Positions 1 to 64,000 of a stretch of 64,000 bases of DNA are shown here, one piece after another. How positions within the stretch are numbered: the stretch's first letter is position 1; the number at the start of each line of letters is the position of its first letter. Origin of the DNA: Sipunculus nudus (taxonomy: Eukaryota; Annelida; Sipuncula; Golfingiida; Sipunculidae); NCBI GenBank assembly GCA_026874595.1, contig CM049316.1, forward strand, positions 56,985,676 to 57,049,675. Direction: 5' to 3'. The notes under the pieces are model-generated. The model did not search any database. It saw only the letters and a list, made by a program, of their open reading frames with translations, and was not told where the DNA came from. The translations under genes were made by a program, and so were the position numbers.

Positions 1-3000
1 AGGTCTCTGTTACCCATATTCTTTGAGCTATGGGGCCCCAAAGTACCCCTAAGAAAAGTAAAAAATTTCATACAAAAACTTCAATATCTCATTTACTACT
101 TGACTGATGGTCTTGATTTGTGGCATAACTATTGATCATGAGATGTGTCATCACTTCCTGCAGACTGGTGGCGCCACCTGTATCGTTGGCTTTTTATGAT
201 TTTTTTCTCTATTTTTGAGACCTTTCAAAATGTGAACATCTGTTAACAAGGCACAAATCGTGAAGACTGGACCTAGAATCTTAATTCTTAACACACTGAG
301 AGGTCGGTGAAAATCTCCTTGGAAACCAGAAATTAGGTCTCTGTTATCCATATCCTTCCAGCTATGGGGCCCCAAAGTACCCCCCAGAAAAGTAAAAAAT
401 TTCATGCAAAAACTTCAATATCTCATTAAATACTTGACTGATGGTCATGATTTTTGGCATACTTATTGATCATGAGATCTTCCATCACTTCCTGCAGACT
501 GGTGGCGCCACCTATATCGTTCAATTTTTTAAGAATTTTTTTCTCTATTTTTGAGACCTTTCAAAACGTGAACATCTGTTAACAAGGCACAAATCGTAAA
601 GACTGGACCTAGAATCTTAATTCTTGACACAATGAGAGATCCATGAAAAATATCCTTGGAAACCAGAAATTAGGTCTCTGTTAAATATATCCTTCGAGCT
701 ATGGGGCCCCAAAGTACCTCCCAGAGTAGTAAAAAATTTAATACAAAAACTTCAATATCTCAATAACTACATCACTGATGGTCATGATTTTTGGCATACA
801 TATTGATTATGAGATTTTCCATCAGTTCCTGCAGACTGGTGGCGCCACCTGTTTTGTTCGATTTTTCACGATTTTTTCCTCTATTTTTGAGACCTTCAAG
901 GATGCTGTCATCTGTTAACATGGCACAAATCGTAACGACTGGACCTAGAATCTTCATTCTTGACACACTGAGAGACCTATGGAAAGTCTCCATGGAAACC
1001 AGAAATTAGGTCTCTGTTACCCATATCCTTCCAGCTATGGGGCCCCAAAGTACCCCCCAGAAAAGTCAAAAATTTCATACAAAAACTTCAATATCTCATT
1101 AACTACTTGACTGATGGTCTTGATTTGTGGAATAACTATTGATCATGAGATGTGTCATCACTTCCTGCAGACTGGTGGCGCCACCTGTATTGTTGGAGTT
1201 TTTATGAATTTTTTTCTCTATTTTTGAGACCTTTCAAAATGTGAACATCTGTTAACAAGGCACAAATCGTAAAGACTGGACCTAGAATCTTAATTCTTAA
1301 CACACTGAGAGGTCCATGAAAAATATCCTTGGAAACCAGAAATTAGGTCTCTGTTAACCATATCCTTCGAGCTATGGGGCCCCAAAGTACCCCCCAGAGT
1401 AGTAAAAAATTTTATACAAAAATTTCAATATCTCAATAACTACATCACTGATGGTCATGATTTTTGGCATACATATTGATTATGAGATGTTCCATCAGTT
1501 CCTGCAGACTGGTGGCGCCACCTGTATTGTTCGATTTTTCACGATTTTTTCCTCTATTTTTGAGACCTTTAAGGATGCTGTCATCTGTTAGCGTGGCACA
1601 AATCGTAACGACTGGACCTAGAATCTTCATTCTCGACACACTGAGAGACCTATGAAAAGTCTCCATGGAAACCAGAAATAAGGTCTCTGTTACCCATATT
1701 CTTTGAGCTATGGGGCCCAAAGTACCCCTAAGAAAAGTAAAAAATTTCATACAAAAACTTCAATATCTCATTTACTACTTGACTGATGGTCTTGATTTGT
1801 GGCATAACTATTGATCATGAGATGTGTCATCACTTCCTGCAGACTGGTGGCGCCACCTGTATCGTTGGCTTTTTATGAATTTTTTTCTCTATTTTTGAGA
1901 CCTTTCAAAATGTGAACATCTGTTAACAAGGCACAAATCGTGAAGACTGGACCTAGAATCTTAATTCTTAACACACTGAGAGGTCGGTGAAAAATCTCCT
2001 TGGAAACCAGAAATTAGGTCTCTGTTATCCATATCCTTCCAGCTATGGGGCCCCAAAGTACCCCCCAGAAAAGTAAAAAATTTCATGCAAAAACTTCAAT
2101 ATCTCATTAAATACTTGACTGATGGTCATGATTTTTGGCATACTTATTGATCATGAGATCTTCCATCACTTCCTGCAGACTGGTGGCGCCACCTATATCG
2201 TTCAATTTTTTAAGAATTTTTTTCTCTATTTTTGAGACCTTTCAAAATGTGAACATCTGTTAACAAGGCACAAATCGTAAAGACTGGACTTAGAATCTTA
2301 ATTCTTAACACACTGAGAGGTCCATGAAAAATATCCCTGGAAACCAGAAATTAGGTCTCTGTTAACCATATCCTTTGAGCTATGGGGCCCCAAAGTACCC
2401 CCCAGAGTAGTAAAAAATTTTATACAAAAATTTCAATATCTCAATAACTACATCACTGATGGTCATGATTTTTGGCATACATATTGATTATGAGATGTTC
2501 CATCAGTTCCTGCAGACTGGTGGCGCCACCTGTATTGTTCGATTTTTCACGATTTTTTCCTCTATTTTTGAGACCTTTAAGGATGCTGTCATCTGTTAGC
2601 GTGGCACAAATCGTAACGACTGGACCTAGAATCTTCATTCTCGACACACTGAGAGACCTATGAAAAGTCTCCATGGAAACCAGAAATTAGGTCTCTGTTA
2701 CCTATATTCTTTGAGCTATGGGGCCCCAAAGTACCCCTAAGAAAAGTAAAAAATTTCATACAAAAACTTCAATATCTCATTTACTACTTGACTGATGGTC
2801 TTGATTTGTGGCATAACTATTGATCATGAGATGTGTCATCACTTCCTGCAGACTGGTGGCGCCACCTGTATCGTTGGCTTTTTATGAATTTTTTTCTCTA
2901 TTTTTGAGACCTTTCAAAATGTGAACATCTGTTAACAAGGCACAAATCGTGAAGACTGGACCTAGAATCTTAATTCTTAACACACTGAGAGGTCGGTGAA

Positions 3001-3880
3001 AAATCTCCTTGGAAACCAGAAATAAGGTCTCTGTTACCTATATCTTTTGAGCTATGGGGCCCCAAAGTACCCTCCCAGAGTAGTCAAAAATTTCATACAA
3101 AAACTTCAATATCTCAATTACTACATCACTGATTGTCATGATTTTCGGCATACATATTGATCATGAGATGTTCCACCCGTTCCTGCAGACTGGTGGCACA
3201 ACCTGTATTTGTTTGGGTTTTTTTTTACGATTTTTTCCTCTATTTTTGAGACCTTTAAGGATGCTGTCATCTGTTAGCGTGGCACAAATCGTAACGACTG
3301 GACCTAGAATCTTCATTCTCGATACACTGAGAGACCTATGAAAAGTGTCCATGGAAACCAGAAATTAGGTCTCTGTTATCCATATCCTTTGAGCTATGGG
3401 GCCCAAAAGGACCCCCCAGAGTAGTCAAAAATTTCATACAAAATCTTCAATATCTCAATAACTACAACACTGATGGTCATGATTTTCGGCATACATATTG
3501 ATTATGAGCTGTTCCATCAGTTTCTGCAGACTGGGTGCGCCACCTCTATTTTTTTCAAATTTTTACGAATTTTTTTTCTCTTTTTTTGAGACCTTTAAAG
3601 ATGTGGTTATCTGTCAACAGGGTACAAATTGCAACAACTGGACCTAGAAACTTCATTCTTGTCATGCAAGGAGGCCCATGAAGAGTGCCTGTGGAAACTT
3701 GAAATTAGGTCTCTGTTACCCATATCCTTCAAGCTATAGGACTCTGAAGTATCCCTCAGAATAATGGACAATTTGATACAAAAGCTGAAGTATCTGAACA
3801 ACTAATGTGGAGATCACCATGATTCTTTGCATGGATATTGACCATTAAGTGTTTTTATTAGTTTCTGCAGACTGGTGGAG
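1..3880. repeat. ~336-bp tandem repeat array (about 11-12 units)
   Basis: Units begin with a phrase like AGGTCTCTGTTACCCATAT near 1, 334, 672, 1008, 1345, 1680, 2017, 2353, 2687, 3025, 3367 and 3706, giving a period of about 336 bp. Most units contain the 12-bp palindrome GGTGGCGCCACC (first at 167-178). Some units match better three units away (1680 against 2687; 1445 against 2453) than next door, so there is a partial ~1008-bp higher-order period. Units after 3400 are more diverged. The short open frames inside are by-products of the repeat on both strands and are not genes. Confidence 0.95.
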
Positions 3881-3894
3881 CCACCTGTATTTTT

Positions 3895-5058
3895 GTATCC
3901 TCCAAAACAAAGTTTTGCAGATACTATGTTTTTGACCGGGTTCCTCCGCCGCCACCATGTTTGTTTCCAGAGAGCTCCTCTGAGAAAAATGGACCGATTT
4001 TTCCGAAACTTACACCAATTATCTAGTCACATGTGAACTAGTGCCTAACCAATTTGTGTTGACCTCTGACCTTTCCCCTCTATCCAGCATCCATTTGTGC
4101 ATCTGTTTCCACACATAAACCCTCATATCTCGGGAACCGATTGACCAGTCAGGAAATAAAATTAATACAAATGTAGCCCTTGGATTGCTTTATAACATAC
4201 ACAAAAATGGGGGCGCCACCTGTAACCATGTTTGCACAGTGTCCATCTGTTCATCTGCCTTGGGATAATGTCACTCATATCTCGGCAGTGGTTTGACATA
4301 TCTGCCTGAAATTCGGCATGCATATACATCCAGGAGAGCTTTCTTGATTTTATGGCAGATGGCACCACCTACATTCACGTTCAAACTGATCACATCCAAG
4401 CTCATATCTCAGGAACCGTTTGACCGATTGGGCCAACATTTTGCATGTGTATAGATATCACTTAGCTCTTTATCATACGCAAAACTGGTGGCGCCACCTG
4501 CAACCAATTTTGCACAGCGTCTGTCTGTTTCTGCCGTGGGATAATGTCACTCATATCTCGGCAGTGGTTTGACATATCTGCCTAAAATTTTGCAGTTTTA
4601 TACATCCTGGAGAGCTTTCTTGATTTTATGACAGGTGGCGCCACCTACATTCTAGTTAACGCTGCAGACATCCGAGCTTATATCTCGGGAACCGTTTGAA
4701 CGATTGGGCCAAAATTTTGCATGTGTATAGATCTCACATAGGTCAACTGGAGGGGCCACCTGTAACCATTTTTGCACAGCGTCTGTCTGTTTGTCTGCCG
4801 TTGGCTAAAATCACTCATACACATGTAGTGGTTTGACTTTTCTGCCTAAAATTATGCATATGTATACAACTTGGACATCTTTCTGGATTTGTGGTAGGTG
4901 GCACAACCTACATACACATTTAGGCTGCAGACATCCATGCTAATATGCAACATACCTCACTCTATTTCCCCTTGCCACTCAATCCATGCCTCACTTCAAC
5001 TGTTCCACTCTGATTTTGGCGGATACAAGTGGTCACTTGTCGGCTACCCGTATTCTAG
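3895..5058 (+). mobile_element. Helitron/Helentron-like non-autonomous element, copy 1
   Basis: The element starts at a TATCC-type end next to a GTATCC/GGATAC imperfect hairpin, and finishes on the + strand with a stem-loop region followed by CCCGTATTCTAG and a T flank. A 3' hairpin about 10 nt before a CTRR end (here CTAG) is typical of Helitrons and Helentrons. Inside are diverged ~280-bp units with GGTGGCGCCACC. It is embedded in a unit of the 336-bp repeat: the flanks (CTGTATTTTT on the left, TTTTT...CTCTATTTTTGAGA on the right) are contiguous in intact units, so those units act as empty sites. No Rep/Hel coding is present. Confidence 0.65.
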
Positions 5059-5260
5059 TTTTTAAAGTTTACACATTTTTTTCTCTATTTTTGAGATATA
5101 TAAATAAAGACTAAATCTTGGCCTGTTGGTTAATCTGTTTGATGCTTCAGTTGAATGGGTATATACTACCATTCTGATGATAACATTTCCTTTAGCGAAT
5201 CTCTTCCCTGTCAGCTGAGCGACATGACCCATGGGTCACTTTTTGTTTGAGTTACAGGAA
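5059..5260. repeat. Host-repeat end, inverted relative to 24240-24402
   Basis: The stretch after the Helitron-like element (TTTTTGAGATATATAAATAA, then a ~130-bp segment ending near a CAGCTGAGCG...CCCATGGGTCA motif) is the reverse complement, with divergence, of 24240-24402. The pair marks the outer end of a composite repeat present twice in inverted orientation. Confidence 0.8.
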
Positions 5261-6060
5261 GTTGAAACTTAATCATCTGTCCAAAAAAGCATACTAAAAT
5301 TTCAATCTCAGAAACGGCTATCATCACTAACTTTTATGCCAATGTTGGTCACATGAGTTATATCTAAAACTGAGGTAATGGTGGCGCCACCTGCATCGGC
5401 CTTTTTTGTACGGGAGCCATCAGTGCCTGTATCATACTGAGGGCTACAAAAAATACTTCTCTGAAACCATATGGCCATATTATTTAATATCGCACAGAAA
5501 TAATCTTATGATAGTGCTTTCTGAAGTTTGTTCAAATGCGAAGCTGAATTTAGTCATATGCCATAACAGCCCATTTTAGCTCAGTGACTACAAAGATCTT
5601 CTTCTCAAAAACCACTGGGACAAATTCTTAAATCTCACACATAAATTATCCTCAGATGTTGATAATTCAAGTTTGTTCAAATAATTTTTGTTTAGTGCCT
5701 TTTGGCTAAGTAACGGGAAACTTTGCCAGTTTGATGTATCTTCCTATATGAGTTATAAACCTGCAAAACGTTTTTCGACTGACGCCACCGAAGCCAATTT
5801 GTTTAATATTTCACAGAGATGATCCCTGAGACCAGCTCTCTCAAGTTTGTTCAAATGGTTTTGGTTTGTTGAATTTAAGCCGAGTTACAGGCATTTGAAA
5901 TAAGTCATTTGACAAGTAAGCATACTAACATAACAATCTGAGCTAGGATCACTGAATTTTGTGCAAATGTTGGTCACGTGACTCATTTTATAAATTGAAG
6001 TTTATGTGGCGCCAACTACACCGACCTGTTTTTTTATAGTCAGAACCTTGTAGTAGCTGC
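5261..6060. repeat. Diverged repeat-derived DNA
   Basis: There is no coding signal. Isolated GGTGGCGCCACC (near 5382) and a GGCGCCA variant near 6008 show that this is decayed material of the same repeat group. The phrase TTTGTTCAAAT recurs several times. Confidence 0.5.
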
Positions 6061-6062
6061 AT

Positions 6063-6478
6063 TCTATTTATGGCTTTGGCAGACTGCCCACTGCATCAGA
6101 TTTGGCACCAAAGTTAGCCTGGATCTATTTATAGCTTTGGCAGACTGCCAACTGTGTCAGATTATGCAACAGGTCAAGGGTTCACTCAGTGCCGCCAGGT
6201 ACAGGTCAAACGTTCACTCAGTCTAGCCAGGTGCAGGTCAAGAGTTCACTCAGTGCTGTAGCTGTTTTCTATTTATAGCTTTGAAAAACTGCCTACTGCA
6301 TCAGATTTGGCACTAAAGTTCAGCCTGGATCTATTTATAGCTTTAACAGACTGCCAACTGTGTCAGATTACGCAACAGGTAAAGAGTTCACTCAGTACAG
6401 CCAAGTAGAGGTTTAAAGTTCACTCAGTCTAGCCAGGTGCAGGTCAAGAGTTCACTCAGTGCAGTAGCTAGAGCAAGC
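6063..6478. repeat. ~205-bp tandem duplication
   Basis: Two units begin with TCTATTTATRGCTTTG (near 6066 and 6270). Each holds the phrases ACTGCATCAGATTTGGCAC and two or three copies of GTTCACTCAGT spaced about 40 bp apart. Non-coding. Confidence 0.8.
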
Positions 6479-6479
6479 A

Positions 6480-7870
6480 ATTTGTCACAGTTCACTCGGG
6501 GCAACTGCCTTTCCCGGGGCAACTGGTCAGCCCAGTGCATCAAACTCAAGGGAAGCTTGATGTATTGGCCTGATATTTTGACTTGTCTATGCGTCATTTG
6601 TAGCTTTCTCGTTTAAAAGACATGTGTCGCCACCTACAGTAACTTTTGCACAGTGTATGTGCCTGCTTTTTTCTATGGAGGTATTTGATATATCAGCCTG
6701 AAATTGGGCATATTTATACATATCGGATAGCTTTATCGTGTACAAGACTGGTTGTGCCACCTACAATAATTTTTGCACAGTGTATGTCCCTGCTTATTTC
6801 TCAGGAGGGGTTTGACATATCAGTCTGAAATTGGGCATATGTATATATTTCTGATAGCTTCGTTGTATACAGGACTGGTTGTGCCAGCTAAAATCAATGT
6901 TGTGTTGTGTACACCAATGCCAGAATTTCAGAAGTGATGTTTGTGTAATTGTTTCTTGTTCAAAATTTTTAGTACTTGCATTGTTCATATACATGTTACA
7001 CATGTACCTAAAAAGTAATGGTCCAACATTGAAGCATTATACCTGGTGTATTTCCCATAGCACAAATTCGCATTATGCCTGTAGGCCTTGTTTTTTTATA
7101 CTGGTTGTATATCAATTTTTTTCCTTTTGCATGCAAAGGACTGTTCGTGGCTGCCAGAAGATAAGGCCTTGGGCTGAGAATATGTAACGCCGGCGCCGGT
7201 CATGACCTCACTTTAAAAAGGCTTCATCTTCTACATCATATATATGCACATGTTAAAGTTGTCCGTCAATTATTTTTTAAGTTATCTCCAAAGATCGCAA
7301 GGATTGTCTGGTGCAGTCGATGGTGGGAGTGCAAATGTTATAAACATACTTATTGTCTGCGGATACAGTGATTCAACAAATAAATGAAATGGGTGTGAAA
7401 ATGGTTGTCTTTTATTTAACATGTATTTCGTTTCAAATATCACTTGCAAGTCCAGATAAATGAATCATAAATAAAATGTCCTCGGTGTTTTGTATACGAA
7501 TTAGCCCTAAACTGGTAGGCAGAAAAGACTGAACCGATTATAAGATTATATGGAAAATACATATTGTATTCTTCACAAGCTTTCAGAACATATTTACGAG
7601 AACAGTTCACGTATTTTGGTGTATTTTTCTTGATATCTTTATTATACTTTTGCTGACACTACGGTTTACCACAATAAACCACAGCAAAGTTTAATCAACC
7701 CAGTAGCTTATACAGATGGGGGGAAAGAGCCAGATATCGTGTCATACAATTAATGATGATGACTCGTTTATATGTTCGACCATATATTCACACATGCTAC
7801 AGTGGAATATCATACTTCCATGTTTTCATATGTCCGAGGAAAGATAAATTTCTCCAAGCTCTCTCAATCG
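6480..7870. other. No gene recognised; diverged repeats
   Basis: From 6600 to 6900 there are three decayed copies of a ~120-bp phrase (GACTGGTTGTGCCA, TTTGCACAGTGTATGT). The rest is AT-rich, and I see no exon with convincing borders. It lies downstream of the stop of gene 1, so the gene 1 3' UTR probably falls here. A minus-strand AATAAA-type signal could be at about 7411-7417, but many such words occur by chance. Confidence 0.4.
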
Positions 7871-7872
7871 AT

Positions 7873-7902
7873 TCATCTCAATGGACAATTCGTTTTGACA
7901 AA
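7873..7902 (-). CDS. RNF31-like: Gene 1 terminal exon (10 codons with stop)
   Basis: A good acceptor (pyrimidine tract ending TTTTACAG) is followed by FVKTNCPLR and a stop. Phase 0 matches the donor at 9537. The equivalent exon of gene 2 (29498-29469) reads YVKQNFPLQ and stop, with the same length and the pattern xVKxNxPLx. This supports a real, conserved micro-terminal exon. Confidence 0.75.
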   Translation of the reverse strand, partial: FVKTNCPLR

Positions 7903-9751
7903 CTGTAAAACAAAACGAAAGGCGATATTTTTATAACATGCATTATCCTAATCATGTTTTAATGAACAGTATCTTTAAGTTCCTTAAACCGACAAAATAT
8001 GCTGAGGGGAATTCAGGGAACGTCCCACTGATCATAACGCTCAATTGTTTGCCTTATTTTGTTCACACTTCGACAGGTGACTTGAGTGTATTATCTTAAA
8101 TTTTCTTGTATTTGTCGCCATGGACTGAGTGAGGCGAAACGGTTGTTACTGTATAACAGAAACTGCCATATGACCGTTAGAGTTAGGGTTCAATTAAGTA
8201 ACCTTAAACCCCACAGGAAGGACGCCCATCATAGTGCTTAGAAGCGTTGATTATCATGACCTGATTTCGGTTTTCTAGGTGATGTTTAGTACGACCTATC
8301 CAGATATACAGGTCGAACGGACTGACGACCGAACGAATTGCATGGCAAACGTACAAATGCTATAGCTCGGCATGACCCAATGTCAGTTCAATCATAAAAA
8401 ATAAATCTATACTTACCTTTTACTGAAGAAGATACAGATATGAACTACATATAAGCGCATTTAGTCAAACTTTTTATTAAGATTTAAACTAAGATACTCT
8501 CATTTCAAAATAAATATGTTTAAAATTAGAAGATTTGGCAATCGTAAAGCGACTGCCAGTTTCTACTAAGTCACTGGAGATATGGACTAAGTTTGGCATA
8601 GAATATCTCCTGACGTGTGAATCCTTGAACTTTCTGGCCTAAGAGATGAAATAGCAGCCAAATATATTGGCAATACCGCCGTTTGAATAGGTCATGTCTT
8701 GTGGTCCCTTCCTGTTGAAATACGGGGGGCACCTAAGGTCATGTTAAATGGTAAATGGGAACCAGGATCAAGGAAAATGGAATACGCGTGTTGTTTACCT
8801 AAAATAGAATGGGCAATACACACAAAAAATGGTTTTAGGTAGCACCATCAGTCTTGCGTGCAAGATAAAACTATCAAAGGTTATTGACAAGCAACATTTC
8901 AGGTCAACACATCGAACCACTGCTGAGACATGTGGATGGATGGAGGCCTTATAAAAAGCAATTACAGGTGCCGATTTTGGACGAATTAAAACTTTCCTAG
9001 ATCTTTGGCCATATAAAATTTCTGGCCAATTCAATTGAAGGTGGCGACACTATTCTGGTATAAATTTCGAAGATGTATTGACAAGCAATATTTCAGACTG
9101 ATACGTCAAACAATGGGATATATGCATATGTGTGCTACAAAAAAACGACTTTTGGTGGCGCCAACAGGCTTGTGAACCAAAACCTTCACCTTCATCCTTA
9201 ACAGACACACGGGTAAAGGATACACGAAAACAACCCTAAATGACGCTCCCGGTCATGTGTAGGAGAAAACTATCCAAGACGTATGCATATGCAATATTTG
9301 AGGACGATACAACTCTTGAGAGGTGTGCGACATTCATTTAAACAGACATATGGACAGACGCTCCCAACAGTCAAGAGGTCCTACCGAATCGGCGAGGCAC
9401 CAGTCCCCCCTTGATGATGACAAGTTTCGGAAAATAGCGTCCAGCGGTTTCAGAGTTCTTAGAAAGCTACAGCTATAGCAAATCACTGAGCATTACCACA
9501 GTAAACGTGATTAGGGATCAGATAAAGTATATATACCTGTTGAAGATCATGTCGATTAGTTGAGTTGATCTGAAGGCCAAGCTCTCTTCGAATGACGGCT
9601 CTTAGTTGCTGTGGATCCATAATGTCAGCTGGGTCCACATTATGTTTGTTGATAATGCTGATAATGTATTCCTTGTACGGTTTGCTGTGGAGATTCAGGG
9701 ATTTGGAAATTTTAGTGCAGGGGTGTATTCCGATAAAAAGATGAACACTGA

Positions 9752-9788
<37 letters not shown>

Positions 9789-12700
9789 CAATATAGATAA
9801 ATGTCATACCGGATATATATTTCATTTATAAATCAAATAAATTATAAATATGGGCGATTTCCCATGTCGTGTTAAATCATGTAACCTTATTTAAGATGGG
9901 AACTATTGTTTTTAAATGTTTTTATATTTCATTACCGCAGCAGCGAAGAAACTATTTTACTTGATCTAAAACATTTACATATTGTTCCGTTACAAAGCAA
10001 AGTGAAGCAACAAACCAAAGCCATATCATGTCGTTGCTTGTATTTTCCCTAGCAACCACTTTAGTTTCACAACAACGCCGCCTTGCCTCCTCGTTTACCC
10101 ATTCAGCGTAATCCTTGTAACGCAACCTTCGTTTCTTTTTAAGTAAATGCAAAACATGAACATAATTTAAATCAAATGTAATTTTGATACACTAATCGCA
10201 TGAATTTCAGCGTTCTCTAATCATAAGGATTTCATTTGGTAAAGAAGATTTTATTTAAGAAAAGACATGGCTACTGATGAGTTACAAGGCTACAGTTACG
10301 CACTTTATTTCAGAGTACCGTATTTAAATATAAATCATCGTTCATATAAATCTGACAGCTCAGGACAAAACTATTTTCTATCATTCTGCATGCTCAATGA
10401 AACACTGCACGACCATCACGCTGAGCAAGTGTAACACGGTGTTTGTGTGTCTGGATAAAGCATAAAATATGATGGTCTAAGGAAAACAAACGGTTCCTAA
10501 GCTAACAAGAGCCAACGCTGTTATAGTGCTTCCGGTTAGTCTAAAAACATCGAACAAGTGTGCAAAAATTACAGAGTGCATCATACTTTAATTTCAAGTG
10601 GCACATGGGCCATGACGCTCAGCAGAATTTGACATACAGGCGATCCATGTGATAATTATTGATGTTATGAGCTGGTAAAAAAAATAATTGAGAAGTAACT
10701 TGAACAAAAGATAGAGTGACTTATAGAATAGTCAAAGTCATGCTTTTTGTCCCTAGGCCTCAGAAAATAGTATACAACGACCTTTTTTTAATGTTTCCAT
10801 GAAGATTTTACCAGGAACTCCTTAGCTGCTAGGTTTCTATGTCCAGCTGCTGCGATTTGTGTCCATCTAACTAATAGGGTGCAAAATGCTCACAGAAAAT
10901 AGGTCACATTGGTCGTATACAGGGTTTCTAAGAAGATTTTACAGGCTCTCTCTGGATCTTTATTAAATTGGAAATTTCTGGGTCCAACTGCTTGGCATCG
11001 TGCCCTTAATTCTGACCAATAGGCTAAAAGCATATACTTTCACAGCAACCAGAATATATTTACAGGTTTACAAGGAATTTTTACAAGGACCTCCCTTGGT
11101 CTTAATCAAATTAGAAGTTTCCATATCCAACTAACAAATTGTGGAAATTTGACATATAGGGTGCTAAAATCATGTTCTTCCACATATCTTGCAGAATATA
11201 GGCCACAATGACTTTATTTCGATTGTCAAAGGAGACATAACAATGACCTCCATTTGCAATAAGTAAGCTTTTCTGGTTTCAACATTTACAATATAGACCA
11301 TGTCTGAATTTCTGGTGCTCAAAATTATCGTCGTAGCTGTCAGAATATAGGCCATCATGAGCTAATCTGAGGTGTTGAAGGAGATATGCCAAAAACCCCC
11401 TTGAATTAAAAATTAGCAGGTTCTTTTTTTAACGGTTATGATTTGTGCCCATCTGACCTTCACAGTAGTGAAATCATGTTTTATTTCCTATAGCTCACAG
11501 AAAATGGGATCACAGTGACCTAATTTGATCAGGATTCAAAAGACACTTGCCAAGGACTTCTCTCGATGATATGTTAGAAGACTCCAAGGCTAATTTATAC
11601 CATGTCTTGGCGCAGAAAATCAAAAAAACTTTTGGGCCAGTAGCTTATCACCATGACCTAACTCCAGGTTTCCAAGGAGATCTACTTAGGACCTCTCCAG
11701 ATGTGCAGTTTGATGTATCTAGATCTAACGGTTACGATTTGTGCCCTGTTAAAGGTCGGACCACCTGAAGCCAGGACGGCCGGACGGATGACGGACAAAG
11801 CGTGATCGTTAAAGCGCAACTAACTTACAGTCAGCGGAGCTAAAAAAAAAAAGCTAAGAGAAACATGCATAGCAAAATTTCAAGACATTCTGTGCATTGA
11901 TTAGTCTGAAACTGTTGCTTACATGGGAAGTTGTAACTAAACGGATTGATTGGAGCGATATTTCAGAACTGTCAGGTCATAGTCATGAAGAAACATTTAA
12001 CAAAATCATGATGACATTTTCTGGAATGACAGAAATACTTTGTTTTTTTGTTACTTACAGTTTGTTGATCTAAGGTAAAAATGCGCTTTGTTAATAATTT
12101 GATATGAATGAGTCTAGTCACAAAATGAGCACATCAAGTTAAAGGGTCCTCCTGAAACCAAAGCTGCGAAAGATGCATGATTTCTGTAATCAGACAGTCA
12201 CAAAACGCACATAATTATGAGTGATATACGAAATTAAAATACAGCTGACACCACCAGTCACCACCAGCTCTGTAAGCTGTCCATAATCAATATCCAAAAC
12301 TGTCGCGTACACAGGAAACATGCACGATTCCTGTAATACGAAAGGCTTAAAAAAACAAGAAAGTTGCGTTAAAACTTAAACTTATGTCTTCACCATTTTT
12401 GTTCAACTATTTAGGCATGCCTTGCAGTTTCAGTATAATACTTGAACCCAAAGCTGAAGAACACAATAACTGCAATTTGTCAGGGAAATAAGTACAGCTG
12501 ACACCAGTCTTGTTCAAACTAATTATTTATGATCAATAAGCATAAGTTTCAGTTTCAGTGCAATTTATCAGGTCTTGAAGGAAAACAAATATGAATGCCA
12601 AATCAGAAAAAATACGCATGGCGCCACTCGTCTTAATAACAATCATAATTACTGGAATTTTGTGTGAAAACTTATTTAAAAGACTTTACAAACTTTCTGA

Positions 12701-15700
12701 CAGATAGGTCAATTTTGCCAGATGGATCAAATGTAGAATGCTGACAGGGCTGTATATGTACATAAGTCAGATTTTTTTTATGAATTAAGTGAATGTTATT
12801 TATTGTTTGACTGCTTTTGCCATATAGCTTGCAGAATATGGGTCACGGTGACTAAATTTTGGAGATTTTACTACGACCTGTCTGGATATTGGTCAAGAAC
12901 ATTCTACGTTCTTGTGGTTCTTTTGGTTCCGAATTACGCCCTGCTAACGGATGATCTGCCGGACAGAAGGCCGACGGACAAAAACCCATCACTACCATTC
13001 ATAATTGTATAATCCAAATATTATTTGACATTCACATTAATATCGCGCAATGAAATAGTCTGATGCTTTACAAAATATACTTGCATACAACAGGGTTTTT
13101 AAGTTGCGTGTGTCAAAGGTTCGCAGGTAGAAAACACAGTCCCTCGGATGATGACAGTGAGGAACTCTGGGGCAGTTTTTAGTTCTTGTACAGTTCTTCA
13201 AAGAGAGGAAGAAGGATATTGTATAAGGAGATCATCTATTGCAGAATTAAAAAAAAAAGAATTTAAATGTTACTTGTATTACCTGTGGATAATACATTTT
13301 AAATATCATTTCTTTTTGTCCTTGACGCAGGTTAAGATTGCTTTAAAACAACAATTCTTTATTCAAGATTTTCATCGTTGGTGATATTTCCATCCAGTAA
13401 AGTACCGTGCATTTGTTATATACCTGTTCATATGGCCTATTACAACCATCACAGAAAACGTGTCCACATATAGCACACTTTCTTTCTTCTAAACGACCGA
13501 GATTGGGTAGACAGGCAGACTCGCACTTCGGACAACCTTGAAATATAAAACACGCAATAGTTGGTGTTGGTTTAACGGGACACATGACGCGGCTGCACTA
13601 CAAATATGCGCAAACACACTACCACAAATAGCATATTCGCCAGAATCGCGATAAACTAGTCTAAATTTCTTTTTAAACTTAAAATACTTTGTAAATACTA
13701 TTAAATCTGCGTTTAACACTATGAGAAATAGTGACCTTTTAAGAGTTGAAAGGACTCTAAGTATCATTAATATAAATTTTGTATCAAACAACACCATGGC
13801 AGATGTAAAATAAAGGCACGTACGGGCTTTTTCCTTGGGAAAATAATTGCCGACATCAATGTGTAACAAACTGGCCTTGGCCTATAAAAGAAGTATGAAA
13901 TGTTTAGTTGATGTAAAAAATTCAAATATAAATGTAATTTAAAACACGTGACTCACCGGAAAAGACAATCACAATATCATGTTGAAAACTGATATAAAAT
14001 ATATTAATGCTATATGCAATTGTATTGTTTACGTTAGTATTACATTTTAATTAACATAGTCCTCCAAGTCTGTATTCGAACAGTAAATGAGGCACTTTTG
14101 TTGCAAAAATCAGTGAACCCATGTTTCCATATGACCGAAGAAAGGTTATCAATAATGCAATTCTGACTACGTGCTTTGTATTATGAATATCAAGGTATCT
14201 GCACAGCTTTCATGATACCCTGACCATTGGTTGCTTCTTTCACCACATGCTAGTGAAGTAAATAATTTGCTGTAGACATTATCAATATATCCTAAATTAT
14301 CAACTAGATATGGGTCTCCGTCTGTCCTATTATATATAAAAGTTTTGCGCGACTGTAGATAAATTGGTATCCATCTTATAAAAATGCATTTATTTCTGAT
14401 GCGATTTGTTGCCCAAAGATTCTACGCTCTATGCAAAATACAGGACTGCATGCAGCTTTAACGATTATGAATCGTGCCCTGTTACTGGGCGTTCGGACGG
14501 ATGAAGACTATGAAAACTATAGATATAGTTTGCAGTCAGCTCAGTTGCAATACCATTAACATTGTAATACCTCCTCATTTATCTTCGAATCCTGATCAGC
14601 AGGTGGTTGGTGATCCATGGGTTCCTGCTGGACTGTTGTAGCTGTAATCGGGGCTGTTTTACCGTTTGGAGGCAATTTATCATCTTTGGGTTCGGATGAA
14701 TACACGTCTTCTACCAGTGATGTATAACACATCTCGCATATGTTCGTTGTAGAAGGATTCAAAAACGTACACTCTGCACATTGCCTTTCATCGTGTAGCC
14801 CTTCAGCTTCCTTTATACCCTGAAAAGCATTATAAAAACAACATACAAAGGATCCAGTAAACACGTTATTCTGACGTACATGTATATTTGCAAGCTGTCA
14901 TTAATTCACAATACTATACCGTAATGAAAATTGTTTAAAGGGTATAATGAATAAATGTCTGGCATCAATGATGCGATTGTATCTCCAGGCCTTGGAAAGA
15001 CGCCTTTCATATAGGCTTCCATGAAGCATAGCAATGATATACTAAATTTCATAACTGCCCATCCATTACAATTATCCCCATACACTGTCTTAGGTAAAAT
15101 TAAATATTTAAAAAAAGGAGTCTTGTAGGAGTCTTGGTCAAGAGATAAATGTATCATTTATTAATGCAACATCAAATATCTGCCATTCTCGAGAATGGTT
15201 TGACTTTCTCCACCTATACTTTGTGAAATGCGCAATAAGATCCTTGAGTCATTGTAAATTTTCAGCAGACCAAATTTCCAATAAATCCATATCACTGTCC
15301 AGAGAAAACTGATCTTTAACATGATTTTACTAAAATGAGCAAGCATTTGGTCACGATCAAACTCCTAGTCAAGTTCACGAGCCAAATATAAATATGCTCT
15401 GAAACCTGATACCTAGAAATATGCAAAATAAAAAAAAATCAAGAAAATAATCCTAGCTCTAAAATATAAACTTATGAGATAACGATAGAAGACGCTAGGA
15501 GTGCATGGTGACAGGGAAAGATTTAGAAATGCCTGAGATACCGATAGAATACAACACTAAATTTCAAGATAACCCATCAAACCAAGTTGATGCAAATACG
15601 TTGCAAGGTCGGTCTAATGGTAAAGGTGCGGCGGCCGTGCCAAGTTACTAACGATTCCTTTGCTTACAAAGAATTGTGGATATATGTTGAAATTAGATTC

Positions 15701-17793
15701 AGCTTTACCTCTGAAAATGTGGCAACTGGTTCGTCATTTACCGTATCTCGAGCAACTGTGTCAGCTTCTTCCTCCTTTTAAAATTATAGAGATTTTGGGT
15801 AGGAGCACTTGAGTAAAGTATATCAATAGAAAATCTGAAACATCAATTATGTATGTTCACGAACATAATAATTCATTATTATAAATAAGTAAATGCCACG
15901 GACAATAAATCAAATAATATTAAACATTTGGTGGTTGTTGTTGTTTTGCAAAATAAAATAGCTGAAGACAAGAGCCTAAATAATCTAAGTGTATTATGTT
16001 AGGGCCCATCTGTGTTCTGTAGTTTTAGGTGTCAAATTATATGACTCTAAAATATATTATAGATTAGTATGGCAATTGCGTGTGCACAATCTGTTAAGAC
16101 ATCAACTTGGTCATTCAAAATCCATGTATTAAAGGCTTCTTTTTAAATTTCCATGATCTTTAAATTGAGAATATATATAGATTGGATTTCTCAGGCAACC
16201 TATATTTTATTAAATATGTTAAAAATGGCAACTGAAACACTTTTGCTTAGCCTTGAAAGTTATATAAAATGGCTAATATACGGACTTTGAAGTCCTTGTC
16301 TTCACCCTTGGTTCCATTTTTCAAGGTCTTACAACACATGGTACAGACTGTGACATCAGTAGAATTAATATATGTACAAAATTGACAAGCATTCTGGGTT
16401 GTCATTGCCATCGAAGGTACCTGTAACACATTAATTCAGAAATATGAAGTAAAATTTATTAGAGTTTTATTGATAGTTGTTATATAGCCGATTTCTGTTT
16501 GATATGTATTTTATGATGAAAGAAAAGTATTTCAAAGTATTCTTAAATTTACTGGTTCAGATGTGATTGTTTAACTTTGGTTAGTATTTTTATCGTCTCG
16601 GTATGTGAAAAATTTTAATTAAAGTTGAAAAATAACAACACCTCTGATTCATTACTTAATATTAAAGGCACGGGTTAATTGGCCATGTATATTTTAAAAC
16701 TGCTAATATTCACCTTCAGTTCAACTCGATTGTTCATTTCAAAATGAAGCGGCTCCGCACAAGATATGCACAGTTCTGCATCAGACATATTTATAAACTG
16801 ACAAAGATGGCATCTCATTTCTGTCCCTGGAAACACCTCATGTATTGTTTCCTTCAAAGAAAAGATTTCTTCATTAGGTTTAACCCCCCATTGGATATTA
16901 ACAAAATTATTCCTGTATCAACACGTGACACAAGGATCATAGCGCTCAGCTGACGACCATGCAGAGGCCAAAATCTATGGAGATCTTCATTTCTGAAAGA
17001 AAGAGCACGCAACAAAAGTGACTTTTGTCATGCAAACACTTTTTGCTAAAAGGTCGGAAATTTCATCAATCACAAACGTGTTTGAACCGTATTAACGAAG
17101 ATATTTGGTAAAGATAGTTTAAACCTTGGTAAACTCTGTTTCCGCCTTACAGAAAGACGTGTGTAAAAATATGGTAACACCACTAGTCTTCAGCAATGGA
17201 TAAATTTAAAAGATAAAATTTAACTGTTATGCAAATAAACATAGTATGTCCATTAAACATTTTTATGAGGATTATAAAAGAAATAGACTGATGGTAATAT
17301 TTCATTGATTACACTGTACATTTGTACCAAAATGTACGCACATTATCACATAAAAAAACTAATTGACTCAGTGAGCGATACGTGATCAGGCTCATGTGTT
17401 CGGGACAAAATTTGGTGAAGATCCATCCAGCCACAGATGAGCACTACAGTTTCAAGTAATCAGGAGAAATCGATGATTATCAAGGTATGTTATCGTGTGA
17501 ACATGTACACTATTTCTACATGTTCACCCCCTCTGTTCAGTGTTGGTTATCGGAAACGAAAGCCTGTGCATTCAGCTCTAGCTCTGAAAAAGCTACAAAC
17601 CGACCACTCATTGCATGCTACACGCCAGCTAAAATACAGCCTTCTCAAGAGACAAGATTTAGCATTATACAACCAATATTGTCAGTTGTTGCCTTGACTC
17701 TTAGTTAATATAGCTCATGATTAATGGAAAAATAGATTGAATTTATCTCTTAACCTACCGGTATGTAATTTCAGACTTTTAAACTTGGATACG

Positions 17794-17847
<54 letters not shown>

Positions 17848-18699
17848 TGTGACACTTTCTAAATACATTACAATGTAAGTTGTAAGTGTAAGGTATTAAA
17901 AAATAAGGTATTATGTTTCCAACATATGTTAATTCTAAATCAGCTTTTGACATATTATATTTCATAATGAACACAACGATGGAACCAAAGTCTTTAATTC
18001 TGATTATTAAAATAATCCATTTCGAATACATAAATATAATTATCTGAAAAAAGTGAGGGGATACTGGCAGCAGGCGCAGATCCCGGGGGGGGGGGGGGGG
18101 TTCCCACTCCCCCATGCTCTTAACCAACAACCTTTTTCAGACAGTTTTTATGCATGACACCCGTTGACCCCTCCCTGCGAAAAATCCTGAATCCGCCCTG
18201 CGACATATAAAAATATTGAAATACCTGCCATGTCGATTCTTTTGTAGCGCTGCACATATCGACTGGGCGTCTTAACGTCACTCCAGTTCTGTAGAAAGAA
18301 TTAAATAGAATAAAGAAAAGATAACCTTTATTATCATTTTATTTTTTAGGATATACATGTTCTGTCTGTCTGTCTCTCATTCTCTCAGTTTTACAAAAAA
18401 TGTGACATTATTTGGGTCCAATTTATATAAATATATTAAACATATCATATTCATATATATAAATGACAAATTATATATGAGCACCAAAAATAAAAAAGAA
18501 TACAATAGACCTTTCAGCTCATCCGTCCTGAATACGTCACCATATTGTATACATGATCATATAGAAAATAATTACGGGGATTTGCAGTGGTTGATACAGA
18601 AATTCGATAATGGGGGGGGGGGGGGGCTATTACTGTTTTAGAGGTTGATGGGTCTTATGAAAAACTAATTTCTAAAATTGTGCATTTAATTTTATTAAT

Positions 18700-18749
<50 letters not shown>

Positions 18750-19580
18750 ATTGGTCTTGCTATGCTGTTTGAAATGCACAGATGGCAAAGTGCTCGATTG
18801 TGTAACCAGAGCGTAGAAAATATATTATGTGTAAGGAATCAAACGATTGAAAGCATCGTGTTTATACTATTAAGTTTCGTCTGACTGGGGGGGGGGGGGG
18901 GGGTTGTATATTGGACATCTAGTTGTTCACTGAAGCGTATTTGTGCTTAATACCTGCACAACGTGCCTAATCTGAATTAATCTTTGTGCTTAGTTTTCGT
19001 AAGATGGATTTGTTGGCGTGTCTACAACTTGTTACAAGTTCATTGCGTTGGTTAAGCGTTGCCAGGTTTTGTTTACATAAAATGAAATATTTCTCCCACA
19101 GACACAGGTTACATCTGTTAGTTTTTTTTTTTTTTTGTTTTTTTTTTAAATGTGCTTTGGCTTTTCTCAGTTTTCTCCACTGTATTTCAAATTTAACTAT
19201 GTTCTCTTTTAGTTCCCAAAAATAGTTCCGTACTTTTCCTTTTTTTTCGGGTATCTGAACGATGTTTTATGGTTGTTATATCTTGATTTGAAAGAGTTTT
19301 CCATGAGATCGATCAGTTTCATCCGCTTTTTCGTATTCTGTACTGACTCTGGCTTGATATATGACCGATTTTGTAAGAAATTTTCCAGGGGTTGGGCATT
19401 CACGGGAATTCCTGCAATTGCATCCGGTAGATGGCGCTGTATTATTCCTTCCGATGATACGTTTGTTATGGCCTTCTATGTGTTGCTTCAGGTTGGGCAT
19501 ACAACTGCAGCTTATTTTGACTGTGTTACGGTTGAAAATTTTTTGGAGAACGAGGTTTTTAGGGAATTCTTCGTCACGGG

Positions 19581-19646
<66 letters not shown>

Positions 19647-20302
19647 CAAATGAAAAACAAATACTACCCCTGAAAAGACCGTATGCTATGCATTAACACG
19701 ATTTGCCTCCAGGACTTTAAATATGGACATTTTCTGAAATTCTACCCCGTCTATTATATTTAAACGATGATATTTTGCAAGGTATAAACGTATATGCGCA
19801 CTTTCACCATATTGACTCCAACACATTACAAACAGTTGAATGTTTAGACTTTCAAATTATTACATTGCATATTTAAAAATTATCTCAGATTGGAGGGGGA
19901 CATCCCTTCCTATATCCTCCTTCTGTAACTGTTATTAACCTGTAACTAATAAAAAAAAATGCTCCAGATTTTATTCACCTAGGTGAAATAAAAAAAAATT
20001 AAATTTTTCATAGGCTGAAATTAAATTAAGAAGTATAGTTGCTTATAAATATATACCCCATAACTTTGACTGAGAATATCTAGACTAGAGCGCCTGTCCT
20101 TTACTCAAACCGAGATAAGAATTGACTGATCATCTGATTACAATGGCACTGTAGGCTAATGTAATGGTACAAAATGAGTATGATTACTGCAGATAGCATC
20201 TATAGCCGCTCATGTGGAGTCTGATACTTACTGTATAAAATGTTAATAGGTCTCCCGGATCATGGATATTTTGAAGGCCTTCTCGTGTCCTCAATGCCAG
20301 GC
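7873..20302 (-). CDS. RNF31-like: Gene 1: HOIP/RNF31-like protein (NZF x3 - RING2-like - LDD), multi-exon
   Basis: Twelve exons can be rebuilt on the minus strand: 20302-20232, 16851-16714, 16420-16286, 15774-15709, 14819-14571, 13881-13824, 13536-13424, 13195-13081, 10134-10016, 9684-9537 and 7902-7873, and possibly one at 18288-18225. The product is about 410 aa, against about 1070 for human HOIP. The order is helical segment, three NZF fingers, acidic/Pro-rich linker, pre-RING2 helix, RING2-like module, LDD and a short tail. In HOIP, RING2 carries the ubiquitin-accepting cysteine and the LDD binds the acceptor ubiquitin. Here RING1, IBR and UBA are absent and the catalytic position is Leu. 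All joins are in phase except 13081 to 10134, which is off by one base with the obvious sites. The 5' end and start codon were not found. Inverted copies of one composite repeat lie on both sides of the gene. Confidence 0.8.
8790..9410. repeat. Decayed GGTGGCGCCA-type repeat in gene 1 3' intron
   Basis: The segment has GGTGGCGCCAAC near 9157 and two copies of a phrase resembling TTGACAAGCAAYATTTCAG (8883 and 9069). It lies in the last intron of gene 1. No exon was seen between 7903 and 9536. Confidence 0.55.
9537..9684 (-). CDS. RNF31-like: Gene 1 exon: LDD C-terminal helices
   Basis: The acceptor CTCCACAG precedes the exon and the donor CAACAG|GTATAT follows it. The first base completes a split TG|C codon from the previous exon, giving Cys followed by KPYKEYIISIINKH and VDPADIMDPQQL. 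Human HOIP has a very similar stretch in its LDD (a Cys, then HYKEYL, then LDPA). Genes 2 and 3 carry the same exon with the same entry phase. This is the strongest single match to RNF31. Confidence 0.85.
9756..9784. repeat. (AT)n microsatellite
   Basis: A run of alternating T and A in the intron of gene 1. Confidence 0.95.
10016..10134 (-). CDS. RNF31-like: Gene 1 exon: LDD linker
   Basis: The frame reads KRRLRYKDYAEWVNEEARRR and continues through CCETKVV to a CTTTG|GT donor in phase 2. Gene 2 has a matching exon (30034-29934) with a W-x-x-W...EA...RxC pattern and the same CTTTG|GT end, and both join the next exon as Cys. The acceptor ACTTAAAAAG is weak, and with it the phase disagrees by one base with the upstream donor. 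An alternative pair (donor within CTGTTGTATGC, acceptor at CGAAG) restores the frame. Confidence 0.6.
10598..11852. repeat. Interspersed repeat, 'CATGGGCCATGACGCTCAGC' start type
   Basis: It begins with an AAGTGGCACATGGGCC-like phrase and ends with a GGACGG-rich stretch, GTGATCG, then CAGTCAGCGGAGCTAAAAAA. The same start and end phrases bound 46338-47402, and start-like or end-like fragments occur at 23080, 24246, 27205-27278, 27560-27640 and 58248. The inside has diverged ~170-250-bp units (phrases such as CAGAATATAGGYCAC). Non-coding, in a gene 1 intron. Confidence 0.6.
11853..13080. other. Intron of gene 1, decayed repeats
   Basis: No exon recognised. Another GGACGG tail (near 12950-12985) and a truncated GCGCCAC word (near 12609) indicate old repeat copies. 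Confidence 0.4.
13081..13195 (-). CDS. RNF31-like: Gene 1 exon: RING2 end / LDD start
   Basis: After the acceptor CTCTTTGAAG the phase-0 frame gives NCTRTKNCPRVPHC, then HHPRDCVFYLRTF and NLKTLL. Human HOIP has the same HHPRDC-FYLR signature directly after RING2. The Cys/His residues supply zinc ligands at the RING2/LDD border. The donor TATGCAA|GTATAT leaves phase 1, while genes 2 and 3 leave phase 0 at the equivalent place. Confidence 0.8.
13424..13536 (-). CDS. RNF31-like: Gene 1 exon: RING2-like zinc module, catalytic Cys replaced
   Basis: The 113-nt exon encodes CPKC, 15 residues, then CAICGHVFCDGCNRPYEQ. The spacing CPxC-x15-CxxC-x4-CxxC equals that of HOIP RING2. The active-site cysteine of HOIP sits 11 residues after the second Cys of CPxC; here that residue is Leu (NLGRLEERK). 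Flanks are TATATTTCAAG and CAG|GTATAT. The same exon, 113 nt in all three genes, is found at 30731-30619 and 61154-61042. Confidence 0.8.
13824..13881 (-). CDS. RNF31-like: Gene 1 exon: helix before RING2
   Basis: A 58-nt exon with acceptor CTTCTTTTATAG and donor GCCC|GTACGT encodes AKASLLHIDVGNYFPKEKA and then a split Arg codon joined to CPKC. It enters in phase 0 from the NZF/linker exon and leaves in phase 1, as the RING2 exon needs. In HOIP the segment just before RING2 is also a helix ending a few residues before CPKC. Because it joins the NZF exon directly in phase, RING1 and IBR are not merely missed between them. Confidence 0.65.
14571..14819 (-). CDS. RNF31-like: Gene 1 exon: NZF finger 3 plus Pro/acidic linker
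   Basis: The exon runs from acceptor ATGCTTTTCAG to donor GAGGAG|GTATTA (83 codons, phase 0 both ends). It holds CAECTFLNPSTTNICEMC, an NZF (C-x2-C-x10-C-x2-C) with the Thr-Phe pair typical of ubiquitin-binding NZFs, then a disordered linker rich in E, P, Q and D. Gene 2 exon 33368-33153 is its counterpart. Confidence 0.85.
15709..15774 (-). CDS. RNF31-like: Gene 1 exon: short acidic linker
   Basis: A 66-nt exon (22 codons, phase 0 in and out) reads EEEADTVARDTV and NDEPVATFSE. The donor TCAGAG|GTAAAG is strong; the acceptor TTTTAAAAG is fair. No counterpart was found in gene 2. Confidence 0.6.
16286..16420 (-). CDS. RNF31-like: Gene 1 exon: NZF finger 2
   Basis: Acceptor TGTGTTACAG, 45 codons, phase 0. 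It contains CQFCTYINSTDVTVCTMC, an NZF with the Thr-Tyr version of the ubiquitin-contact pair, followed by a Lys/Asp-rich tail. The donor AAA|GTCCGT is weak but is the only one that keeps the phase of the next exon. Confidence 0.75.
16714..16851 (-). CDS. RNF31-like: Gene 1 exon: NZF finger 1
   Basis: 46 codons from acceptor TTCTTTGAAG to donor CTGAAG|GTGAAT, phase 0. CHLCQFINMSDAELCISC is a complete NZF zinc frame, but the usual Thr before the aromatic residue is Gln, so ubiquitin binding by this finger is doubtful. Gene 2 exon 34295-34155 is its counterpart (both start ETI). Confidence 0.8.
17795..17845. repeat. (AT)n microsatellite
   Basis: Pure TA dinucleotide run in a gene 1 intron. Confidence 0.95.
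18073..18202. mobile_element. Short GGATCC-ended element, copy a
   Basis: Bounded by GCGCAGATCCC with a G-run and by AATCCGCCCTGCG, an imperfect inverted pair. Its inner phrase of pale similarity to the other four copies includes CCTTTTTCAGACAG. It is one of five such elements in the window and the most decayed. Confidence 0.5.
18225..18288 (-). CDS. Possible extra exon in gene 1 (uncertain)
   Basis: A good acceptor (ATTCTTTCTACAG) and donor (GCAG|GTATTT) bound an open frame NWSDVKTPSRYVQRYKRIDM. It enters in phase 0 but leaves in phase 1, while the next known exon needs phase 0. Skipping it lets 20232 join 16851 in phase, as in gene 2. It may be an alternative exon or chance. Confidence 0.25.
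18605..18760. repeat. G-run, then (AT)n and (AC)n microsatellite
   Basis: A poly-G tract at about 18611-18626 and a long TA run (18703-18741) followed by ACACACAC. Another G-run lies at 18887-18903. Confidence 0.9.
19209..19500 (-). pseudogene. Penelope-like element remnant: GIY-YIG endonuclease region
   Basis: The minus strand reads CNCRNSRECPTPGKFLTKSV and IYQARV, then in another frame LIDLMENSFKSRYNNHKTSF. The order CNCR...CP..G.CL...VYQA...L(T)EnsFKxRYnnHKxSF is typical of the C-terminal GIY-YIG domain of Penelope-like retroelements. The two halves are in different frames, the usual Cys after the Gly is Phe, and the reverse transcriptase that should precede it (higher coordinates) is missing, replaced by (AT)n/(GA)n. 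It is a dead 5'-truncated fragment within gene 1. Confidence 0.75.
19581..19647. repeat. (AT)n(GA)n compound microsatellite
   Basis: A TA run from 19581 to 19619 is followed directly by a GA run to 19647. It abuts the truncated end of the Penelope-like fragment. Confidence 0.95.
20232..20302 (-). CDS. RNF31-like: Gene 1 most upstream exon seen
   Basis: Acceptor TTTGTTTAAG, donor TATACA|GTAAGT. The frame reads LALRTREGLQ and NIHDPGDLLTFYT, ending in phase 0 and joining 16851 in phase. Its end resembles gene 2 exon 34627-34549 (…ILQSRELLFIYNQ). The two leading bases require an upstream exon ending in phase 1, which I did not find. No PUB-type exons of gene 1 are seen between 20.3 and 29 kb. 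Confidence 0.55.
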
Positions 20303-21700
20303 CTTAAACAAACACAAAAACATTTATTGCGTGCTTAGACGTGGTCACACGTGCTCCCATTCAAACAACGCTACACGAAGAAGTCCTACGTTCCAAGTCT
20401 CTCTACTTATCATTGAGTAAATAGCTTAAGTCATTCGCTTTTGTTAGGACTAGTATTTACTTGTTCCAAAGCTCATCAAGAGACGCCACCGCCCGTGTCT
20501 CTCTTCATTGGACTTTGCCACTTCTGCTCGTGCAGTTTTGCAGAAACGTTCTACATTCACTTATTCGGACAATTACAGGTACCTTATTATAAATATTTCC
20601 AGGGGAAATTACAACCGAATACCCAGCCCCTTAATCTCTGCTTAGTTCCAAGTTTTGTGACACTTGTGGGCTTTGTAAAATCTATCGAGTATTACACGAA
20701 CATTTGAAGGCCGTATACTACGGTTTAGATAGGCTCTACATAGGATAAAGTGGCGTAAAGAAACAGGTAACCGTCATCGCTCAAGGCTTGGGCGCATACC
20801 GTACGTATACTTCACAGCATTCTGTGAGGCGAGCTTAAGATCTTTGCACATTAGCCCGAGCAACGCGACGTGTTTCAAAATGTGTACCACGTATCTGGTC
20901 CATATTAATTTATTACTCTGCACCACCAGTTGCGGACTTTTTAAGGTATGCTATGTTTACAATAGTCCCAAAGCAGCAAGTCCTTTGGTTTTTTTTTTCT
21001 ATCCTCTGATATACAATGAGCAACATTTACCGGTAACTTATATACAGGTCCGTGTTTGTATGTTTGCCTGACAGATCTCAGAAAATATTAATGGTTATTA
21101 TTTAAGCTTTAAATTAATTTGAACAGATTATTCTTTTTAAGGCCTAATGCTTGTATATGTACACTAAACAGAAGGAATCTATACAGATTTTTGTAAGGTC
21201 ACTCAAAATTTGAATCTGTTCCTAATCAAGGTTCATCTCCTTAAAATTCACTTAAATCCATCAACCAATATGACAATTCTAAGATAGCTTAATTTAATAC
21301 AAACAGGTACATTGTAAACAAATGTTCCTGGTTTCTTATCTATAATGAGATCACCTCTAGTACTCCCTATCTTCCAAAAAGATCTCCATCCGCGGATCTG
21401 GGTGTGTGTGTTGTGGGGCCTATATATGTATACATGTCATCACTAACTCCGATCAGTGAAGTTAATAAGCGGACCTTGATCGAGATCCATCTTTATTCGC
21501 CCCTTTCCCTTGCCGTCTCGCGTCCTTTTCTGCATAACAGCTCAAAAATAAATGTTGACGTCTGCATCATCGGAGCTGTATATATGGGTACAATGACATT
21601 ACGTTATGTTGTTTTGACAAGCTCCCACGCACTTTTTTTTTGCTATAGTAGACACGAGCAACCCTGAAATTGTTCTATGATTTGAGTGTCAAAGGTCCCT
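20303..21700. other. No gene recognised
   Basis: AT-rich, mostly single-copy looking sequence upstream of gene 1. No convincing exon or repeat boundary was seen. The gene 1 promoter may be here but no element supports it. Confidence 0.35.
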
Positions 21701-21729
21701 TGGTTCTTGAATAGCCTTGGTTCATTTCA

Positions 21730-22206
21730 CCCCCCCCCCCCCCCCCAAAAAAAAAAAACAAAAAAAAAAAACAACGAAATGTTACATATGATAGGAGGGC
21801 TTAAGTTTTCTGAACTAATGTTTAGAGGGCAAACGGTTTTAACTATCTGATGCACCTGACCATTTCGAATTGTAGAATGTGGATCACACGTGGCGCCACC
21901 TGTAATCATATGTCAGTCATGTCACTGACATGTCTTGGAATAAATGGTTAGTGATTGTAGGCTGATTGGTTTCGGATATATTAGGTAATATAGGACAAGC
22001 GAACACTATTTCAGTAATTCAGTGGTTGACTAATAGAAGACGCTTGGATGCACATAGTATTTATACATACGTGAATAAACTCGCTAATCGTGAATACACA
22101 CCAAATACATACAACAAGTATTAATGGTGAAACCACAAGTCCTACGTTATTAGTTCTAGTACCACTGAGTATTTATGCCCACCCACCCCCCCCCCCCCCC
22201 CCCCCC
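21730..22206. repeat. Poly-C tracts and a solitary GGTGGCGCCAC word
   Basis: Long C-runs lie at 21730-21747 (followed by A-runs) and 22184-22206. Between them, near 21890, is a GTGGCGCCACCTGT word in a decayed repeat unit. Long homopolymers can cause assembly length errors. Confidence 0.8.
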
Positions 22207-22420
22207 AAGCTGCCTAAACGAGTTAATGCTGTTACGCCACACAGCTATCAACACACATTTTGACCTTAATAATATACGAGTATGCACTGTAAAAAATATA
22301 TATATGTATAATTTAACGTGTAAATAGTTCCTACCCAATATATGTTAAAATTGGTGTTCCTGTGTACTATATCCTCGTACTGTAACGAAGCAAAAACCAC
22401 GCACAATGCAATATCTTCAA

Positions 22421-22626
22421 CAGGGGCGGATCCAGGAATCAGGAAAAGGAGGGGTCAAACCAAGGAGGACTAATGACAAAAACCTTAAAAAAAGGTCCCC
22501 AGGTCCGTAAAAAGGGAGTCCAGGCCGCAAAATTTGGTCTGGAACCCTTAAACAAAGGTTGCGGCGGCTTAAAAGGGGCGGGGGGGGGGGGTCCAGCCCC
22601 CTGGCCCCTCCCCTGGATCCGCATCT
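22421..22626. mobile_element. Short GGATCC-ended element, copy b
   Basis: It starts with AGGGGCGGATCCAGGAATCA and ends with CCCTGGATCCGCATCTG, an inverted terminal pair. Inside are AAAAAGGTCCCCAGGTCCG-type phrases and a G-run, shared in reverse with copies c, d and e. It is non-coding and short, like a MITE. Its proline/glycine-rich open frames are by-products. Confidence 0.75.
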
Positions 22627-23902
22627 GTCCAACTACACACATGTATGTGTAAACACGGACACCAACCTGCCACTCGAAGCACTGCTGTGGAATGTTTTTA
22701 TTTGCTAGTTCTTGAGCTGGCGATCTGGACCAAAGCCAAAGACCGGTCATTTGAGTGTTCATAGTTAGCGTATAGTTTAGCCTGTAAGTAATCCCCTAAT
22801 AACCACGGATAAAACCGCCTGAAATTGACCAAGTGAATATGAAGCATTATATCACGTACTGGGCCCTGTTAAAGCATGTTTGATTTGGATGGTCTATTCA
22901 TTATTTGTCCACACATGCCTGTGATAAAACCTGTAAATATTATCATGCATGACTGTGAATTGGTGTTTGTGTTTGTTTAAGAGATCAGGTTACTTATACC
23001 GGTGTATTATTTACATACAGGTACACAACCAGACACATTCAAATTCTGGAAACTCTACTGTGAGCAAAATTCTATCATAACAAGTGGTCCATTGGCAATG
23101 ACGCTCAGCTGAACAGCATGTCAGTTTAGCTTAACATTCACAACATGAATTTCATCATCTGCAAACCATTTTCGAGATTAACTTCAGATGTGCTTTTTCC
23201 CTTTGAACTTCTAGATCTGACACCACAGTCGACATTGAGGGTTCTTCCCTGTGAAGTTTCACAACTGTGCAGAATGGTTTATACATGTTGTACAAGAAAA
23301 TGATAAGATCAAGGTCACCAGTATGAAAACTCTTCTCAGAACATGGGGACTTAGTATGTTATCACTTGCACAAAAATCCTGTAGATGATGAACTATAGTT
23401 TAGCTGATTTGACCTTGTGGATCAAGGTCAAGAGTTTTTCGAATTCCTTTGAGAGCATGGCGGAAACAACTGGTGTGTAAATTGAAGAAAAAATTATGCA
23501 GTGCTTCAAAAGTTAGCGAGGTCTTAATAATCAGGTCTTAATAATCATAAAATTCCACAGGTTTGACTGACAACAATGACAATTACAGATGATGGAGACT
23601 GAAAACAATATATTTCCCTAAGGGGGAGGGATAAACACATCAGGTTTCGGGAGACTAGATGAAACACGAACTGAGAAACTGACACCATAATTAGACAGTC
23701 TAAAAATATATGGAAAAATACGTGATAAATAAAATATTCAGGTGGCGCCACCAATCTTCCGTACAAGATACAAGATCTTTAGGCAACCTGATTCTTAGAA
23801 TAATTCAGCCAGCCGGCCTTGAAATAACTGGCCAATCACATGTAATTTACATTATTTTTGGGGTGCTATATCATGCTCTGTTACTCGGACAAAATACATC
23901 AC

Positions 23903-24110
23903 CAGAAGCGGATCGGGGGGGGGGGGGGTCCAGGGGGTCCGGACCCCCCCCCCCCCCTTTTTTCGTCAGAAACAACGTTTTTTTAGACGTTCAGACAAAA
24001 TTTTGCCGCCTGGACCCCCCCTTTTTCAGACCTGAGGACCTTTTTTTAGGGTTTTCATTTGTCCTCCTGGGTTGGACCCCCCTTTTTCCTAAATTCTGGA
24101 TCCGCCCCTG
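23903..24110. mobile_element. Short GGATCC-ended element, copy c
   Basis: It starts AGAAGCGGATCGGGG and ends TTCTGGATCCGCCCCTG. It shares GACCTTTTTTTAGG, GTCCTCCTGGGTTGGACCCC-type phrases with copies d and e, and with the reverse of copy b. Confidence 0.8.
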
Positions 24111-24239
24111 ATCACAGCGGCCTAATATAATATTGAAAGGTCTTTTTTGAGTATAAAATATGAGACTATACAAGGTCACAATCCTAAACCTTACTATTAG
24201 TGCCCCCTTCACGGACATCATGAGGCGAAAGGGCACAAA

Positions 24240-24402
24240 CCAATAAACAACATGACGCTCAGCTGACTGGGAAGAGATTCGCAAAAAGAAATTTTATCAT
24301 CAGAATGGTAGTATATACTCATTCAACTGAAGCATCAAACAGATTAACCAACAGGCCAAGATTAAGTCTGTATTTATAAATCTCAGAAATAGAGAAAAAA
24401 AA
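24240..24402. repeat. Composite repeat, left end (inverted match to 5059-5260)
   Basis: It begins at CATGACGCTCAGCTGACTGG and runs through GATTAACCAACAGGCCAAG to AATAGAGAAAAAAAA at the Helitron-like insertion point. It matches the reverse complement of 5059-5240, so the composite occurs twice in opposite orientation about 19-22 kb apart. Confidence 0.8.
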
Positions 24403-25867
24403 CTAGAATACGGGTAGCCGACAAGTGACTATGTGTATCTGCCAAAATCAGAATGGAACGGGTGAAATGAGGCATGGGTTGAGTGGCAAGGGGAAATAGA
24501 GTGAGGTATGTTGCATATTAGCATGAATGTCTGCAGCCCAAATGTGTATGTAGGTTCTGCCGCCTACCACAAATCCAGAAAGCTGTCCAAGTTGTATATA
24601 TATGCGAAATTTTAGGCAGAAAAGTCAAACCACTACATGTACATGAGTGATTTTAGCCCACGGCAGACAAACAGACAGACACTGTGCAAAAATGGTTGCA
24701 GGTGGCCCCTCCAGTTTTGTTTATGAAAAAGACCTATGTGAGATCTAAACACATGCACATTTTTTTCCCAATCGGTCAAATGGTTCCTGGGATATGAGCT
24801 TGGATGTGTGCAGCGTTAACTAGAATTTAGGTGGCGCCACCTGTCATAAAATCAAGAAAGCTGTCCAGGATGTATAAACCTGCAAAATTTTAGGCAGTTA
24901 TGTCAAACCACTACAGAGAAATGAGTGATTTTAGGCCACGGCAGACAAACAGACAGACGCTGTGCAAAATGTGCAAAAATGGTTGCAGGTGGCCCCTCCA
25001 GTTTTATGTATGATAAAGACCTATGTGAGATCTATACACATGCAAAATTTTGGCCCAATCGGTCAAACGGTTCCCGAGATAAGAGCTTGGATGTCTGCAG
25101 CGTAAACTATAATGTAGGTGGCACCACCTATCATAAAATCAAGAAAAAGCTATCCAGGATGTATAGAACTGCAAAATTCTAGGCAGATATGTCAAACCAC
25201 TGCCGAGATATGAGTGACATTGTCCCACGGCAAACAAACAGATGGACATTGTGCAAAAATGGTTGCAGGTGGCGCCACCAGTTTTGCGTATGATAAAGAG
25301 CTATGTGAGATCTATACACATGCAAAATTTTGGCCCAATCGGTCAAAAGGTTCCCGAGATAAGAGCTTGGATGTCATCAGCGTGAACGTGAATGTAGGTG
25401 GCGCCACCTGTCATAAAATCAAGAAAGCTATCCAGGATGCATACGCATGCCGAATTTCAGGTGAATTAGTCAATTCACTGCAGAGATATGAGTGATTTTA
25501 ACCAAAGGCAGATGAACAGATGGACACTGTGCAAAAATGGTTTCAGGTGGCGCCACCATTTTTATGTATGTTATAAAGCTATCCAAGGGGCAACTTTGTA
25601 TAAATTTTATTTCCTGATCGGTCAAACGGTTCCCGAGATATGAGGGTTTATGTGTGGAAACAGACGCACAAATGGACGCTGGGAGAGGAAAGGTCAGAGG
25701 TCAACACAAATTGGTTAGGCACCAGTTCACATGTGACCCAATAATTGGAGTAAGTTTAGGAAAATCAGTCTATTAGTCTCAGAGGAGTTCTCTGGAAACG
25801 AACGCGGCGGCGGCGGTGGAACCCGGTCAAAAACATAGTATCCGCAAAACTTCATTTTGGCGGATAC
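24403..25867 (-). mobile_element. Helitron/Helentron-like element, copy 2 (inverted)
   Basis: Read on the minus strand, the 3' end has a stem-loop (TAGTCACTTGTCGGCTA), then CCCGTATTCTAG and a T flank. The 5' end lies at a GTATCCGC..GGCGGATAC hairpin near 25840-25867, next to a (CGG)n stretch. Inside are about ten ~150-bp half units with GGTGGCGCCACC or variants and phrases such as TCAAACGGTTCCCGAGATA. The flanks are again the 336-bp repeat unit, at the same internal position as copy 1, so both copies descend from one insertion. Confidence 0.7.
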
Positions 25868-27290
25868 AAAAATACAGGTGGCTCCACCAGTCTGCAGAAA
25901 CGAATAAAAACACTTAATGGTCAATATCCATGCAAAGAATCATGGTGATTTCCGCATTAGTTGTTCAGATACTTCAGCTTTTGTAACAAATTGTCCATTA
26001 TTCTGAGGGATACTTCGGAGTCCGATAGCTTGAAGGATATGGGTAACAGAGACCTAATTTCAAGTTTCCACAGGCACTATTCATTGGCCTACTTGCATTA
26101 CAAGAATGAAGATACTTGGTCCAGTTGTTGCGATTTGTACCCTGTTGACCACATCTTTAAAGGTCTCAACAAAGAGAAAAAAATCGTAAAATTTAAAAAA
26201 AAATAGAGGTGGCGCATCCCAGTCTGCAGAAACTGATGGAACAGCTCATGATCTATATGTATGCCAAAAATCATGACCATCAGTGTTGTAGTTATTGAGA
26301 TACTGCAGTTTTTGTATCAAATTTTCCAATATTCTGGGGGGTATTTTGGAGCCATACAGCTTAAAGAATATGGGTAACAGAGACCTTATTTCAGGTTTCA
26401 TGGAGACTTTTCATGGGTCTCCCTGTGTGTCAAGAATGAAGATTCTAGGTCCAGTCCTTATGATTTGTGCCTTGTTAACAGATGTTCATATCTTAAAAGG
26501 TCTCAAAAATAGAGAAAAAAAATTGTAAAAAAAAAACGAACAAATACAGGTGGCGCCACCAGTCTGGAGAAACTGATGAAACACTCCATGATCAATATCC
26601 ATGCAAACAATTATGGTGATCTCTGTATCAGTTGTTCAGATACTTTAGATCTTGGACCTCTCAGTGTGTCAAGAATGAAGATTCTAGGTCCAGTCTTTAT
26701 GATTTGTGTCCTGTTAACAGCTGTTCTCAAAAAAAGAGAAAACAATTCGTAAAAATTGAAAAATACAGGTGGCGCCACCAGTCTGCAGAAACTGATGAAA
26801 CATCTCATGATCAATACGTATGCCAAAAATCATGACCATCAGTGATGTAGTTTATGAGATATTTAAGTTTTTGTATGAAATTTTTGACTATTCTGGGGGG
26901 TACTTTGGGCCTTATAGCTCAAAGGATATGGGTGACAGAGACCTAATTTCTGGTTTCCATGGAAACATCTCATGATCAATACGTATGCCAAAAATCATAA
27001 CCATCAGTCAAGTACTTAATGAGATACTAGAGTTTTTGTATGAAATTTTTTACTTTTCTGGGGGGTACTTTGGGGCCCCATAGCTCGAAGGATATGGGTA
27101 ACAGAGACATAATTTCCGGTATCCAAGGAGATTTTTCATGGACCTCTCAGAATCCCAAGTAACAAGGTTCTAGGTCCAGCGGTTACGATTTGTGCCTGGT
27201 TAACGGACGGGCAGACGGACGACGGACAAAGAGTGATCGCTATAGCTCATATAACTTTCAGTCAGCTGAGCTAATAAAATGGAGCAGAGC
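25868..27290. repeat. 336-bp-type repeat units, inverted relative to 1-3880
   Basis: About four diverged units in reverse orientation, each with GGTGGCGCCACCAGTCTGCAG or a variant (26207, 26551, 26769), end in a GGACGGGCAGACGGACGACGG tail, GTGATCGC and CAGTCAGCTGAGCTAA. The same tail recurs at 27560-27640. Confidence 0.85.
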
Positions 27291-29460
27291 TGGTGCCACT
27301 AATCTTTTTAAAAGATTAAAAAAAATATCAAAGATCTTCCAACAAAAAGTTTTTTTAAAACAATCCACCCAGCGTTTCTTGAGATATCAGACCATTTTAA
27401 TGTTTTCCATTTAATTTCTGGGTTGCTCTATCACGCCCCATAGCTTGCAGGATATAGGTCACACTGACCTTATTTCAGTCAACAAGAAGATATTTTATAA
27501 CCCCTGAGAATACACATGCAGTTTCATTATCCTAGCCTTTACCGTTATGATTTGTGCCCTGCTAACGGACGGACAAACGGAAGGAAGGGCGACGTACAAA
27601 GGGTGATCGCTACAGCTCAGCATAACTGAAAGTGAGCTGAGCTAAAAAAAAACATGGCTTTACTGCATCCATTACACTTTTATTTGCCCGATGATTATAT
27701 TTTTTTAACAAGTGAATACACTAAGGGGTGTCCATTTAACTTTGGTATTTATGAATATATAATTTCACTTAAATTTCATATTCGGCATATTCAGGCATGT
27801 GATTCCTTAGAATTAACAATTACCCAAAACTACACAGGCTTCATGCCTGAGTATAAAACCTACCGTTTTCTGCTTTCAAGGTCAAGTCACAATGGATTTA
27901 GGCTACATTGGCTTATAAGCAAGTCTTTACTGGATTTGGGTTAATTAGGGGAAAAGCATTGACTTCTCATTCTCTCACTGCTTTTGGTAGTAAATTACTC
28001 TTTTTTATTATCAAAATTGATTATCAACTTTGAGTTTGACCAATGACATTATTTCGCTGTAATGATATGAGGGTAAATTATATATCAGTGTTGCACTGCA
28101 GCTAGTCAGTCTAAAATGGGTCGATCACCGTGACTCCCTTAAGCTTAGAAACTAGGCTATCTATTCTTATTATTCTACTTGTCTTTATCGCTGTTTTGCG
28201 TTAAACCAAAATATCCAGTTTTCATCATTATGTATGTAAGTCACTATGCAGCTTTAGGTTCACCTTAATCTTTGGTCTGAATGTCATGTTACATTGAAGT
28301 GATTACCTGCTCCATATTGCAACTACATACATGTAACCTTAGATTTGCGCTTCCTGTATTTGCGATCGGAAATACAAGTTTATCTATTATCGCTGTATAA
28401 ATATGCACCTTCATACATAAATAACATCTATAGGTGCTATGCACATTAAGTGTAATATCGTACCCCTTCTCGTGTAGTGGCAGGTTAATTTGTAACGATT
28501 ATAGCGTCTTTTACATGTCCATGTGATAACTGGGTAACATCCAATGCATGGCCTCCACAGCATCTTGACACACAGATCGACGACAGTGTGATTAAAATGA
28601 TTATAGAATGAAAAAGACATCACGGCTAACCAACGTCACACCTGTTTCGCATAAACGACGGAAGACTGATTGACTGATTCATTATATTCAAGAGTTAAGA
28701 AGAACTTGGAGAGAAAATCCACTCCGACCATATCGAAGAGCTAAAGTTTAATTTATAGTTAAACCCCGCCTTGCAATAATACCATTTCTTGGTCCGAAAT
28801 ATTTGTTGTTGTCTCAATAATAAATAGCAAAAATTATGATCACTCTGAATTGAGAATAAAATAGAGCAATACCTGATAAGGGTGAGCTACTTGATAATTT
28901 TAACGGTCCGCACGTATATTGGCTTCTTATGATAAATGCTCAAAGCTAACAGTTTGTGTCTGTATCTGCCAAATGTGCGAGGGTTTGGCTCAGTATCGCT
29001 CAATCTGCTTTGCTTTGGTGTGCACATTTGTCATAATGCACACGGTCAGTTCAGTTTTTATTTATTTGTTGGCAACACCTATTACAATAATAGCATCGGT
29101 AACATAAATACACAGTTTCAAGAGATACCGACGTTTATAAATACAAGAGTAAATATCTTCTTTTTTACATAAATCACATTCGAATGTCATTTTTTTTCAC
29201 TGACGTCATCTATATGTAACAGGCATTTCTATATACCACCTTTATTGATTACTTCAGGTCCCAATATATATTGACATAAACACCGTTAACTGTTTAACAT
29301 TTGGAACTCTAAACACGTGTGTATTGGCACCTTAATTACCAGACACCCCAATACTTACATACATTAATTACGTGTATGTTATTCTAATACATGTATGTCG
29401 GTATTCATTCAAGGAATGTTTAGGAACTGAAGCTTTTATCTTTATTATCTTCTGGGTCCA
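27291..29460. other. Intergenic, no gene recognised
   Basis: After another repeat tail (to about 27645), the sequence is AT-rich with no repeat structure or exon that I can support. It separates the 5' side of gene 1 from the 3' end of gene 2. Confidence 0.35.
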
Positions 29461-29468
29461 TCAGCCGA

Positions 29469-29498
29469 TCATTGCAATGGGAAATTCTGCTTGACGTA
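29469..29498 (-). CDS. RNF31-like: Gene 2 terminal exon (10 codons with stop)
   Basis: The acceptor TTTCTGTTTCAG is excellent; the exon reads YVKQNFPLQ and stop. It matches gene 1's terminal exon in length, phase and pattern. Confidence 0.75.
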   Translation of the reverse strand, partial: YVKQNFPLQ

Positions 29499-32400
29499 CT
29501 GAAACAGAAAATTGACATGATAAACACACACTATATATACCACCTGTAGTATCAATTGTGTTTCGAATTAAATAAAACACTCCATTCCTTGAAAATAAAA
29601 TGTAAAAGGTAAAACATTTTGAATGTTCTAGTCTCCAGTAGGTAATCGTCTGTGATATTTCGAGGGTCGCGACCAAATTCTCTCCGGAGAATTGCTTTCA
29701 GTTGCTCAATGGGCATTACATGTGCTGGATCTAATCCGTTTGCCCTGATGATCTTATTAAGATATTCAGTGCAAGGATGGCTAAAATTAAAAATTAGCAA
29801 AACAGTAACAAAAATGTTTCTGCAGATGGAATGGCATCTTAAAAAATAATTTAATTCCAGAAAAACTACAAAAGTCTTAAAAATACAATTGCAAGTGTAC
29901 CATGATCAGAAGATAAGACATTAATGTCCTTACCAAAGTTTAGTTTCTACCCAAACTTTATCTTCCAATTCCTGCTGGCTACAGCCACGCATCTCAGCTT
30001 CCTTTTTCCAACCAATCCACGTATCCCAAATATTCTACATCTTGAGCATTATCCCACTGATCGGGAATAAATTAATCATTTACCTAATTTCATATCACAG
30101 AGCTTGAGTTTCCTGAAAGCATAGTTATATTAAGAATACTAATATTGAAGCAATCTGTAAATATGACATCTATAATATGCAATGAAATTAAATTTATTAT
30201 ACAAAAAATTCAGTAACACATCTAACTCTATGCTCTAACCAAAATTAGCCGGCAATGGAAACCGAGAACGATCATCATTTTTATGACGTCTGTCACATAA
30301 AGGTAGTAAGCTACATAGCATATTAACTTCTATTCTTTCTTCTTTGGTGTAAATGATATGAAATTCTAATACTTACTTTTAGGAATGCCCTCATTTTCAA
30401 ACGAGGGCACTGTCTCACATAGAAGATACGGTCACGTGGATGATGACAGTGGGGTTCCCTGGAACATTCAGCCGTTCTAGTGCATCTCTGTAATATAATT
30501 TACTCTGTTATTATAAGTACCAACACAATGGTACTAAAACAGTATTGAGGACGTAATGTTACTATTGTAAACAATCGTGATATGATAGGATGTATTATTA
30601 GATGTTAATCGTTTTCACCTGTAAGAAAGGTCCTTTACATCCATCACAGAACTGGAATGAGCAGTTGAAGCACTTCCGCTGGGAGAAGGCCCCAAGTTTT
30701 ATGTAACATACACCACTGCACTTTGGACAGTCTTATTTTAAGACTAGATGTGTCGGAACGACACGAATGCCCCCGCCTGGGGCAAATAAGAAACATTTGT
30801 TAAATTTTGTAAAAATTTTTAAGTTCAGGAGGTGTTGTATGGTCAAAAGAAGGTCAATAAGGGCAAAATGCAAACTCGATCTGTAAAGGGTCCTTATCAA
30901 GCAACACACCAAAAATCAAGCCAGTATCTGCAGGCATTGTGAAAAAAGTCCATATATGTGCATTTTTCATAAAATTTTCTGTCTTTCGTGAAATTTTCTA
31001 TGTTCAGGATCTGTCATATGGTGAAAAATAGGTTAACTGGGACGAAACGCGAACTCAATCTGTAAGGGGTCATTATGCGCCCACAGACCAAACATTAGGC
31101 CAGTATCTGTAAGCATTGCATTGCGAAACTAGAATATTAGCAAAAGTTGGTAATCATTTATAAATTTAAATTGGAGAGGTATATACCATGTTTCATAACA
31201 ATCCACCAAATGCTTCCTGAGAAATAAGCTCCTTAGTTATTTTCTATACTAAGCTCTGTGACCTTGAAAAGTAGGTCAAGATCACCCATCTTTGAACTTG
31301 ACCAAGATTTTGTAAATATAATGCAATAGCACTGAAGAAATGAAGTTCCTGTGTTGAATACCTTTGGAGATATCCTGTACAAAAGGCCAAAATTGAAAAA
31401 ATCCGATAAAATTTCATTAAAAATTCAGAAATTGCAGGTGGCGCCACCAAAATTGTGCAGCACATACAGACCATCAGTCCCAATGATTCTAGTAAGTTTT
31501 GTGAAAATCCACAGAATGGTTCCTGAGATCTAAACTTCTGAGTGTTTTTCTATAATCAGCTCTAAAATGTAGAAAAATGGGTCAAGGTCACCCATCTTCG
31601 AACTTGACCGAGATTTTATCGATATACATCCTTACTGATGAAATAAAATTCCAACGGTGAATCCTTTTAGAGATATCCCGCTCACAAGGTAAAAGTTAAC
31701 AGACGCGGAACGGACGGACGGACAGACACCGGACAGACAGATGGACGGACGGACAGACGGACAGCTTGGGTGACGACAATAGCCCATAAGCCTATGAGCT
31801 GAGGGCTAAAAACGGCTGTACATGTGTATTTGTCATGAAGATTTCTATTTTTCATGAATTTTTCTAAGTTTAGGAGCCGTAAAACGCTCAAAAGTAGGTC
31901 AACCGGGACGAAACGCAAACTCGATCTGTAACTGGTCATTATCTGCCCACACACCACAAATCAGGCCAATATCTGCAGGCATTGCGAAAAAAAGTCCGTA
32001 CATGTGTATTTGTCATGAAAATTTCTATTTTTCATGAAATTTTCTAAGTTTAGGAGCCGTAAAACGGTCAAAAGTAGGTCAACCGGGACAAACGCGAACT
32101 CGATCTGTAACTGGTCATTATCTGCCTACACACCAAAAATCAGGCCAATATCTGCAGGCATTGCGAAAAAAGTCCGTACATGTGTATTTGTCATGAAAAT
32201 TTCTATTTTTCATGTAATTTTCTAATTTTAGGAGCCGTAAAACGGTCAAAAGTAGGTCAACCGGGACGAAACGCAAACTCGATCTGTAACTGGTCATTAT
32301 CTGCCCACACACTAAAAATCAGGCCAATATCTGCAGGCATTGCGAAAAAAAATTCCGTACAACTGTTTGATTTCGGAATGACGGAATGACGGAACGACGG

Positions 32401-35400
32401 AAGGACGGAAGGACGGACATGGGTAAAACTATATGCCCCGGCTTCTTTGTGGCGGGGGCATAAAAATATTAAACATATTCACACATATATTCATGGTTTT
32501 ATTTGACTTATACATCTGTACAGCAAATTTAATTTTCATTTCGGGGTTTTAGCAAATCCTGTCTAACATAGATAATGGAGATCTTAAGCTACTTGTAAAT
32601 GGTTTACTCTTTATTTGATCCTGAAACACTTATAAAAAAATCTCGTATCATCTATCCGGTAAAAAACTGCGCAAATGTTCAGACGTACATATGTTATGAT
32701 TCTTAATGTCTTTTGTGGCGTCTCTTTGAAGAGCCGTGTCTTATATCTGTCGGTACAAGACAAAGCACCAACCAAGAGACAACAGACAAGATATGCGAAA
32801 TCCAATTTTTAAATATAGTTAACATGGACTTAACAATCGAAAATTAATCGTTTTGTTATAGCCCAATGATTGATTAAGAAATGTTCGTAATTCTACTTCT
32901 TCCTGCTTGAAAATAATTTATACTGCATAACTTCCAGAATACAGAAATCTAGGGAAATTTTTAAAAATAACAAAAAAATAATGTGCTTCAGCGTTATTTA
33001 TATACACCTGAAGTGTAGGCCAGGAATTATGTTCATATTGGCAAAATATGCGGTTTTAAATATACTGTTTTAATTATACAAATATAATATTAAACGATTT
33101 ATCTTTCCTTTATTTTAGACAAAAGAGAAAATGTGATTTGAGATTTTCTTACATCAAGGGCATTGATGCCAGATTCCTCCACTGACCATGTGACAGTTTT
33201 ATTCACTGGCTTTCTGTCGCTATCAATCTCCTGGAATGCTGATGTAGGAACAGTGGCCCAAATGACTGAGTTGTAGCACATCAGACAAATGTTTGTTGTA
33301 ATAGGGTTCATGAAGGTGCATGTAGGACATTCCCTCTCTATTGTACTTTCATTTGTACTCGGAGGGTCCTTATAAAATTACAAGAAATGACACTTCTGGT
33401 ATCGACTGGGCGACTGGCATGAGGTTTAATCGATGTAACTTTTTTGTCGGGTTTTGTTTTTGATTTGTTGATACATTTAAGATTATGGTTACGGCAGTCT
33501 AGTGCATATCTCTGCTCACGAAAACTGAGTACACTGAACTCAAGTCAGTGGTTACATTTAAGAACCTGGTAAGAAAGCTTAAGTATATTTTCGTTCCACA
33601 ATGCTTGTTACCTTCGGCATTTAACAGCATTAAATATATATATATGGATAGTTTGTTTGTATTATTATTAGTATTAAGTTTTAAGTTCTACAAGGATGCA
33701 ATGAATGATAAGACAAGATCATAATATTGTATGCCTTATTCTCATTAAATGGTTTGATTTAACAAGTAACAAAACATTTGTAACGGGCGGATTTGTGGCG
33801 ACCCGGCCTTGAACCTACATAATAAAGCTCATTATTTCAAAATGAATATGCATGGATTTTGTTTGTCAATGAAAGCATATTATACAGGAAACATTAGTGA
33901 GGAAGGGAGAGAAGATCTAATTCTCACTCTCGTCTGCGTCATTACTAAAGTCACATACACTTTACATACAATGAAAGTAGAAGTTTTCATGCGCCACTCT
34001 AGGATTAGCTATCCATAACTTGATCCCAGACAGAGTAAGCGAGGTAAATAAAGTAATGGATTGTGGGATGGAATCTTTAAAGGGAATTAACAACAAAGAT
34101 TAAATAATAAAAAAAGTCGATTCGGCGAGATCAATGTTTAAGAGATAAATTTACCTTTGTCGTTGGTTTAGTCGTTTTTTTAATTGGAAGGTGCAGGTGT
34201 TCTGCGTAGGATGCACACAGTTTTGCATCAGATATGTTGACAGCCTGGCAACGCTCACATATAACTTCTTCCTCCTGCAAAACTCCAATGGTTTCCTTGT
34301 GAGACGGACAAAATAATCGACTTATTGTTTCCTATTAACAGAGTGTAGGACAGGAATCAGTTTAATAGTATTGATTCACTAACAGTAATTATCACGTCAA
34401 TAATATTATAGATTTATTCATTTAAACAATCTAACATTTTTATTGCTCATATCAAATAAACATATAGAGTGGGATATCCAAACATATTAAAAATAACTTT
34501 TAAGGCACGATCACCAGTCTGGTGGTACGAGTGGGACGTGTATCTTACTTGATTGTATATGAACAATAGTTCCCTTGATTGTAATATATTTATGAAAGGG
34601 TGTACATCACCTGCGACTTTATCATTGCTATGTAAAGACGTTAAATATGATCTTTCAACACGTGGAATGTACTTGTTACGATGGGTTCGAAAAGGTGAAA
34701 TATTCCGGATACTAACCCCTCGCAACGTTTTGTTGCGGCAGGGGATAAAGTAACGCCTCCGATCGTTCGTCCGTCTGTCCGTCCATCTATCCGTCCTGAA
34801 ATGTGTGCACCCTTTTTAGGCGAAACCGTTTGACCAAAACCTTCATCTTTTGGATTTGGCACATTTGGCTCCCCCACCCACCCTATCGATCTTGAGGTCA
34901 CAGGGTTAAAGGTCAAGGCCACGGGACCGACTTCTTGAAAGAGATTCTGGACCCATTTTAAGCCGAACCGTTTTACCAAAGCCTTTCATCTTGCATATAT
35001 GGATCTCACACCCATGTGAAGAATCCTCTTGATTTTGAGGTAACAGGGTCGAAGGTCAAGGCCAGCGGGATCCACTTCCTGAAAACCTTGTGAACACATT
35101 TTAAACGAGACTGTTTGGCTAAAACCTTGAATCTTGCACATACGGCTCACCCATCCACAGATAAGGACCATCTCTATTTTGAGGTCACAAGATCAAAGGT
35201 CACGGCAAATTCATCTACTTCTTGAAAAAGGTTTAGGATTCGTTAATAGTCAATTTGATGGAAACCTTTCAACTTTCACGTATGGCTCACTCACCCACGG
35301 ATGAAAACACCTTTAGTTTGAGGTATGAGGGTCAAAGGTCAAGGTCACAGAGCTGCCCTTGTCATTTTCCACTAGTGTCATACACCCAGTCAGTTATGCG

Positions 35401-38400
35401 AGGGGACCCTCCGCTTGGCGGTACACTTGTTTATAGACGGTTCAGTCAAGTGACTGGGCCTGCAAGTCATCCTAGTTTACGCCTAGCATACATAGGTACG
35501 GGAATTAAAAGAATCATGTAAAAGAAAACGATTAAGGAATATTTCATTTTTATGAAGAAATATCAGAGAAAATTCTCTAGGATTAATGTAAGGTTTAAAA
35601 GTTTAGTCCTCATGTGGAAGGTGGTTTTTGACAGCTAAGCAGTTCGACGTTAGGTCTGTGAACGTTATTCTGTTATGGTGTACGGTGTTAACGTGTTTCT
35701 GAGTGTTGTCCGTTTTGTGAACTTCACTTTGCCAGATGATGCAGCAGAATGTTGATACACTGCCAGTCACTAGTTGTTGAATTCCAAAAGCCAGAACAAT
35801 GATCGTTCAATAAATTTGGCTGAACTTTGTGACCTTTGTGTTGTTTTTGATATATGTTATATTTATCTTCTGTTTATCTCCTGACATGATACTTAATGGG
35901 TAACTGTTCTGTTTGGACGATCCTGTCCACGAACAATGGTGTTGTGATAAATTTATTATAACAGATTTTATAATAAATTTTTTTGTGTGTTTGTGTTCGC
36001 CTTACTTCTGATGATAACTGATGTTGAAACGTCTCATCTGGAACACGCCTTTCATGGCTTTCTGAGGAATGGGACGATGGAAACTGTTTGTTTGTCGTAA
36101 ATAAAGCCATCGGCATGAAAAAAAAGTTAAGCGTGTACGTAAGACTTTCTCACATTAATTTTCCAGTTAAAGTTAGCCTTTAAGTATCCACTCGATCTTC
36201 CCTATGAAAGAACACGCTTTTGGTTTCATAAACTTAAGCTTAGTGACAGGTTTGGAGATAAAAAACCGTATCATCGTCTTTTGTAAGGACACATTTCTTT
36301 CATTCATTACAACGGAGTGCATTACACAATGAAGTGACACATTCCTGATAAAATGTGTGAAAAGTCATAGAAAATGTTTTTATATAAAAAATGATTCCGA
36401 TAACCCTTTATTACACCTAACATCCAATATTCTTTATGAAGTAATAAAGTCTTCAACACGAACCAACATTAACATGGATTCAATGAATACATATATAGAA
36501 ACCGACCATAGACTCATGTTAGTATTGCCGAATGTATTGTTGGTAGATTACGGTTGCGGCTTTGGGTCAGAAGTACTCCGAATCAAAGCGTACCCCTTTG
36601 CTCATGTGCTATTTGACCTTGTGTAACATCGGTGACTCAACTGGGAACATAACGCTTTTGGTTAAACTTGGGTATAATTAAAGTAACAGCTTGAACCCAT
36701 ACATGGATTAAATAGACTTTTGAACCACGAACGTGCGAATGCCAATTATCCGGATTTATCTGTTCACTTAATTAAATGAGTTGTTATTATAACTTAGGTG
36801 TTATTTGTGAGAATGTATTAAATGGGAATTTATGAAATCCAATTATTCAAGTAATAATTATGACGGCGGTATTTTTCTCATATTGCTCTAATATCGTAAA
36901 CATACCGAAAGGTAGGCTGTACCAACATAGAAAGTTCATTTTGCCAACTGTGAGAACCACGCAGAAAACTGTCCAGCTCCACCTTTGCCAGATACAGTTC
37001 TGCAGATATTACGGCGATGTCTTGTTTAACCTTAGGCGTCAGGTCACGCAAGGACAGACCAGACTCATGTTCTATTGTATATCCCATCCGGCCTAAAATA
37101 TCCTGGATTCTCTAAAGTGACAGAGGAGAAGAATATGTACCAGGGACAAATCAGTTATTAATGGGTGATTATATATAATGGTAAACCGTTAAGGACATTT
37201 CTTTTTATTAAGTAAACTGAGAGAATGTCATTCTGTACTGGAAATTCCCAATATTTACATTGAAATTTACGCAATCCCAGGATCGATATAGACAAAAAGG
37301 TATCCATGTGTAAAACTGATGTCGCCTTTACTCACTTTGATACACCTGATATCTATTTTGGAGTCTGGATCTTCATATTTAAATGTTCGCCATGTCTCTG
37401 ACCATTCATCTCAGATTTCAGCAGGTCAGCGCCACATTTGTAAACTCTGTCCAAGACACTCAGCAGTTTCTGTCCCTAGTCACGGCTCTGTTTTACAATT
37501 ATATACAAAATTGTATTTTCTTTTTGTATCTTGGGTAAATTGGGTATATTATGATGACATAAGCATTGTACAAGAAGCAGAGATGTTTATTTACCAGTTT
37601 GCGGTATTACATGTACACTATGCCGAATATATTTCTATATGAACACTGGATACTGAATCAAGATATTTCCTGTATGTAACCAAAGATTCAGTTGTATTTA
37701 ACAAATGTGAATCTTATCCGGATTTGTTCGCTGAATATTTGCTTACCTACAAAATATTTATGTTTATTAATTTTTATAATGGAAAATAAATCACTTAATC
37801 AAAATATGGTTTAAAATAAAAAGTGATAAAACTTCGATTTTTATATCATTATCTTAATTTTATCTTAGTGATATCAACACGAATACATCAGTGCCTTTGC
37901 ATTTTCTGTTACTAATCGTGTGAAGTCAAGCCATTTATATTTCTCAGCTGGACTGATTGGAAGTTGAAGGAAACGATCAGCAGTGTCAGGTGAAGAGCGA
38001 AGCCACAACCTTCCTGACGTCTCAGTCCAGATATCTTCTAGTTCCTTAAGAATTTTTGAAACGTTCTTAAATATTTAAATCTTTAACCAAATGTATGCTA
38101 ATGTAAATCGTAGTTCCGGAACTGTTGCATTTTGAATTCAACATATCTAATGTGTGTTAATCACATGAGAGTGATTTTCCTAGCATAGGCGTATCATAAT
38201 ACCATTTGGCTCCCCCACCCACCCTATCGATCTTGAGGTCACAGGGTTAAAGGTCAAGGCCACGGGACCGACTTCTTGAAAGAGATTCTGGACCCATTTT
38301 AAGCCGAACCGTTTTACCAAAGCCTTTCATCTTGCATATATGGATCTCACACCCATGTGAAGAATCCTCTTGATTTTGAGGTAACAGGGTCGAAGGTCAA

Positions 38401-41400
38401 GGCCAGCGGGATCCACTTCCTGAAAACCTTGTGAACACATTTTAAACGAGACTGTTTGGCTAAAACCTTGAATCTTGCACATACGGCTCACCCATCCACA
38501 GATAAGGACCATCTCTATTTTGAGGTCACAAGATCAAAGGTCACGGCAAATTCATCTACTTCTTGAAAAAGGTTTAGGATTCGTTAATAGTCAATTTGAT
38601 GGAAACCTTTCAACTTTCACATATGGCTCACTCACCCACGGATGAAAACACCTTTAGTTTGAGGTATGAGGGTCAAAGGTCAAGGTCACAGAGCTGCCCT
38701 TGTCATTTTCCACTAGTGTCATACACCCAGTCAGTTATGCGAGGGGACCCTCCGCTTGGCGGTACACTTGTTTATAGACGGTTCAGTCAAGTGACTGGGC
38801 CTGCAAGTCATCCTAGTTTACGCCTAGCATACATAGGTACGGGAATTAAAAGAATCATGTAAAAGAAAACGATTAAGGAATATTTCATTTTTATGAAGAA
38901 ATATCAGAGAAAATTCTCTAGGATTAATGTAAGGTTTAAAAGTTTAGTCCTCATGTGGAAGGTGGTTTTTGACAGCTAAGCAGTTCGACGTTAGGTCTGT
39001 GAACGTTATTCTGTTATGGTGTACGGTGTTAACGTGTTTCTGAGTGTTGTCCGTTTTGTGAACTTCACTTTGCCAGATGATGCAGCAGAATGTTGATACA
39101 CTGCCAGTCACTAGTTGTTGAATTCCAAAAGCCAGAACAATGATCGTTCAATAAATTTGGCTGAACTTTGTGACCTTTGTGTTGTTTTTGATATATGTTA
39201 TATTTATCTTCTGTTTATCTCCTGACATGATACTTAATGGGTAACTGTCCTGTTTGGACGATCCTGTCCACGAACAATGGTGTTGTGATAAATTTATTAT
39301 AACAGATTTTATAATAAATTTTTTTGTGTGTTTGTGTTCGCCTTACTTCTGATGATAACTGATGTTGAAACGTCTCATCTGGAACACGCCTTTCATGGCT
39401 TTCTGAGGAATGGGACGATGGAAACTGTTTGTTTGTCGTAAATAAAGCCATCGGCATGAAAAAAAAGTTAAGCGTGTACGTAAGACTTTCTCACATTAAT
39501 TTTCCAGTTAAAGTTAGCCTTTAAGTATCCACTCGATCTTCCCTATGAAAGAACACGCTTTTGGTTTCATAAACTTAAGCTTAGTGACAGGTTTGGAGAT
39601 AAAAAAACCGTATCATCGTCTTTTGTAAGGACACATTTCTTTCATTCATTACAACGGAGTGCATTACACAATGAAGTGACACATTCCTGATAAAATGTGT
39701 GAAAAGTCATAGAAAATGTTTTTATATAAAAAATGATTCCGATAACCCTTTATTACACCTAACATCCAATATTCTTTATGAAGTAATAAAGTCTTCAACA
39801 CGAACCAACATTAACATGGATTCAATGAATACATATATAGAAACCGACCATAGACTCATGTTAGTATTGCCGAATGTATTGTTGGTAGATTACGGTTGCG
39901 GCTTTGGGTCAGAAGTACTCCGAATCAAAGCGTACCCCTTTGCTCATGTGCTATTTGACCTTGTGTAACATCGGTGACTCAACTGGGAACATAACGCTTT
40001 TGGTTAAACTTGGGTATAATTAAAGTAACAGCTTGAACCCATACATGGATTAAATAGACTTTTGAACCACGAACGTGCGAATGCCAATTATCCGGATTTA
40101 TCTGTTCACTTAATTAAATGAGTTGTTATTATAACTTAGGTGTTATTTGTGAGAATGTATTAAATGGGAATTTATGAAATCCAATTATTCAAGTAATAAT
40201 TATGACGGCGGTATATTTCTCATATTGCTCTAATATCGTAAACATACCTAAAGGTAGGCTGTACCAACATAGAAAGTTCATTTTGCCAACTGTGAGAACC
40301 ACGCAGAAAACTGTCCAGCTCCACCTTTGCCAGATACAGTTCTGCAGATATTACGGCGATGTCTTGTTTAACCTTAGGCGTCAGGTCACGCAAGGACAGA
40401 CCAGACTCATGTTCTATTGTATATCCCATCCGGCCTAAAATATCCTGGATTCTCTAAAGTGACAGAGGAGAAGAATATGTACCAGGGACAAATCAGTTAT
40501 TAATGGGTGATTATATATAATGGTAAACCGTTAAGGACATTTCTTTTTATTAAGTAAACTGAGAGAATGTCATTCTGTACTGGAAATTCCCAATATTTAC
40601 ATTGAAATTTACGCAATCCCAGGATCGATATAGACAAAAAGGTATCCATGTGTAAAACTGATGTCGCCTTTACTCACTTTGATACACCTGATATCTATTT
40701 TGGAGTCTGGATCTTCATATTTAAATGTTCGCCATGTCTCTGACCATTCATCTTCAGATTTCAGCAGGTCAGCGCCACATTTGTAAACTCTGTCCAAGAC
40801 ACTCAGCAGTTTCTGTCCCTAGTCACGGCTCTGTTTTACAATTATATACAAAATTGTATTTTCTTTTTGTATCTTGGGTAAATTGGGTATATTATGATGA
40901 CATAAGCATTGTACAAGAAGCAGAGATGTTTATTTACCAGTTTGCGGTATTACATGTACACTATGCCGAATATATTTCTATATGAACACTGGATACTGAA
41001 TCAAGATATTTCCTGTATGTAACCAAAGATTCAGTTGTATTTAACAAATGTGAATCTTATCCGGATTTGTTCGCTGAATATTTGCTTACCTACAAAATAT
41101 TTACGTTTATTAATTTTTATAATGGAAAATAAATCACTTAATCAAAATATGGTTTAAAATAAAAAGTGTATAAAACTATAAAACTTCGATTTTTATATCA
41201 TTATCTTAATTTTATCTTAGTGATATCAACACGAATACATCAGTGCCTTTGCATTTTCTGTTACTAATCGTGTGAAGTCAAGCCATTTATATTTCTCAGC
41301 TGGACTGATTGGAAGTTGAAGGAAACGATCAGCAGTGTCAGGTGAAGAGCGAAGCCACAACCTTCCTGACGTCTCAGTCCAGATATCTTCTAGTTCCTTA

Positions 41401-41661
41401 AGAATTTTTGAAACGTTCTTAAATATTTAAATCTTTAACCAAATGTATGCTAATGTAAATCGTAGTTCCGGAACTGTTGCATTTTGAATTCAACATATCT
41501 AATGTGTGTTAATCACATGAGAGTGATTTTCCTAGCATAGGCGTATCATAATACCATTTCTCTTCATTGTTCGCATTGAATTTGAACCATCAGATGTATC
41601 AGTATATTTAATGAGGATGTACCTGCCTTCCCGACGCTCTTTGACTTCTGGACAGACTCAT
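29469..41661 (-). CDS. RNF31-like: Gene 2: HOIP/RNF31-like protein (PUB - NZF - RING2-like - LDD)
   Basis: The rebuilt exons on the minus strand are: 41661-41623 (possible start), 41417-41265, 40818-40678, 40453-40248, [left duplicate 38065-37913, 37475-37336, 37111-36906], 34627-34549, 34295-34155, 33368-33153, (32746-32689?), 30731-30619, 30487-30377, 30034-29934, 29780-~29634 and 29498-29469. The product would be about 500 aa. The PUB-like module of HOIP binds the PIM motif of deubiquitinase partners, and the C-terminal part is the RING2/LDD unit. RING1, IBR and UBA are not seen. The catalytic RING2 position is Phe. Several lesions suggest decay: NZF 1 has lost a zinc ligand, the 58-nt exon is open only in the wrong frame, and the LDD exon lacks a GT where genes 1 and 3 have one. 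It may be a pseudogene, or the joins may differ from mine. Confidence 0.75.
29616..29780 (-). CDS. RNF31-like: Gene 2 exon: LDD C-terminal helices, donor unclear
   Basis: Acceptor TTTTTAATTTTAG, then a base that completes Cys, then HPCTEYLNKIIRANG and LDPAHVMPIEQL. By alignment with genes 1 and 3 the exon should end near 29633 after CTGGAG, but the next bases are ACTAGA instead of GT. The first GT available (AT|GTTTTA at 29615) is in the wrong phase for the terminal exon. Without splicing, the frame runs on to a stop near 29552. Confidence 0.75.
29934..30034 (-). CDS. RNF31-like: Gene 2 exon: LDD linker
   Basis: The frame reads NIWDTWIGWKKEAEMRG and CSQQELEDKVW, ending CTTTG|GTAAGG in phase 2. 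With 29780 this makes Leu-Cys, as in gene 1 and in human HOIP just before the HYKEYL segment. The acceptor GATGTAG has a poor pyrimidine tract; a better acceptor 22 nt upstream is in the wrong frame. Confidence 0.65.
30377..30487 (-). CDS. RNF31-like: Gene 2 exon: RING2 end / LDD start
   Basis: A 111-nt phase-0 exon (acceptor ATATTACAG, donor CTAAAA|GTAAGT) gives RCTRTAECSREPHCHHPRDR and IFYVRQ. The HHPRD-xxFY(L/V)R signature is that of HOIP. The Cys after HHPRD in human and gene 1 is Arg here. Confidence 0.8.
30619..30731 (-). CDS. RNF31-like: Gene 2 exon: RING2-like zinc module, catalytic Cys replaced
   Basis: 113 nt: CPKC, then SGVCYIKLGAFSQRK, then CFNCSFQFCDGCKGPF, with the donor CTTACAG|GTGAAA. 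All eight frame positions match gene 1. The residue 11 after the second Cys, catalytic Cys in HOIP, is Phe. The acceptor AAAATAAG sits 11 bp from the end of a Helitron-like element, so its upstream tract is transposon sequence. Confidence 0.8.
30744..32461 (-). mobile_element. Second Helitron-like element with ~181-bp tandem units
   Basis: Read on the minus strand, the 3' end is a perfect stem-loop GTGTCGTTCCGACAC, then AT, then CTAG and a T flank. The 5' end is a GGCGGGGGCA-type palindromic region (32428-32461). The inside is a tandem array of ~181-bp units (starts near 30770, 30950, 31810, 31993, 32174), broken by a foreign stretch at about 31130-31805. It lies in the gene 2 intron just upstream of the RING2 exon, in the same direction as the gene. 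It is a different family from copies 1-3 of the GTATCCGC element, with the same end style. Confidence 0.65.
31128..31805. mobile_element. Insertion nested in the 181-bp array
   Basis: It interrupts a unit after GCATTGCATTGCGAAA and ends in a GGACGGACGGACAGACGG tail with GCCCATAAGCCTATGAGCTG. It holds two ~290-bp direct repeats (phrases GGTCAAGGTCACCCATCTT-like near 31275 and 31585) and one GGTGGCGCCACC at 31438. Confidence 0.6.
32689..32746 (-). pseudogene. Gene 2 candidate pre-RING2 exon, out of frame
   Basis: A 58-nt segment with a strong acceptor (TTGTCTTGTACCGACAG) and donor (ACATAT|GTACGT) sits where gene 1 has its 58-nt pre-RING2 exon. The length is identical, but in the required phase (0 in, 1 out) it has a stop at codon 2. 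It is open only in a frame that does not join. Either it is a broken exon or the real one was lost with the element insertion. Confidence 0.35.
33153..33368 (-). CDS. RNF31-like: Gene 2 exon: NZF finger plus linker
   Basis: 72 codons, phase 0 both ends (acceptor TTTTATAAG, donor CTTGAT|GTAAGA). CPTCTFMNPITTNICLMC is an intact NZF with the Thr-Phe ubiquitin-contact pair. It corresponds to gene 1 exon 14819-14571 (NP-TTNIC is shared). The linker is shorter than in gene 1. Confidence 0.85.
34155..34295 (-). CDS. RNF31-like: Gene 2 exon: degenerate NZF
   Basis: 47 codons, phase 0 (acceptor GTCTCACAAG, donor ACAAAG|GTAAAT). CERCQAVNISDAKLCASY keeps three of the four NZF cysteines; the fourth is Tyr. 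The contact pair is Gln-Ala. It matches gene 1 exon 16851-16714, which is intact, so the loss is specific to gene 2. A Lys/Thr-rich tail follows. Confidence 0.75.
34549..34627 (-). CDS. RNF31-like: Gene 2 exon between PUB and NZF
   Basis: 79 nt (acceptor TTTACATAG, donor AATCAA|GTAAGA). One base completes a codon, then NDKVAGDVHPFINILQSREL and LFIYNQ. It takes phase 2 from the third PUB-module exon and delivers phase 0 to the NZF exon. It resembles the first seen exon of gene 1 at its end. Confidence 0.6.
34700..35440. mobile_element. Repeat with hairpin start and AAGGTCA-rich body
   Basis: It begins with a CCCCTCGCAACG…GTTGCGGCAGGGG hairpin and ends near GTTATGCGAGGGGACCCTCCG. Inside are four ~120-bp diverged units, each with GAGGTCA..GGTCAAAGGTCA-like words and phrases such as CTTGAATCTTGCACATA. 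A 5'-truncated second copy lies at 38204-38785 as part of the tandem duplication. Confidence 0.65.
36906..37111 (-). CDS. RNF31-like: Gene 2 PUB-module exon 3, left duplicate
   Basis: The same frame as 40453-40248: RIQDILGRMGYTIEHESGL, then a helix ending AELYLAKVELDSFLRG. It ends CG|GTATGT in phase 2, which fits exon 34627. It is intact, unlike its neighbour exon in this unit. Confidence 0.6.
37336..37475 (-). pseudogene. Gene 2 PUB-module exon 2, left duplicate, frameshifted
   Basis: 140 nt against 141 in the right unit. One T is missing at about 37408 (CATCTCAGATT against CATCTTCAGATT), which breaks the frame after the equivalent of KSEDEWSE read backwards. If used, it would truncate the protein, so the left unit is probably skipped or the gene relies on the right unit. 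Confidence 0.75.
37913..38065 (-). CDS. RNF31-like: Gene 2 PUB-module exon 1, left duplicate
   Basis: Identical in frame to 41417-41265. It begins in phase 0, whereas the right unit's third exon leaves phase 2, so splicing from the right unit into this exon would break the frame. Confidence 0.5.
40248..40453 (-). CDS. RNF31-like: Gene 2 PUB-module exon 3, right unit
   Basis: 206 nt from acceptor TCACTTTAG to donor TTTAG|GTATGT. It encodes a (L/R)GYT-like turn (ILGRMGYTIEHESGLSL) and a long helix with ELYLAKVELDSFL. In human HOIP the PUB domain ends with a similar LYGYTEEQ-DGLSF stretch and a helix rich in L and E (VTLEVLLLRTELSLLL). This match in order and spacing supports the PUB assignment. 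Confidence 0.7.
40678..40818 (-). CDS. RNF31-like: Gene 2 PUB-module exon 2, right unit
   Basis: 141 nt, phase 0 both ends (acceptor GACTAG, donor ATCAAA|GTGAGT). It contains LLSVLDRVYKCGADLLK and WRTFKYEDPDSKI. PUB domains have a helix L..L..I/V..YG.NLL followed by W/Y-R-x-I/V-K/R-F-x-N/D-P. In HOIP this pocket binds the PIM of OTULIN or SPATA2. The N of the usual NP pair is D here. Confidence 0.7.
41265..41417 (-). CDS. RNF31-like: Gene 2 PUB-module exon 1, right unit
   Basis: 51 codons reading NVSKILKELEDIWTE, then RFLQLPISPAEKYKWLDFTRL. The donor TTA|GTAACA keeps phase 0; another GT 26 nt further is out of phase. HOIP has an RYLQLD-type segment at the same distance before its PUB core. 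The acceptor ATTTAAG is weak. Confidence 0.55.
41623..41661 (-). CDS. RNF31-like: Gene 2 possible first coding exon
   Basis: ATG then SLSRSQRASGRQ and the donor CAG|GTACAT, phase 0 into 41417. It lies just outside the duplication, so it exists once. Thirteen codons are too few to be certain. Confidence 0.35.
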
Positions 41662-41943
41662 GTTTACCTTAAAGATATACCAATATATTGTTGCTCCCCG
41701 ACTATTTCTGCTTCTGTCTCACCACCAAACGCAACACCTTTACGATACATTATATAACTATATATATTAGAACGTACGAATTACGGACGGACACTGGCGG
41801 GACGGAACATTTTGCCTGCAATAGAGATGCCCTTAGTAGGGAGGCAATAGATTTTGGGACCTGCATTCAAGGGACTGCACGTAAGTGGCCGTCCGTAGGA
41901 GGCGCCCTTAGTATAGGGGTAGCAGTCAGAGAGCTTCCACTCC

Positions 41944-41990
<47 letters not shown>
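41944..41990. repeat. (AT)n microsatellite
   Basis: Pure TA run. Confidence 0.95.
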
Positions 41991-41999
41991 ACGATTGAT

Positions 42000-42820
42000 A
42001 ATCTATCATAAAAAACAAAGCAAATTTAAGGGTAATCCATGTAAAAATATAAAAAACTGATGCATTTTTATGAAGTTGTACACAAAATCGACCAATTGTA
42101 CTTAAATGCCATATGTCATGGCGCTACTGGCCTAGTACAATGATAATTTGAGATATCACTTTAAAAATTAGCAAATAATAATTATTATTAATTATTATAA
42201 AGTAATTATTGTATAGATAATTATTAAGAAAGATATTGATTATTATTTAAAATTAGACATTCAACTTTGGGTGGTCACATTTTTAAGTTATATCTTTGAT
42301 GAAAACCCTTCGGCGAGTGTGTGCATGAGTACTGGGTTGAAGATCGTCACTCAAACATAATATACTTGACAGAACCTCATACGCAGTTGCATGTACTAGA
42401 AAGGCATATGCTCATATCAATATGATTATTACGCACATATGCATAATAACCTTCTAATACTTTACTAATGTAGCATACATATATAATAACCCAATGTAAA
42501 AACCATGCTGACATTATTGATTAAACCACCTAAGTATTCATAAGGCGTCATGAAATGAGATATTTATCACATGTAGAATGTCTTGTAAAACCAATCTCTT
42601 CACATTTAAATGGGATTTACCTAATGCACTGACCCAAAGGTAAAATTTATAGCGGGAGATGCGTCTCATTAATATTGATGCGTCTCAATAACATTGTATG
42701 GGCGGCCTCATTACATTTGACCTAGTAGGCATCCAGAAAAAAATGTGTTGCATTTAATCATATGCTCAGCGTTATAGCCGCTGGGCTGTGTCGTCATTTC
42801 AGTTATTTGAGGTTTCAATC
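42000..42820. other. Intergenic, no gene recognised
   Basis: AT-rich; one very AT-rich patch of TTATTATTA-type words at 42175-42250. No exon or element borders seen. Confidence 0.35.
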
Positions 42821-43736
42821 TCAATTGACGTGAAGGCATGGACCAGTTAATTCCGCCCACCATGGATAAGGTTGCTAGGTCGGACATTAAACCAAGAAAG
42901 CGTGCTGTTTATACACGTGGAACCGGCAATTCAGCCGTACATCGCACCAGAACCCAAACAGCATTAATTTTACCAAGAACGCACCCTTAGGTTTAAAGTG
43001 TATATATGAAGGCCGCAAAGATGATTTAAATATAAAATTGAGAAGTTTGATGAATTGGCGCCTTTTTTCTGCTCGATACGGCCGGTGTCAGAGAACGAAT
43101 CAGCTGACCCCTCGCATTAGCCATGGCACCTGAGCAGTTGGTTAAAATTGACAACTTGTTCAAGTCTGGCGGAAAAAAAATTGAAATACAACGAAGTAAC
43201 AGTTATTAAAATAATTATTATAACATAGGGTGCAGTTTCAACAAAAAATTCAAGATGACAACGTGAAAAGTGTTGCTTCGATACAGGGTAAAGCGACACA
43301 TGCTGTCATGGGGGAGGGGGGATCACTCATTAATTTTTCTATAAACATACAAATTAAAGGAAGTCTTGCTAAGTATGGATTGCTCAAGCAGAGATTTTAT
43401 AACTTTTGAAAGTTGGTTTTTGTCAGATCATCTAATTAATTGAAATTAGAAAAAAAACTAGCGTCAATACCAGTATCCAAACAAATTATTGAAAGGCTGG
43501 TAAAATCACAGATGACGTGTGAACACCACATAGTGGTTAATCACATATAATGTATGTTAAATACAATTTAATATACTGAGAAAATTATTGAATACAACAT
43601 AATTGAAACTGAGGTTATTGAATACAACAGAATTGAAACTGAGGTTAAAATTATTTTCCAATATTGCATGTATATTGAAAATATACGTTATACACACACC
43701 CTCAGGCCTCACACACAAAAACACGTTTATATATAC

Positions 43737-43913
43737 AGTGGAGGATCCAGTGGGGTGGGGGTGAGATGCAACAACCTTATTTTTCAGGATTTTAAACCAT
43801 TTTTATTTTTGGCCTTGGCCCCTCCCATCCTGGAGCAGGGGACCTTTTTATATAGGCTTTCTTATTAGTCTTCCAGGGTTGGACCCTCCCCTTTACAAAC
43901 CCTTGATCCGCCC

Positions 43914-43916
<3 letters not shown>
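43737..43916. mobile_element. Short GGATCC-ended element, copy d
   Basis: It starts GTGGAGGATCCAGTGG and ends CCTTGATCCGCCCCTG, with GACCTTTTTATATAGG and CCAGGGTTGGACC inside. It is inserted in the loop of the long inverted repeat. Confidence 0.75.

Positions 43917-43962
<46 letters not shown>
43917..43962. repeat. (AT)n microsatellite
   Basis: TA run directly after copy d of the GGATCC-ended element. Confidence 0.95.
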
Positions 43963-43964
<2 letters not shown>

Positions 43965-44930
43965 TTTTCCCATCACATCTTTTAACACAATAAAAAACAT
44001 TTAAAACTTTCATAAATAATATCTATATCATACATGCATTTTTTTCTTCTTGTACACACATCCTTCTTCCTGTGTATAAACATGGTGCTTCCTATTACAA
44101 ACATCAATATACATGCAATATTGGAAAATAATTTTAAACTAAGTTTCAATTCTGTTGTATTCAATAATTTTCTCAGTATATTAAATTTTATTTAACATAC
44201 ATTATATGTGATTAACCACTATGTGATGTTCACACGTCATCTGTGATTTTACCAGCCTTTCAATAATTTGTTTGGATACTGGTATTGACACTAGTTTGAT
44301 TATTATTATTAATTTCAATTAATTAGATGATCTTACAAAATCCAACTTTCAAAAGTTATAAAATCTCTGCTTGAGCAATACATACTTAGCAAGACTTCCT
44401 TTAATTTGTATGTTTACAGAAAAATTAATGAGTGACCCCCCCCCCCCCGACAGCATGTGTCGCTTTACCCTGTATGGAAGCAATACTTTTTACGTTGTCA
44501 TCTTGAATTTTTTGTTGAAACTGCACCCCAGGTTATAATAGATATTTTAATAACTGTTACTTCGTTGTTTTTTAATTTTTCTCTGTCAGACTTGAACAAG
44601 TTGTCAATTTTAACCAACCGCTCAGGTGTCATGGCTGATGCGAGGGGCCAGCTGATTCGTTCCCTGACACCGGCCGTATCGAGCAGAAAAAGGCGCAAAT
44701 TCATCAAACTTCTCAATTTTATATTTAAATCATCTCTGTAGCCTTCATATGTACAATTTAACCTAAGGGTGCGTTCTTGGTAAAATTAATTCTGTTTGGG
44801 TTCTAGTGCGATGTACGGCTGAATTGCCGGTTCCACGTGTATAAACAGCACGCTTTCTTGGTTTAATGTCCCACCTTGAAACCGTATCCATGGTGGGCGG
44901 AGCTAACTGGTCCATGCCGTCATCAATTAA

Positions 44931-46060
44931 CTATTTAACGTATTCATGTTAACCTTGACGTCGCGTAATGTGTAACTGCAAGGAACACATATGATGATGA
45001 ACACGTAATTTATGCACGGCTGTGCATGCTGGAAGCTGGCCAGCAGTCGAATAGCTTTCAGGACTGAATCAGTACCAATATAATTAAAATGTTGTTCATT
45101 TCGTTTTGGGTGACAGCTCATCGCCCCGGCGACCGTTTGAACAGGCTCAGAGAGAATTGCCCAACGCGTGGTTTCTGGGCGGAGCCTGATGCCTGTCGAG
45201 TGTTTGTTGACTTGCATTTGGTTAGCTGATAGTGACATCAGCAGTTTCTCAAGCAGACGGTCCCATGTGCACAAGCTGGTGTTTAAATGAATCATAAACG
45301 GTCAAAGCAGGCATCGTGAAAATCAGTAGCTTCTTTAGAAGCGCAAGATTTCCGCTGCCTCGGGAGCGTAGCTGAAAAGATAAAGCTACTGGCTTTATTT
45401 ACTGTCAAAGGAGAACCTCACCGGAGCCTACTTCTGACAAATGCTCTTTCCTATTAAGTGATAAAAGCAGAGATCTGTTTGCCAAATTTGGCCAAAATTG
45501 TTTATTTGAATAAAACAAAAAATTAACATAAACAAAAATGACCGATCATTTTTTAAACACTTGAATCGAAATGATAATATAAAATTTGAACTGTTACAAT
45601 AAATTTGTTAAATATTTTTTTTTATTTTTCAAAAACGTGAAAACATTGCAGAATATATCATTAATTTTTAGAGTCATATTGCATGTTTTACTGGTGACGT
45701 CATACTGGAAAAGTCATCAATGTAAGAACTGATTTCGCATTTGGAAGTTTATGAATAGTTTTCAAGAATTTCCTGCTTTGACTGAGCACTTTCATGTTGT
45801 ACTCATATAGAGAAGTTTTAGTGTAATGTATGTCCACCTATATCTGTTTGTTAGTTGGTTTACTCGGCTGTCTTTGAGTAGTATTCCGCATCAAAATATA
45901 GAACCGATTTCCCAAACCGTTCAGAAGGATGAAAGCCGAGTCAGGAGATAACACATTATTTAATTTCATGCAGACTTGGATGTTATGACAAATTCATTAG
46001 GACTGTTTCGCTTGGCAAAGGTATGCGCTGCATGCAGGGGCTAAAAAAAAAGGAGAATAT
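44931..46060. other. No gene recognised
   Basis: A 122-codon open frame on the minus strand (45295-44927) has no family signature I recognise, no flanking exon and lies partly against the inverted repeat. The rest is AT-rich. Confidence 0.35.
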
Positions 46061-46067
46061 TTATTTA

Positions 46068-46255
46068 TATATTAAAAATGAAATATGTCTGTTATTAAAA
46101 TAGACTTTGATTCCATTCCTGAGTTTACTATGGAATATAATATCTGAGCCTGGTTCATTTATTATATATTGAAAATGAAATATATGTATTATTAAAATAG
46201 ACTTTGGTTCCATTTCTCAGTTTACTATGAAATTAATAACTTAGCCGGGTTCAGA
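46068..46255. repeat. ~97-bp tandem duplication
   Basis: ATTAAAATAGACTTTGRTTC and CAGTTTACTATG-type phrases occur twice (46071-46158 and 46168-46252). Non-coding. Confidence 0.8.
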
Positions 46256-46337
46256 ATTAACCAAATACCTGAAACATAATACCTTATTTTTTAAAACATT
46301 TAATTGTAATGTATATGGATCACACAAGACAACTATA

Positions 46338-47402
46338 ACAAGTGGCCCATGGGCCATGACGCTCAGCTGAATTCAAGGAACCTTGAACAATGGGTAAAAT
46401 GAACTCCAAGAGTGCTAAAAATCATGCATTTTGCCAACAGACATTAGATATAGGTTACAGTGATTTTATTCTATATCCAACTGCTACCATTTGTGTCCAT
46501 ATGACAAAAACAGTGCTAAAATCATGTTCTTTCACACAGCTTGCAGAATATAGGTCACAGTGACATTATTTTCAAATTTCCAATAATTTTTACAGGGACC
46601 TCTCTGGATCTTAATCAAATTAGAAGTTTCTAGGTCCAACTGTAACCAATCATGCAAATCTGTCCTATAGGGTGCTCAAATCATATTGTTTCACATATCT
46701 TTCAGAATATAGGTCACTATGATCTAATTTCTAATTTCCCTGGATGTACAGTTAAAAGTTTCTATGTCCAACGGTTATGGTTTGTGCCCTATTAACAGCC
46801 AGACCACTTCATTTGAAGGTCTCAACTTGATTACACCACTAATAATTAAGAAACTAATTTTGTCAGTCTCAGAAATTTCTCAGTCCAACAATTATGATTT
46901 GTCTGGTTAACAGATGACAACATCTCAAAATAGAGAAGGAAACTGGAAGAAAAAATTCGAAAAAAATACAGGTAGTGCCACCATTTCTGCGGAAACTGAA
47001 GAAAGAGTCCATGATCAATATGCATGCAAAGAATCATGGTGATCAATGCATTAGTTATTGACCTACTGGAGCTTTTGTATCAAATTTTTTATATTCTGAG
47101 GGGTACTTCTGAGCCCAATAGCTTGTAGAATATGGGTAACAGAGACACAATTTCAGGTTTCCACAGAGATATATTCATGAACCTCCTTTGATGTCAAGTT
47201 AGAAGATTCCAGGTCCATCGATTAGGAATTGTGCCATGTTAACAGTTGACAGTTTCATTGCAGGTCTAAAAAACAAAAAAAAAACAAAAAATCAATAAAA
47301 ATGTAAAAGTTCAGGTGGCACCACCAGTCTGCAGGAGGTGATGGAACACCCAATGATCAATGAACTTTTGTATCAGATGACTTTCAGTCAATTGAGCTAA
47401 AA
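46338..47402. repeat. Interspersed repeat, same family as 10598-11852
   Basis: It starts with ACAAGTGGCCCATGGGCCATG followed closely by ACGCTCAGCTGAA, and ends CTTTCAGTCAATTGAGCTAA. Inside are CAGAATATAGGTCACAGTG-type units followed by 336-type units with GGTRGYRCCACC words near 46972 and 47315. A separate tail to about 47600 has GAGCGCAGACCTCCGCC. Confidence 0.65.
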
Positions 47403-48104
47403 ACAGTCAGAGAGCGCAGACCTCCGCCATATCAGCTCATTAGCCTCAAAGCAGCATTTATCCTGTAAAATATTGCTGGATCAAGAATGTTTCCGTATCA
47501 AAATTAAATCAATTTTCCCTTCGATCATTGCCGAGCTATCCTGAAGATTGATCAAAATCCGTCAATAACATTTGGCTAATGTTGCTAACAGACACACAAA
47601 CATACAAACACCCGCAAAAACAATATATTTGCAGACTAAAGCTAAGATGTCTTATATGTACGGAATGCGAGATGCGGAAAGCGTATAAAATCGGTACACG
47701 TATTGAGAAATATAGAAGGTGAGATTCCTCATGCGCGGACCAAGCATGCGGAATGCTTATATATCCGGCAAAAATGATCGCTGCATGTAACGAATTTTGA
47801 AGTTTCCGGATGTTATCAAGGGGTAACACAAAAAAAATGCATGCCGCCGTGCAGGTTCATGTGAAATCTCTCAACACGCATTCCATATTCAGTAGATAAG
47901 GAATCTTACATGCTACTACTGAGGAAACTAGCCCTCGAAACTTGTCAAAGTCGGGATTTTAGCCCTATCTCCCGTGGCGAGGGGGGTTTGGGGAGCTTAA
48001 GCCATTTGCTTTCTTTTTAAAACATGCCCTAGGATTATAAAAACAACGGCAAGCAACCGAAGCCCCCCTGTTTTTACGTTGATTTACTGACACCTTTCAG
48101 GGAA

Positions 48105-48210
48105 ACGGCTAGACTGGTACCCCGCTCTATTATGGCACCGCTGCTCTAGGCAAATCATAGACTGGTATCCCGCTCTATTATGGCACCGCTGCTCTAGGCA
48201 AATCATACGG
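48105..48210. repeat. ~56-bp direct repeat
   Basis: AGACTGGTAYCCCGCTCTAT and TATGGCACCGCTGCTCTAGG occur twice in tandem just upstream of the Harbinger transposase. It may be near the element's left end, but no matching inverted end was found. Confidence 0.8.
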
Positions 48211-49371
48211 TGCGTTTTGGCGTTGCTACTGTTTCGACCGGTTCGGTTATGACCAGAATGTGGTTGTCATGGAGCACAAAAACGCTTTTGGTTTTGTAAA
48301 CAACCAACAAGGCGTCCTCTGCGGGTTTGTTTACATTGCTTCAGAGTGAATTTTCAGACCTCGACACATTTTGTGAGACTAGAATTATGACTGGTGTAGC
48401 TGGAGAGCTAGAGGAGGACATGGCAATAGCTTCTGCCATGCAACAAGTTATTGAAAATAAAGAAAGACAGGAGACGTGTCTGGAAGCGGCGGCGGTGGGC
48501 GTGGCGTCTGTCACGAGGCAAACGCATAACAAAAACAAACATTATGTGGAGAAGGTTGTCCCCTCCTACTTGGACACTGACTTCAAGAGCCATTTTCGAG
48601 TAACCAGGGTAACTTTTGAAGCCATCCTGACCATGCTTATGCTGAATGGCTTGGCTATTGGTGAGAACAGTGGAGGCCACGATCCCTTGACTGGAGAGAA
48701 GATATGCTTCTTTCCTCCCTTTGGTACCTGGCAAATCAGGAGTGTATGCGAAGCATTGGTGACAGGTAACATGTACGACACATCTATTTTAAGTAACGAA
48801 AGGGGAATTCCATTTGCTCATTTCCATATTATTTGTGACCTAGCCAAATGACCATAAAGCTACCAAATTAAAGTTGTAAGTGATAGTCAGGTTTGAAACA
48901 AAATTCATTCGTAATATTAATTTTTAAATTATTGGAGGACCCAGAAGTCTCGATCCCCCCTATGGCTATTAAGCCACTACAACCTTTTATAAAGTTTTAA
49001 AATTTAAAAGATTTTGTGGGCTGCATGCAGTCCCCCTAAAGGAAGAAAATTAAAATTTATGAAGGTTTTTTTCATTACTGGGAGTGCTGGATTGAACGCT
49101 CTTCTTTCCAAAATCCTTGAAAATCCACCTTTGATATACAATGGTTCATCCATCCATGTTATTTACATTATATTAATATAGTAAGTAGTAAAAAGTCCTG
49201 TATTGATGTAATATCATTAAATTTCAATTATCAATCAAATAAATTTTTAAGAATACGTACATATGTGATATGGTGGAGTAGGATCTGAGACATGGAAAAT
49301 GTTATAAAATTGTTTTAAGTGATAATGGTATATTGACACGGAAATATTTCGGAAAAATTGACGTAAAATGT

Positions 49372-49374
<3 letters not shown>

Positions 49375-49421
<47 letters not shown>
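49375..49421. repeat. (AT)n microsatellite in transposase intron
   Basis: TA run 15 bp before exon 2 of the Harbinger transposase. Confidence 0.95.
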
Positions 49422-49424
<3 letters not shown>

Positions 49425-49779
49425 TTTACACAACAGATTTAACATGGCCAAAAGCAGCGTCCATCTGGCGGTCTGCAGAGTCACAAGTACTCTGGTAAAG
49501 CTTGGGTACCAAATCAAAGTGTGGCCATCCGGAGATGTTATACACAGAGTGGCAGCTGGATTTAAGGAAAGAGCTCAGTTTCCAGGTGAGTGTCACATCA
49601 TCTATGAGTGGGACTAATTTGTAAATTTTTGAGATAATTCCAAAAGATATGTCAATTATAAAATGGGTGTTCAAGAAAGAAAAAGTAAATATATTTGCTT
49701 AAAAACTGAATAAAGGTTTTCAAAGTATTTATAAATTTATTTTTAGCTCAGCTGACTGTAAATGGTGTGAGCTCAAGAC

Positions 49780-49838
<59 letters not shown>
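49780..49838. repeat. (AT)n microsatellite in transposase intron
   Basis: TA run following a CTCAGCTGAC...GAGCTCAAG repeat fragment, in the 49586-50578 intron. Confidence 0.95.
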
Positions 49839-49841
<3 letters not shown>

Positions 49842-52062
49842 CATAGAAATGTTATTTATGCATTTTATAAAATTATACACCTCTCTATTGTAAAAGAAAT
49901 TAAAAAGTTTTATATCCTTAAGTATAAATAAGCTTTCTCTTGCAATTTATTTGCATAATTCAGGTAAGTTCACCATTATTTCCTCCCAGTACAAGATCAG
50001 TCCAACAAATACCCAATCCCCTAAGGTTCATATGAACCATGGTTACACTATATAATTCACATTTAATTATTAATTTCACACAATGTTCAACAGAAAATTT
50101 AGTAAATATAACTTCATGTTAATGTGTTAAACAATAATGCAATGTATAGCCTATATGCCTACTGACCAAGCCTTGTTAATAGATCTGCAAACAAGCCAAG
50201 GGTTTATAATCACATTTCCAATCTTATAAACCACATCAAGCCAATTCCTGGTGTCCCATGGATAATGACAACATCTAGCATGAACTAATCACACAGTAAC
50301 TTTAGCCTTTTCCTGTCTATCATTATAATCAATCAAGGCTTCATCCCTAATGTTTTAGTCAAAGGTTGTAATAGTTAATGTAATAGCTATTATTTTGGTA
50401 CTTGGGGTTCTGTAACTATTACTTTGAAACCTGTAATTTTATATTATATATAATATATATATATTTATTTATGGTGAGGGATGATGGATCATAGTTAAAG
50501 CTGAGACTATTAACATTCAGCTAACATAAAAAAAAGGTAGAAAATATTGACACTTTCAATTTGTTTTAATATTTTAAGGTGTCTTGGGAGCCATCGATGG
50601 GTGCCATATAACATTAAAATTCCAGCATCTCATCAACACGAATATCTAAACAGAAAGATCGGGCACAGTGTGGTTCTACAGGCTGTGTGTGACTATGGTC
50701 GACGGTTTCTTCATTGTTTCTGTGGATTTCCAGGAAGTTGTCACGACACCAGAGTTCTTTATAATTCTTCTCTATTCAAGAACATTGATACTGATTTTGC
50801 TTCTCATTTCCTTTCTTCAGCATATCACTTAGTTGGTGACTCTGGTTATCCACTTTTAAATTGGTTGATGGTTCCTTTCAGAGACAACGGCAATTTAACT
50901 GATACACAGATTCGTTCTAATAAGAAACTTTCACAGACAACGATTGTTATTGAATGTTCATTTGCTTTACTTAAAGGGAGATTTAGAAGACTGAAATATG
51001 TAGATGCTAGACTTGATTCCATTCCTTCTTTAGTTATAGCCAGTTGTGTTCTCCACAATATTTGCCTAGATGAAGGAGATGACGAAGATTATTTCCTTGG
51101 TAGTGATAATTATGATTTCCTAAGTGATCTATTATCATCTGGTTCTGACACAGGTGACAATCAAGCAAATGTCAAACGAAACTACATAGCAGCTTTAATA
51201 TAAAGCTGGATACATTGGGAATAGTCAGTGAACAACAAATGTTTAACCTTGAAGTGTCTTATGTTGACTACTCATCCGGCAACATTAAAAGATGTTACCA
51301 GTCATTAAAATAAGCCAGGAATAGTACATGAATAGTAAAATAAATGTCCATTGCATCTTATGAACATAAACTGTTGAAATGTTAATAGTTATTTACAGTT
51401 GATTTGTTGGAATATAATTCAGTGCATTTATTCTTCTTTGTTATACCTCAACCTTTTTTACTGATGACAAAATGATTGCAAGAAAAATGTCACATAAGGA
51501 AATATGGTCACAATTTTTGTGGGGAATTAAGTCACACAAAAAGTCATATTCTTCGATAGGAAATAGTAATCGATTTGGGTAAAAAATTTAGTTACTTAGC
51601 TAAAGTCACATCTTCGGGTTTTATCATTAATAAGGATATATTATGCTCCAGATTGAAAGCATGCAGGTACACCTCAGCTGGGGCCTTATCAGTGTTACTG
51701 TTGACTTGCTCCAGACCCACATATTCTAAATAAACATTTTTGGACTTTCCAATATCTATTTTAACCTATTAATGACAAAATTACCAATTACTATTATTAT
51801 TATATATTACATATACCCCATGTCTGATAATAGGTAATAATAAACAATACCAAGATCAATTGGTAGGCCAATATCCAAGTGAACACATTGAACCACGCCT
51901 AGGAATACAAGATGGAGGTATACAAATTATGTGGACATTTGAAATTTCAAGTTAATATTAATACATTTAAATTTCATTTATATTGCCATTTTTCAAAATG
52001 GCTTTGATCAATTCTTTTTGCACACTTATTCTCTCTTTGTGCATTTCTTTCATTTCAGCCAA

Positions 52063-52591
52063 CTAACATTTTTGCAGTTCTAGTTGTTCATGATGTTTTT
52101 TATCTGTAATATCTATCAACTTATTAAAAGTTGTTGTTAGTTCCTCATGTCTTTGTTTGTTTTCTTCCATCATTTTGTTTATGGTATCCATAATGGTATT
52201 TTGTTTTTTTTATTCTTTTACTGGGCTGGAGAGGTTCAGCCTCAGGCACCTCAGGGGAGGAGAGGCTGTCAGTGATGCTTGTGGATGGCTCCACAGTATC
52301 AATGACAGCCACAGGAGTTACTGCATGGTTATCATGCGGTAACTCCTGCATCATATCAAAATACTCTGGTTTCTCTCTCCTTCCCCTACCTGACAATTTT
52401 GAGTACTGGACATAGTCCTTGTAGGACCGTTCCAAGTTCCTGAACTTCTGGCTGCACTGAGCACCCCCTTTATCAGTTAACACAAACCCCATTCCCATTA
52501 ATTCTTCCGCTACCATATCCCACACCTTACATTTCCTTGTAACTTTATCATGAAGCATTGCAAAATATTTCTCCTTCATTAATATTAACAA
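52063..52591 (-). pseudogene. Harbinger Myb/SANT-like DNA-binding protein, frameshifted
   Basis: The frame from 52591 reads MLILMKEKYFAMLHDK, then KCKVWDMVAEELMGMG, CSQKFRNLERSYKDYV and an acidic tail. This is a trihelix/Myb-SANT domain (W..VA..L...G......QC..K...L...YK), the second protein of PIF/Harbinger elements, which brings the transposase to DNA. In-frame codons (DQEATKNLL) continue upstream to about 52625. An A-rich run near 52203 shifts the frame: in one frame the protein ends at 52145; in the other a coiled-coil tail (MDTINKMMEENKQRHEELTT) continues to a stop at 52063, the usual C-terminal form. It converges with the transposase. Confidence 0.8.
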
Positions 52592-52841
52592 ATTTTTTGT
52601 AGCTTCTTGATCACCCAGCCTGCCAATGTTACTGCCTCCTTTACAATGTTATGTCAGTAAATAGACCTGTGTCAAAGTGTACCATAATTTTTACCTGCTT
52701 TATAATATAAAAAAATAATATAAGGATAGGATAAATATGAAGTTTTATTAATAGTTAAATCTAGTTATGTAATCAATAATGTTCAAGGTAAAATCAAATT
52801 TTTTGTCCACAGATAAGACTCCAGTATGGTCTGGAAATAAA

Positions 52842-53216
52842 TTCCAGAACGTTTATTCCAGCTGCGACACCGTCATTTGTCATGTATACATTTACTAGTT
52901 GCGGAAGTTGACGTCACCCCGGGCTGAATGGATTTCCCCCTGAGCTAGCGTCTGTGATTGGCTGCATGGTACCAGTTGTTTTCTACATCTCTTTTAGGCG
53001 CACAATTCAAACAGCTGTCAAATTGTCAATGAAGTTGAAAATCAGTGGGCATGGCATGCAAACACAACCAGGACCATTATATCACTTGTTTTGTATACAT
53101 TAACGTTTGTTCTATAACCATAACATACATTAAGCCCGGGGTGACGTCAACTTCCGCAACTAGTAAATGTATACATAACAAATGACGGTGTCGCAGCTGA
53201 AATAAACGTTCTGGAA
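52842..53216. repeat. Inverted repeat, 84-bp arms, ~207-bp loop
   Basis: The left arm 52842-52925 and right arm 53133-53216 are reverse complements with only about two mismatches. Both arms hold TTGCGGAAGTTGACGTCACC, including the palindrome TGACGTCA. It is shaped like a MITE or foldback element, though no clear target duplication is seen. It lies just right of the Harbinger Myb-like gene. The short frames over it are by-products. Confidence 0.9.
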
Positions 53217-53760
53217 CTCGTGGTTAGTGTGGGGAACTTTTATATTTGGAAGTTTAATCTTGTAAATAAAGATGTTTTCAACAAAAAGGCGCGTGATCAT
53301 GCTTGTGAAGCGGATAATTCTCCGGAATTCGGACTCGTGAAAAAAAGTTGTCTTGCCTGCGTAGCGGTGGAGTTCATTACCTTGTTCTTTTATAATCGGT
53401 ATATCGCCCATACTCAATGTGTTTTCGGTTTCTAGGCCATTGTAGTGCTGGAAACGAGTGCCTGTGCTTGTGACAGTGTTGGTTATACAACACGTACGTA
53501 TTTCACCGCTTCGCGCACATAAATACACACTCTGCGTTTTCTTCGGTTATAATATGAAACTTTTGCATTTAAAGTACAAACCATTCAAAGTTGCAAAACT
53601 TTTATACATTTTTTAAAGTTTCAGGCCTATTATAAATATATTTCCAATTAAAATTTAGAGTGGAATATGTTGTTCACACTACCTCTCCGCCATCGTTTCG
53701 GAACGGAACCAACATCCGTACCCGGTTCACTTTCGTCCGACCAATGGTTGAACCAGAACC

Positions 53761-53811
<51 letters not shown>
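53761..53811. repeat. (AT)n microsatellite
   Basis: Pure TA run. Confidence 0.95.
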
Positions 53812-53815
<4 letters not shown>

Positions 53816-54099
53816 CTAGTTGAGGAGCTGCCTTGGCATGACGTTGTCCATGAGAACATAAATCAATTATTTGTTACCACATAGAAAAGTAGAGAGATTT
53901 TGTTTTTAAATCAGCATGAGGAATGGAAGTGTAGCATATTCATCCGTCATTACAGTTTGGATTACATGGACAAGTATTCCCTTCTTCTAAAGTTGGTGGC
54001 TCAAATACACATTGTGCATTATATACACAATCATGTGTTTTTTATACAAACACATTCTGACTGAGATCCATGATATTCAGTACCAATTATTCAATGAAA

Positions 54100-54372
54100 A
54101 CAATGAAGCCAAACCTGGTAAACAATGGACATAAATAGACTACTTAAATAGGCAAGATAATATCACAATAACTCAAGTGTCTCACTGTATGCATACCTTT
54201 TTTCAGGGGATATAATAAACCCAGCTTAGGTACATAAAATGAAGCTAAACCTGGTAACCGATGGACATAAATAGGCTACGTAAATAGGCATGATATAATA
54301 TCACAATAACTCAAGTTTTTTAATGTATGCATAATTTTTTTTGCAGGGGATAATAAACCCACCTTAGGTACA
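54100..54372. repeat. ~134-bp tandem duplication
   Basis: Two units (about 54104-54236 and 54237-54371) share AATGAAGCYAAACCTGGTAA, ATCACAATAACTCAAGT and CAGGGGAT..AATAAACCCA. Non-coding. Confidence 0.85.
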
Positions 54373-54611
54373 CACAGTGGAGTTAGCTTGGCACATGTTT
54401 CCGACCAATAGAATAGAACCGCACCTGTGTGAGAAGTATGTCAGAATTGTAATCGTTTCTTACATGTAGGACTTTCATTGAAACAAGGCTTTTATTCAGC
54501 AGGGGATTGACGACGTATTTCATATTACATGTATTTAAACTGTAGAAGCAATTGCAAATTCATATGGGATCGGTCCCCTCAATTTAACATAGTCATTAAG
54601 AGATATATACT

Positions 54612-54801
54612 AGAAGCGGATCCAGAGGTGGGGTCCAGGGGGTCCAAGCGCCGCCCTTTTTTCAGCCGAAGTTTTTTAGGGGTTTCCGACCATTTTTTGC
54701 TGCCTTGACCCGCCGCGGAACCTAGGGACCTTTTTTTAGGTCTTGTGATTAGTCTTTGTGGGTTGGACTCCTCCTTTTCCTAAAATCTGGATCCGCCTCT
54801 G
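54612..54801. mobile_element. Short GGATCC-ended element, copy e
   Basis: It starts AGAAGCGGATCCAGAGG and ends AAAATCTGGATCCGCCTCT, the cleanest inverted ends of the five copies. It shares GGACCTTTTTTTAGG and GTGGGTTGGAC with copies c and d. Confidence 0.8.
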
Positions 54802-54874
54802 TATACCGTGGAATATATATTTGTTGAAGACAGCACATGCATTACAGGTACCTGAATTCTAACCACTCCCTAGA

Positions 54875-55505
54875 TATGAGTGATTTTATCCAACAGCAGA
54901 TAATTAGATGGACGCAGTGCAAAACTTGTTGCTGTTGGTGACACCAGTTTTGTGTATAACAAAGCGCTATGAAAGATCTAATAACATGCAAAATTTCAGG
55001 AAGATACATCAAATCAGTCCGGAGATATTAGCACGGAAGTCTGCAGCATAAACATAAATATAGGTGGCGCCACCTGTCATAACATCAAGAAAGCTATCCA
55101 GTACGTAAACGCATGCAACATTTCATGTGAATAAATCCCACCACTGCAGAGATATGAGTGAATTTTAACCAAGGCAGGCGACCAAATGGTCACCGTGCAA
55201 AGATGATTGCAGGAGCCGCCACCAGTTTTGTGTATGATAAAGAGCTATACCTATACACATGTCAAATTTCATGAAGACACTTTTAACCAGTCCGAAGAAA
55301 TTTGCAAAGTTGTCGGCAGCGTGCACGTAAGTATAGATGGCTCCACCTGTCATCAAATCAAGAAAGCTTTTTCAGGACGTATACGCATGAAAAATGTCAG
55401 GTGAATAAATCCAACCACTGCAGAGGTATGAGTGATTTTAACCCAAGGCAGACGAACAGATGGACGCTGATGGTTGCAGATGGCGCCACCAGTTTAGCTT
55501 AAGTA
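54875..55505. repeat. Fragment of the ~280-bp GGTGGCGCCACC units
   Basis: About two units with TATGAGTGATTTTA, GTCATAACATCAAGAAAGC and GGTGGCGCCACC (55064) or mutated forms, like the interior of the Helitron-like copies at 24.4 and 61.2 kb but without either end. Confidence 0.8.
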
Positions 55506-55779
55506 ACGTAGAGCAGAACTTTAAGCTATCCTTTTCCTTCCTCCTGCCTTTTTGCCAGGGAGAGAGCAGCTGACTATAAAAAATTCGGTCTCGTCGTTTT
55601 TAACAAATACAGGAACCCATTCATATGGCCTTGAACATGCCTCTTCTTAGTCTTCATCGTAATTCCTATTTTAACGGTATCTTGGTATGGGTTTGATTCA
55701 TGCATGGAGATACATTTGTATCTCTATGATCCATGGGAGAAAGTGAACAAATGCACGTATATGCTTCATTTGGATGTCT

Positions 55780-56130
55780 CAAGAAAATAGAGAAAAAAAT
55801 TCGTAAACATTAGAAAAAGTACAGATTTTGCCACCAGTCGTCAGAAAATAATGAAACACGCCATGATCAATATGTATGGAAATAATCATGGCAATCAATG
55901 GAGCTTTTGTACCAATATTTTAATTATTCTGGGGGTACTTTTTGGCCCCGTAGCTCATATAGGTCGATGATATAGGTCGCAGTGAGCTAATTTGAGGTTT
56001 CCAAGGAGGTATGTTATGGATCCCCGTTCGTTTTATTATGCTGAGCTCAAATTGGTCATAGACCAGATCCCTTATACGAAAGCAGATCCAGGGAATACTT
56101 TTTGTAACATCCTGATACGATAAGATATGT
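55780..56130. repeat. Decayed 336-bp-type unit
   Basis: ATAGAGAAAAAAATTCGTAA and CATGATCAATATGTATG phrases identify one diverged unit in the same orientation as 25868-27290. Confidence 0.6.
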
Positions 56131-56636
56131 ACGTGTATAAACATACCAGCAAATTAACTTCAAATATACAGTAATCTCCTTTTTTTATAAATATATTTTA
56201 TTGCGGAAAAATTATACAATACACATTTTACACACAATTGTTCACAATTACATCAAATACAATATATACAAAGCACATCGCCTGGATATTATTCCAACTA
56301 TACTTTAAATTTTCAATCCATGTAATTTGCACATGCAGTATATACATTTATTCTAGTGGTCTTATCAGAATATATTTTCCCCTTGCTTTTTCTTTCAATA
56401 CTAAAACTACAATGCTACAGTATGTAAAACATACAGTAAAACTCCTTGGAAGGTTGAGATTTTCAAGTCAGTGGTAACACATGTATATATATCTCTCTCA
56501 CTCACCCATATATATTTATATTACATATAAAGGTTACAAACAGTTTACATAGTTTATATCCTTCTTGTTGCGTTTTCTGATGAAACAGAAATCTCCGTCA
56601 ATAACTCATTTTTATAATTCATGTCCTTTTCTACTG

Positions 56637-56637
<1 letters not shown>

Positions 56638-56705
<68 letters not shown>
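56638..56705. repeat. (AT)n microsatellite
   Basis: TA run, the longest in the window. Confidence 0.95.
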
Positions 56706-56709
<4 letters not shown>

Positions 56710-57831
56710 AACTAACTGGGTCAATTGGAAACGGACATTTAATCTAAATTAGAAATTATGAGTTGTAATCATGTCATGTTATGATATTACCTAGGATTCG
56801 AACAAGGTTTGCGTAATATGTTAATTTTTGGATTATTACTGTACATATAGAATAAAAATAGGGCTATAAAATAATGGCTAATGTTTCAAAAGGAAAAACT
56901 ATATATGCACGTTGCGACATTGTTACCCTGAATATGTATTCGTTCATGGACAAAACTTAAAAAAAAAACCTGTTGATAAATTAAATGTTTTCTCCTTCAT
57001 AAGTGAATGATAGCTGCAGGGAAATGTGGTCTATGGAATTCTGACAGGCTTATTCAGACAGTTCCAATGGCCGGTCTGACATAGCTCCTTTATTAGCCTC
57101 TGCTTACGGATTATTTAATGTTGTTTGGTTTCCCCGGTTCGTCTCACAGGTATGTTTGCTGCACGAACTGCAAGGTCCATGGATAGGAATACGAGGAATA
57201 AATCATTTAGAATAAAATAAATAGGATGATTTGATCCTGTTTGATTCTTGTATAATCAATATTTTGAAAATACACATTAAACAATAGCACACTGTGGCTG
57301 CCTTTTTGTTCGCGAGGGTTTGAAATTCGCGGTATTAGCGAAAGGGGAATAATCGCGAAAATAAAACCTTCAAAATAAGGTTTCCTATCGTGGAAGAGGT
57401 AATGTTGACATTATGAATAGAAAAAGCTCGTGTATGTTCATAAACTTTCTAATTGTCAGCCACTAACGAACAATATTTTTCGTTAATAAGATTTTGAGCA
57501 CTTTATATTCACATGATATTAATAGTTATTCTCTGTGTAAAGGTATTTTTGATGCGAGGTCGCGAAAATAGAAGCCACTGAAAAGTTAAAAATTGCGAAC
57601 TTTTAACTCCGCGAAAATGAAGCATATCACCGTGTATCGAGTTAGACGACATTTTTTTTTCTTTTGACCAAACCCTGGTGCAATTTATATAAAGATAACC
57701 TGCATTAACTGTCATGAAGTTAAATTGTTCTGAATATTTGCTCCCATATTTTATCCTTAAAAGGTACTGACGCGATACAATGGATAAGTGCACACAGAAA
57801 TGCATATACAAATACAATCCAAAATGCTTAC
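56706..57831. other. 3' side of gene 3, no exon recognised
   Basis: A terminal exon like those of genes 1 and 2 (xVKxNxPLx-stop) should follow the donor at 57832 but I could not find one. The stretch is AT-rich, with GCGAAAATA-type words near 57350-57610 from another repeat. Confidence 0.35.
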
Positions 57832-57979
57832 CTCGGATAGTGTGTCTCTGGTCTCATATGATTCTATATCGCTGTCCAAATTTTGCTCAATTATCCTGAC
57901 GAGACGATACTTGTCCATTATCTCAGCTGGATCTAACCTAAATCTTTTAATTTTCTCAATGAGGTAATCCTTATAGGCA
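57832..57979 (-). CDS. RNF31-like: Gene 3 exon: LDD C-terminal helices
   Basis: 148 nt, the same length as in gene 1 (acceptor TTCATTCTCACAG, donor TCCGAG|GTAAGC). After one base that completes a codon it reads AYKDYLIEKIKRFR, LDPAEIMDKYRL. It has the YK(D/E)YL...LDPA core of the HOIP LDD. Confidence 0.85.
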
Positions 57980-60900
57980 CTGTGAGAATGAAGCATCTAA
58001 TTGATTATGGCGCAGGATTGGAAGAAAACATAAAAAAAATACCGTTCAAGAACCTTCAACTTAGATAATTTTTCGTCAATTAAAGAAAATATGATTTATC
58101 GCCAGATACGCCGGATGGTAAACCAAATGCCCTTAATATGTAGGAGGCACTTCTTTTTTTATCACAGTAAACAACTAAGCACTAAGCAACAGTAAATAAA
58201 AGACTCATTTTATCGGCAGTACCTAAATTCCTACTAGGGAACTAACAAAGGACACATGGGTCACGTGGCTCAGCTGAACTTTAGAAAATTTTAGCAAATG
58301 CAATATGTACTTATTTCTTTTGTCAAGTTTACAAATTTACCCATTTGCAATATGACATAACGGAATATATAAGTAGATTTACAATTCTATAATGCATTCA
58401 CATTTATTACTTATTTGGTCAGATAACATCACATTATGCATACAGATGTATTTGCTTTTTAAGACAACAAATTGATAAATTTGCAAAACAAATATCTGAA
58501 AATAAAATTTGATTTATAATTCACAATCTTATATTGCACTACTATTTATCCATAATTTGGCTCATATATTATAAAACTATGCATATTGATTTGTTTAATT
58601 ATATTTTGATTTCCTAAAATTATTTAAAAGAAAATTAATTTCTTTTACAAAGCTACATTACCACATGGTATCTTCTGGATTACTAACTGAATTACTATTT
58701 TAATATAAGTTTTGTATATTGGAGTGGAAACAGCAATACAATTACGGAATTACAGTTCAAACAATAACAATTACTGCATAACAATTGTTCGGTGGGTGGG
58801 AATGAGAATGACTGTTCACCTGCCACAGCGGGGGATCTCCCCCAGCTACCCATGAAAAATCAGGTACCCTGGCACAGCTGGCCTCCAGTGACCAGAAGTG
58901 GGCTGGCTGGAGTTTCATAATGCCAGTGAATACGATAGGAACCTCAAAAAAAAATCAAGAACTAGCCTTATTTTCGAGCTTTTATTTTAAAATTTGAGAT
59001 TTTAAGAGATGAAATCGTTATGAGTATATGCTGTGAAAATTTATATCAAAAGTACTTATAGGAAAAATCATATCTGTGTAAAAATATTCTCTAGCTTCAA
59101 CAATTCTCATGTGAGCAAATATCTTTCCTGATTTTTTTATTAAAGGCATTATGTTTGGGCACATAACTTCAAGAAATAACACAATACTGCCATAACTTTT
59201 GGTATGTACAAAGGAAATATGTAGAGGAATAGTTATTTAAAATATGACTAATATCGGGCAGTTGTTTTGATATTATGCAGTCTTCAAGTGTAACAATTAG
59301 TTTTTAATGGAAAATTGATGTTTTTCCTTTATACCTCGAAGGCACCTGGTTGAAGTGACCCAATTTTTGGCATGGTTGGAGATTTTGGGGACATATAACT
59401 GTATGTCAAACTTTGGATTCGTAGGTAACGGTTTTCAAACGTGACGTCCGGAGGGATGGATGGTCGGACGGACCAACGAACAAAGGACCATGACTATAAA
59501 TTAATCCCAATATATGAAACACACTGACCGGAAATCAATTTCGCCAAAAACGCATTCTTATTCATATACATTCACGTGAAAATATGGGTGTGTGGCACAC
59601 TGTGATATTTTCATATTCAATTAAATCAACTTGAAAAACCTGCTACAAAATCGCCTGTTAAATGCCTGTCGGACAGGATGTAGCATGACACATATTGGCT
59701 GAATGTTCGATGTTTCTGGAAGCAGCTTACCCGAAAGAAGAGTTAGGGCTTTCTTAGACCACGCACTATAACTCTCAAACGGGCAAAAGTTTTCCTTTCA
59801 TGAAGCAAAGAAAATAATAGTCCTTGTTTTTCTAAACCACAGTTACTTTCAGAAAGACATTGTCTGTCCCAGTGTTTATATCAATCAACTACAACTCATA
59901 AAACGTTTCATGATAAAATTAACAATAAAAGTTATGTTTAATATTTTATCATTCAAGGCAACCTCAGGCGTTTGAGCTTTACATAACAGCTGGTCACCAA
60001 CAGGAGGTAAGATACGTGGAAAGTATGTTTGGATTATTACTAGAAAGACATTATGTTGAATGAATGCGATTGGTTCTTGTTGATCCGAAAGGAGATGTCA
60101 GTATAATACGTTATTCAGTCTGAAGATGCTTACTTGCAGTAGGCGTTGTAGATTATCCTCAGGCAATATGCGAAGAAAGAACCTGCAAATTCTTGAATGG
60201 TGACAGTGATGAAGCCAAGGACACGTTTTCCTGTGAGATGATTTTTTCTGTATCTTATCACATACACAGAGAAACCTTTAGAATGAGTCGCAAAAAGAGA
60301 TATATCTCCCCTCATCTTGGATCCCCAATCTACAAATTTTAGAAGAAAAATATGCACTCTTCCGAAATTATGGTGCTAGCAGAAATGATAAATTTCCATG
60401 TATATGAACTCAAAGTTAGAAGGACCAAACCCCTTTATTTTTCAAACCCTCCCAGCACCTGGCTGAAACACCAGGGCGTATCAAATGGGAGAAGAAAATA
60501 TGCAGTACTTCAAAACATACGGGGCTCACAAAAAAACATGATTTCTGAGGTTTTGACCTTGAAGATGAAGGTCATCGTCACCAGATTTTGAACTTGTTTA
60601 AGCTTTTGGATGAAACATCTGACCTATCGAATTTCGATGAAACATTCTGAGTAGTTCAAAAGGTAAATTATAATTTTTTTCAACACTCTAACTTGGTTTA
60701 AACAACAAGAGTATCGAATTTGAGGAGAAAATATGCAATTCTGCAAGAGTTATGGGGTGCGCAATATCTTTATTTCGGCTTATTTGACCTTGAAGATGAA
60801 GGTCAAGGTCACCAGTTTCCGAACTCCTACGAATTATTGACAGAAACAAATGAAATCTCAAATTTCATTCGAAATATTGGGTGGTTAAATAGTCTCCGAG

Positions 60901-63695
60901 TTAACAAGAAATGACAACAAACGACGAAAACACCAGATGTCTTCCATCATGGGAGAGCGACAAAAGTAAACCACATGTGCGAAAATATTGTTCTGTTTTA
61001 TCTCTCATTTTACAATTTTACAAACGTTTTTGAACCCTTACCTTAAGGTAGGGGTTTTTGCAATCTGTGCAATACTGTTTGTCACACGAAGAACATTTCA
61101 GTCTGTCTTCATATACAGTGTCATCGTGCAAAGGACCATGGCACGGTGGATCGCCTTTTAAACTAGAATACGGGTAGTCGACAAGCGACTACGTGTATCC
61201 GCCAAAATCAGAGAAGGACGGGTGAAGTAAGGCATGGATTGAGTGGCAAGGGGATATAGAGTTACATGTGTTAAATAATAGAATGGATCTCTGCCACATA
61301 AACATGATTGTAGGTGGCGCCACCTGTTATTTGAACGAGAAACTATCCAAGATATATACACAAGCAAAATTTCATGTGGAAAAGTCAAACCACTGCAGAG
61401 ATATGAGTGATTTTATCCCACAGCAGAAAAACAGATGGACGCTGTGCAAAAATGGCTGCAGGTGGCGCCACCATTTTTGTGTATGTTATAAAGCTATCCA
61501 AGGGCTACATTTGTGTAAAAAAATTTCCTGATTGGTTCAATTAGTCCGGAGATATAAGCATGGATGTGTACAGCATGAACGTGAATGTAGGTGGTGCCAC
61601 CTGTCATAAAATCAAGAAAGCTATGCAGGATGTATAAGCATGCTGAATTTCAGGTAATTTAGTCAAACCACTGCAGAGATATGAGTGATTTTAACCAAAG
61701 GCAGACAAACAGATGGACGCTGTGGAAAAATGGCTGCAGGTGGCGCCACCATTTTTGTGTATGTTATAAAGCTATCCAAGGGCTACATTTGTGTTAATTG
61801 TTTTTCCTGATTGGTCAAACGGTTCCCGAGATATAAGCTTGGATGTCTGCAGCGTTAACGTGAATGTAGGTGGCGCCACCTGTCATAAAATCAAGAAAGC
61901 TATCCAGGATGTACACGCATGCCGAATTTTAGGTGAATTGGTCAAACCACTGCAGAGATATGAGTGATTTTAACCCCAGGCAGATGAACAAATGGACACT
62001 GTGCAAACATGGTTGCAGGTGGCGCCACCTTTTGTTGTGTATGTTATAAAGCTACCCCAGGGCTACATTTGTGTAAAAAATGTTTCCGGATCGGTCAAAC
62101 AGTTCCCGAGATATATGGGTTCATGTGTGAAGCGTTAACGTGGATGTAGGTGGCGCCACCTGTCATAAAATCGAGAAAGCTATCTAGGATGTATACGCAT
62201 GCCGAATTTTAGGTGAATTAGTCAAACCACTGCAGAGATATGAGTAATTTTAACCTCAGGCAGATGAACAGATAACACTGTGCAAACATGGTTGCAGGTG
62301 GCGCCACCTTTTGTTGTGTATTTAATAAAGCTATCCCAGGGCTACATTTGTGTAAAAAATTTTTTCCGGATCGGTCAAACGGTTCCAGAGATATATGGGT
62401 TTATGTGTGAAGCATTAACGTGAATGTAGGTGGCGCCACCTGTCATAAAAAATCGAGAAAGCTATCTAGGATGTATACGCATGCCAAATTTTAGGTGAAT
62501 TAGTCAAACCACTGCAGAGATACGAGTGATTTTAACCCCAGGCAGATGAACAGATGGACACTGTGCAAACATGGTTGCAGGTGGCGCCACCTTTTGTTGT
62601 GTATGTTATAAAGCTATCCCAGGGCTACATTTGTGTAAAAAAATTTTTTCCGGATCGGTCAAACGGTTCCCGCGATATATGGGTTTATGTGTGGAAACAG
62701 ACGCACAAACGGACGTAGGGCAGAAACGAAAGGTCAGAGGTCAAGGTCACTTGGTTAGGCACCAGTTCACATGTGACCCAATAATTTGTGTAAGTTTCGG
62801 AAAAATCTGTCCAGTAGTCTCAGAGGAGTTCTACGGAAACGAACGCGGCGGCGGCGGCGGCGGCGGCGGAACACGGTCAAAAACATAGTATCCGCAAAAC
62901 TTCGTTTTGGCGGATACAATAAGAGGTATGAGAAACTGATCTATTTATATGCCAGTTGTGTGAACGTTTTCGCGGCAGATACTAGGTGCCTGACATTTAT
63001 CCACATTTTAATAACACAAAAAAGTATGGATATTTAACAAATCAAGCTTAGCCTGCCGAATATGTAATTGCTGTGGGGAAATAATGGAAAAAAAAAAAAC
63101 GATGATAATATAATCTATTAGAAAATGGAAAATCCTTCAGATTTAAGTATATTTACTTTAAAGTTTCATGAAAATATTAAAAAAATATCAACACACATTT
63201 ATAGTTTAAACTCAAATAAATATTTGAAAGGTATAATTACATAAAATTTTATTTTCATCTTCATAAATTTCTCTGAGACTGTCGTGATACTCCTGTTTCC
63301 AAAATATCTGAAAATCATATTCGCACAAAAGTATTTCAGGTGTTGATGTGGCTACTCTGTGAAAATGGCATCCTTAGCTTTTAAATCAAACAAAGTCAAT
63401 CCATAAAATATTTAAATAATCGTTTTCTTTAAATTACGCCTGCTTTGTATTTATTTAATATGGGTTAACATATGAGTAAATTAATGAAAGTATAAATCAA
63501 TCTCACTAGGTAATTTTAAAAGTAAACGTCAATTCTCCTTCACACTTGAAATATCAAGAATTGGCCCTTTTTCACTTACACCAGATTTGTCTGTCTGAAC
63601 GAAAGTCCTTTTTGCCCTACCATATTTCGGTAAAATTCCCTCAGCACGACCACCATAGGAGGCTAGCGGTAGTGGATTATGAGATGCACTAATAC
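57832..63695 (-). CDS. RNF31-like: Gene 3: HOIP/RNF31-like protein, partial (RING2-like - LDD)
   Basis: Exons on the minus strand: 63695-63580, 63307-63241, 61154-61042, 60247-60134 and 57979-57832. The first four join in phase. The order is linker, helix before RING2, RING2-like module, LDD start, (linker exon not found), LDD C-terminal helices. The helix exon (FWKQEYHDSLREIYEDEN) resembles the WKR...YL-EN segment that precedes RING2 in HOIP. The catalytic position is Glu and the first zinc cysteine is displaced. The NZF and any PUB exons would lie beyond 63.7 kb, partly outside the window. A Helitron-like element occupies most of the intron before RING2. Confidence 0.75.
58200..60100. other. 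Gene 3 intron, no exon recognised
   Basis: The counterpart of the LDD linker exon should be here but was not found. A repeat-start phrase (GGACACATGGGTCACGTGGC then TCAGCTGAA) lies at 58248-58275, and a GGACGGACC tail near 59466. Confidence 0.35.
60134..60247 (-). CDS. RNF31-like: Gene 3 exon: RING2 end / LDD start
   Basis: 114 nt, phase 0 (acceptor AAGATACAG, donor CTGCAA|GTAAGC). It reads KTCPWLHHCHHSRICRFFLR and ends DNLQRLLQ. It aligns with HHPRDC-FYLR...L-LLQ of HOIP. Pro-Arg-Asp is Ser-Arg-Ile here, and the first Cys of the CTRTKNC stretch of gene 1 is lost (SSHRKTC). Confidence 0.75.
60380..60830. repeat. Repeat with GAAGATGAAGGTCAAGGTCACC words
   Basis: Two diverged units (about 60470-60600 and 60715-60840) share AGAAAATATGCARTWCT and TTGACCTTGAAGATGAAGGT. 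Intronic in gene 3, non-coding. Confidence 0.6.
61042..61154 (-). CDS. RNF31-like: Gene 3 exon: RING2-like module, catalytic Cys replaced
   Basis: 113 nt. Joined to the exon before, it reads C-DPPC, then HGPLHDDTVYEDRLK, then CSSCDKQYCTDCKNPYLK. The 15-residue spacing to the second Cys pair is kept. The residue 11 after DPPC, catalytic Cys in HOIP, is Glu. The first pair is C-x3-C instead of C-x2-C. The acceptor TTTAAAAG lies 7 bp from a Helitron-like end. Confidence 0.75.
61163..62917 (-). mobile_element. Helitron/Helentron-like element, copy 3, with five ~280-bp units
   Basis: On the minus strand the 3' end is a perfect stem-loop GTAGTCGCTTGTCGACTAC, then CCGTATTCTAG and a T flank. The 5' end is the GTATCCGC..TTGGCGGATAC hairpin (62888-62917) next to a (CGG)n run (62845-62870). 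Inside, five ~280-bp units (near 61313, 61590, 61868, 62148, 62429), most with two GGTGGCGCCACC palindromes each, are highly similar, so this copy is younger or homogenised. No coding for Rep/Hel. It fills the intron before the RING2 exon of gene 3. Confidence 0.75.
63241..63307 (-). CDS. RNF31-like: Gene 3 exon: helix before RING2
   Basis: 67 nt (acceptor ATGATTTTCAG, donor TTTTAT|GTAATT), phase 0 in and 1 out, reading IFWKQEYHDSLREIYEDENK and IL, then a split Cys codon. It plays the part of the 58-nt exon of gene 1. Confidence 0.6.
63580..63695 (-). CDS. Gene 3 exon: linker, most upstream seen
   Basis: 116 nt with donor TCTGGT|GTAAGT (strong) and acceptor AGAATCTCAG. The frame reads ISASHNPLPLASYGGRAEG and ILPKYGRAKRTFVQTDKSG, with no zinc residues. 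It delivers phase 0 to 63307. It is probably the linker after the NZF region. Confidence 0.45.
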
Positions 63696-64000
63696 CTGAG
63701 ATTCTGGTTCATTATTTCCCTCCTACGGACAGAAGCAGTAACGTATGTTATCCATGGCATCCCTGCGTTTACAAAAGTATGGAATGGTGAATATACAAAG
63801 AATAGTCATAGGTATATTTCAGGTGCATGGCATTTTCATTGCCCAGTGAACATTGGTCACACCTAGATACCTATTCTACTAAGCAAGAAGTAAAAGTTAA
63901 CACAGAGTGCACTCAACACTGAACACTTGGTCTTTGGTGAACTATTGATTTTTTTTCAAAGCATGCCCCTAGTTTTGTTATTATAAATATAATTAAATTA

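What the first reader, a model, noticed from the sequence alone, without database searches (positions are those of the whole stretch)
7873..63695. Three-gene minus-strand array of HOIP/RNF31-derived genes lacking RING1 and IBR
Seen: three sets of exons with the same order, phases and in part the same lengths (RING2-like exon 113 nt in all three; LDD exon 148 nt in genes 1 and 3; 10-codon terminal exon in genes 1 and 2). Known: RNF31/HOIP is the LUBAC catalytic subunit with PUB, NZFs, UBA, RING1-IBR-RING2 and LDD. In gene 1 the NZF exon joins the pre-RING2 exon in phase with no RING1/IBR between. Inferred: a lineage-specific family that kept ubiquitin-binding and LDD parts but lost the E2-binding RING1, perhaps acting as decoy or scaffold in linear-ubiquitin or immune signalling.
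Basis: partly seen in the sequence, partly recalled or inferred. Interest (0 to 1): 0.88.

Follow-up and report, generated by a model that had tools for sequence, protein, structure and literature searches.

The report
Array of dead linear-ubiquitin ligase genes
An animal chromosome carries a large array of genes descended from HOIP, the enzyme that builds linear ubiquitin chains in immune signalling; these copies have lost the parts needed for catalysis, yet selection still keeps their zinc modules, so they are probably non-catalytic regulators or decoys.

Summary
Confirmed and extended. Window genes 1 and 2 are HOIP (RNF31)-derived; gene 3 is a 5'-truncated copy. They sit inside a much larger array: I read 19 RING2-type exons over 1.08 Mb (C11 56.31-57.39 Mb), plus one at 18.90 Mb. 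No RING1, IBR or HOIP-UBA match was found in the array, and all 20 exons lack the catalytic cysteine (C885 position; Phe in 12). Fifteen of 20 carry a different cysteine seven residues upstream. In contrast, 11 of 11 relatives with a RING1 match upstream (four dispersed full-length genes and seven in a cluster at 18.9-19.2 Mb) keep the catalytic RGGC motif. Array rows form one side of a branch (17 rows, 89/94); the 57.385-Mb gene falls with the full-length genes, suggesting a second loss. RING2, LDD1 and LDD2 exons show purifying selection. Nine of 10 array PUB exons read lost Asn102, the OTULIN-binding cornerstone. Gene 1 reads in frame through seven exons to a stop codon. Best reading: an expanded family of pseudo-HOIPs that bind ubiquitin but cannot make chains, modulating linear-ubiquitin signalling. 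No transcript, biochemistry or species name was available, so function is inferred. New variant of a known kind.

The parts
7873..7902 (-). gene 1 terminal exon (9 codons + TGA)
   Evidence: AG acceptor, in frame with LDD2 exon
9537..9684 (-). gene 1 LDD2 exon, 148 nt
   Evidence: PF18091 in spliced protein 27.6 bits
10016..10134 (-). gene 1 LDD-mid exon, 119 nt, array type (in the place of the canonical LDD-mid exon)
   Evidence: similar exons in 7 other array members; splice sites; no canonical LDD-mid match in the window
13085..13195 (-). gene 1 LDD1 exon (CHHPRDC), GC donor
13424..13536 (-). gene 1 RING2-type exon, 113 nt; Leu at the catalytic cysteine position
13824..13881 (-). gene 1 58-nt micro-exon before RING2
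   Evidence: corresponds to similar short exons of two paralogues; in frame
14571..14819 (-). gene 1 third NZF exon
16250..16435 (-). gene 1 second NZF (open frame; splice end unresolved)
16678..16917 (-). gene 1 first NZF (open frame; exon ends unresolved)
29555..29905 (-). gene 2 LDD2 open frame
29960..30056 (-). gene 2 LDD-mid exon (3' end unresolved), one-base frameshift in the assembly near 30005
30377..30487 (-). gene 2 LDD1 exon
30619..30731 (-). gene 2 RING2-type exon, 113 nt; Phe at the catalytic position
33102..33377 (-). gene 2 second NZF (all four Cys present)
34134..34331 (-). gene 2 first NZF, fourth Cys replaced by Tyr
40223..40453 (-). gene 2 PUB exon 3 (second copy at 36881-37111)
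40612..40818 (-). gene 2 PUB exon 2 (Asn102 position is Asp)
41229..41426 (-). gene 2 PUB exon 1 (second copy at 37877-38074)
34862..41559 (.). 3.35-kb tandem duplication with the three PUB exons (34862-38207 and 38203-41559), 99.5% identical; copy 1 frameshifted in PUB exon 2
57832..57979 (-). gene 3 LDD2 exon, 148 nt
60101..60277 (-). gene 3 LDD1 open frame (HHSRIC)
61042..61154 (-). gene 3 RING2-type exon, 113 nt, no Cys between the zinc-ligand pairs, first zinc-ligand Cys replaced by Asp
63746..63746 (.). 5' limit of gene 3 homology to relatives at 56.31 and 56.36 Mb

Best explanation
The window holds members of an expanded family of pseudo-HOIPs. A HOIP gene lost the exons for UBA, RING1 and IBR, so that an NZF exon splices through a micro-exon into RING2. 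RING2 kept its zinc-ligand pattern in most copies, but its catalytic loop (RGGCxH) was replaced, most often by CxxxLGxF(E/S)xR. The copies spread to at least 19 RING2-type exons. The proteins (PUB in some, NZFs in most, dead RING2, reshaped LDD) should be unable to take ubiquitin from an E2, form a thioester at C885, or join HOIL-1L through the UBA. They most likely bind ubiquitin through NZFs and the RING2-LDD surface, and so act as non-catalytic competitors or scaffolds that tune linear-ubiquitin (LUBAC/NF-kappaB-type) signalling. Shown: ancestry, missing modules, missing catalytic Cys, purifying selection on the sequences compared. Inferred: expression, ubiquitin binding, place in immune signalling.
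For: RNF31 is the only PDB match to spliced gene 1 at E <= 0.01 (6 of 6 distinct sequences) and the best match to gene 2's PUB exons. RING1 and IBR of a canonical query match only C11 16-19 Mb, C11 66 Mb and C16, while its LDD parts also match the array (77 matches at E <= 1). UBA_HOIP: 8 matches in 7 genes, none in the array. Catalytic Cys: 0 of 20 RING1-less RING2 exons against 11 of 11 relatives with a RING1 match upstream. Thirteen of these exons score 13.5-34.8 bits with a canonical RING2 HMM and -6.6 to 6.4 with an IBR HMM; the exon shares the RING2 exon's phase. pN < pS in 66 of 66 pairs for RING2 (12 sequences), 66 of 66 for LDD1 (12), 54 of 55 for LDD2 (11, after realignment). Array rows form one side of a branch: 11 rows 99/100, 17 rows 89/94. 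Of 17 NZFs printed, 15 keep all four Cys and 12 the CT(F/Y) motif.
Against: No transcripts. Gene 2 carries frameshifts and gene 3 is truncated, so some members may be pseudogenes. Nine of 10 PUB exons read lost Asn102, which argues against a simple OTULIN/SPATA2 sponge. HHPRD is kept in only 11 of 19 array LDD1 exons read. Ubiquitin binding by the reshaped LDD is untested. The recurrent new cysteine hints that RING2 may do something other than passive binding.
Confidence: 0.66

Rival explanations
1. The array is mostly a graveyard of HOIP pseudogenes: partial tandem copies that lost exons and are decaying without function.
For: Gene 3 lacks NZF and PUB (no match within the 30 kb read upstream); gene 2 has frameshifts and a lost NZF cysteine; the first CPxC pair is not seen at 57.203; a PUB exon at 57.19 Mb is split between two frames.
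Against: pN < pS in nearly all pairs of RING2, LDD1 and LDD2; gene 3 against its relatives at 56.31 and 56.36 Mb shows 3 nonsynonymous and 5-6 synonymous changes over 164 and about 43 sites; the six zinc-ligand cysteines are present in 13 of the 13 array exons aligned (57.203 and the five g3-type exons were not in that alignment); gene 1 is open over seven exons.
Confidence: 0.14
2. Decoys for pathogen proteins: the family mimics HOIP surfaces so that pathogen effectors aimed at HOIP are titrated without blocking LUBAC.
For: Large tandem expansion with loss of catalysis fits a decoy; the genome also has many C1q genes (93 matches at E <= 1e-6, a lower bound).
Against: No pathogen partner known; RING1 and most PUB pockets, plausible targets, are gone; no test of diversifying selection beyond pairwise counts.
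Confidence: 0.1
3. A re-engineered enzyme: the recurrent cysteine at +4 after CPxC replaces C885 as nucleophile or metal ligand in an E2-independent or trans reaction with a full-length partner.
For: The cysteine is present in 15 of 20 RING1-less exons, including the separately placed 57.385 and 18.90 Mb genes, and in 0 of 11 canonical RING2s.
Against: The His887 equivalent is lost in the main group, RING1 is absent, and 5 of 20 lack the cysteine.
Confidence: 0.08

Closest known systems
HOIP / RNF31 (LUBAC catalytic subunit)
   Same: PUB, NZFs, RING2 zinc pattern, LDD with CHHPRDC in gene 1 and the C-terminal helices
   Different: No UBA, RING1, IBR or catalytic Cys found; another middle LDD exon; PIM pocket altered in 9 of 10 PUB exons read
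Full-length HOIP-like genes of the same genome (C11 16.6, 18.7, 66.4 Mb; C16 27.55-27.59 Mb; 18.93-19.19 Mb cluster)
   Same: Same RING2 exon phase, alignable LDD1 and LDD2
   Different: They have RING1 matches and RGGC; the IBR was read in the four dispersed ones
SHARPIN (non-catalytic LUBAC subunit; domain make-up recalled, UBL contact in PMC5413910 passages)
   Same: Non-catalytic NZF protein in the same pathway
   Different: SHARPIN carries a UBL and no RING2-LDD; no relation tested here
Expanded IAP families of bivalves (PMC7831173, PMC8917759; search listing only)
   Same: Large expansion of a ubiquitin-system gene family
   Different: Different family; the term RNF31 occurs 0 times in both by that listing

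Membership tests
HOIP/RNF31 | RING2-LDD related to HOIP | tested here: met
   Only RNF31 chains match at E <= 0.01; PF18091 27.6 bits
HOIP/RNF31 | PUB domain | tested here: met
   Gene 2 and other array loci; not found in gene 1 or gene 3
HOIP/RNF31 | PIM pocket with Asn102 | tested here: not met
   Asp in 7, Ser in 2, Asn in 1 of 10 array PUB exons read; Asn in 3 of 3 full-length genes read
HOIP/RNF31 | NZF zinc fingers | tested here: met
   Three in gene 1, two in gene 2 (one damaged), none found in gene 3
HOIP/RNF31 | UBA binding HOIL-1L | tested here: not met
   No PF16678 match at 56.3-57.4 Mb
RBR E3 ligases | RING1 and IBR | tested here: not met
   No match in the array
RBR E3 ligases | Catalytic Cys in RING2 | tested here: not met
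   0 of 20 RING1-less exons
RBR E3 ligases | Thioester ubiquitin transfer | not testable with these tools
   needs protein
Functional gene (not pseudogene) | Open spliced frame and purifying selection | tested here: met
   Gene 1 open through seven exons; pN < pS; gene 2 fails on frame and gene 3 is truncated
Functional gene (not pseudogene) | Transcription | not testable with these tools
   no RNA data held

The most novel reading that the evidence does not exclude
Pseudo-HOIPs arose at least twice in this genome and converged on the same RING2 replacement: loss of UBA, RING1, IBR and C885 together with gain of a cysteine at +4 after CPxC. That cysteine gives the dead RING2 a new chemical or structural role (new nucleophile, redox switch or metal ligand), making the family a new kind of linear-ubiquitin effector rather than a passive remnant.
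Probability: 0.15. Interest if true: 0.85.

Novelty: new variant of a known kind. Interest (0 to 1): 0.7.

Why it matters
HOIP within LUBAC is described as the only ligase that makes linear ubiquitin chains (PMC5413910 passages), and one putative HOIP gene was listed for the mollusc Aplysia (PMC9334734 passages). A genome with several full-length HOIPs and a large conserved family of catalytically dead ones would show that linear-ubiquitin signalling can be diversified by pseudo-enzymes, as kinase signalling is by pseudokinases (recalled). It also offers natural variants that separate ubiquitin binding from catalysis. The listings of my literature searches showed no report of such a family in the held library; those listings are capped.

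Tried and rejected
IBR instead of RING2: rejected because 13 of 13 exons tested score higher with a canonical RING2 HMM than with an IBR HMM, and the exon has the RING2 phase, not the IBR phase. For gene 3's exon and the 18.90-Mb exon the two scores are close, so there position and phase carry the argument.

RING1/IBR hidden in introns: no match at E <= 1 in the array; a local HMM scan of the ORFs (15 aa or more) of the stretches then held, L001-L008 left out, gave only weak hits in the array (best RING1 11 bits; best IBR 14 bits, which is gene 3's own RING2). Eight array members plus gene 57.385, compared between NZF and RING2, share the NZF and RING2 exons and little else; the one further shared piece is the micro-exon, read in three of them.

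Simple OTULIN sponge: weakened by loss of Asn102.

A first pN/pS count for LDD2 with rows out of register gave 42 of 55; after aligning on the DP motif it is 54 of 55.

Tree: the first trees held 11 of the array rows, and one full-length row had a residue dropped in typing. The repeat held 17 array rows, 8 full-length rows, 57.385 and 18.90 Mb, with every typed piece checked against the DNA; support for the array branch is lower there (89/94 against 99/100).

Canonical LDD-mid exon of 57.385: missed by a three-sequence HMM, found with five sequences (E 7.6e-6).

A UBA remnant suspected in an NZF exon at 56.308 Mb had no UBA match in Pfam: dropped. The control query of that call began with 13 residues of my own filler, so it is no clean control. 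A mollusc haemocyanin search was uninformative. Structure prediction was not attempted: the domains are split over exons.

Species: not identified. The C1q matches suggest, but do not show, a bivalve-like animal.
Full report
What was checked. The window is C11:56985676-57049675 of a 1.43-Gb genome in 153 contigs. The three sets of minus-strand exons are real. RING2-type exons of 113 nt with AG/GT sites lie at 13424-13536, 30619-30731 and 61042-61154. The 148-nt LDD exon is present in genes 1 and 3. Gene 1 reads in one frame from its third NZF exon through a 58-nt micro-exon, RING2, LDD1, LDD-mid, LDD2 and the terminal exon to TGA, 275 residues; its LDD1 exon uses a GC donor where the paralogues shown have GT.

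Identity. The spliced gene 1 protein matches six distinct PDB sequences at E <= 0.01 and all six are RNF31/HOIP (best 1.2e-15). PF18091, the HOIP C-terminal domain, reaches 27.6 bits against a cut-off of 23. The three N-terminal exons of gene 2 match HOIP PUB structures at 2.6e-8, ahead of SPATA2 at 0.0026. As single exons, Pfam matches stay below the curated cut-offs.

Size of the family. A gene 1 query gave 92 matches at E <= 1, mostly on C11 between 56.31 and 57.39 Mb. I read 19 RING2-type exons there (three in the window, 16 outside) and one at 18.90 Mb (all 20 checked against the DNA). PUB exons were seen at ten further places in the array besides the duplicated set of gene 2: eight, two (56.31 and 56.35 Mb); not every set is complete. 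So PUB, NZFs, dead RING2, LDD is a recurring architecture. I found no PUB in genes 1 and 3.

What is missing. A query made of RING1, IBR, RING2 and LDD of the 66.4-Mb gene gave 77 matches at E <= 1; its RING1 and IBR parts matched only at C11 16.6, 18.7, 18.93-19.18 and 66.4 Mb and at C16 27.57 Mb. In the array only LDD parts matched, a few reaching into the last RING2 residues. UBA_HOIP gave 8 matches in 7 genes, none in the array. Nine genes compared between the last NZF and RING2 share those exons and little else; a micro-exon was read in three of them.

Catalytic cysteine. At the position of HOIP C885 (catalytic triad C885, H887, Q895: PMC3940038, passages read) none of the 20 RING1-less exons has a cysteine: Phe in 12, Leu in gene 1, Lys at 57.385, Asp at 18.90 Mb; five (gene 3, 56.31, 56.36, 56.845, 56.897) have no cysteine at all between the two zinc-ligand pairs. 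Eleven relatives with a RING1 match upstream in the same orientation keep RGGC in 11 of 11; that each such RING1 belongs to the same gene is inferred for the seven in the cluster. Fifteen of the 20 have a cysteine four residues after CPxC, where none of the 11 has one.

RING2 or IBR. Thirteen exons score 13.5-34.8 bits against an HMM of nine canonical RING2s and -6.6 to 6.4 against an IBR HMM. The exon starts in phase 1, as the canonical RING2 exons shown do; the canonical IBR exons shown start in phase 0. Gene 3's exon and the 18.90-Mb exon score nearly equally with both.

Evolution. With 11 array rows and 8 full-length rows the array forms one side of a branch, 99/100 (99/97 with LDD alone). 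With 17 array rows support is 89/94 and 90% of 200 bootstrap trees. The 57.385 gene falls with the full-length genes (95/92), has a canonical-type LDD-mid exon (E 7.6e-6; missed by a smaller HMM) and keeps the His887 equivalent, so it probably lost RING1/IBR separately. The RING1-less gene at 18.90 Mb, beside the full-length cluster, attaches between the two groups; its first NZF resembles gene 1's, so it may mark the place of origin (inference). The alignments are short (79-116 columns), and 57.385, 18.90 and, gene 3 are long branches.

Selection. Pairwise Nei-Gojobori counts give pN < pS in 66 of 66 pairs for RING2 (12 sequences), 66 of 66 for LDD1 (12) and 54 of 55 for LDD2 (11, aligned on the DP motif; 42 of 55 before alignment). 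Omega of the 12 closest pairs printed for RING2+LDD1 is 0.14-0.44. Pairs are not independent.

PUB pocket. Asn102 is the cornerstone of PIM binding, and HOIP N102D reduced OTULIN's ability to antagonise LUBAC-induced NF-kappaB activity in cells (PMC4017264, passages). Ten array PUB exons read have Asp in 7, Ser in 2, Asn in 1 (56.305 Mb); the full-length genes at 16.6, 18.70 and 66.4 Mb have Asn. OTULIN itself is present at C14 21.2 Mb.

Mechanism. With no RING1 there is no known E2 docking site, with no C885 no thioester there, with no UBA no known HOIL-1L contact (PMC5413910, passages). What remains is zinc-finger scaffolding: of 17 NZFs printed, 15 keep all four cysteines and 12 the CT(F/Y) motif (that this motif binds ubiquitin is recalled); HHPRD is kept in 11 of 19 array LDD1 exons read (that these residues contact ubiquitin is recalled). 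The most likely role is a non-catalytic ubiquitin-binding regulator of linear-ubiquitin signalling. This is inference.

Limits. No RNA, no species, no other animal genome. Gene 2 has frameshifts as assembled (LDD-mid; one PUB copy) and a damaged NZF; gene 3 lacks NZF and PUB. Counts from the genome search are lower bounds. The splice ends of the first two NZFs of gene 1, the terminal exon of gene 2 and start codons were not resolved.

Literature. Searches covered the held library; I saw listings, and passages of PMC9334734, PMC5413910, PMC3940038, PMC4765238 and PMC4017264. No HOIP pseudo-enzyme family appeared in those listings.

Noticed in passing
window 34862-41559: 3.35-kb tandem duplication, 99.5% identical, carrying all three PUB exons of gene 2; one copy has a one-base deletion in PUB exon 2. 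Could be very recent or an assembly artefact.
   Followed up: partly
window 50541-51203 (+) and 52148-52648 (-): DDE_Tnp_4 transposase and Myb/SANT-like open frames, perhaps a Harbinger-like transposon pair (the pairing is recalled) between genes 2 and 3.
   Followed up: no
window 1-3852: Satellite of about 337-nt units, 11 copies; related inverted copies near 26-27 kb.
   Followed up: no
window 24570-25613, 54813-55469, 61330-62734: About 280-nt repeats, many with a GGTGGCGCCACC core, shared among three places.
   Followed up: no
C11 18.93-19.19 Mb (L043-L048, L054): A second cluster of HOIP-like genes, these with RING1 matches and the catalytic cysteine; a multi-copy set of apparently active HOIPs is itself unusual.
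   Followed up: partly
C11 18.7197 Mb, L025 end (-): A further PUB exon with Asp at the Asn102 position belongs to a neighbouring gene not examined.
   Followed up: no
C11 57051860-57052213 (L026): A stray LDD2 exon nearly like gene 1's lies 2 kb beyond the window end; no RING2 match was listed close to it.
   Followed up: no
whole genome: 93 C1q-domain matches at E <= 1e-6, a lower bound.
   Followed up: no
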